A stretch of DNA of 35,222 bases from Oscillospiraceae bacterium (GTDB lineage: Bacteria > Bacillota > Clostridia > UBA1381): contig JAFLUB010000029.1 in assembly GCA_022509025.1 (NCBI GenBank), forward strand, positions 1 to 35,222, read 5' to 3'. Shown piece by piece: positions 1 through 35,222 of this stretch. Each line of letters starts with the position of its first letter. Within the stretch, counting starts at the first letter, position 1. A program made the position numbers and the translations under genes. The notes beneath the pieces were generated by a model. It saw only the letters and a list, made by a program, of their open reading frames with translations, was not told where the DNA came from and did no database searches.

Positions 1-905
1 CAGTCATGGTGGTGATCACAGTCACAGTCACAGTCACAGCCGCAGTCAGGACGCGGTACTGACGGGTCTTCCTGACCGGCATCTAAGAACTCGCATCTCT
101 CCGGCGGGAAGAATTCGTCAACAGGGAAATCTATACGCTCAAAGAGGTCACATGGATTATCGTCTGTTGCGCCTACACATTCCTTCTGCGGGATACAGAA
201 GTCATACGACGGGATGAGCAGCTGAACGCGTCTTTCAAGCTTGATTATTGAGAATACTCCCAATGATACAAACACGTTCTTTGACTCGTTACCGAGGATA
301 AAGCTGTCGTCAAATACTCTGCAAACCGATTCCGGCACTGACGCCAAATCAAAATCATCGTCACAGCAGCATAATCTCTTATCACGCACGTCTACCAACT
401 TCGCTCCCAATGTAATCGGGTCTACCACCTCAACTACTGCATGTGGCATATTGGTCTTTTTCCAGAGCTGTGCGTCAAACGCATCCTCCTTATACTTCGA
501 CTCGAATATTTTCGCATTTCCCTCTGAGCCAAAGAGTATTACCTTCTTATCAAAGGTTGCAAGACCTTCTACCATTGTAGGACGTGTTGCGCCTGTGAAT
601 GCCGCAAGAGTTACTCTGAAGAAGTACTTTAAATCAACTGAGTAAAAACCGCGGTTAAACGGTACGGGTTCCACATCTGAAAATACCCAGATGACTTCAG
701 CCTTTGTACATTTTACGTTTATAGCTCTGTCCACGACCTCTTGGCCGCAAGCGGTAAGATATACGCGTATGTTTTCCAAACAGTCCTTATCCCTGCAGCT
801 ATCATAAATTTTATCAGTATGTATGCAGACAGCTTCACGGAAATTCGTGTCGCAGGGGAAATCGTTTGCGCCGCCCACGCTGCAATTTCTGTTACAATCA
901 GCCAT
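1..905 (-). CDS. Conserved hypothetical protein with Cys-Asp tail (3' end beyond window)
   Basis: Reading from the ATG at 905 the frame is open for 301 codons to the window edge, so the C-terminus is missing. A fair ribosome site (AAAGGA) lies 8-9 nt upstream. The protein starts MADCNRNCSVGG and contains the stretches REAVCIHTDKIYDSCRDKDC and VEPVPFNRGFYSVDLKYFF, which I recall from uncharacterised proteins widespread in Clostridia. There is no signal peptide or membrane segment. Cysteines cluster near the N-terminus, in a CCC patch near residue 190, and in a terminal run of alternating Cys-Asp (CGCDCDCDCD) followed by histidines, which looks metal-binding or disulfide-forming. The tail is encoded by a 6-bp tandem repeat at about 17-50. 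Function unknown; a coat or envelope role is only a guess, supported weakly by a sigma-K-like promoter. Confidence 0.8.
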   Translation of the reverse strand, partial: MADCNRNCSVGGANDFPCDTNFREAVCIHTDKIYDSCRDKDCLENIRVYLTACGQEVVDRAINVKCTKAEVIWVFSDVEPVPFNRGFYSVDLKYFFRVTLAAFTGATRPTMVEGLATFDKKVILFGSEGNAKIFESKYKEDAFDAQLWKKTNMPHAVVEVVDPITLGAKLVDVRDKRLCCCDDDFDLASVPESVCRVFDDSFILGNESKNVFVSLGVFSIIKLERRVQLLIPSYDFCIPQKECVGATDDNPCDLFERIDFPVDEFFPPERCEFLDAGQEDPSVPRPDCGCDCDCDCDHHHD

Positions 906-948
906 TAAAAATCATTCCTTTCTATAACTTCGGGTTGTTCCCTTGCTA

Positions 949-976
949 TAGAATATGTTTTTCATAAAAAAGTGTG
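949..976 (-). promoter_or_regulatory. Possible sporulation (sigma-K-like) promoter
   Basis: Upstream of the ATG at 905, the minus strand reads CACA (976-973) and then CATATTCTA (957-949), with 16 nt between the AC and the CATA. This matches the mother-cell sigma-K pattern (AC, 16-17 nt, CATAnnnTA). No good sigma-A TTGACA/TATAAT pair is seen in this 90-nt gap. The motif is short and could be chance. Confidence 0.25.
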
Positions 977-994
977 CATACAATTAAACCGAAT

Positions 995-1750
995 TCACAA
1001 TAAACATAGCGCCGACAGTAGATAAAATATTATCATTATTACAGGCTGATGAATGAGATATATCACAAGCGAATGTCTTCCGGGCCATTCGAGGAACGTA
1101 GTTGTTTTATGTTCAAGGAGCCTGAACAAATTTTTCTTTTCAAATATTCCACACACAAAGTAACCTGTTATGAAAAGGAGTATCCACGGAAGCACCGGGA
1201 AATAGTCACTGGAGGAAAAATCTGACGGCGGGAATCCCCAGAACGCAGTGAATAAATTTCCATACAATCCATGCGGCAGGCTTATAATCTCCCGTCCGGC
1301 GAATCCGATATATCCGCTGTTTATATTTCTGAGGAAAACAAACAGTAAAAAGCTTATAACCATTCCGATTACCGGATTGCATTTTTTTAGCAGTTTATGC
1401 GGTATAATCATTATAATCATACAAGAGCCCAACAAAGTCAGGATTCCGAAAACAACTCTGCTATCGGGAGAAAAAAACACCGTCATAGCAGTGACGAGTA
1501 ATCCTGCGACAGAAACAATTATTCCCCTTTTCAATCTTTTACTGCTTATACGCCAGCAAAAGCCGGAAAGGAGTATAAATGTCCAACATATACTCTGCTG
1601 CCATATATACGCCGCATCCGACTTATACCAAGACCAGTTAAAACCTTCTATATAAACCAAATCCCACACGGCATGGTAAACTATCATACTTATTAATGCC
1701 GCGCCACGGATTAAATCAAGAACATAATATCTTTTCATATCTCTTATCAT
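995..1750 (-). CDS. HGSNAT-type (DUF1624) integral membrane protein
   Basis: 251 residues. The N-terminus (YVLDLIRGAALISMIVYHAV followed by WDL) is the hallmark of the heparan-alpha-glucosaminide N-acetyltransferase catalytic family (PF07786, formerly DUF1624), relatives of acyltransferase-3 membrane proteins. About seven hydrophobic segments span the chain, and it ends in IYLIHQPVIMIIFYLL, as family members do. Bacterial homologues are thought to transfer acetyl groups to envelope glycans, but the substrate is not predictable. The ATG overlaps the larB stop as ATGA (1750-1747), so translation is probably coupled to larB. A second ATG at residue 5 (1738) is an alternative start. No clear Shine-Dalgarno precedes either. 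Confidence 0.85.
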   Translation of the reverse strand: MIRDMKRYYVLDLIRGAALISMIVYHAVWDLVYIEGFNWSWYKSDAAYIWQQSICWTFILLSGFCWRISSKRLKRGIIVSVAGLLVTAMTVFFSPDSRVVFGILTLLGSCMIIMIIPHKLLKKCNPVIGMVISFLLFVFLRNINSGYIGFAGREIISLPHGLYGNLFTAFWGFPPSDFSSSDYFPVLPWILLFITGYFVCGIFEKKNLFRLLEHKTTTFLEWPGRHSLVIYLIHQPVIMIIFYLLSALCLL

Positions 1751-2493
1751 ATATGATTAATCATACTTGCCAGATACCCTGCACCGAAACCGTTATCAAT
1801 ATTCACAACACTTACTCCGCTCGCACAGGAATTAAGCATTGACAGCAATGCTGACAGCCCGCCAAATGACGCGCCGTAGCCTATACTCGTTGGAACGGCA
1901 ATAACAGGACAGTCTGCCAGACCGCCTATAACGCTTGCAAGCGCACCTTCCATACCTGCGATAGCTATAATTACCTTTGCCTTCATAATTTCTTCTGAAT
2001 GCGCGAAAAGGCGGTGTATCCCTGCGACACCCACATCATATAGACGTATTACTCTGTTACCCAAAGCCTCGGCAGTAAGCGCGGCTTCTTCCGCGACAGG
2101 TATATCGCTTGTTCCACCTGTTGCTATAACAATCTCTGTTTCGGTATCAGGCTTCGGCATTTCACCCACTATTCCTATTCTGCATACTTCATAATATTTT
2201 AACGGCAGAGCTTTTTCTGCTTCGTTTGCCGCATCGCGGCTCATTCTTGTAATCAGAACGGTATTCTGACCTTTTTCAAGTAATTTTTTCGCTATATCCA
2301 CAATCTGCTCAGAAGTCTTGCCCGCGCCGTATATCACTTCAGCCGCGCCCTGTCTTATACCGCGGTGATGGTCTAACTTCGCAAAGCCCAAATCCTCGAA
2401 CGGCATTGTTTTAAATTTAAGCACGGCGTCATCAACGGAAAGTTTTCCGTCAGCTATCTGAGTCAGTAATTGTTTAAGCTCCTTTTGTTCCAT
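1747..2493 (-). CDS. larB: LarB, nickel-pincer cofactor biosynthesis carboxylase/hydrolase
   Basis: 248 residues, the usual LarB length. LarB carboxylates nicotinic acid adenine dinucleotide at pyridinium C5 and releases AMP, giving pyridinium-3,5-biscarboxylate mononucleotide, the first step to the nickel-pincer cofactor of lactate racemase-like enzymes. The N-terminal helical part (LLTQIADGKLSVDDAV, LGFAKLDHHRGIRQGAAEVI) and the PurE-like C-terminal part (ATGGTSDIPVAEEA, GMEGALASVIGGL, VPTSIGYGASFGGL) are diagnostic. Cys223, in LNSCASGV, sits where the LarB catalytic cysteine is expected. GGAGG lies 7 nt before the ATG. No larC, larE or larA is in the window, so the rest of the pathway must be elsewhere. 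It lies in a MATE-larB-HGSNAT transcription unit. Confidence 0.95.
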   Translation of the reverse strand: MEQKELKQLLTQIADGKLSVDDAVLKFKTMPFEDLGFAKLDHHRGIRQGAAEVIYGAGKTSEQIVDIAKKLLEKGQNTVLITRMSRDAANEAEKALPLKYYEVCRIGIVGEMPKPDTETEIVIATGGTSDIPVAEEAALTAEALGNRVIRLYDVGVAGIHRLFAHSEEIMKAKVIIAIAGMEGALASVIGGLADCPVIAVPTSIGYGASFGGLSALLSMLNSCASGVSVVNIDNGFGAGYLASMINHI

Positions 2494-2505
2494 ATTAATC
2501 CTCCA

Positions 2506-2628
2506 TTACGCTATCTTGTAGCGACACAAACTGTAACGTGGAAAAGGAGCAAGTAGATTGCCATTTTGAGGAACGCAGTCGTATACAGATACTTCAAGTT
2601 CCGAAAAAGGGTGAGATACACCGCTCAT
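2506..2628 (-). CDS. Possible 40-residue small protein between MATE and larB
   Basis: An ATG at 2628 opens a 40-codon frame (MSGVSHPFSELEVSVYDC at its start) ending in TAA at 2506, 12 nt before the larB start. TAGGAG lies about 15 nt upstream of the ATG, which is too far for an ideal site. There is no signal peptide or recognisable motif. Without it, this 158-nt gap inside the operon would be empty. It may equally be leader RNA of larB. Confidence 0.2.
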   Translation of the reverse strand: MSGVSHPFSELEVSVYDCVPQNGNLLAPFPRYSLCRYKIA

Positions 2629-2651
2629 TTTTCACATTACAATCTCCTAAA

Positions 2652-4037
2652 CTAAATCTTTATATTAATCCACTTACCTGCTTTAAAACGTATTGTGGCA
2701 AAGACATATCTTGAAAGCTGGTCGCCAAGCACGCCGAGCCATATACCGGCTATACCCCAGCCAAGTGTGTAGCCGCACAGATACGACACACCTGTTCGGA
2801 TAATCGTTACGCTTATCATGGATGCGACAGCTGTATAGAGTGTATCGCCCGCGCCCCTGAGACAGCCCATATAAACCACCTGACGTATCTGGAACAGTAC
2901 AACAAATATAATTATGTGCATAATTGTCACACCTATTGCGACGATATCCGCCTCCCTGAAAAACAATTCCATAAGGAGCTTTGCGCCGAAGAAATAAATC
3001 ACAGCCAGCGAGACAGAAATAATACCGCCAATCATCTGGCAGGTTCGTCCGAATTCCTTAGCTCTTTCAGGCTTTCTTTCGCCCAGACTTCTGCCAATGA
3101 GCGCTACCGCTGCCGTCTGGAGTCCGTCTCCGAACGCGAATGACAGTCCCATTATATTCATTCCCACCTGATGCGCCGCCATAGCCGCATTTCCCTGTTT
3201 TGCCGCCATAATAGCTGTCATCATAAAACCTATACGCATGAGAATCTGTTCAAAGAAAACACTGTATCCGACTTTTACAATATTCTTAAACGCATTCCAG
3301 GATGGAATAATCTTCTCTTTTATTATGTACGGAATACTTACAAAAATATCCGGTTTCATGAGAGATATGATACTCATTATACACGATACAACCGTACCGA
3401 GTACAGTAGCGATTGCCGCACCCTTTATACCGAGTGCCGGGAAGCCGAGATGACCGTTAATAAGAAGATAATTGAAAACTATATTAAGAGTATTTGATGT
3501 GATATTGGTACGCATTGTTATCTTCGTGTTACCTGCGCCGCGCTGAGCTGAATTGATACCCATCTGGACACAGTTGAAAATCATACCGCCCATTATGATA
3601 CGGTAATAGATTACGGCGCTGTCATGTGTTTCGGGTGATGAGCCGCACAAAGACATAATATACGGCGCGAGAGCGACAAATGCTATACTTAAAACTACAG
3701 CCAAAGCAATAATCAGAACCAAAGCAGTAACCAGGATATTATTCGCTTCTTTACGCTTACTCTCACCGAAGCGTCTCGCGACCAGAGCCGACAGCGATAC
3801 ATTAATCGCGAGAAAGACAGCCAGACCCATGAACTTAGGCTGGGTTGTAAGCCCGACTGCCGCGACAGCGTTTGAGCCTAATGAGCTTACCATCAGCGAA
3901 TCTATAAGACCTGCAAATGCCACAAAGAACGATTCCACAATAGCCGGAACCGCCATGCTCATTGCTGTGCGTATAGTTTTCCTGTTATACCTTTTCACGT
4001 TAATCCATCCCTCTTCTGATAATATAACTCTTTTCAT
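2652..4037 (-). CDS. MATE-family multidrug/cation antiporter
   Basis: About 460 residues with 12 predicted membrane helices in two homologous halves. The N-terminal half carries MAVPAIVESFFVAFAGLIDS and the second half FGDGLQTAAVALIGRSLGER, both typical of MATE exporters, which use Na+ or H+ gradients to expel drugs or metabolites through the plasma membrane. The frame is open to a GTG at 4067, but a good promoter (4058-4086) lies over that codon, so it cannot be the start. The ATG at 4037 would leave a leader of about 14 nt and has AGG only 3 nt away. A GTG at 3998 has GGGATGG 6 nt upstream and gives an N-terminus (VKRYNRKTIRTAMSM) more typical of the family. I list the ATG, but 3998 is a serious alternative. 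First gene of the MATE-larB-HGSNAT unit. Confidence 0.9.
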   Translation of the reverse strand: MKRVILSEEGWINVKRYNRKTIRTAMSMAVPAIVESFFVAFAGLIDSLMVSSLGSNAVAAVGLTTQPKFMGLAVFLAINVSLSALVARRFGESKRKEANNILVTALVLIIALAVVLSIAFVALAPYIMSLCGSSPETHDSAVIYYRIIMGGMIFNCVQMGINSAQRGAGNTKITMRTNITSNTLNIVFNYLLINGHLGFPALGIKGAAIATVLGTVVSCIMSIISLMKPDIFVSIPYIIKEKIIPSWNAFKNIVKVGYSVFFEQILMRIGFMMTAIMAAKQGNAAMAAHQVGMNIMGLSFAFGDGLQTAAVALIGRSLGERKPERAKEFGRTCQMIGGIISVSLAVIYFFGAKLLMELFFREADIVAIGVTIMHIIIFVVLFQIRQVVYMGCLRGAGDTLYTAVASMISVTIIRTGVSYLCGYTLGWGIAGIWLGVLGDQLSRYVFATIRFKAGKWINIKI

Positions 4038-4057
4038 TTTCCTGATTTTCTTTTTTA

Positions 4058-4086
4058 AGTATATCACATCGGAAATTTTTTCACAA
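4058..4086 (-). promoter_or_regulatory. Sigma-A promoter for the MATE-larB unit
   Basis: Minus strand: TTGTGA at 4086-4081, 17-nt spacer, TATACT at 4063-4058 preceded by TGA (extended -10). The start point would fall near 4051. It points away from the plus-strand promoter 28 nt beyond, so the two form a divergent control region. Confidence 0.65.
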
Positions 4087-4113
4087 CCTGTAAAATTAAA
4101 AATATCGGAATTA

Positions 4114-4142
4114 TTGATTTATAATGTCGTATATGCTACAAT
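4114..4142 (+). promoter_or_regulatory. Sigma-A promoter for the ACT-domain gene
   Basis: TTGATT at 4114-4119, exactly 17 nt, then TACAAT at 4137-4142 with an upstream TGC (extended -10). The leader is about 20 nt and carries AAAGGTG at 4156-4162 before the ATG at 4170. Confidence 0.7.
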
Positions 4143-4169
4143 GCATATAGCAAAGAAAGGTGATTATAG

Positions 4170-4538
4170 ATGGAGCTGAAAATAATTGATAAGAATTTTT
4201 CGATATGCAAAGTAACCGACTTTTCCCAAACGGATTTGGGCGCTGAGTTCTGCTTTACAGCGAGGACAGATGAAGAATGCTCGCTTGTTTGTCCGGTGGA
4301 GAATGTTCCCTCAAACGTTACAACGCGTGACGATAATTGGAAAGCTTTACGGATACAGGGTGTGCTTGATTTTTCGCTTATAGGAATTTTATCGGGAATT
4401 TCTGCTGTGCTCGCGGAAAATAAAATAGGTATATTCGTCGTGTCCACGTATAATACCGATTATATACTGGTGAAGGAAAGTAATCTGGTCGCGGCGGTGG
4501 ACACGCTCAAAGAAAACGGGTATACGGTTATAAGCTGA
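4170..4538 (+). CDS. ACT domain-containing protein (CASTOR-like ACT fold)
   Basis: 122 residues. The C-terminal part (LDFSLIGILSGISAVLAENK, IGIFVVSTYNTDYILVKESN, AAVDTLKENGYTVIS) is the beta-alpha-beta ACT fold of the small clostridial ACT/CASTOR-type proteins, which bind amino acids or similar ligands as allosteric sensors. The N-terminal half (FSICKVTDFS, SLVCPVENVP) matches the usual first half of these proteins. It is cytosolic with no DNA-binding domain. It is monocistronic, divergent from the MATE gene, and closed by the terminator at 4607-4637. The ligand is not predictable. Confidence 0.85.
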   Translation: MELKIIDKNFSICKVTDFSQTDLGAEFCFTARTDEECSLVCPVENVPSNVTTRDDNWKALRIQGVLDFSLIGILSGISAVLAENKIGIFVVSTYNTDYILVKESNLVAAVDTLKENGYTVIS

Positions 4539-4601
4539 GAATAGAGAATGTGCTTGTTACAGAGAGACTATAGAGTTGGTGCAATATTGGAACAAAAAAA
4601 G

Positions 4602-4644
4602 AAAAAGTCCTGCTTTGATTTGTAATCAAAGCAGGGCTTTATTC
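4602..4644. terminator. Bidirectional rho-independent terminator
   Basis: A 14-bp stem (4607-4620 with 4624-4637, one G-T pair) with a 3-nt loop, flanked by an A-rich tract on the left and a T-rich tract on the right. It sits between the convergent ACT gene (plus) and the stalk-protein gene (minus), 11 nt before the latter's stop, and can serve both strands. Confidence 0.9.
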
Positions 4645-4648
4645 ATTT

Positions 4649-5092
4649 TCAGTTGTTTATGTTCTTTTCAATAGTTACAGTTTTTGTATCCTGATCCCAG
4701 CCAACTTTGCTGTTCATTCCCTCAGCAATCGCTCTTAAAGGAACAACTGTTCTGTCGCCGACAATCGTCGCAGGCACATCAAGTTCAACAGGCTCTTCAT
4801 TTATAAACATTGTTTTGGAATCAGCCTGCATTGTTATACTTACATCGCTTACCGGGTCATACGAAATAATAGTTTTCGTTTCTCCATCCCATTCTACAAC
4901 CGCACCAAGAGTTTCAAATATTGTGCGCATAGGGACAAGAGTGCGTCCTTCTTCGATATACGGAGCAACATCGGTAAACGTTACCTCTTTTCCATTTACA
5001 AGCACTTTTACTGTATCGTCTGCAAAAACTGAAGCGCTCAACGCTGCTGCAACCGTTATTGCTGATAAAACTATTGCAATTATCTTCTTCAT
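4649..5092 (-). CDS. Secreted copper-amine-oxidase-N-domain (stalk) protein
   Basis: 147 residues from the ATG at 5092, chosen over an in-frame ATG at 5113 because GGAGG lies 8 nt upstream of 5092. A signal peptide (MKKIIAIVLSAITVAAALSA, cleaved near SVFA-DD) is followed by one Cu_amine_oxidN1 (PF07833) domain: VNGKEVTFTDVAPYIEEGRT, LVPMRTIFETLGAVVEW and VGDRTVVPLRAIAEGM. This domain is common in exported clostridial proteins and lacks amine-oxidase catalytic residues. Its role is probably structural or wall-associated. It stands alone here, with its own promoter (5123-5151) and terminator, so it is not clearly part of the P1-P6 locus. Confidence 0.85.
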   Translation of the reverse strand: MKKIIAIVLSAITVAAALSASVFADDTVKVLVNGKEVTFTDVAPYIEEGRTLVPMRTIFETLGAVVEWDGETKTIISYDPVSDVSITMQADSKTMFINEEPVELDVPATIVGDRTVVPLRAIAEGMNSKVGWDQDTKTVTIEKNINN

Positions 5093-5122
5093 TATATTAC
5101 CTCCATAGTACATTATATTATA

Positions 5123-5151
5123 ATTATAACATAGGTTAGTTATAATTTCAA
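5123..5151 (-). promoter_or_regulatory. Strong sigma-A promoter of the stalk-protein gene
   Basis: Minus strand: TTGAAA at 5151-5146, 17-nt spacer, perfect TATAAT at 5128-5123 with TGT just upstream (extended -10). The leader to the ATG at 5092 is about 25 nt. Confidence 0.8.
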
Positions 5152-5220
5152 TAGCTAATTTTGCTTGACATGGAATACGTTAAGTGAAGCCGTGCGGGAC
5201 TGATTCGATTTAGATGCAGA

Positions 5221-5278
5221 ACGGACAAACCTCACCCGACGGCGTACAAGAGTACTCCGAATGGTGAGGTTTGTTCGT
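5221..5278. repeat. 58-nt long hairpin downstream of P6
   Basis: Arms 5221-5236 and 5263-5278 pair over 16 bp with one mismatch (core ACAAACCTCACC). Inside is a second stem, CGG-GTAC (5240-5247) with GTAC-CCG (5252-5259), closed by a 4-nt loop. There is no T-run on either side, so it is not a classical terminator, though it may slow or end P6 transcription or protect its 3' end. It lies in the 248-nt gap between P6 and the stalk gene. Confidence 0.6.
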
Positions 5279-5279
5279 A

Positions 5280-5312
5280 GTTTAAAGGCTTTTAGTGTAT
5301 ATGACCTTTAAA
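5280..5312. repeat. Inverted repeat just after the P6 stop
   Basis: GTTTAAAGG (5280-5288) and CCTTTAAAC (5304-5312) pair perfectly over 9 bp around a 15-nt loop, 28 nt beyond the P6 stop codon. With the larger hairpin at 5221-5278 it forms a tandem structured 3' region. Confidence 0.5.
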
Positions 5313-5340
5313 CGGTCTTCGTTAAATCGGGCAGTACCGA

Positions 5341-8300
5341 TTAATATTCACATGCTGCAAGCAATATATCGTTATATGCCCAGTGTGACGGGAATACATC
5401 CTCAAACGGACAATCAATTGTTCCGGATAATTCCGCTGTCATTTTTCTTCCGAGAACGCGGTTAATCATAGCCACAGCCTCGGCGCGGGTTATCGGATTT
5501 TTAGGATAGAATAATCCGCCTTCATATCCGCTTATAATACCCATTTCATACAATGTGTTAATCTGATTTTTGCACCAGCCGAACTCGGCTATATCATAAA
5601 ATGCATCCTCAGTTTCATCATCAGCATTTATACCGATAAATCTTGACACTATAGCGACAAATTCTGCTCTTGTCATTATATTTTCAGGACGGCATGATCC
5701 ATCCTCATAACCGGACAGATATCCTCTGGAAACAGCGAAATTAATATAATTTCTGTACCATGCGTCTTCTCTCACATCCCGGAAAATGTCATTATATAAT
5801 ACGTTTGAGTCAAAGTCGCCATTTAGCACTGACAAAATCTTTGCAATCTCAGCGCGGGTGACAGTGTCATCAGGTCTGAACTTCATTATACCGCCATAGG
5901 AAGAACCGCTGATATACGGTTCACCGCTATCCTGTACCAGTCCGGGAGTTGTTGTGCCCGGTTCTGACGTTTCAGACGGATTTACATCCGTACCGGTTCC
6001 CGGCGTCTGAGTCGGCTCTACTGTCGGCTTCGGCGTAGCGTTTTCGCCGCCTAAAGGACCACCCGAATTACTGTCGTTCTTATTGCTGCCCTTCTTTTTA
6101 GGCGTAACTGTTATACTTACGTAATACGTACGCTCTACGCCATACTCATTCACAACAGTGTAAGCAACAGGCGTTTCCGCTGACTCTGTGAAATCAACCG
6201 GTCCGCGCGGTGAGTAATCCACTCCGTCAAATTCAACCACCGGTTCTATGTCTGTCAATAAAGAACCGTTCTTCAGAGTCAAAGTGATGTTATTCTCTTC
6301 AAATACCGTCTCAGTATCCTGAGTCTCCACTGCAAAGCCCGTGATAGACGGGTCATGACCAAGCTTAATTACATGGACAGTGTATACTATATCATCATCT
6401 CCCGAAGAAGACAACGTATATGTCACAGGTTCATTGAAGTTCTGCGGTTCATCAATTGCGGGGGTTATATTATCCGCGTCAAATGTCAGCACCTTCGGTA
6501 CAACCGCCGAAATATCCAATGTGTACGGAACATTAATATAGATATCGGTTCCGTCAAACACGGTTTCACCCTCCTGAATTTCATCAGGGAGCGCAAACTC
6601 TATAAGATCACGCGGTGTGCGGCGCGGTATCGTTATACCCTCGCCTGTATACGTCATACTATAGCCGTCCAGCTTAATCTGCAACGTGTAATTTTTTTCA
6701 TTGACAGTATCATAGTTAACAGGAATATTCAAAATCAATAACGCTTTTCTGTCATTGAAAGAGCTTATTTTTCCGGTTATCTTCTCACCTGTATCTGATA
6801 TAGCAACCACTTCTGCAGACTCGAAGAATATTCCATCAATTGTTACAGGGACACTACCGCCGCGGAAATTGCTCGGGGATACAAACGAAACTTTTGAAAG
6901 CTCCGGAACTCCGTCACGCGCTATATGCACGGTGTATTGTCTGTCCTCATCATCCGCCGCAGAAACTGTGTAGACAAGCGACTTTGTATCATTGTCAAAA
7001 TCCTGCACAGGCTCTGAAGGAGAATAGCTGTCTCCGTCTATTGCGACAATGGTCGAAAGATTATATATATCGGTATCATAGCGTACTTTTATATATACAT
7101 CAGTATCAGTGATTTCCGCCGCGCCTACCTGGTTATTTACTATGAAGTTCGTGATAGTTCTCTTCTTTCTGCGCGGCACTGTTATTGTGGCAGGAGCGCC
7201 GTAAGGAATCGGGTCTTCAAAGCCATCAAGGTAGAATACCAATGTGTATCGCTTATCTTCCGTAACACTATAGTTATATGGAAGATTAAATACTGCGGAC
7301 GCATTGTGCCATTCGTCAAAGGTTACATCGCCTTCTATTTCTTCGCCTTCTCCATCTACCGGAACTGCCTTTACCTTGAAATCATAGAAGAATATACCCT
7401 GTACATCCACATTAATCTCTGTATCCTTAAATGTTTCAGGCGTATCTAATATGTTCACGGACGTTATAGAAGGAAGTCCCTGACGCTCAGCCGAAACGGT
7501 ATACGTTCTATCCGTGTCGTCATCCGCTGAAACAGTGTATATTACTTCTTTCTTATCAAAGTCCTGAGCAGTCGTTGGGGTGATGCTGTCGCCATCATAA
7601 CGGATAACCGGACGAATTGATGTTAAATCAAAATTATAAGGTACTGTGAATACTATTTTTCCACTATCCTCACCTTCGGTGATATCCGTTGAAGCAGAGC
7701 CGTTCACGCCGAAATATGTTATCTGACGCGTTTTACGTCTGGGGATAACAATTGTCGTTCCGTATAGCGTCTGCTGCACACCGTTGACATATACCTTTAT
7801 ATCATATATCTTATCAGCGGTAGTGTCTAAATTCGCAGGTAATTTGACAGAACCTGTCGCACGGCCTGAGTATCCTTCATACTTAACAGTTCCTTCTATC
7901 GGAGTTGCGCCTTCATCGCGCAATGTTATTGTAAATGTTACTTTATCCTTCGGAATATCAGTTTCCAGATACGGTACAAACAGACCTTCTATATCAAATG
8001 TGATATCCGTGTCACTGAAATTCACAGGCTGAGTCAGCGTAATCTTGTCAACCTTCGGTGAGCTTAATCTGCCGACATAAACTTTGTATTCTTCAGTAGA
8101 CAAATCATCCGCTGTCACAGTATACGTTACAACATTATTGAAGTTCTGAGCGCCCGTCGGAGCATAGTGATGACCGTCATAGAAAACTTTCGGTGTTATA
8201 CTTCTTAAATCTGTGTTATAAGGAACATAGATATAGATATCATTTCCATTTCTCGTCAGCTCACTCTGTCCATCCACAAGAATAATATCTGAAAGATACT

Positions 8301-11300
8301 TTGAACTTGCCTCCTTAGCGGGTACCGTCAATATTGTGTTAGTCTCCGGAGTGAGCTCCTGCATGATACTGCCTATTGATACAGACAGCTGATACTCTCT
8401 CTCTGTATATGTAGTGTTAGACGGAACGACCAATGTTGCTATAAAGTTACCATTTTCATTTATTCTCGCACTTACATCACTAATTGCGACAGCAGGCGGA
8501 TCGTCATCCTCCTCAGGATCCTCGCCCGGGTCTTCTCCGGGATCATCCGGGTCTTCTCCGGGATCATCCGGGTCTTCTCCGGGATCATCCGGGTCTTCTC
8601 CGGGATCATCCGGGTCTTCTCCGGGATCATTCGGGTCCTCTCCGGGATCATCCGGGTCTTCTCCGGGATCATCCGGGTCTTCACCGCCAGGATTATCCGG
8701 ATCCTCACCCGGGTCATCCGGGTCCTCTCCGGGATCTTCTTCTCCCGGATTATTCACCTCCGGAAGCTCGTATTTCAGACATTTTGCGCTTACTATTATA
8801 CTTCTTGACATTGAATCTATCGCATTAGCTGCGTTTTCAAGGTTCTCGCCCTTAATGGTAATCTGAACTCTGCCTGCCGCGCTATACTGCGGACTTTCAA
8901 ATTCTATACTTGTTACCTTCGGAGCGCCTTGCTTTACTACTTTAACAGTATATTCCTGCTTAGCGACTCCGTCCTCCGCCGTTACGGTATATTTTACAGG
9001 ATTAGTGAAATCCATAACTGTGTCTCTCGGCACATAATTAGATGCAACGTCTTCCTTTTGGAGTGTTGGTCTTAATTTAGTAACATCCGCATCGAAAGGC
9101 ATTGTTATCGTAAATGTATGCGTATTAGCGTCATACTGAGTATCACCTATCTGATTTTCAATAGTAAAGCTTGATATTCCGGTGATACTTCTTGCCATTC
9201 TCGGTACTGTAATAGTTGCAGTTTCACTGAGAGTCTGCACGGTGTTGCCTATTTTAACTTTCAGATTATACCTTTTACTACTCGTTGTGCTGGTGTTATC
9301 CGGAATATCCATATCGGCAACATAAGTCACTGTACCATTTGCCGCTACCGTTCTTACTGCCTCTTTCTCTTCCAGACCGTCATCTGAATAGATAAACACC
9401 TTTTTGTTAATTGTCTGTTCCGCGTCCCGAACAATATCAAGTGCTATACCGGACGCTGTGACAGTTACCGTTTTAGGGTTATATACAAGCGGGTTGGTGA
9501 AACTCAATACTCTGACAACCGGCGTGGTTGCAGGTCTGTACAGTCTTACATTATACGTTGTTGTATCCTGCATATTACTTGCAGTTACTTCGTATTTTCT
9601 TCTCATATATCCGCCCACGTCCAGATAATACTCAATTTCTGTGTCTGACGGCGGATAGATATCATATCCGGTATATTCTATATGTGGTTTATAGCGTTTT
9701 CCGGTCTCAAACGTATGGTCATAAGGCATATTTACAGTAATTATATGAGTATCCTCATCAATCACCGCAGGTTCTACCTGACCCGGCATTTCAAAGACTG
9801 TTATCTTACTTTCAGAATCGTTTCGTTTCTGGTTGATGCTGCCGATGATTTCTTCCTTGCCGCCGAAGGTATATGAAACGGTGTATACAATCGCATTTGG
9901 AAGCATATTTTCAGGAATAGTGACATACGCTTTGTATTCTTCTCCGCCACCGTCAGGTAACGGTATTATCTCTATCCACGCTTCAATAGTTTCTACTCCT
10001 GCTTCCTGACTTCTCTGATCCGGAGTCAATACAACCTTAACACTGTTTACAACAAGCTTTCCTTTTGCGATGAACTCAACCACGCCGCCGGCATAATTGA
10101 GCAGTCCTTCTATATCGAACTGATCACACGAATAAGTAACCTCTTCCACATTAAGGGTTGTAAGATGTACCTCGGCGCCCGAATCTACGATGCCCGCCCA
10201 ACCATCATAGCTGGGTTTTGTGCCTGTTTCAGCGCTTACTTCACCGTAAGAGACCTTAATGCTGTAACCTGCTTCCCTGCCGGGCAGCATGAGATAAAGC
10301 GTTAATGGATCACCCAGGTCAAGAGGATACTCCTTGCCTTCATATTCACAGGTTGTAAATGAATCGTCTCCTATAACATCTATATGCGCTATAAGCTGAT
10401 ACAAGCGTTCTCCGTCGGCATTTACTGGATATACGGTCTGACTGTTTACATTGCCAACGTCTATACGCATAGCCTCTTTGCCGTCCGTAATAAACCTTCC
10501 GCCGCCGCCGAGAGCGTTACGACCCACACCACCTGCCACAATAGCCGATGTGACATTATTTATAGCTATAGTCGTATCATCATTGAGATTTATTGCTGAG
10601 GTTGCGCCTTTTACATTAAGTCTTGCATAATCATAAACTCTTTGATAATTCTCTGCATCCTCTGCGTTTATGATATTAACATTAACTTTGCCATACATGT
10701 TGGAAACGCTTATCGCATTACCTGTGACAGAGGTGAGATTACAGGTTCCGTCTATGATTATATCCGCGTCCGAACTGATAGTTACAGCGGTAGCAGCGGT
10801 GATATTCAAATCCCTGAATATTACCGGAGGAAGTTTTTTTCCTTCTTCCGAGAATGCGTCAATCTGCACATAATTAGTATTGCTTTCACCGGTTATAACA
10901 TAGCCGTACTCTTCATTTATTCTGTACGATGTTCCTCCATAGTTAATGGAATCAGACTTAATAACAACATATCCTTTTGAAATATCGAACACATCCGGTC
11001 CGGGTTTATCCGGTTTACCATCGAGAAGGATAGTCACCTTATACGGCACCTGTTCCAGCTTATCATTATAAATCATATACGTAGCCGGATTATTCTTCTC
11101 AAAATCATATGCATCCGACTTCTTTCCGTAATCCGCGCCGGTGTGTTCAACAGTAGGTCTGACATTGGTAAGTAATATATTATAAGGAACGGTTATCTCT
11201 ATAGTCCGCTCATCATTATCTATCACTGTGTCTTTTGTTTGTCCCGCAATCGCGAATGATTCAATGGTCACAATCGGATTTGCGCGGCAGACAGCTGTAT

Positions 11301-14300
11301 TTGATGTGTCGTTTGAGGAAACTGACATATAACGATAATATGTCTTATTTTCGCCGTCAACATCTCTATATACGCGAATCCAATGCTTTCCGGTTGTCAT
11401 ATAAAGATATAACATTCCGTCTTCATCGGTAGTTGTGGAAATCGAAGTTTCTTCCGGTATTTCCGGCAATCCATCTGTTGTTTCGGCTACACTCGGCGCT
11501 GTGTATGTAACATCCTGCTGAGCCTTGAAAACAGTTTCATTATCCTCCTCCATCAGAGAGGTTTTGACAAGATATACTCTGCTTCCGTTACCCGACACCG
11601 GACGCGTTGTCATCTTTGCTTTTACGCTTCCGCCGTTTATGGTTATAGAAGTACCTGTTTCATTGGCGTCAAGACCCGCGCCGATACCGTTAGCACCATT
11701 AGCGCTGTCTGCAACGACCAAACCGCCGTTTATAACAACACTTCCGCCTCTGCCGAGGTTTCCTGAGCCGCCTCCGATACCTGCGGCATTTCCATTGCCG
11801 TGAGCATATACGCGTCCGCCGTTTATTGTTACAAGACTGCATCCCGGCATATCCGCCGCACCGCCAATACCCGCACCGCCGTTACCGCCGTTTGCGGTGA
11901 TTATACCACTATTGACAGTCAATTCCTTAAGGTTACCTATACCTGCTCCGCTTCCTGATTTTATATCCAGCGAGCCATCACCTTCTATTGTGAGCTTAGA
12001 GGTGGAGGAATATCCGGAAATTGAGTATTGATGGAAAGCCGAAATGGTATTATTACCCATCAATTCCAATGTCAGATGTACATCGCCGCTACCGAAATTA
12101 ATAGGATAATTCGCCATTTGGGTTTGTATATTAACATTCTCAATGGCAACACGCGGGCTTACATCTTTCACGGTTATTGTGTTTGATGTTGTCGCGGTTG
12201 ACTGCGTTAAATAAACAGTCTCTGTCTTTGGCACGATGTATGAGGTCGAGCCGACAGTTACTTTCATCATATCAGGATTGGAATCATGCTTGCTTATTAC
12301 GATATTACCGTTTGAAATATCGAATTTTGTATCGTCATTTCCGATTACCTGAATATCCTTCTCGGCTGTGATTTCTTTATTCTCGCCATTCTGCCCTTTT
12401 AAGGTTACGGTTACTTTGATAGTGATAGTTTCTCCTGCCGCGGCATAATACGCAGTCAGGTAGCCGTTCTCGATTTTAGCAAATTCTCCGTAAAGGTCTA
12501 CATCTGTCGCGTTAAATTCACTGAAAACACTTATACCATATTCATCGGATTCATCTGGGTCTACTGATGGGTTTGGATCTGTAACCTCCGGCGATTCGGT
12601 CGGAGTGTCCGGTTCTGTTACTTCGGGTGTTGGTGTTGGCTCATCCGGTTCTGTTACTTCGGGTGTTGGTGTTGGCTCATCCGGTTCTGTTACTTCGGGT
12701 GTTGGTGTTGGCTCATCCGGTTCTGTTACTTCGGGTGTCGGTGTTGGTTCATCCGGTTCTGTAACCTCCGGTGTTGGTGTTGGTTCTTCCGGTTCTGTAA
12801 TCTCCGGTGTTGGTGTTGGTTCTTCAGTCGGTTCCGGCGTTGGTGTCGGCTCCGGTGTCGGTGTTGCAACGCCCGAAACCGTCATCATATATTCCACGTC
12901 AATTTCATGAATAGGATAATCACAATCGGTAGCGGGATGGAATGTGTATACAAATTTCTTACTTGCCTGACCCTCATATTTATTAACCGTTATCGAATCA
13001 TCCATGTCTATTGACACGCGTGCATCACTGTTCTCATCGAAACATTTACAGCCACCGGTGCCTTCATATTTTGTCAGCGTGTATACTTTTCCCGAAACGG
13101 ATGTATCTATCGGATCTTCCTCATTTGCGTAGTAGTATATTCCATCATCGCACTCGAGCGCGAAGGTTTCCGTATCCTCAGTCACATACGGATAGAGCTT
13201 TCCATTCTCATCAGTGTATGCTTCCCACGAGTCTACAGTTACTTTTTTATAAGCCATACCCGAACCTTCAGGCATAGCCAGAACAATCTGCTTGACAGGA
13301 TCGTTAATATCATTGGTCGGGTACTTGTAGCCGCCTTTCGCAAAAATAGTCGCGTCCACGCTACCGCCGTTTATAATAACGGGGTTTGCATTAACATCAG
13401 AAACATTTTGACCCGCGCCTATACTGCCAAATGTAGAGCCGCCTGTCGCTTTAACATAGCCTCCGTTAATTGTTATCTTAGCATTCGGAACAGTGCCGGC
13501 TCCTCCGATACCTGCTGAAAGCGTAGTACCTGTGGCAATTACAATTCCTCCATTAATTTCTATATCTGCGCCGGCACTTCCCGTATTTGATGAGCCGATT
13601 CCGGTACTGCCTGCGGGTGTTCCGCCTATTGCGGTGATCTTTCCTCCGTTAATGACTATTTTACCATGCATACCGGTGGAATCGTTATTACCTTTTTTGC
13701 TTGCGCCAATACCGGCGGAACCACTTCCGACAGCCTTTGCAGTCAATTCAGCGTCTTCATCGCCGTCTATAATAATAGTTCCATAGTCAGAAGAGCTTGC
13801 AGCATTAACAGCTATACAAGCATAACAAAGAGTATTAGTAGAATTATTAGTCGTCAGTGTATTGTTCCCTTTAATATAAAGGTTCAGAGTCGCACCTGAT
13901 TTAACAACAATCGCGGAGTTATTCTGCATAGTGATTGTTACATCCTCTAAAGTCAGATTAACCTCTCCGCTTTCTATAATGATATTATTTGTCACACTGA
14001 CAGGAGTTCCATTGCTGCCGATATAATAATCACCGCTTGACGAAATTGTCACGGAACCTGCTTTGAGTTCATCCGTTAAATCTGTCTCTCCTGAAAGCGC
14101 AGTGAGCATCGCTTCGAAACTCATAGCTCCGAATATCGGTTTCCAAGTCGGCACGGGATATGCAGCCAAATCCGGTGTTTGAGTTGGTGCCGGTGTTGGT
14201 ATCAGTGTCGATGTTGGTGTCGGAACCGCCGTTGGTACTATTGTCGGGATTTCAGTAGGCTCTAACGTTACAGTGACTTCTTGAGTTGGTACGAAAGTAA

Positions 14301-14451
14301 CCGCCGGAGAAGCCATAACCTCCTTCTCTATAATTTCAGAAGAAAAATCTGCATTCAAATCAGACTGCACATTCTCTGAAAATACAGGAATACCACAGCT
14401 TGTGAATAATATTATAAGTGCTGTTAACAAAGATATGGAGTTTCTTTTCAT
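5341..14451 (-). CDS. P6: giant SLH-anchored surface protein with beta-helices and DUF5018-like/IPT-like repeats
   Basis: 3036 residues from the ATG at 14451 (GGAGGG 8 nt upstream); the in-frame start at 14493 lacks a site. Order of parts, approximate residues: signal peptide 1-26; Thr/Pro linker 55-105; first beta-helix 130-375 with repeated VINGG and GIGA turns, resembling the carbohydrate-binding Cthe_2159 family; Ig-like part; six 12-residue TPTPEVTEPDEP units near 545-613; second beta-helix 700-955; one DUF5018-like unit; a third, shorter beta-helix-like segment 1155-1330; from 1555 to 2780 alternating DUF5018-like modules (VPY, DF, YTVSADD) and IPT-like modules ending in VPRR; a DDPGEDP tract 1900-1980 inside one IPT-like module; linker; SLH repeats 2850-3036 with VTRAE, MTRAE and ITRAE. 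SLH motifs bind pyruvylated wall polysaccharide. No catalytic domain is seen. Probably an adhesin or glycan-binding fibre, translated after P5. Confidence 0.85.
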   Translation of the reverse strand: MKRNSISLLTALIILFTSCGIPVFSENVQSDLNADFSSEIIEKEVMASPAVTFVPTQEVTVTLEPTEIPTIVPTAVPTPTSTLIPTPAPTQTPDLAAYPVPTWKPIFGAMSFEAMLTALSGETDLTDELKAGSVTISSSGDYYIGSNGTPVSVTNNIIIESGEVNLTLEDVTITMQNNSAIVVKSGATLNLYIKGNNTLTTNNSTNTLCYACIAVNAASSSDYGTIIIDGDEDAELTAKAVGSGSAGIGASKKGNNDSTGMHGKIVINGGKITAIGGTPAGSTGIGSSNTGSAGADIEINGGIVIATGTTLSAGIGGAGTVPNAKITINGGYVKATGGSTFGSIGAGQNVSDVNANPVIINGGSVDATIFAKGGYKYPTNDINDPVKQIVLAMPEGSGMAYKKVTVDSWEAYTDENGKLYPYVTEDTETFALECDDGIYYYANEEDPIDTSVSGKVYTLTKYEGTGGCKCFDENSDARVSIDMDDSITVNKYEGQASKKFVYTFHPATDCDYPIHEIDVEYMMTVSGVATPTPEPTPTPEPTEEPTPTPEITEPEEPTPTPEVTEPDEPTPTPEVTEPDEPTPTPEVTEPDEPTPTPEVTEPDEPTPTPEVTEPDTPTESPEVTDPNPSVDPDESDEYGISVFSEFNATDVDLYGEFAKIENGYLTAYYAAAGETITIKVTVTLKGQNGENKEITAEKDIQVIGNDDTKFDISNGNIVISKHDSNPDMMKVTVGSTSYIVPKTETVYLTQSTATTSNTITVKDVSPRVAIENVNIQTQMANYPINFGSGDVHLTLELMGNNTISAFHQYSISGYSSTSKLTIEGDGSLDIKSGSGAGIGNLKELTVNSGIITANGGNGGAGIGGAADMPGCSLVTINGGRVYAHGNGNAAGIGGGSGNLGRGGSVVINGGLVVADSANGANGIGAGLDANETGTSITINGGSVKAKMTTRPVSGNGSRVYLVKTSLMEEDNETVFKAQQDVTYTAPSVAETTDGLPEIPEETSISTTTDEDGMLYLYMTTGKHWIRVYRDVDGENKTYYRYMSVSSNDTSNTAVCRANPIVTIESFAIAGQTKDTVIDNDERTIEITVPYNILLTNVRPTVEHTGADYGKKSDAYDFEKNNPATYMIYNDKLEQVPYKVTILLDGKPDKPGPDVFDISKGYVVIKSDSINYGGTSYRINEEYGYVITGESNTNYVQIDAFSEEGKKLPPVIFRDLNITAATAVTISSDADIIIDGTCNLTSVTGNAISVSNMYGKVNVNIINAEDAENYQRVYDYARLNVKGATSAINLNDDTTIAINNVTSAIVAGGVGRNALGGGGRFITDGKEAMRIDVGNVNSQTVYPVNADGERLYQLIAHIDVIGDDSFTTCEYEGKEYPLDLGDPLTLYLMLPGREAGYSIKVSYGEVSAETGTKPSYDGWAGIVDSGAEVHLTTLNVEEVTYSCDQFDIEGLLNYAGGVVEFIAKGKLVVNSVKVVLTPDQRSQEAGVETIEAWIEIIPLPDGGGEEYKAYVTIPENMLPNAIVYTVSYTFGGKEEIIGSINQKRNDSESKITVFEMPGQVEPAVIDEDTHIITVNMPYDHTFETGKRYKPHIEYTGYDIYPPSDTEIEYYLDVGGYMRRKYEVTASNMQDTTTYNVRLYRPATTPVVRVLSFTNPLVYNPKTVTVTASGIALDIVRDAEQTINKKVFIYSDDGLEEKEAVRTVAANGTVTYVADMDIPDNTSTTSSKRYNLKVKIGNTVQTLSETATITVPRMARSITGISSFTIENQIGDTQYDANTHTFTITMPFDADVTKLRPTLQKEDVASNYVPRDTVMDFTNPVKYTVTAEDGVAKQEYTVKVVKQGAPKVTSIEFESPQYSAAGRVQITIKGENLENAANAIDSMSRSIIVSAKCLKYELPEVNNPGEEDPGEDPDDPGEDPDNPGGEDPDDPGEDPDDPGEDPNDPGEDPDDPGEDPDDPGEDPDDPGEDPDDPGEDPGEDPEEDDDPPAVAISDVSARINENGNFIATLVVPSNTTYTEREYQLSVSIGSIMQELTPETNTILTVPAKEASSKYLSDIILVDGQSELTRNGNDIYIYVPYNTDLRSITPKVFYDGHHYAPTGAQNFNNVVTYTVTADDLSTEEYKVYVGRLSSPKVDKITLTQPVNFSDTDITFDIEGLFVPYLETDIPKDKVTFTITLRDEGATPIEGTVKYEGYSGRATGSVKLPANLDTTADKIYDIKVYVNGVQQTLYGTTIVIPRRKTRQITYFGVNGSASTDITEGEDSGKIVFTVPYNFDLTSIRPVIRYDGDSITPTTAQDFDKKEVIYTVSADDDTDRTYTVSAERQGLPSITSVNILDTPETFKDTEINVDVQGIFFYDFKVKAVPVDGEGEEIEGDVTFDEWHNASAVFNLPYNYSVTEDKRYTLVFYLDGFEDPIPYGAPATITVPRRKKRTITNFIVNNQVGAAEITDTDVYIKVRYDTDIYNLSTIVAIDGDSYSPSEPVQDFDNDTKSLVYTVSAADDEDRQYTVHIARDGVPELSKVSFVSPSNFRGGSVPVTIDGIFFESAEVVAISDTGEKITGKISSFNDRKALLILNIPVNYDTVNEKNYTLQIKLDGYSMTYTGEGITIPRRTPRDLIEFALPDEIQEGETVFDGTDIYINVPYTLDISAVVPKVLTFDADNITPAIDEPQNFNEPVTYTLSSSGDDDIVYTVHVIKLGHDPSITGFAVETQDTETVFEENNITLTLKNGSLLTDIEPVVEFDGVDYSPRGPVDFTESAETPVAYTVVNEYGVERTYYVSITVTPKKKGSNKNDSNSGGPLGGENATPKPTVEPTQTPGTGTDVNPSETSEPGTTTPGLVQDSGEPYISGSSYGGIMKFRPDDTVTRAEIAKILSVLNGDFDSNVLYNDIFRDVREDAWYRNYINFAVSRGYLSGYEDGSCRPENIMTRAEFVAIVSRFIGINADDETEDAFYDIAEFGWCKNQINTLYEMGIISGYEGGLFYPKNPITRAEAVAMINRVLGRKMTAELSGTIDCPFEDVFPSHWAYNDILLAACEY
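8528..8719. repeat. 21-bp tandem repeat within P6
   Basis: Nine in-phase copies of a 21-bp unit (one expanded to 24 bp), each encoding DDPGEDP or a close variant on the minus strand. Copies at 8549-8611 are identical, so recent slippage is likely and copy number may vary between strains. Not CRISPR: there are no spacers. Confidence 0.9.
12611..12826. repeat. 36-bp tandem repeat within P6
   Basis: Exactly six contiguous 36-bp units encode the 12-residue TPTPEVTEPDEP on the minus strand. The three units nearest 12611 are almost identical and the others drift. This is a Thr/Pro/Glu linker of the kind that separates cellulosomal domains and is often O-glycosylated. Confidence 0.9.
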
Positions 14452-14480
14452 GCCTGTCACCCTCCTATAATTATTCAAGA

Positions 14481-15884
14481 CTAATTTACCCACGGATAGT
14501 ACGCTTCAAGAGGTGTTGAGAATCGGTATCTTATCGCTGCCGCATCGGCTCTGTTAAGAGTGCCTTCCTTAGTAACATCCCACACACGCGCCTCTGTTAC
14601 TGTTGCGGGCTTCTCATCTTTCTTTTTATCAAGATGATTCGCGTCAATCGCGTTCACATATCCGTTGCCGTCAACATCGCCTATACGACGGACAACCATG
14701 ACATAACGATAAAGATCGTCTACATCCTCTACATCATATGTAACTTTATAGAGGTCATCTGCACCATTTACTTTTTCCATCGTATATTCTGATGCTATGT
14801 TTCCAACACCCTCGGCATATAGTCCGGGATCTTTGAAATTCATTATATCTCTTACTATTACAGTATATTTATCAGCATCTAAATCCACGTTAATCCCCGG
14901 AATATTAAACTTCGGATAATTGATATCTCTGAATACGCGGTTCGGATCTGACTTGAAGGCATCCAACTTGCTTTCTTTTTCAGTCTCCGCTATATTTTCA
15001 CTGAAAATTAAAGCTGCGGGAGAATTTCCCAAATTCATGTAAGCAGTACCCGCGATAGTCAAAAGAGCATTAGCATACGCTGTTTCATAATTCGGATTAG
15101 TCGTGTGAACCCTTACATCATATATACCGGGTTCAGTCGGTAATTCTGAGCTATACTCCGCATCTCCACGCTTACGATACATAACAGCGTATCCGGCTTC
15201 AGGCGGGGTTACGGTTACATCTTCATCCGTTATCTCAAATATTCCGCCCTCAATGTATTTAAAATACTTATCCTTTACAGAAATCTGAGCTGTCCGATAC
15301 TCTATAACAATATACTCGGCACCTTCTCTTTTTCTTATGGAGCAGCCTTCGGGAGGACGTACATCTATATAATATGTACCTGCTTCCTGAGCGTACTCAA
15401 GCTTATCATTACCATAGAGCACCGTTGGAACCAACTCCGCTTCAAGCGGCAAACCTGTGTAATAATCAAAGCATTCCACCGTTGCAATGTGCTGTTCACC
15501 GTCATATAAAATAATATCATCAGACACTGTCACAATAACGATTATAGGTCTGCGAGATACACCCATTTCGAAAGTAACCAGCGCGCTTGTTCCGTCCGTA
15601 TGGGTAATACGGACGTTCATATTTTCAAAGGTTCCGGTGGAGGTTGGAATACCTGTGACCGAACCATCTGAATTAATTTCCAGACCTTTAGGTTTAGAGC
15701 CGGACACATATTCAAACGAATATCCTTCGTTTCCGCCCTTCATTTCAATCTGAGCGCTATATTCCTTATACGCTTCGCCTCTGGGCAGCTTTGTACTTAC
15801 TACATCAAAGTCCGCCGCATGCGCACAGATGCCCGTCACAAGAAGCAGCGTGCATATAGTAAAAAATGCGTATAGTTTTTTCAT
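14481..15884 (-). CDS. P5: secreted Ig-like protein with GNSP module and dockerin-like C-terminus
   Basis: 467 residues from the ATG at 15884 (GGAGATG 6-10 nt upstream). A longer open frame to 16034 only reads through the hairpin array. Signal peptide 1-22 (MKKLYAFFTICTLLLVTGIC); a putative-Ig (He_PIG-like) domain 22-105 (GLEINSDGSVTGIPTSTGTF); MBG-like beta domains to about 280; a shortened GNSP module 283-395 (MNLGNSPAALIF, FKDPGLYAEG); then a dockerin-like pair, GDVDGNGYVNAIDANHL and DVTKEGTLNRADAAAI, in which positions 1, 3, 5 and 12 carry D/D/N/D in repeat 1 but D/T/E/D in repeat 2, so the second site is weaker. It has no cohesin-like or SLH part and would be a terminal dockerin partner. 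P6 follows after 29 nt. No clear promoter was found in the gap upstream. Confidence 0.85.
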   Translation of the reverse strand: MKKLYAFFTICTLLLVTGICAHAADFDVVSTKLPRGEAYKEYSAQIEMKGGNEGYSFEYVSGSKPKGLEINSDGSVTGIPTSTGTFENMNVRITHTDGTSALVTFEMGVSRRPIIVIVTVSDDIILYDGEQHIATVECFDYYTGLPLEAELVPTVLYGNDKLEYAQEAGTYYIDVRPPEGCSIRKREGAEYIVIEYRTAQISVKDKYFKYIEGGIFEITDEDVTVTPPEAGYAVMYRKRGDAEYSSELPTEPGIYDVRVHTTNPNYETAYANALLTIAGTAYMNLGNSPAALIFSENIAETEKESKLDAFKSDPNRVFRDINYPKFNIPGINVDLDADKYTVIVRDIMNFKDPGLYAEGVGNIASEYTMEKVNGADDLYKVTYDVEDVDDLYRYVMVVRRIGDVDGNGYVNAIDANHLDKKKDEKPATVTEARVWDVTKEGTLNRADAAAIRYRFSTPLEAYYPWVN

Positions 15885-15889
15885 ATTAT

Positions 15890-16088
15890 CATCTCCATTC
15901 TGGTGGTTGTTACATTTCTTCGGCACTCCGTGCCGGTATACTTCGTCACAATGCTTCGCATTGCCGCAAACTGGAAAATATTTTGCTTCGCAAAAATTTG
16001 TCTCGGCGTTTGCTTGACTCGTATACGTTCGCAAACTTTGCTTTGCAAAGTTGCTGCATCTCCATTCTGGTGGTTGTTGTTACATTTC
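15890..16088. repeat. Direct repeats of the P5 leader flanking a hairpin array
   Basis: The 29 nt at 15890-15918, which contain the P5 ribosome site, recur at 16057-16088 with a 3-nt insertion. Between them, 15919-16056 is almost fully palindromic: CGGCAC/GTGCCG (15921-15935); CAATGC/GCATTG (15949-15963) with a TTC loop; a TTTTGC-TTC-GCAAAA hairpin (15981-15995); AACTTTGC/GCAAAGTT (16034-16052); and long-range pairs GTATAC 15936/16021, GTCA 15945/TGAC 16015, GCAAAC 15966/GTTTGC 16008. This is either an inserted palindromic element with duplicated flanks or a structured leader RNA. It covers most of the 333-nt gap, which holds no gene. Confidence 0.75.
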
Positions 16089-16143
16089 CGATTGGTTATA
16101 GCATTCGCAAAGTGAATGCTATAGCAAATTGGAAATGCAACAA
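16077..16143. repeat. 30-bp imperfect inverted repeat
   Basis: Arms 16077-16106 and 16114-16143 pair around a 7-nt loop with about five mismatches; the inner ten pairs (TATAGCATTC/GAATGCTATA) are perfect. It lies between the P4 terminator-like hairpin and the leader duplication, and overlaps one of the direct repeats. Confidence 0.75.
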
Positions 16144-16144
16144 C

Positions 16145-16167
16145 ACGGGGCGTTTTGGACGCCCCGT
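16145..16167 (-). terminator. Terminator-like hairpin after P4
   Basis: A perfect 9-bp GC-rich stem (ACGGGGCGT 16145-16153 with ACGCCCCGT 16159-16167), loop of 5 nt, 50 nt beyond the P4 stop. On the minus strand it is followed by only a mildly T-rich tract, so it may be leaky and give P5/P6 lower expression than P1-P4. Confidence 0.6.
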
Positions 16168-16217
16168 ATTATTACATTTTACAAACGTGTTATCTTAAAC
16201 ACGTTATTCATAACTAA

Positions 16218-19200
16218 TTATTCAGCAGGAGTTTCCTCTGAACCATCAGCTGCGTCCTCGGTTTCACCGTCTTCCGCATTTTCATCATTGGCTGTCTCGC
16301 CATCAGCTACTTCTGTATTGTCCTCACCGTCCACTACAGTTGTATCAACAACGCCTTCAGGCTCAGTTGCATCCTCAGGTTGTGACTCCGGAACGCTTGG
16401 TGAATTCAGCTTTCTTTCGTTTACAGCAAGGATGATGTTAGCTTCAGCCCAGTGACCTGCGATATCGAACGGATTGAATGTTACAACCGGTGTTGACGGA
16501 GCAAGAACATTATTAATCATTGTTACAGCCTCTGCTCTTGTCAACTGTCCATACGGAAGGAATGAACCGTCCACATAACCTGTAACGATACTCAATCTTG
16601 CAAGAGTTGTGATATAATCCTTAGCCCAGTCAGCAGCAGTTACGTCTGTGAACATACCATCTACTGAAATCAGGTCATATCTCTGAGCTCTTGTTATTAC
16701 AGCACAGATTTCTCCTCTTGTTACAGGATTCTCAGGTCTGAATGAACCATCCTCGTAACCTGATAATACATTGTATGCCTCGAGGTATCCAACGTACTTA
16801 TTGTACCATATATCAGCCGGAACATCAAAGAATGATGATGAATAAGTAGCAGGGATATCATCGCCGTTTATCAATCTTGCAATCATTGCTGCAAGCTCTG
16901 CTCTTGTGATGTTATTATCCGGTCTGAATGAACCATCCTCATAACCTGAAGCGTACGGCTTCGTGTATTCATCGTTAATCAACGGCTTATCTGTCGGAAC
17001 AGGAGTTACTACAGGAGCCGGCTTGATTGTTACTACTACAGACTTCATAACACCGTTTACAGTAGCAGTAATTTTTACCTGACCTTCCTTAAGAAGTGTT
17101 ACTTTACCATTTTCGTCTACAGTTGCAAGTGATTCATTTGAAGACTTCCATGTCGGCTTACTTGTTGAACCTGTGATTGTCGGGTTAAGAGTTATTGTGT
17201 CGCCCACATATCCTTCATAGCTTGACGGATCAAAGGTGATTGTAATGCCAGGGCCTGATGAACCGCCGCCTGATGTCTTAGTCATAAAGAGAACTGTTTT
17301 CTCTCCAAGGGTGTACGGATATTCAATCTTCTCTGTTCCTGCCTGATCTGTGTAGTAAGCCTTGAATCCACTTGGCTTACCGTCCACAAGAACAGCATGA
17401 ACCTCAGCGTCACTGTTAACTGTTGTCTCGTTTGTATAGCCTGATCCTAACTTATTTCCTGTTGCAGGATCTGTCTTTGTCTTGTATACTTCTACGTAGT
17501 TCTTGAATGTTTTAACTGTCAGCGCATCTGAAGGCTCTGAGTAGTCATGGTTATTATCTATCGGCTTACGTCTTACTCTTACAGTAACATCCTTGCCCTG
17601 TGCTAGATCGCCTGACTCAGGACTATCACTCCACTCGCCACCGTCAAATGAGAACTGATATTCATATTCATCATCCGGAGGTGTTACAACAATATGATTT
17701 GTTGAAGGATCTATCTCTACGTTAGACTTTGTTGAATCGACATTCTCCTTCGGCTTATTCACCGGTGTATCAGGCTTATCCGTAGCCTTCTTCTTAATCA
17801 AGGCTTCATCTACTGTTGATGTGACAGGATTGCCGTCCTCATCTACGATTTCGTAGTTATCTTTACCGTCGCCTGTTATAGTAAGCTCGGTTATATCAGC
17901 CTTTGTCTTAGTATCTGAAGCATCGGTATTCTCAAATTCTACTGTGAATGTAATTCCGATATTGTCGCCTTCCTCGTTAGGATCTTCAACGAAATTATAC
18001 CAATTATCGTAATCCTTACTCTCAGATTTCTTAACGCCATCCCAATCCTTTTCAATTGTGAAGTCAATATCAGAAAGCTTAATCTGCTTTTTCTTTACAA
18101 TGAGCTTTTCTGGCAATTCCGGAGCCTTTGTACCATCGTTTTCATAATTGAATACAAGGTCTACAGTGCCATAAGCAAGTGTCTTCACGCCTAAGTCGTC
18201 GATTGTGATTGCAGCGTCGCCAAGCTTAACAGAACCACCGTCAGTTAAGAATTGCTCCATAGTCAGAGCGGGAGCTGCTGCAATTTCCTCCGGTGTCATA
18301 CCCTCGTAAATAATCTTAACCTTAAGCGCGCCTAAGTCAAGCTTGTTATTCGGATATGTGTATGTATTATTATCAGCAAGACCTGTTACTTCCAGCTCTT
18401 TAATATTCTTGTTTCTGACTTCACCTGTTGCTACTGTTATATCAACAATTTCATAGTTACGGCTATCTGTGCCTGAAAGACCGAGTCCTTCTCCCTCCCA
18501 TGTGATAGTTACAGGAGCTGTTTTGCTTGCGGCATCTATATTAGTATATTCATACTGATATGTCAGTTTAACAGTGTCATCTTCATAAATACCATCTGCT
18601 TTTGCAGGTGTCAATTCTTCTTCAGGAACTACTTTTTTCTTATTTTCGTAATCCTTTACGTATACCCACGGAACATCAAGTGATGTGACAGTGATAGGCT
18701 TCGCTATGATTGCACCCTTTAAGCTTGTGAATACACCATCATCTAATACGAAGTCATACTTATTATTAATTGCAGCAACTGCTTCAGCTGAACCCTCGGC
18801 ATCTGTTGCTACTGCCAATACTGTGCCTTTATAGCTTACAGGCTTCTCCGGATCAGCAGTCTTATCCTCATATTCAAATGTCAGTCCGCCAAGATCAACC
18901 TTTGCATACAGAGCTTCATCCTCTGTAGCAATCTTGTTATCATCAGCAACAACAAGAGCAAGAGTTCCGTTAAGAGCAGCTGTATCATCAGCATCTACAG
19001 CCGGTGAATTATTATATGTCTTGCTGATTGTTACGCCGGAAGCGTCAGCTGTTACCTTCAAGACCTTTTTATCGATTCCGAGCGGCAATGACGAGCCTAT
19101 TGTTTTTTCTTTATAGACAAAGTCAATTACTTTACCATTCATCTCTCTCGTCAGAAGCTCATCCGCATCGATTGGTTTGCCATCTATCTGAAGCTCTCCG

Positions 19201-21497
19201 CCTTCTTTAATGAAGTCCTCAACTGTCAGAGTTACAGTGTCGCCGTTATCAAATACGACATCAATCGTCATTTCAAACTCATCGAGTGTCTGACCATGTT
19301 TTGCGGCATGGGGCTGTCCGCTAACCGGATATCCGTCCGTTCCCAGGTCAGCCTCTGCTATGCTGATTGCTCTCTTTGTCAGAGTACCAATCTTATATGG
19401 CTTTTTCGGATCATTGGATGGGTTCTTAGTTGGAACAATGTAAACATCTCTGCCGATCATTTCATCGGTGATCTCTGTTACACCACTCTTTAATTCTATC
19501 TGTCCGTTTGAATTTGTGAATCTATCTGATGTTGAAGCACCCTTTGCTTCTGCATAGATAGTATAGTCTTTCAGGTCCTCAGCGCTTAAGTTGCCAAACT
19601 TTACCGGAGCTTCCGGATGCTGCTCATCCTTATCTGTAAAGTATACCTGAACATAACCATCGCCTACATTAAATATACGTGTGTTCTTATTATCAACATG
19701 TGTTCCTTCGGTTGCATAGCTGAAATAGCTTGGTGCAAGAGCCTTGCCGTTACCATCATCGAATGTCAGGATAACCATCTGCTTTTTCTGAATCTTTGCA
19801 GTTATCTTCTCTGTTATAAGATTCTTCAGGCTATCGTCGCCCGCAACCGCTGCAGGTGTTTTTCCTGCAAGAACTCTTTCTGTTTCGTCTACACCGACAT
19901 AGAAGTCCAAAGAAAGATCCTCTGCGTCCATATCAGCTATATAATCGGCAAATGTTTTCTGATTGCTTGGAACCTTCTCAAGCACACCGTCTTTGTTAAC
20001 TACAAACAGAGCGATACCCTTCTTAGTGAATGAGTCAGCAGGATCTGATCCTGATGCAGCCTCATATACAACTACATCCTCACCCTTAGCTGTATCATCA
20101 TATTTAAGATGAACTTCTAATTTTTCACTTTCTCTTGTAAGAACTCCCAATATACTCTCGGAAGCAAAGTAAGTATGTCCGGTATCGCCGAATAGTGTGT
20201 TTCCTTGGTGGAGTTCAACGTTTGTGATTTTGTCTTTCTTAACGCGAAAGGAGTTGATGTACACCGCCGCCTTACCGGTGCTGTTTTCATATACTGCATA
20301 TAAATGCTTTGTGGAATCAGCAGGCCAGTTAGCGCCTGTTACTGTCGGCATTTGCTTACCGGCAAATACTATAGCGCCTGATTGTTCTTTCAGAGCGTCA
20401 ACGTCATTTGCCAGACCTTTCCAGTAGTCTTCATTTTTTGAATCCTCATCGGGAAGTACTACAAAGCTTACTCCGTCTGTCTGGAATGTTAATCCCGGTG
20501 TTACCGCATTACCATCGTTATTATAAGCTGTTAGCTTTAATAGGTTGTCGATAAGATTTCTGTTCGGATTAAATGTTTCACCAATATACTGATCTGGTAT
20601 ACTCGTGTAAACAGTATCGTTATAAGTTAATCTTTCTAATTTTGGCATTCCCGAACCGAAGAAGTCTACTTCTTTTGTATCTAAGGCTAAATAATTAGCC
20701 AAGTTTTTAATAGTAGAATTATATGTATATGATTCACTCTCAGCAAAAGTCATATTGAGGTCTTCGCCGCTCTTAGAGAATGATATAATACTAGGACGGG
20801 AATCATCCTCATCATTTTTAATAAGCTTAAATTCTATAAAACCCATATAGACCTTATTTCCCATTTTATAACGGCGAGTACCATTATTAAATGGCTGTAT
20901 TACAATCGCAGCATTATCCGTTATATTATTCGCAAGTCCTGCCTCTGGCTTAATATCCTTTACCGAAACTGCTGCCTGGAAATAACTTCCGAATCTCCAA
21001 TTTTTATCTACACTGCCCGTTCTTTGACTATATAACATGCCATAAGTATCATTAATATCGCCAAATTCATCTAAACATACCGTTGATGGCTCTAATTGTA
21101 AATAATTAGGGTCATAAGCTACACCTATAGCTGCTTGACGAAAGCCTGTTGTTGAAACGCCAGTAAAATTATCAAAATTATGAGCTACAATTCCAACAAT
21201 AAACTTACCATCACTATTCATATTTGTTATAATGTCACTTGTCGTCGTCGAGATAGGCTCTGATCCATTCAGTGCAACAAGTTTTCCTTTATTGTCTCCA
21301 TAAGTATCTTCCCAATCGTCTCCTACTTTAAACAGTTCTAAAGACAGAGTTGGTATTTGTTTATCATCTGTTTGATCCAAACCGCCTACCAATACACCAT
21401 CATTATACTCAAACGCGCTAACGTTAGCCACACATGACAGAAGCATTGCGACTGTCAGCAACGATGATATGATTCTTTTTAACTTTATCTTCTTCAT
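16218..21497 (-). CDS. P4: SLH-anchored protein with cohesin-like N-terminus
   Basis: 1759 residues from the ATG at 21497, GGGAG about 10 nt upstream, 26 nt after P3. Signal peptide 1-28 (ISSLLTVAMLLSCVANVSA). Residues 30-285 are close to P3 and read like a cohesin-type beta-sandwich (FIVGIVAHNFDNFTG, IGVAYDPNYLQLEP, VYMGFIEFKLIK, ISFSKSGEDL). The middle holds MBG/YDG-like and Big_3-like beta domains (YDNWYNFVED, NYEIVDEDGN). A Big_2 domain spans 1412-1489 (PTWKSSNESLATVDENGKVT). Three SLH repeats lie at about 1510-1695 with ITRAE, VTRGE and LTRAE; the middle motif has Gly for Ala. A 60-residue acidic tail (EDGETEDAADGSEE) follows the SLH block, which is unusual. There is no dockerin. Likely the wall anchor of the system. 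Confidence 0.88.
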   Translation of the reverse strand: MKKIKLKRIISSLLTVAMLLSCVANVSAFEYNDGVLVGGLDQTDDKQIPTLSLELFKVGDDWEDTYGDNKGKLVALNGSEPISTTTSDIITNMNSDGKFIVGIVAHNFDNFTGVSTTGFRQAAIGVAYDPNYLQLEPSTVCLDEFGDINDTYGMLYSQRTGSVDKNWRFGSYFQAAVSVKDIKPEAGLANNITDNAAIVIQPFNNGTRRYKMGNKVYMGFIEFKLIKNDEDDSRPSIISFSKSGEDLNMTFAESESYTYNSTIKNLANYLALDTKEVDFFGSGMPKLERLTYNDTVYTSIPDQYIGETFNPNRNLIDNLLKLTAYNNDGNAVTPGLTFQTDGVSFVVLPDEDSKNEDYWKGLANDVDALKEQSGAIVFAGKQMPTVTGANWPADSTKHLYAVYENSTGKAAVYINSFRVKKDKITNVELHQGNTLFGDTGHTYFASESILGVLTRESEKLEVHLKYDDTAKGEDVVVYEAASGSDPADSFTKKGIALFVVNKDGVLEKVPSNQKTFADYIADMDAEDLSLDFYVGVDETERVLAGKTPAAVAGDDSLKNLITEKITAKIQKKQMVILTFDDGNGKALAPSYFSYATEGTHVDNKNTRIFNVGDGYVQVYFTDKDEQHPEAPVKFGNLSAEDLKDYTIYAEAKGASTSDRFTNSNGQIELKSGVTEITDEMIGRDVYIVPTKNPSNDPKKPYKIGTLTKRAISIAEADLGTDGYPVSGQPHAAKHGQTLDEFEMTIDVVFDNGDTVTLTVEDFIKEGGELQIDGKPIDADELLTREMNGKVIDFVYKEKTIGSSLPLGIDKKVLKVTADASGVTISKTYNNSPAVDADDTAALNGTLALVVADDNKIATEDEALYAKVDLGGLTFEYEDKTADPEKPVSYKGTVLAVATDAEGSAEAVAAINNKYDFVLDDGVFTSLKGAIIAKPITVTSLDVPWVYVKDYENKKKVVPEEELTPAKADGIYEDDTVKLTYQYEYTNIDAASKTAPVTITWEGEGLGLSGTDSRNYEIVDITVATGEVRNKNIKELEVTGLADNNTYTYPNNKLDLGALKVKIIYEGMTPEEIAAAPALTMEQFLTDGGSVKLGDAAITIDDLGVKTLAYGTVDLVFNYENDGTKAPELPEKLIVKKKQIKLSDIDFTIEKDWDGVKKSESKDYDNWYNFVEDPNEEGDNIGITFTVEFENTDASDTKTKADITELTITGDGKDNYEIVDEDGNPVTSTVDEALIKKKATDKPDTPVNKPKENVDSTKSNVEIDPSTNHIVVTPPDDEYEYQFSFDGGEWSDSPESGDLAQGKDVTVRVRRKPIDNNHDYSEPSDALTVKTFKNYVEVYKTKTDPATGNKLGSGYTNETTVNSDAEVHAVLVDGKPSGFKAYYTDQAGTEKIEYPYTLGEKTVLFMTKTSGGGSSGPGITITFDPSSYEGYVGDTITLNPTITGSTSKPTWKSSNESLATVDENGKVTLLKEGQVKITATVNGVMKSVVVTIKPAPVVTPVPTDKPLINDEYTKPYASGYEDGSFRPDNNITRAELAAMIARLINGDDIPATYSSSFFDVPADIWYNKYVGYLEAYNVLSGYEDGSFRPENPVTRGEICAVITRAQRYDLISVDGMFTDVTAADWAKDYITTLARLSIVTGYVDGSFLPYGQLTRAEAVTMINNVLAPSTPVVTFNPFDIAGHWAEANIILAVNERKLNSPSVPESQPEDATEPEGVVDTTVVDGEDNTEVADGETANDENAEDGETEDAADGSEETPAE

Positions 21498-21523
21498 TTA
21501 TTACATTCTCCCTTCCTGATTGT

Positions 21524-24500
21524 TTAATCTAAGAAATAGTCTTCATTTAATTCCGGATAGAATGGAGCAAGCGGAGCCGCACTACCTTTACTTGCATAGT
21601 TTAAAATTTTAACCTGGTCGTTTGCATTCATAATTGAATTCATATCCGTATCAACAACTCTGTAAAGATATAGACTACCAACACCTTCTGGTGTTATATT
21701 TGCATCGTAGAATGGTGCCGCACTACCTTTACTTGCATAGTTTAAAATTTTAACCTGATCATTTGCATTAACTATATTGTTCAAATCCACATCACCAAAC
21801 GGGAACAGAACAACAACCTTACGAGTAGCCTTTATCATCTCACCCGTATGTGGATCTTCAAATGAATATTCTAATTCATAAATATCAGGTCTTATGAAAT
21901 TCTTATCCTCTGATGTCACACTTGAGAATGTGAATCTCGGAGCAACATCAAATACGCTGATATCGTCCATTGCCTTGCCACTCATATCTTCCGAAAGGTC
22001 GTTTTCTGCAAAGCGATAAACCTTTATTCTTCTTGTGATTCTGACATTATCATGCTCTGCACATTCATCAGAAATATCATGACCGAGAGAATCCTTTGCG
22101 ATGAAACCCGGATCAGTAAAGCTCTTATGTTGATATACAAAGATTGCTGTCGTGTTTCTATCAAGATTTATCTCAGGGTCTGAGAAATCTATTTCTGTAT
22201 TATTAACATCACCCCAAGCATTTAAGGAATAGATTGTTTTGCTATTTAAATTTACATTCTTATCCGGTGCGCCGTCAGGAGTATAGTCCGCTAAATGGAA
22301 CATATTTTCATAATCCGCATTGTTATTTGCTCCTGATGCGTCTGTTCCTGAAACGAATAATTCCTTAGCGAGAGCTGCCTTTGCAGCATCCCATTTTTCT
22401 GATTTTACCATCCACTCAATCATACCAAACGGTGAGTTACCCGGATTCAACACAAATCCTGCTTCAACAACCTTCTGAACATGGAAGTGATATTCTGATT
22501 CCCTCTTGTTGTCTTCGGTGTGCATCTTGATATCGATATCAGTTGGGTCTTCGCCAACCTTTTCGATGTCTACATGAACAGTGAAGGTTCCGTCATCATT
22601 CTTTGTGATATCTTCCGGTGATACAGGCTTACCGTCTACAGTAACCTCAAGCTGGTCCTTAGTCATATTCTTATCTTCAGGAGTGATAACGATATCAACC
22701 GAATCAGTTTCCTCACCGACTCTTACGAAGTAATCATTATCACCTGCCTCATTATCTTTATCATTCGCAGGATCGAACGGCTTAGGCTCTACATATGAAT
22801 CATCCATAAGGTCGAGGTCTTTCTTTGCGTCTTCTCCGTCATCAACCTGTACTTTGATGTCAGTTGCTTTTGAGCTATATAGCTTAATAACGAATTTGAT
22901 TCTTTCCCATGGCATCATATTTTCAATATCTGTGTCAATGGTCTTCACATTTTCGCCCGTTGTCTTTGATTCAAGAGCTCCAATCTTATAGTTTAGAGCC
23001 TTACCTGTTGTCTTAAGAGTAACCTGTACGGCATATGTGCCGACAGCTTCCGGAACAGTTGTGATTTCAGGACCAAGCTCGTCTGTATCAACCTTGTCGT
23101 CACCGTTTGCATCTGTCCACAGATAATACTTGATGTCATAGATACCTGCTTCCGCATCAGCTTCTGCAATTCCCTCTACAGTGATTTCAGGATCTGCTAC
23201 CTCACCCTGGTTCTGCTCCTGCTTTGCAGGGTCAACCTTTACAGTGAGAAGCTTCTGGGTGATATCAAATTCATCAGGGTCTACTCTTACGATTTTAGCC
23301 TGCTTTGCAAGCGCAGAGTCCGCCTTCAGCGCTACCTTAATTTCATAAGTTCCTACATCAACAAGCGGAGTTTCAGTGCCACCCTGCTCATATGTTACTG
23401 TAAACTGAGAATCCTCGTCAATCGTCATGTTTTCGAAAGCTGTACCGAGTGACGCGCCCTTAGAATATTCTCCGTCATCTCCGGCTACTGCATAATAAAC
23501 ACTATATGTAATATCATCAATTACTGAGCCTGTGTATTCAGCATTATCCTTATCAGGTACTACATACAGATTCATCTGCCACATTGCGTAGAATTCAGTA
23601 TCAGCATCGAATGTCATATCCTTAGTATACTTAACGCCTCTCTGGTCTTCAGCGCCCTCCTGAGCAGGGTCAAATACAAGTTCACCTGACTCATTAACTG
23701 AGCCCTTATACCAACCGAGGAATTCCGCGTTGCCATTTTCAGGCTTATCGATATCATAACCAATCGCATCACCGGTTACAACCTGCTTCTTAATCGGCGT
23801 TCCGCCCTTCGGATTAGCAAGGTCTGTGTTAGGATAGAATGTGATGTCTATTATGTCATCCTCATTAACTTCATCTGATATATCCCACTTAGCATAGACA
23901 GTGATTTCATAACCTTCGCCAAGCTCTTCCATATAGTCTGAAAGGTTATCGCCGAACTTTGTTGTAGCTGTGATTTCAGTACCTGTGCCATCAGGCTTTG
24001 TGAACCAGCCCTTGAAATCATAGTTCTTTCTTTCCGGCGGATCCGGCATATTGCCATCGCCTATAGCATCATCATAGTATACGTATTTAACATTCGGATT
24101 AGCGTCAGGGTCAGCTTCGTTTTCGCCTACTGCATTGCTATCGAATATTACCTTAACGCCATTTTTCTTAGGCTCAGGCTCTTCTTCCGGATATTTATCA
24201 ACATCTTCAGGGTCTATAGCAGCCCACTGAGCGTATAATGTTACCTTTGAATCTTCTATAGTTTTACCCTTAGCAAGAACATCTGCATACTTAAGCGTTT
24301 CTGTTGAATCCTTTGCCGGAATATACTCGCCCGCGCCGTTCTGCTTTGTGTTCCAACCAACAAACTCATAATTCTTTCTTGCAGGCTTCGTTGTCGGATC
24401 TTTATATTCTTCATTCGGAGCGCCCTGCTGCTGTTCCGGTCCTGCTGTTATGGTTTCTTCTTCAGTCATGTTGTCATTATATATAACAGTTATTAAATCC

Positions 24501-26791
24501 GCATACTGAGCATAAACTGTGACTTCACCACCATTTTCTGCTGTTACGCCGGAGAATGTGTCATTAATCGGTGTAGCCGCCTCTAATTTTGTTCCACTTT
24601 TATCACTTTCACTTGTGTTCCATTCGCTAAATGTCTTACTCTTATCAGGATTATCAGGATTAGCAGGCATTGCATCACCTATCGAATCGCCGTACTTTAC
24701 AATAACCTGAGCATAATCCTTACTGTTATCCAAGTTATCCTTAAATTTAACTGTTACCGCGTCTTCGCCTTCATAATCCCAATGAGCATAAGCATATACG
24801 TCTTCTTTATCCATCGTAATGCTTGTTGTACCATCAGCAGGTATTTTATTTTCAGGTGTTCTGCTTGTTGCAGCCGGGTCATTATACCAGCCCTTGAATA
24901 CATAACCGTCTTTTCTTGTCGGGTCATCAGGGAACTGATCCTTATAAATTGTTTCGCCTGAAATTACAGTTATGGAAGACGGAACAAGCGAAGCATCCAG
25001 CTTTGCAGGGTCACATGCCTCCTTAAAGTACAATGTTACCCATTCTTCGTCATCCGGAAGAGGCTCATCATCCTCATCGTCATTAGCTTCCCACTGAGCG
25101 TATAATTCAGTTGAGGTAGCAAAGTTCTCAGCAGCTAACGCAGCTGCGTCTGCATAAGATTTTCCGGAACCGTTACGCTTTTCGTTCCAGCCCTTGAAAT
25201 CATAGTAATCTCTTGACGGTGTATTTACATCGTCAGCATCAATGTTTTCTCCATCATCCAAGGTGAATTCCTGGCTTTTTCCTAAACCGTTGTCTCCTGT
25301 GCCGTCGTTATCATAAAGAGTGATTACTCTCTGCTTTGTCCAATGAGCATACAATGGCGTAGCTGCATCAAATGTCTTTTCAGTAAAGTCTATTTTGTTA
25401 CCATCCTCTGCTGCATCAAACCAACCTAAGAATGAATATCCGTCAGGAATATCAAAGTCAAATTCCGGAGATTCTGTATTTGTAACCTTTCCTACTGTCG
25501 GAACCTGACCTTCAAGCAGTTTCCCGCCCGGAAGAATTGTTACAGGCTTGGTTACCGCGTCCTTAGACGGATCAAGGTCTGCCGGGTAATTTGAATTAAA
25601 TGTTATATCTATACCGTTTTCATATACTGCATATACTTCAAGAGTGCCATCATCGCCTACCTTGTCAAAGGTCAAAGTTGTGTCCTCAGTAAACGGAACT
25701 GATGTCGGCATCGGAGTAGCGTCCGGTTCTTCCGTATCTGGCACAACCTCGGTATCATATGCAAGACCTGCAAATGCCTTGCCGGAAGGAGCATTGAAAT
25801 CCAAAGCTGTCGGAATCTGAGCTTCCTTGCCCGCTTCTTTAACTGAGTTATCTTCCGGCACCTCTGTGATAGTCGCTATCGGTGTTGTTGCCGGAGCACT
25901 ATCCTTAGCGTCTTTGTCATTATAGAAATCCACATTATATTTTGCCGGGAAGAAGTTGACTTCCTTTTCGTCTAATTTTAAGTAATTATGCAATCCTTTG
26001 ACTGTGGCATTATATGAATACACACTGCTATCACCAAGAGCAAGAGCAAGATCTTCACCGCTCTTAGAGAAAGATAAAATTTTGGGCATTTCTCCAATAT
26101 TTGGAGTTTTTAGAAGTTGAAACTCTATAAAACCCATGTAAACCTTATTTCCCATCTTATAACGGCGAGCACCGTTATTAAACGGCTGTATCACAACAGC
26201 AGTATTATTTTTCAAATTTTGTGGAACTTTCGCCTCTGGTTTAACTTCCTTTTCTGAAACTGCTGCTTGGAAATAACTTCCGAATCTCCAGTTTGAATCT
26301 ACACTGCCCGTTCTTTGACTATACAACATACCATAAGTATCTTTAATATCGCCCTGATCATCTAAGCATTCCGATGATGGTTCTAATTTTAAATAATCAG
26401 GATCATAAGCAATACCCATCTGTAACTGACGGAAACCCGGATTCACAACTTCAGTATAATTATTAAAGTTGTAAGCTACTATTCCGACGATAAATTTTGA
26501 TTCTTCATTTTCCAAACCAGCATTATCAATAATATCTTGTTTAGCTCTTTCAACAGGTTCTGTCCCACTCAACTTTACAAGCTTACCTTTGTTGTCTCCA
26601 TAAGTATCTTCCCAGTCATCTCCTACTTCAAAAAGCTCTAAAGAAAGTGTTGGTATGTTTTTATCATCTGTTTGATCTAAATCGCTTACCAGTACACCAT
26701 CGTCATATTTAAACGCACTGACATTAGCTGCACATGACAGCATCATCACTCCTGCCAATAACGATGATACTATTCTCTTAAATTTCCTCAT
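21524..26791 (-). CDS. P3: cohesin-like module, InlB-type repeats, GNSP module and dockerin
   Basis: 1755 residues from the ATG at 26791 (AAAGGAGA 8-9 nt upstream), 22 nt after P2. Signal peptide 1-27. Residues 30-290 match the P4 N-terminus almost line for line, including DDWEDTYGDNKGKLV, TYGMLYSQRTGSVD and YKMGNKVYMGFIEF. About 300-1080 hold seven clear Listeria-Bacteroides (InlB B-type, Flg_new) repeats with the pattern YxFKGWxxxxxG...LYAQW, plus a diverged one at the start. MBG-like domains follow, then a cadherin-like beta-sandwich. The GNSP module is at about 1447-1660 (NPGNSPFGMI, FTDPGFIAKD, FIRPDIYELEYSF) and a dockerin-like pair at 1660-1745, each repeat carrying D, D, N, D at positions 1, 3, 5 and 12 and the helix QVKILNYASKGSAAP. 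No enzyme domain. Confidence 0.88.
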   Translation of the reverse strand: MRKFKRIVSSLLAGVMMLSCAANVSAFKYDDGVLVSDLDQTDDKNIPTLSLELFEVGDDWEDTYGDNKGKLVKLSGTEPVERAKQDIIDNAGLENEESKFIVGIVAYNFNNYTEVVNPGFRQLQMGIAYDPDYLKLEPSSECLDDQGDIKDTYGMLYSQRTGSVDSNWRFGSYFQAAVSEKEVKPEAKVPQNLKNNTAVVIQPFNNGARRYKMGNKVYMGFIEFQLLKTPNIGEMPKILSFSKSGEDLALALGDSSVYSYNATVKGLHNYLKLDEKEVNFFPAKYNVDFYNDKDAKDSAPATTPIATITEVPEDNSVKEAGKEAQIPTALDFNAPSGKAFAGLAYDTEVVPDTEEPDATPMPTSVPFTEDTTLTFDKVGDDGTLEVYAVYENGIDITFNSNYPADLDPSKDAVTKPVTILPGGKLLEGQVPTVGKVTNTESPEFDFDIPDGYSFLGWFDAAEDGNKIDFTEKTFDAATPLYAHWTKQRVITLYDNDGTGDNGLGKSQEFTLDDGENIDADDVNTPSRDYYDFKGWNEKRNGSGKSYADAAALAAENFATSTELYAQWEANDDEDDEPLPDDEEWVTLYFKEACDPAKLDASLVPSSITVISGETIYKDQFPDDPTRKDGYVFKGWYNDPAATSRTPENKIPADGTTSITMDKEDVYAYAHWDYEGEDAVTVKFKDNLDNSKDYAQVIVKYGDSIGDAMPANPDNPDKSKTFSEWNTSESDKSGTKLEAATPINDTFSGVTAENGGEVTVYAQYADLITVIYNDNMTEEETITAGPEQQQGAPNEEYKDPTTKPARKNYEFVGWNTKQNGAGEYIPAKDSTETLKYADVLAKGKTIEDSKVTLYAQWAAIDPEDVDKYPEEEPEPKKNGVKVIFDSNAVGENEADPDANPNVKYVYYDDAIGDGNMPDPPERKNYDFKGWFTKPDGTGTEITATTKFGDNLSDYMEELGEGYEITVYAKWDISDEVNEDDIIDITFYPNTDLANPKGGTPIKKQVVTGDAIGYDIDKPENGNAEFLGWYKGSVNESGELVFDPAQEGAEDQRGVKYTKDMTFDADTEFYAMWQMNLYVVPDKDNAEYTGSVIDDITYSVYYAVAGDDGEYSKGASLGTAFENMTIDEDSQFTVTYEQGGTETPLVDVGTYEIKVALKADSALAKQAKIVRVDPDEFDITQKLLTVKVDPAKQEQNQGEVADPEITVEGIAEADAEAGIYDIKYYLWTDANGDDKVDTDELGPEITTVPEAVGTYAVQVTLKTTGKALNYKIGALESKTTGENVKTIDTDIENMMPWERIKFVIKLYSSKATDIKVQVDDGEDAKKDLDLMDDSYVEPKPFDPANDKDNEAGDNDYFVRVGEETDSVDIVITPEDKNMTKDQLEVTVDGKPVSPEDITKNDDGTFTVHVDIEKVGEDPTDIDIKMHTEDNKRESEYHFHVQKVVEAGFVLNPGNSPFGMIEWMVKSEKWDAAKAALAKELFVSGTDASGANNNADYENMFHLADYTPDGAPDKNVNLNSKTIYSLNAWGDVNNTEIDFSDPEINLDRNTTAIFVYQHKSFTDPGFIAKDSLGHDISDECAEHDNVRITRRIKVYRFAENDLSEDMSGKAMDDISVFDVAPRFTFSSVTSEDKNFIRPDIYELEYSFEDPHTGEMIKATRKVVVLFPFGDVDLNNIVNANDQVKILNYASKGSAAPFYDANITPEGVGSLYLYRVVDTDMNSIMNANDQVKILNYASKGSAAPLAPFYPELNEDYFLD
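21577..21769. repeat. Two near-identical 53-bp repeats in the P3 dockerin
   Basis: 21577-21629 and 21717-21769 are almost identical at DNA level and encode the calcium-loop end plus the QVKILNYASKG helix of each dockerin half. Two further copies lie in P2 at 26848-26900 and 26989-27041. Identity at the nucleotide level suggests recent duplication or ongoing gene conversion. Confidence 0.85.
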
Positions 26792-26813
26792 TGCTATTTT
26801 CTCCTTTCAAAAT

Positions 26814-29000
26814 TTATTTTAAATCTATATAAAATGGGGCAATCGGCGCTGCACTACCTTTGCTCGCATAGTTTAAAATTTTAACCTGGTCATTTGCATT
26901 CATAATTGAATTCATATCTGTATCAACAATTCTGTAGAGATACAGATTGCCTGCGCTTTCCGGAGTTATGCTTGAGTCATAGAATGGCGCTGCACTACCC
27001 TTGCTCGCATAGTTTAAAATTTTAACCTGGTCATTTGCGTTAACAATATTGTTCAAATCCGAATCACCGAACGGGAACAATACAATAACCTTGCGGTAAG
27101 CACTTACAGTTTCATCTGCAATAGAGTCATAGAATGAATACTCCATTTCATAGATGTCAGGCCGTATAAAATTACTATTCTCCGATGTAATCCGAGTGTA
27201 CATATAACCCTCTGCAACATTATTCATTGTTATATCATCCTTGTTATCCTCGGTCATATCTTCCGAGAGGTCATTTTCTGTGAATCGGTATACGCTTATT
27301 TTACATGTTACAGAGGTAATATCATTACCCATGGAATCCTTGGCTGTGAAACCCGGTTCTTTGAAACTGCTATATTGATATATAAATATTGCAGTCGGAT
27401 CTCTATCCGGATTCACATCTGGATTATCAAAATCTATATCTTTGTTTTCAGTATTGCCCCATGCTGCTAATGAATAGATTGTTTTATTATTTACAGCTAA
27501 TTCTTTGTCCGGAACGTCATCAGGGGTGTAATCAGGATTATGGAACATTTGTTCATAGTCCGCATTATTGTTTCCGTTTTCGTCTTTTCCGGTTATAAAG
27601 TATTCCTGAGCCTTTTCCGCATATTCCTCAGTCCATTCATCTTTTTCAACCATTCGCTGAATCATGCCGAATGGTGAGTTACCCGCTTTCAGTTCTATCT
27701 TCGGTTTAAACAGTCGCCGGATATGGATTCTGTATGTAGTTGAACCATCTCCAATGAGTACAGTGTTATTAAATCCGTCCGTGTCTATGCTCGTATCGAC
27801 TGTATTTAGCATAAACACATCCGTTACCTGATAGCCGCCATCAGTAGATTTGATGGTAAGACTTGTGTCGTTAACCTTCATCACGGAAGGCGCTGTAGAT
27901 GCCGCTATTTTCAGCTTCAGCGTTTCCGTTTCATATGGCACACTGAGATAATATTCATACGCTCCGGGCTTGAACCCGTCCTTCGACATTGTTATTTTAT
28001 TTGTCGAAAGCGTATATTCCGTGTCCTCTGTTTCCTCGCCTGACATCGGTTTAACCGGAATAATATCATTTATATCCAGTTCAGATGAGGAGTTGCCGAA
28101 CAGGCTTATATCTCCATTGAAGGTGAACAGAGTTTTCATATTTGTCTGATCATTGGGATCGGTTACCGTTGCTTCCCATGCAGAATACGGGTCTACTCCC
28201 CATGAACCCGCGCCGATATTCAGCGTTTCAGGTCCGCGCACAAGGCAGAGCACTGTCGGGTTCTGGTCAATGTCGCTTTCCGCCGGGACTTTTTTCACCT
28301 TAAACGGGAGCTTTGCAAGGTATTGCTTCTCTTCACTCGCCAAGCCATTGAACCTCGCCTTTGTCATATCCGGCGCATCCTCGCCGGTATCCTTCATGGT
28401 TATGCACACAGTGCACATCTTCCAGTGCGGGTCAGCGGCTCGGTTTTTGCCGTTTGTGAGATCTTCTCTGTCATTTACATCGTCAATGTCCGTTTCAGTT
28501 ACGGATATGACTTCATACAAACTTTCATTCCACCATACATCATTATTTGTTCCACTTTTAAGGTTTCCGCCTATTAGTGCTTCTTTCCATGTTGTACTTT
28601 TTGCAAGGCTGTATGGCTCGATATATGAGCTGTCATATTCAAACGCTAATTCGACGGAATACACACCCTTTGTGAACAAATCGAGGTCATGAACCTTATC
28701 GACCGCAACACCTACCCAGAACTCTGTCTGATCTCGTTCATCCTGCGAGTTGAGGGAGGCGTTACCGGGACTGACATCCGTTGGGGTTTCGCCTCTTCCC
28801 ATGAAATCTACATAGAGTTTTCTTCCGGAAGTGCTGTCGCTTCCGCCGCCAGGCTCTTCGCCCGGCGCTTCCGTAGCTCCCGGAGATGCTTCGGGGGTTG
28901 GTTCAATGTCATCATCAGCCCATGCGACCGGAGTACAGAGCATTGACGCACATAATGAAAACGCCGTGATGACTGATATTAACTTTTTGTTTATTTTCAT
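26814..29000 (-). CDS. P2: cohesin-like module, GNSP module and dockerin
   Basis: 728 residues. The ATG overlaps the P1 stop as TAATG, and AAGGAGGTG lies inside the end of P1, so the two are translationally coupled. Signal peptide 1-28 (cleaved near VAWA-DD); Pro/Glu/Gly linker 30-60; a cohesin-like beta-sandwich about 60-290 (FWVGVAVDKVHDLDLF, LAFEYDSSYIEPY, YLAKLPFKVKK); a cadherin-like beta-sandwich about 335-425 ending TTYRIHIRR; GNSP module 430-640 (KAGNSPFGMI, FKEPGFTAKD, FIRPDIYEMEYSF); dockerin-like pair 645-725 with GDSDLNNIVNAND and DTDMNSIMNAND, each followed by QVKILNYASKGSAAP. The last 290 residues are nearly the same as in P3. The shortest cohesin-plus-dockerin protein of the set, and the best one for testing binding. 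Confidence 0.88.
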   Translation of the reverse strand: MKINKKLISVITAFSLCASMLCTPVAWADDDIEPTPEASPGATEAPGEEPGGGSDSTSGRKLYVDFMGRGETPTDVSPGNASLNSQDERDQTEFWVGVAVDKVHDLDLFTKGVYSVELAFEYDSSYIEPYSLAKSTTWKEALIGGNLKSGTNNDVWWNESLYEVISVTETDIDDVNDREDLTNGKNRAADPHWKMCTVCITMKDTGEDAPDMTKARFNGLASEEKQYLAKLPFKVKKVPAESDIDQNPTVLCLVRGPETLNIGAGSWGVDPYSAWEATVTDPNDQTNMKTLFTFNGDISLFGNSSSELDINDIIPVKPMSGEETEDTEYTLSTNKITMSKDGFKPGAYEYYLSVPYETETLKLKIAASTAPSVMKVNDTSLTIKSTDGGYQVTDVFMLNTVDTSIDTDGFNNTVLIGDGSTTYRIHIRRLFKPKIELKAGNSPFGMIQRMVEKDEWTEEYAEKAQEYFITGKDENGNNNADYEQMFHNPDYTPDDVPDKELAVNNKTIYSLAAWGNTENKDIDFDNPDVNPDRDPTAIFIYQYSSFKEPGFTAKDSMGNDITSVTCKISVYRFTENDLSEDMTEDNKDDITMNNVAEGYMYTRITSENSNFIRPDIYEMEYSFYDSIADETVSAYRKVIVLFPFGDSDLNNIVNANDQVKILNYASKGSAAPFYDSSITPESAGNLYLYRIVDTDMNSIMNANDQVKILNYASKGSAAPIAPFYIDLK
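26848..27041. repeat. Two near-identical 53-bp repeats in the P2 dockerin
   Basis: 26848-26900 and 26989-27041 repeat the P3 dockerin segments at 21577 and 21717. All four copies run in the same direction, so recombination between P2 and P3 copies would delete or duplicate about 5.3 kb. Confidence 0.85.
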
Positions 29001-32000
29001 TATCCGCCACCTCCTTCCACGGTGCCGCTATGTGTACTTTCACCGGAGACGTTGCCATAGAACTGAGTTATGTGGTCTATTCCGGCTCTGATATGATTCG
29101 CGTCAATTGCGTTGAGATTGCCATCTTTATTGACGTCACATACGCGGTATTTGAACAGATTTCCGCCGGCTGTGTAGCTTGATTCAGCCGGGAAATTACT
29201 ACTGTTATTACTGTTAGTCAAATTAGTGGAGAATCGGTTCACAACTCTTGACGCGTCTGTTTTATCTGTTTCACCGCTGATATTGACATCACCCAAAGGA
29301 GATAAGATAATCATAGGTTTTTCCATTTCAATAATTGTTCCGTCAAAATCCACGAACGAATATATCAGTTTATAGCAATCAGGACGGATTCTTTTATCTG
29401 TCAGAGCAGTTATTCCTTCCGGCGTGTCTTGCAGCTGAATGGTTGACGATTCTACATAGTAGAAATCGTCTGTACTACCGTTCTGGTAGGCTGGGCTTGA
29501 TATAAGGACGTTAACCTTTACTTTCTTTGAAACATTGTTGATATCGACCGGATCACCGATTGAATTCATAAGGCTCTTAAAGCCCGGATCGCCAAACGGC
29601 ATTTTATCGTTTACAACAAACAGCGCTGTGGGGTCTTTATCATAGTTAGGACTGCCGTTCCAAGCTTTTTCGGTATATGGCACATTCTGAGCCCCTCCCG
29701 AAGGAGTGTTATCCTCTGTTGTGAACATATTACCGTTTGCATCGAATTCTTTTATACTATTTTCCTTCTCTTCATCGTCCCAGTACGGATCGCCCATAAT
29801 CAATCCGTACGGAGAATTGCCGTAGGCAAATGTATAAATCTTTGACTGAGGTAACTTTTTATAGATATGGATTGTGTAACCTCTTTCAATTATTTCAGGA
29901 TTTCCTTCTTCATCCTTTTTTTCGGGATCTTCAACCCTGAAGGTTAATTGAATAACGTTATGACCTAATAACAGGTCGATATTCTCTGATTTATAGTAAC
30001 CGTCACTATTGTCTTTTTTCGGTACGGCAAGTATTTTTATCTTTGGAGTGTCTTGTCCCGGCTCGTCTCCTTCACCGGGTTGATCAGGATCTGTATTATC
30101 TCCGCCGCTTCCGCCGCCTTCACCGTTATCCGGTTCTTCGGTTGTTGTCGGCTCATCACCGCCTTCATCACCGCCTTCATCACCGCCTTCGTCAGGCGCA
30201 AGGCTTTCTGTCGGGGTTTCGCCGCCGCTTTCTTCACCGCCACCTTCAGGCGCTTTGGTTTCCTCAGGCGCTTCCGTCTCTTCGGGGTGTTCTTCTCCGC
30301 CCGGTCCTTCGACTACAAATTCTTCGAAGTCGGACGCATATTCATAAGTCAGTGTCATTTCGGCATCTTCAGCACCCTTAAAGAGCTTAAACCACAGCAG
30401 AACCTGATCAACATCGGTATCAACTGCTACATAATATGCACGCTCTGTAGGGTCGAACAGTGTTCTCTGCCATTCCGCATTACACAATGGCTGGTCTTCC
30501 AGTTTGACACTGTCCTTGACAATCAAATCTTCAAGTTTCAGGTCTGATGCCACTGTTTCTTTGAAGTGGGCTTTTATCACAACGTCACCTTCTGGCATGG
30601 TGAACCATGCTTCCGGATCGTGTGCGCTCGGGTTGAAGAAGCTATTGTCCGGAACCACCGGTTCTTCCTCATTTCCCGGTTTCTCTGTTGCTTCCGGTGT
30701 TCCCGGATCGCCCGGGTCTTGTGTTGCTTCCGGAGACTCTTCCGGATTGTCAGGGTCGTCCGGTTCCTGTGTTGCCTCAGGAGTCTCCTCAGGTTCTTCA
30801 ACTGCAGGACCGCCTGAAACAAGTTCCCAGCCGGTGAACTCACAGTCTTCAACTGCTTCAGCTATTATATCGACTTGATCACCCGACAAGGCTGTGGTCG
30901 TACCTGTGACGGTACGCGCTGAACCAAAGTCTTTTTCATCATCGTCTACTATTATCGTTATGTTATATGTCCGCCCTAAGGTTACCTTGAAGCTTATCTT
31001 GAAGGTATCCAGGACTCCGTTATTCGACAGAATGTAAACATCACAGACATAATTTGTATAGCCTTGTTCTATGTCATCCTCAAGGACTCTGAGCCCATGC
31101 AGGGTCGTGATGTCAAAGTCTACCTTTTCTCCGCTTCCAAGGAAGTCGCAAAGGTCTTTCGTTATAACAAATGCTTCATGACCGTCCGCAGTTGCCGCAA
31201 TTACCGCTTTTAAGCCGTATATATCGGTCGCCATTCCTATATTGCGGACTGTGAAGGATTTGGTCTGTAATTCATCATAGCCATATCCTTCCTGACGCAT
31301 GCTAAATATATAGTCAGGGATATCTTCAATAACTTCATCCCCGTTATTTTCTAAAACATAGTATTTAATTGTTATAGTTATTTCCTCAGGGTTCTGAACC
31401 TTGCCATAATTCGTATATATATAACCGTCAGTATTGGCAAGCGTTCCCTTGATAGTTATAACCGTTCCCGGCTGCGACGGGCTGCTGCCGTCCACCGACT
31501 GCCACCTTGTAACCGTGAATGTATGCAGGGCACCCTGTTCCGATCCGTCTGTTCCGTCATATGTGGTGTTTATCTTATGGGACGGGACAGGCAATGTCAT
31601 CGTGGTCGGAAGGTCTGACAGCTGCATGGTTTCCTTTATCGGGAACAGAGCCGAAAGTGATCCGGAATAGTCGAATACATAGTTACCGCTTCCGTCTGAT
31701 GTGTCGCTATCCGCTTTGAGATAGTAATTATTTCTCGGTTCGGGCAGGAAGCTCACGTAAGCGCCGAAGCTTTCATCATTAGGAGCCTTTGCCGCTATAT
31801 AATACGTTCCCGCGCGATTACCAAGGTTTATAATCTGCGCTATAAGCTTCTCATTGTCATTATCTATATCCGGAGATAACGTGATAGTCGCTTTGCCGCC
31901 TTCGATTACAACCTTGAATTCTCCGTCTTCCAGCGTATCCTTGTCAATCACCTGTCCGCCCGGAAGCTTTATCCTGAATTCAGTTCCCTCTTCAATCTCA

Positions 32001-33637
32001 GCCACTTTTTCTTCTCCGATTCCAATCTGAGAATCGTCCGGAGCTGGCTCGGCTGATTCGGAATTATAGAAACCATCAGGTCGTTCTTTATATTGTACTT
32101 CTACTACAAGTTCTCCGTCGTCGTTAACCTCGCTGTCAATAACCTCAAGCTCGAACGGAAGGTCTGTTTTATTAAGTACAACCGATCTGTAAACCTCTAT
32201 ACCCGGAATATCCGAAACTGTCAGCCACGGATAGTTTATTGCAAAGTTAGCATCATTTATGTCTATATTCGTTACATATTTATAGGTCGCGTTCTCCTCG
32301 CCCCAGTTATCAGGCAGTTTGCTTTCTCCCGTGTCTTCAAGCGTGTAATTGCTAACTGCTACATCGGGCAGTGCATAGTTCTGGATATATGTATCCAGTA
32401 CCGGATGCGCAGCGCCCGGCAAATTCAGCTGTGATATATCCGTCGGGAAATCACTTGCTCCCGCCCAGTATGTAATACTTTCATCATCAACCGCAAACCC
32501 GGTCAGGTTTATCGGTGTAACATTGACTTTGACCGAAATCTCATATTTATCACCAAACATCTGGGTTACAGTGTATTCTCCGCCTTGCGGATTCCAGTCG
32601 AAGTTATTCCATCTCTTGCCGTTAACCTCGCATTCATCTGTCCATTCGAACGGGGTCGGAACCTCGGAGGTGTCTGTATAATGCATGGTGAGCATATTTG
32701 CATAAGTGTTCAGGTAGTCAAGCAAATCCTGTTTCGGATTCTCCTTATTGCTTTCATTATATATGCCATACGATGTGACGGTGAATTCATCCTGACGCGG
32801 CTTAACGTCCGTAAGCTCTGCTTTGATATTAAAATCAACGTTCACATAGGTCTCTGCACGAATCTGAGCCTTAAGGTCATCCACATCGTTAATATAAAGT
32901 AATGCCAGACCTGTGTCAACATCTATTGAATTTTCATTTTCCCAAACATATCCCGGTACCATATTGTTTATCGGAACAACCGTAATCAGGTTGTTCAGCT
33001 GACTCTGACTGAGCTTAGAAAATTCGCCCGGATTCTTTATGTTGAAGCTCAATGTGCCAAGCTTCAATTCGACATTATTCTTTTTCGCCATTATAGCCAG
33101 ATATTTATGACCGTCTACATCTATTGTTTCAACATATGGAACCTCGGTGTCTGGATGTTTATCTAAAAAGCTTTCGTCCGGATTGAAATTCATTATAACA
33201 TATCCGGTATCTTTTCCATCTTCTTGGTCAGCCATACTGAGGATAGTCGTATTAAATCCAACATTGAAGGAGTACGAAGCATCCACGAAAAAGTCACTTG
33301 GGAATATGCTTTCATTCTGGATTAAATATGTATGTTCTGAATTGAATCGTTTAAGATCACCCAAATATGGCGGATTGACAATAGGTTTATTATCCTCAGC
33401 ATTGGATAATTCTATATAGTTCCGATCGTATTGAACACAGACGGTGGTACTGATTGTATCTATATCTTTAATGGTAATGTCAACAAAGCCCTGCGTTGAT
33501 GAACCGTTCGTTACCAATTCCATGCCGGTAAAGGACAATTTGGCATTCGGATATCTATCCAAGGCAAATGCTATTACAGATACCAAAAAAAGTGCAACAA
33601 ATACTATTATTGCAGACTTTTTATGTTTCTTAATCAT
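29000..33637 (-). CDS. P1: large exported protein with cohesin-like N-terminus, GNSP module and dockerin
   Basis: 1545 residues from the ATG at 33637, preceded by AGGGGGTGGG; an in-frame TTG at 33670 has no site. Signal or uncleaved anchor 7-27 (SAIIVFVALFLVSVIAFALD). A cohesin-like beta-sandwich spans about 30-260 (FVDITIKDIDTISTTVCVQY, YIELSNAED, ELKLGTLSFNIKNP). A long run of unassigned beta-rich sequence follows. A divergent InlB-type repeat (900-1025: CEFTGWELVSGG ... WFTMPEGDVVIKAHF) is interrupted by a Pro/Glu linker, and a cadherin-like domain (1030-1255) is interrupted by a Gly/Glu/Thr linker. The GNSP module is at 1262-1440 (YGNSPYGLIMGD, FGDPGFKS, IRPDCYKLIYSF) and the dockerin-like pair at 1442-1525 (GDVNISGETDKTD, DVNKDGNLNAID). 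The C-terminal VEGGGG overlaps the P2 ribosome site. First gene behind the promoter at 33741-33769. Confidence 0.87.
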   Translation of the reverse strand: MIKKHKKSAIIVFVALFLVSVIAFALDRYPNAKLSFTGMELVTNGSSTQGFVDITIKDIDTISTTVCVQYDRNYIELSNAEDNKPIVNPPYLGDLKRFNSEHTYLIQNESIFPSDFFVDASYSFNVGFNTTILSMADQEDGKDTGYVIMNFNPDESFLDKHPDTEVPYVETIDVDGHKYLAIMAKKNNVELKLGTLSFNIKNPGEFSKLSQSQLNNLITVVPINNMVPGYVWENENSIDVDTGLALLYINDVDDLKAQIRAETYVNVDFNIKAELTDVKPRQDEFTVTSYGIYNESNKENPKQDLLDYLNTYANMLTMHYTDTSEVPTPFEWTDECEVNGKRWNNFDWNPQGGEYTVTQMFGDKYEISVKVNVTPINLTGFAVDDESITYWAGASDFPTDISQLNLPGAAHPVLDTYIQNYALPDVAVSNYTLEDTGESKLPDNWGEENATYKYVTNIDINDANFAINYPWLTVSDIPGIEVYRSVVLNKTDLPFELEVIDSEVNDDGELVVEVQYKERPDGFYNSESAEPAPDDSQIGIGEEKVAEIEEGTEFRIKLPGGQVIDKDTLEDGEFKVVIEGGKATITLSPDIDNDNEKLIAQIINLGNRAGTYYIAAKAPNDESFGAYVSFLPEPRNNYYLKADSDTSDGSGNYVFDYSGSLSALFPIKETMQLSDLPTTMTLPVPSHKINTTYDGTDGSEQGALHTFTVTRWQSVDGSSPSQPGTVITIKGTLANTDGYIYTNYGKVQNPEEITITIKYYVLENNGDEVIEDIPDYIFSMRQEGYGYDELQTKSFTVRNIGMATDIYGLKAVIAATADGHEAFVITKDLCDFLGSGEKVDFDITTLHGLRVLEDDIEQGYTNYVCDVYILSNNGVLDTFKISFKVTLGRTYNITIIVDDDEKDFGSARTVTGTTTALSGDQVDIIAEAVEDCEFTGWELVSGGPAVEEPEETPEATQEPDDPDNPEESPEATQDPGDPGTPEATEKPGNEEEPVVPDNSFFNPSAHDPEAWFTMPEGDVVIKAHFKETVASDLKLEDLIVKDSVKLEDQPLCNAEWQRTLFDPTERAYYVAVDTDVDQVLLWFKLFKGAEDAEMTLTYEYASDFEEFVVEGPGGEEHPEETEAPEETKAPEGGGEESGGETPTESLAPDEGGDEGGDEGGDEPTTTEEPDNGEGGGSGGDNTDPDQPGEGDEPGQDTPKIKILAVPKKDNSDGYYKSENIDLLLGHNVIQLTFRVEDPEKKDEEGNPEIIERGYTIHIYKKLPQSKIYTFAYGNSPYGLIMGDPYWDDEEKENSIKEFDANGNMFTTEDNTPSGGAQNVPYTEKAWNGSPNYDKDPTALFVVNDKMPFGDPGFKSLMNSIGDPVDINNVSKKVKVNVLISSPAYQNGSTDDFYYVESSTIQLQDTPEGITALTDKRIRPDCYKLIYSFVDFDGTIIEMEKPMIILSPLGDVNISGETDKTDASRVVNRFSTNLTNSNNSSNFPAESSYTAGGNLFKYRVCDVNKDGNLNAIDANHIRAGIDHITQFYGNVSGESTHSGTVEGGGG

Positions 33638-33672
33638 GCTGACCCACCCCCTGATTGTTAGAATAAACAAAA

Positions 33673-33691
33673 TTGTTCACGCTGCGAACAA
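33673..33691. promoter_or_regulatory. Perfect inverted repeat in the P1 leader
   Basis: TTGTTC (33673-33678) and GAACAA (33686-33691) pair around 7 nt, with a further CGC/GCG inside. It lies between the predicted P1 transcription start (near 33734) and the ribosome site. It could be a repressor operator or a leader hairpin. Confidence 0.45.
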
Positions 33692-33740
33692 AATCCTATG
33701 TTAGCAACTTTCTGTTAGATAAAAATACATATCCATAATT

Positions 33741-33769
33741 ATTTTACAATATTTTTGATATATTGTCAA
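33741..33769 (-). promoter_or_regulatory. Strong sigma-A promoter of the P1-P4 operon
   Basis: Minus strand: consensus TTGACA at 33769-33764, exactly 17 nt, then TAAAAT at 33746-33741. The start point is near 33734 and leaves a leader of about 100 nt before the P1 ATG. No other good promoter is seen within P1-P4, consistent with a single 17-kb transcript. Confidence 0.8.
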
Positions 33770-33975
33770 TGCTACATTACCAGAAAATCAGGCTTTTTAT
33801 TTACATTTTAGTAAAATATGTTGCATTTATATGAATATATTGTATCATTTGGTAGTTTATGAAAATTGCAATGGATAATTATGGGAATATACGTTTTGCG
33901 GAAAGTTAATTTGGAAATAAATATCCACCCGCGGCTTTGAACAGAACCAGTAAAACCGGACAATAGAAAAAAAGC
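33770..33975. other. AT-rich intergenic stretch containing the undefined left end of the IS
   Basis: No gene is supported here; the short open frames are AT-rich and lack ribosome sites. The left terminus of the IS3-family element must fall in or near this stretch, but I could not match it to an inverted repeat on the right, where the element appears altered. Confidence 0.5.
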
Positions 33976-34012
33976 ACCTCCTATGGTATAATAAAAGAAA
34001 ACCATAGGAGGT
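33976..34012 (+). promoter_or_regulatory. Hairpin masking the orfA ribosome site, with an internal promoter
   Basis: Perfect 12-bp arms, ACCTCCTATGGT (33976-33987) and ACCATAGGAGGT (34001-34012), enclose a 13-nt loop. The right arm is the orfA Shine-Dalgarno. TATAAT at 33987-33992 with TGG just before it forms an extended -10, placing the start near 33999, after the left arm. Transcripts reading in from outside would fold and hide the ribosome site; the element's own transcript would not. Confidence 0.75.
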
Positions 34013-34018
34013 ATTTTT

Positions 34019-34321
34019 ATGCCGAGAAGTTACATGCACATACAAGAATATAGAGAAGATATTCTAAAATTAAAAGAACAAGGACTATCAAACAGGGAAA
34101 TTGGTGAAAAATTTGGTTTTTCCAAAGTACAGATAAAAGAATTTCTTAAACGCCATAAGAGAAAAGAACGGCAAATCGCTGCCGGAATCATTCCGAAAAA
34201 GAAAGGTAGACCACGCAAATCTTATGCTGCCGCGGATCAAGATAAAGATGCCAGAATCAAACAATTAGAAATGGAAAATGAGTTGTTGCGGGATTTTCTC
34301 TCGCTCACAGAAGGGATGTGA
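34019..34321 (+). CDS. IS3-family transposase OrfA (helix-turn-helix)
   Basis: 100 residues. A helix-turn-helix of the HTH_Tnp_1/IS3 type lies at about 8-45 (ILKLKEQGLSNREIGEKFGF, SKVQIKEFLKRH), then a basic hinge (KKKGRPRKS) and a C-terminal leucine-zipper-like segment (IKQLEMENELLRDFL) expected to dimerise with OrfAB. GGAGG lies 7 nt before the ATG but is held in the hairpin described above. OrfA ends ATGTGA, overlapping the orfB start by 4 nt. Confidence 0.92.
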   Translation: MPRSYMHIQEYREDILKLKEQGLSNREIGEKFGFSKVQIKEFLKRHKRKERQIAAGIIPKKKGRPRKSYAAADQDKDARIKQLEMENELLRDFLSLTEGM

Positions 34322-35133
34322 GAACTTCGGTTAAATATCGTGTTATCTATCGGCACAAAGAAAAATATACAATCAGCGAAATGTGCAGATTTTTTGAAGT
34401 ATCGCGCAGCGGATATTATGACTATGTAAAGAGAATTGATATTCCTGATAAAGATTTGCCTTTAGCGGATAAAATACGAGAATGTCAGGAAATAACCAAT
34501 CGTACATACGGATATCGTAGAGTACATATATGGTTGGAAAGACACGGAATACACCGTAACCCAAAGACAATTTTGCGTGTAATGCGCCAATACAATCTAT
34601 TATCAGTAGTACGTCGTAAGAGATACATAAATTATGGACAATATCTACATCGGTATCCAAATTTGTTAAACCGTGATTTCAAAGCCGAACGTCCCAATCA
34701 AAAATGGGCTACTGATATATCATATATCAAAACAGGAGAAGGGTTCCTGTACCTATCAATTATCAGAGACTTGTATGATAATAGTATAGTTGCACATAAA
34801 ACAAGTACATATCAGAATATCAATCTTGTTTTAAACACAATCAGGGCAGCAAAGCAGAAAGAAAAAGTCACTGGGGAGTTGCAGCTCCACAGTGACCAAG
34901 GATTTCAGTATACATCCCATGAATACTTTAATCTGACAACATCATACAACATAAAGCAGTCAATGTCAAGACGTGGAAATCCATATGACAATGCTTTAGC
35001 AGAAAATTTCTTCTCAATTCTTAAAGCGGAGTGCATAAACAGAGTAAATCTAAAAACATACAATGAAGCAAGGACTTTGATAGATGAATACATATATTTC
35101 TACAATAACGAACGTATTCAGTTAAAATCATAA
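34318..35133 (+). CDS. IS3-family transposase OrfB (DDE integrase core), C-terminally shortened
   Basis: 271 residues from a GTG at 34318. An HTH_21-type domain (EKYTISEMCRFFEVSRSGYY, TYGYRRVHIWLERHGI) precedes an rve core with all three acidic residues: Asp in WATDISYI, Asp in LHSDQGFQYTSHEY and Glu in NALAENFFSILKAE. The frame is -1 to orfA. The shared window (34282-34321) has no A6G slippery run, so stop-start coupling at ATGTGA is more likely than frameshifting, although frameshifting is usual in the family. The chain stops at YNNERIQLKS, whereas relatives usually continue with ten or more residues (LTP motif), and hairpins begin at the stop codon. Probably 3'-altered; activity uncertain. 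Confidence 0.9.
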   Translation: MRTSVKYRVIYRHKEKYTISEMCRFFEVSRSGYYDYVKRIDIPDKDLPLADKIRECQEITNRTYGYRRVHIWLERHGIHRNPKTILRVMRQYNLLSVVRRKRYINYGQYLHRYPNLLNRDFKAERPNQKWATDISYIKTGEGFLYLSIIRDLYDNSIVAHKTSTYQNINLVLNTIRAAKQKEKVTGELQLHSDQGFQYTSHEYFNLTTSYNIKQSMSRRGNPYDNALAENFFSILKAECINRVNLKTYNEARTLIDEYIYFYNNERIQLKS

Positions 35134-35204
35134 CCACCAGTGAACTGGTGGTTTGCTCAGCCCCTAGAAGGGGCAGCACTTGCTTACCCCCTAAAGGCGG
35201 TATT
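35132..35204. repeat. Three consecutive hairpins after orfB
   Basis: AACCACCAG/CTGGTGGTT (35132-35153, 4-nt loop, 9 bp); TGCT-GCCCCT/AGGGGC-AGCA (35154-35178, 3-nt loop, with a 2-nt bulge); and TACC/GGTA around CCT/AGG (near 35185-35204). The first begins inside the orfB stop codon. They may be a terminator cluster, or the folded end of another mobile element that replaced the IS right end. The window stops 18 nt later. Confidence 0.55.
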
Positions 35205-35222
35205 GAAAATTTGACATCGCAT

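Follow-up and report, generated by a model that had tools for sequence, protein, structure and literature searches.

The locus described here raises the question of what may be assembled from cohesin-like and dockerin-like modules when none of the proteins carrying them matches an enzyme family. It is located within a window of 35,222 nucleotides (the whole stretch of DNA analyzed), which is contig C22 of an Oscillospiraceae genome (G000; completeness 87.55%). On the minus strand, positions 5341-33670 are filled by six large ORFs transcribed in the order O6, O5, O4, O3, O2 and O1, whose starts resemble signal peptides when judged by eye. These ORFs correspond to P1-P6 of a preliminary description of this DNA, which had placed them as we found them and had envisaged a head-to-tail surface assembly of P1-P3, anchored by P4 and capped by P5. 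The anchor and the enzyme-free chain fit the evidence presented below, whereas the cap does not. In our opinion, the locus probably encodes the building blocks of a surface fibre that lacks enzymes and is held together non-covalently, each protein linking head-to-tail to the next through a cohesin-dockerin pair.

The modular composition of the six proteins, all encoded on the minus strand, is as follows. O6 (ORF 29000-33670; part 29003..33637, likely ATG at 33637) consists of an N-module with a predicted cohesin fold (32810..33547), a long multi-domain middle, a so-called GNSP module and an asymmetric dockerin (29051..29293) built of two unlike EF-hand repeats. O5 (26814-29000) combines a predicted cohesin-fold module (28092..28826), a cadherin-like domain, a GNSP module and a symmetric dockerin (26844..27068) with two near-identical repeats (NANDQVKILNYASKGSAAP, present twice). 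In O4 (21524-26791), a cohesin-like N-module (25949..26719) is followed by Flg_new repeats, a GNSP module and a dockerin (21572..21796) that is a close copy of the dockerin of O5. O3 (16218-21497), the proposed wall anchor, carries a cohesin-like N-module (20658..21425), YDG and Big_2 domains and three SLH stretches (approximate bounds 16416..16910; Pfam E 9.2e-31). O2 (14481-16034) is composed of a He_PIG Ig-like domain, a GNSP module and a canonical dockerin and, as described earlier, has no cohesin-like part in Pfam. Finally, O1 (5341-14493) shows weak beta-helix and DUF5018-like matches and ends in SLH (Pfam E 7.9e-27, in agreement with the earlier reading of P6), and is a second, putatively wall-bound protein besides O3. 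No glycoside hydrolase, lyase, esterase or other enzyme family was found among the six proteins in Pfam listings taken at E up to 0.1, and the absence of the first two had already been pointed out. In the remainder of the window, gene E (4649-5113) encodes a Cu_amine_oxidN1 protein and has its own promoter-like (11/12) and terminator-like sites (consensus matches only), while a protein encoded at 3-905 had no Pfam match and possesses a CDCDCDCDHHHD tail that is possibly metal-binding. Transposase genes, which we take to be IS3, are located near the contig end (34019-35133; rve/HTH_21 Pfam matches for 34318-35133).

A chain of this kind requires cohesins, and the N-termini of P1-P4 had been likened to them on the basis of a sequence pattern. 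For the N-modules of O6 and O5, structure prediction gave cohesin jelly-rolls, both models being predictions on shallow alignments; in the match ranking for O5, cohesin entries occupy all ranks from 1 to 38, ahead of the first pilin. The N-termini of O3 and O4 are 68% identical in the window genome, which bears out the earlier statement that P4 shares the N-terminus of P3, and a profile of the O3/O4 N-modules matched that of the O5 N-modules in hhalign at 99.1% (E 7e-19). O3 would therefore unite its SLH stretches with a module homologous to the predicted cohesin fold of O5. In this respect the earlier assignment holds at the level of predicted fold (O6 and O5) and of profile homology (O3 and O4), but it was not reflected in Pfam: the cohesin family PF00963 was absent from all six locus proteins (E up to 0.1) and matched one of 21 N-modules, at E 0.1. 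For this reason we use the term cohesin fold and not Pfam cohesin. At the sequence level, the relationship to cohesins is weak. NCBIfam gave nothing useful (5 of the 6 locus proteins searched), comparison of the N-modules with six Pfam cohesins of the genus gave hhalign values of <2%, profiles A8 and A9, each used alone, matched no PDB chain, and no cohesin occurred among the PDB matches listed for the O6 profile A4. The mixed N-module profile A5 had cohesins as its best three PDB matches, with weak E values (0.018-0.08).

O6, O5, O4 and O2 have a common, conserved C-terminal unit: a double EF-hand-like repeat, the dockerin, directly preceded in each of the four by a 'GNSP...F.DPG' module, which is about 200 residues long except in O2, where it is shorter. 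The Pfam family Dockerin_1 scored above the cut-off in O2 (E 4.2e-7) and below it in O6 (20.0 versus 22.9 bits), and was not listed for O4 and O5 (E up to 0.1), in which the double repeat is plain from the sequence despite the missing match; at E up to 1, it matched 8 of 19 C-modules. A joint profile of these 19 C-modules (18 from O6, O5 and O4 of six genomes, and one from O2) matched a ScaH dockerin from R. flavefaciens best among PDB entries (E 2.8e-5), and helices are predicted at 655-666 and 702-713 in the O5 model. The observation of dockerin-type ends in P1-P3 is upheld. By eye, O4/O5 of four relatives have neither Asp nor Asn at the first position of the EF-hand, which makes calcium binding there doubtful.

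A profile of the GNSP-dockerin unit gave 39 matches in 13 of 61 related genomes, the window genome included. Five of these genomes (own, G016, G021, G023 and G028) have the six-gene locus, and all of their 22 matches fell inside it; the other 17 came from the remaining genomes. Divergent copies could escape a profile built, as this one was, from locus modules. Another explanation would be that the proteins scaffold an enzyme complex of the cellulosome kind, with the enzymes encoded outside the locus. The same domain pairings are seen in the adaptor and SLH-anchoring scaffoldins described in passages of PMC11557425, and two members of the genus have 10 and 14 Dockerin_1 matches. Nevertheless, we consider such a scaffold very improbable, since each subunit has a single cohesin, no cellulose-binding module appears in the Pfam listings of the six proteins, and a Dockerin_1 search of the window genome, which is 87.55% complete, gave three matches at E<=0.01: two belong to the locus, the third to a protein of 205 aa, and none is on an identified enzyme. 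Dockerins that have diverged as far as the O4/O5 ones would escape this count. The two congeners with numerous Dockerin_1 matches (G015 and G018; completeness 77% and 84%) had zero GNSP-dockerin matches and perhaps follow a cellulosome-like strategy in place of the fibre. Another region of the window genome (L038:5359-9869 on contig C1), in which a protein with Cu_amine_oxidN1 and a Pfam cohesin, an SLH protein and the 205-aa Dockerin_1 protein are encoded close together, is a putative second small cohesin/dockerin set.

The distribution of the locus was analyzed with O5 as a query, and homologues were identified in 9 of 70 family genomes, own included. The named collection comprises 11 loci, with sources that, judging by record names, include rabbit ('Lapin') and goat gut, as well as Lachnospiraceae bacterium MD329. 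Most of the genomes compared are, by title, MAGs. MD329 (genome G016, locus L050), which belongs to the same genus as the window, is described in passages of two papers under the name Longibacillum caecimuris (GTDB genus CAG-41), as an isolate cultured from the mouse caecum; in the study concerned, it was not detected in the colonised mice. The order O6-O5-O4-O3 was found in five relatives, i.e. G023 (L049), G016 (L050), G028 (L051), G021 (L052, with O6 cut by the contig) and L059, and O2-O1 came next after O3 in all four relatives in which that stretch was read. A layout kept in five relatives is unlikely to have arisen by chance. A second architecture, in which an O6-like protein is fused to an O5-like N-module, was observed in G014, G025 (L056), G031 (L054), L053, L055 and L057. 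Here, a giant gene is followed by the O6-O5N fusion with two dockerins and by a secreted protein of 640-820 aa; G014 and G025 additionally have, in last position, an SLH protein whose length is at least about 5,000 aa. The fusion argues for joint working of O6 and O5. By eye, the 640-820-aa protein had appeared cohesin-like, but hhalign gave merely 0.3% and 3.1% and this claim was dropped. Among viral contigs, 16 pattern matches yielded no relative. The O2 C-modules of G023 and G028 are 98% identical amid widely different neighbouring modules, which suggests a recent exchange of O2.

Which modules would meet in the proposed fibre is suggested by their likeness within single genomes. The C-modules of O4 and O5 were 55-77% identical within a genome (six genomes), while orthologues of O4 C or O5 C had a mean identity of 36% between genomes (14 pairs for each, without the sister pair L051/L052). 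Similarly, the N-modules of O3 and O4 were 53-92% identical in five genomes and 29-30% in L050, compared with a mean of 26% for orthologues. The between-genome means were 43% for O5 N, 47% for O6 C, whose dockerin is better conserved, 59% for O2 C and 37% for O6 N. The contrast in rates is modest (36% for O4/O5 C versus 37% for O6 N), and the pairing is the stronger signal.

This pairing was also visible in phylogenetic trees. In the C-module tree, O6 C forms a clade and O2 C a separate one. The O4 and O5 modules, by contrast, group with their own-genome partner, and this grouping is starred in five of six cases (L051 is unresolved inside a clade with its sister L052); the starred branches force six changes each of the O4 and O5 label. 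In the N-module tree, O5 N and O6 N each form a clade, and O3 and O4 pair by genome in five of six cases (four starred, and L052 at 94/98), the exception being MD329 (L050), in which O3 and O4 are unpaired and each lies nearer the L051/L052 rows. The nearest row was the own-genome partner for 10 of the 12 C-modules and for 10 of the 12 N-modules. Both N-module exceptions came from L050, and those among the C-modules were L051_O5 and L052_O5, which are 76% identical across the two genomes (O4-O5 within each, 68% and 75%). Under constraints applied to O4 C and O4 N, with the hypothesis drawn from the identity tables, a single O4 C clade was rejected with p-AU 3.5e-72 and a single O4 N clade with p-AU 7.5e-6.

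Likeness between neighbouring genes may also be produced by neutral gene conversion, in which case that of the O3/O4 N-modules and the O4/O5 C-modules would be meaningless for binding. Fourfold-site identity of the pairs (36 to 102 sites per pair) was 52-92% in the window genome and L059, including 66% for the window N-pair and 92% for the L059 N-pair, which is also 92% identical as protein, and this demonstrates that recent conversion happens. In L049-L052 it was 35-51%, i.e. inside the between-genome range, although the proteins are 53-75% alike (except the L050 N-pair, 30%), so in four of six genomes the likeness extends beyond recent conversion. It seems that some conversion was recent, while the rest of the likeness was kept at the protein level. 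Moreover, O5/O6 N and O6/O2 C show no homogenisation, and the repeats inside every O4/O5 dockerin are matched too. Taken as a whole explanation, neutral conversion is therefore distinctly unlikely.

The matched repeats deserve closer attention. In the O4 and O5 dockerins, the two repeats within a protein are 58% and 56% alike, respectively, compared with 31% and 33% for the same repeat between genomes, and for each protein the true pairing was the best of 720 orders. The O6 dockerin is reversed in this respect (23% between its repeats versus 47% across genomes; 663 of 720 orders as good), and that of O2 shows 29% between its repeats versus 64% across genomes (10 of 120 orders as good). From one genome to another, the recognition helices thus appear to be altered together, in both repeats of both proteins. 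In MD329 (L050), the two cohesins differ most and so do the two dockerins, which would be compatible with separate O5-O4 and O4-O3 links; over six genomes, however, cohesin-pair and dockerin-pair likeness were only suggestively correlated (rho 0.77; 37 of 720 orders as good).

The chain reading is drawn from evolution and fold, and may be outlined as follows. O3 would be fixed to the wall through its SLH domains, displaying its cohesin, while O4 and O5 would each begin with a cohesin and terminate in a dockerin. Given one specificity for the O5 and O4 dockerins and matching O4 and O3 cohesins, O5 would dock on O4, and O4 on O3, so that the modules alike within a genome would be those in contact along the path from O5 through O4 to O3. 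Alternatively, O4 might dock on further O4 copies, giving a shaft of variable length, as it bears both halves of the homogenised pair and could polymerise. The O6 dockerin would bind the O5 cohesin, as a separate pair in which both members track orthology. Gene order would then be assembly order, from tip to wall. Binding, the order of these links and a possible dependence on calcium all belong to the conditional part of this outline. Instead of each other, the cohesin-like and dockerin-like modules might bind other surface parts (wall polysaccharide, host glycan or other SLH proteins) and form a mixed coat or an S-layer and no chain. We regard this as unlikely, because only cohesin entries precede the first pilin among the fold matches, the dockerin-type ends are encoded within the same operon, and the within-genome likeness was found on those modules that a chain requires.

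In the fibre favoured here, the cohesin of O6 would still need a partner, and a candidate was found outside the window, which reaches 1.5 kb upstream of O6, beyond a transposase gene. In G023, G028, G016, G014 and G025, a giant gene stands some 240 to 330 bases upstream of O6. With 2.6 kb of the L051 giant as a query, a homologue was identified in the window genome (E 9.7e-88, 45% identity), namely an ORF of 17,635 aa on contig C23 (C23:657-53561, loci L062-L064), which contains RCC1 as well as cadherin-like domains and terminates in split EF-hands. The coding end of this giant is separated by 657 bases from the start of C23, where an ORF of IS200-like appearance (by eye) is located; this small ORF together with the transposases at the window end may account for the assembly break. 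As the giant and O6 are placed on separate contigs (C23 and C22), we infer their adjacency in the window genome; this separation and a terminator-like hairpin after the giant gene in this genome (by eye) count against a link to O6.

Complete giants are 15,713 (G023), 29,377 (G014) and 33,033 aa (G025) long, and the giant is truncated by the contig end in G028 (at 13,449) and in G016 (at 13,547). Pfam listed 67 RCC1 (PF00415) stretches in roughly the N-terminal half of the giant and 11 cadherin-like stretches in the remainder (one piece below the cut-off), and no enzyme family. An RCC1-type motif occurs in 18 to 49 copies per giant in six giants and is absent from three other large locus proteins (0 copies). 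Near the C-terminus, two EF-hand-like segments are present, whose starts are 252 to 311 residues apart in four genomes and which we read as a putative split dockerin. The O6 cohesin would take this split dockerin as the outer joint, and the giant would form the distal end, perhaps an adhesive one; that the RCC1 array serves adhesion is our guess from its size, position and repeats. The earlier proposal that P5 caps the chain is not supported, since the O2 dockerin forms its own clade and the EF-hand-ended giant upstream of P1 in relatives would be a better distal partner.

The giant, the GNSP module and the duplicated, genome-specific O4/O5 dockerin repeat all go beyond the preliminary description. 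One may tentatively picture a cohesin-dockerin 'pilus', in which SLH-anchored O3 is the base of an O4 polymer, O5 and O6 cap this polymer, an RCC1-repeat protein of 15,000-33,000 residues is displayed, and each species rewrites the recognition code as a whole so that its own subunits assemble; we hold this fuller picture to be possible, if less than probable. In a full-text literature search, with subscription journals mostly outside its coverage and absence hence unproven, no enzyme-free cohesin-dockerin fibre appeared among the titles and abstract openings listed. Cohesin-dockerin pairing, best known for arranging enzymes, would here hold a surface fibre together as its joint, and the protein proposed for the outer end of this fibre has 15,713 to 33,033 residues in the complete cases. 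Because the joint changes in concert from genome to genome, the relatives would offer a natural series of connectors for studying partner co-evolution and orthogonality. The cultured member MD329 opens the system to experiment, yet it is the exception in the N-module pattern.

Several known systems resemble parts of the proposed fibre. Sortase-assembled pili consist of a tip, a repeating shaft and a wall-anchored base held together by covalent links; the fibre would be alike in tip, shaft and base, but its links would be non-covalent and its base SLH-anchored. The cohesin-dockerin complexes of C. perfringens join two secreted proteins and not a chain of structural subunits. They are non-cellulosomal and, in the passages concerned, exemplify pairing outside the cellulosome, as proposed here (PMC5429695). 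Giant1-5 of Apilactobacillus kunkeei are likewise very large surface proteins encoded by consecutive genes, two of them co-diverging, but they have 3,000 to 8,000 aa and beta-solenoid N-ends, and the words cohesin, dockerin, cadherin and RCC1 were not found in the main text of that paper (PMC12863079). Dockerin_1 proteins of >5,000 aa are known from Planctomycetota; they differ from our giant in that RCC1 is absent from the main text and no partner chain appears in the passages seen (PMC11573180). Cellulosomes with SLH-anchoring and monovalent adaptor scaffoldins share with the locus its predicted Type-II-like cohesin folds, dockerins, putative SLH anchoring and the presence of a cohesin-like module and a dockerin in one protein, as far as passages of PMC11557425 show; unlike them, the locus is a single gene cluster with one cohesin per subunit, N-modules below Pfam detection and no enzyme or cellulose-binding family listed. 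Repeat symmetry is reported to support dual binding modes in cellulosomal dockerins (PMC5429695), and the repeats of the O4 and O5 dockerins are, like these, internally symmetric in sequence; in O4 and O5, the symmetric repeat differs as a set from one genome to the next.
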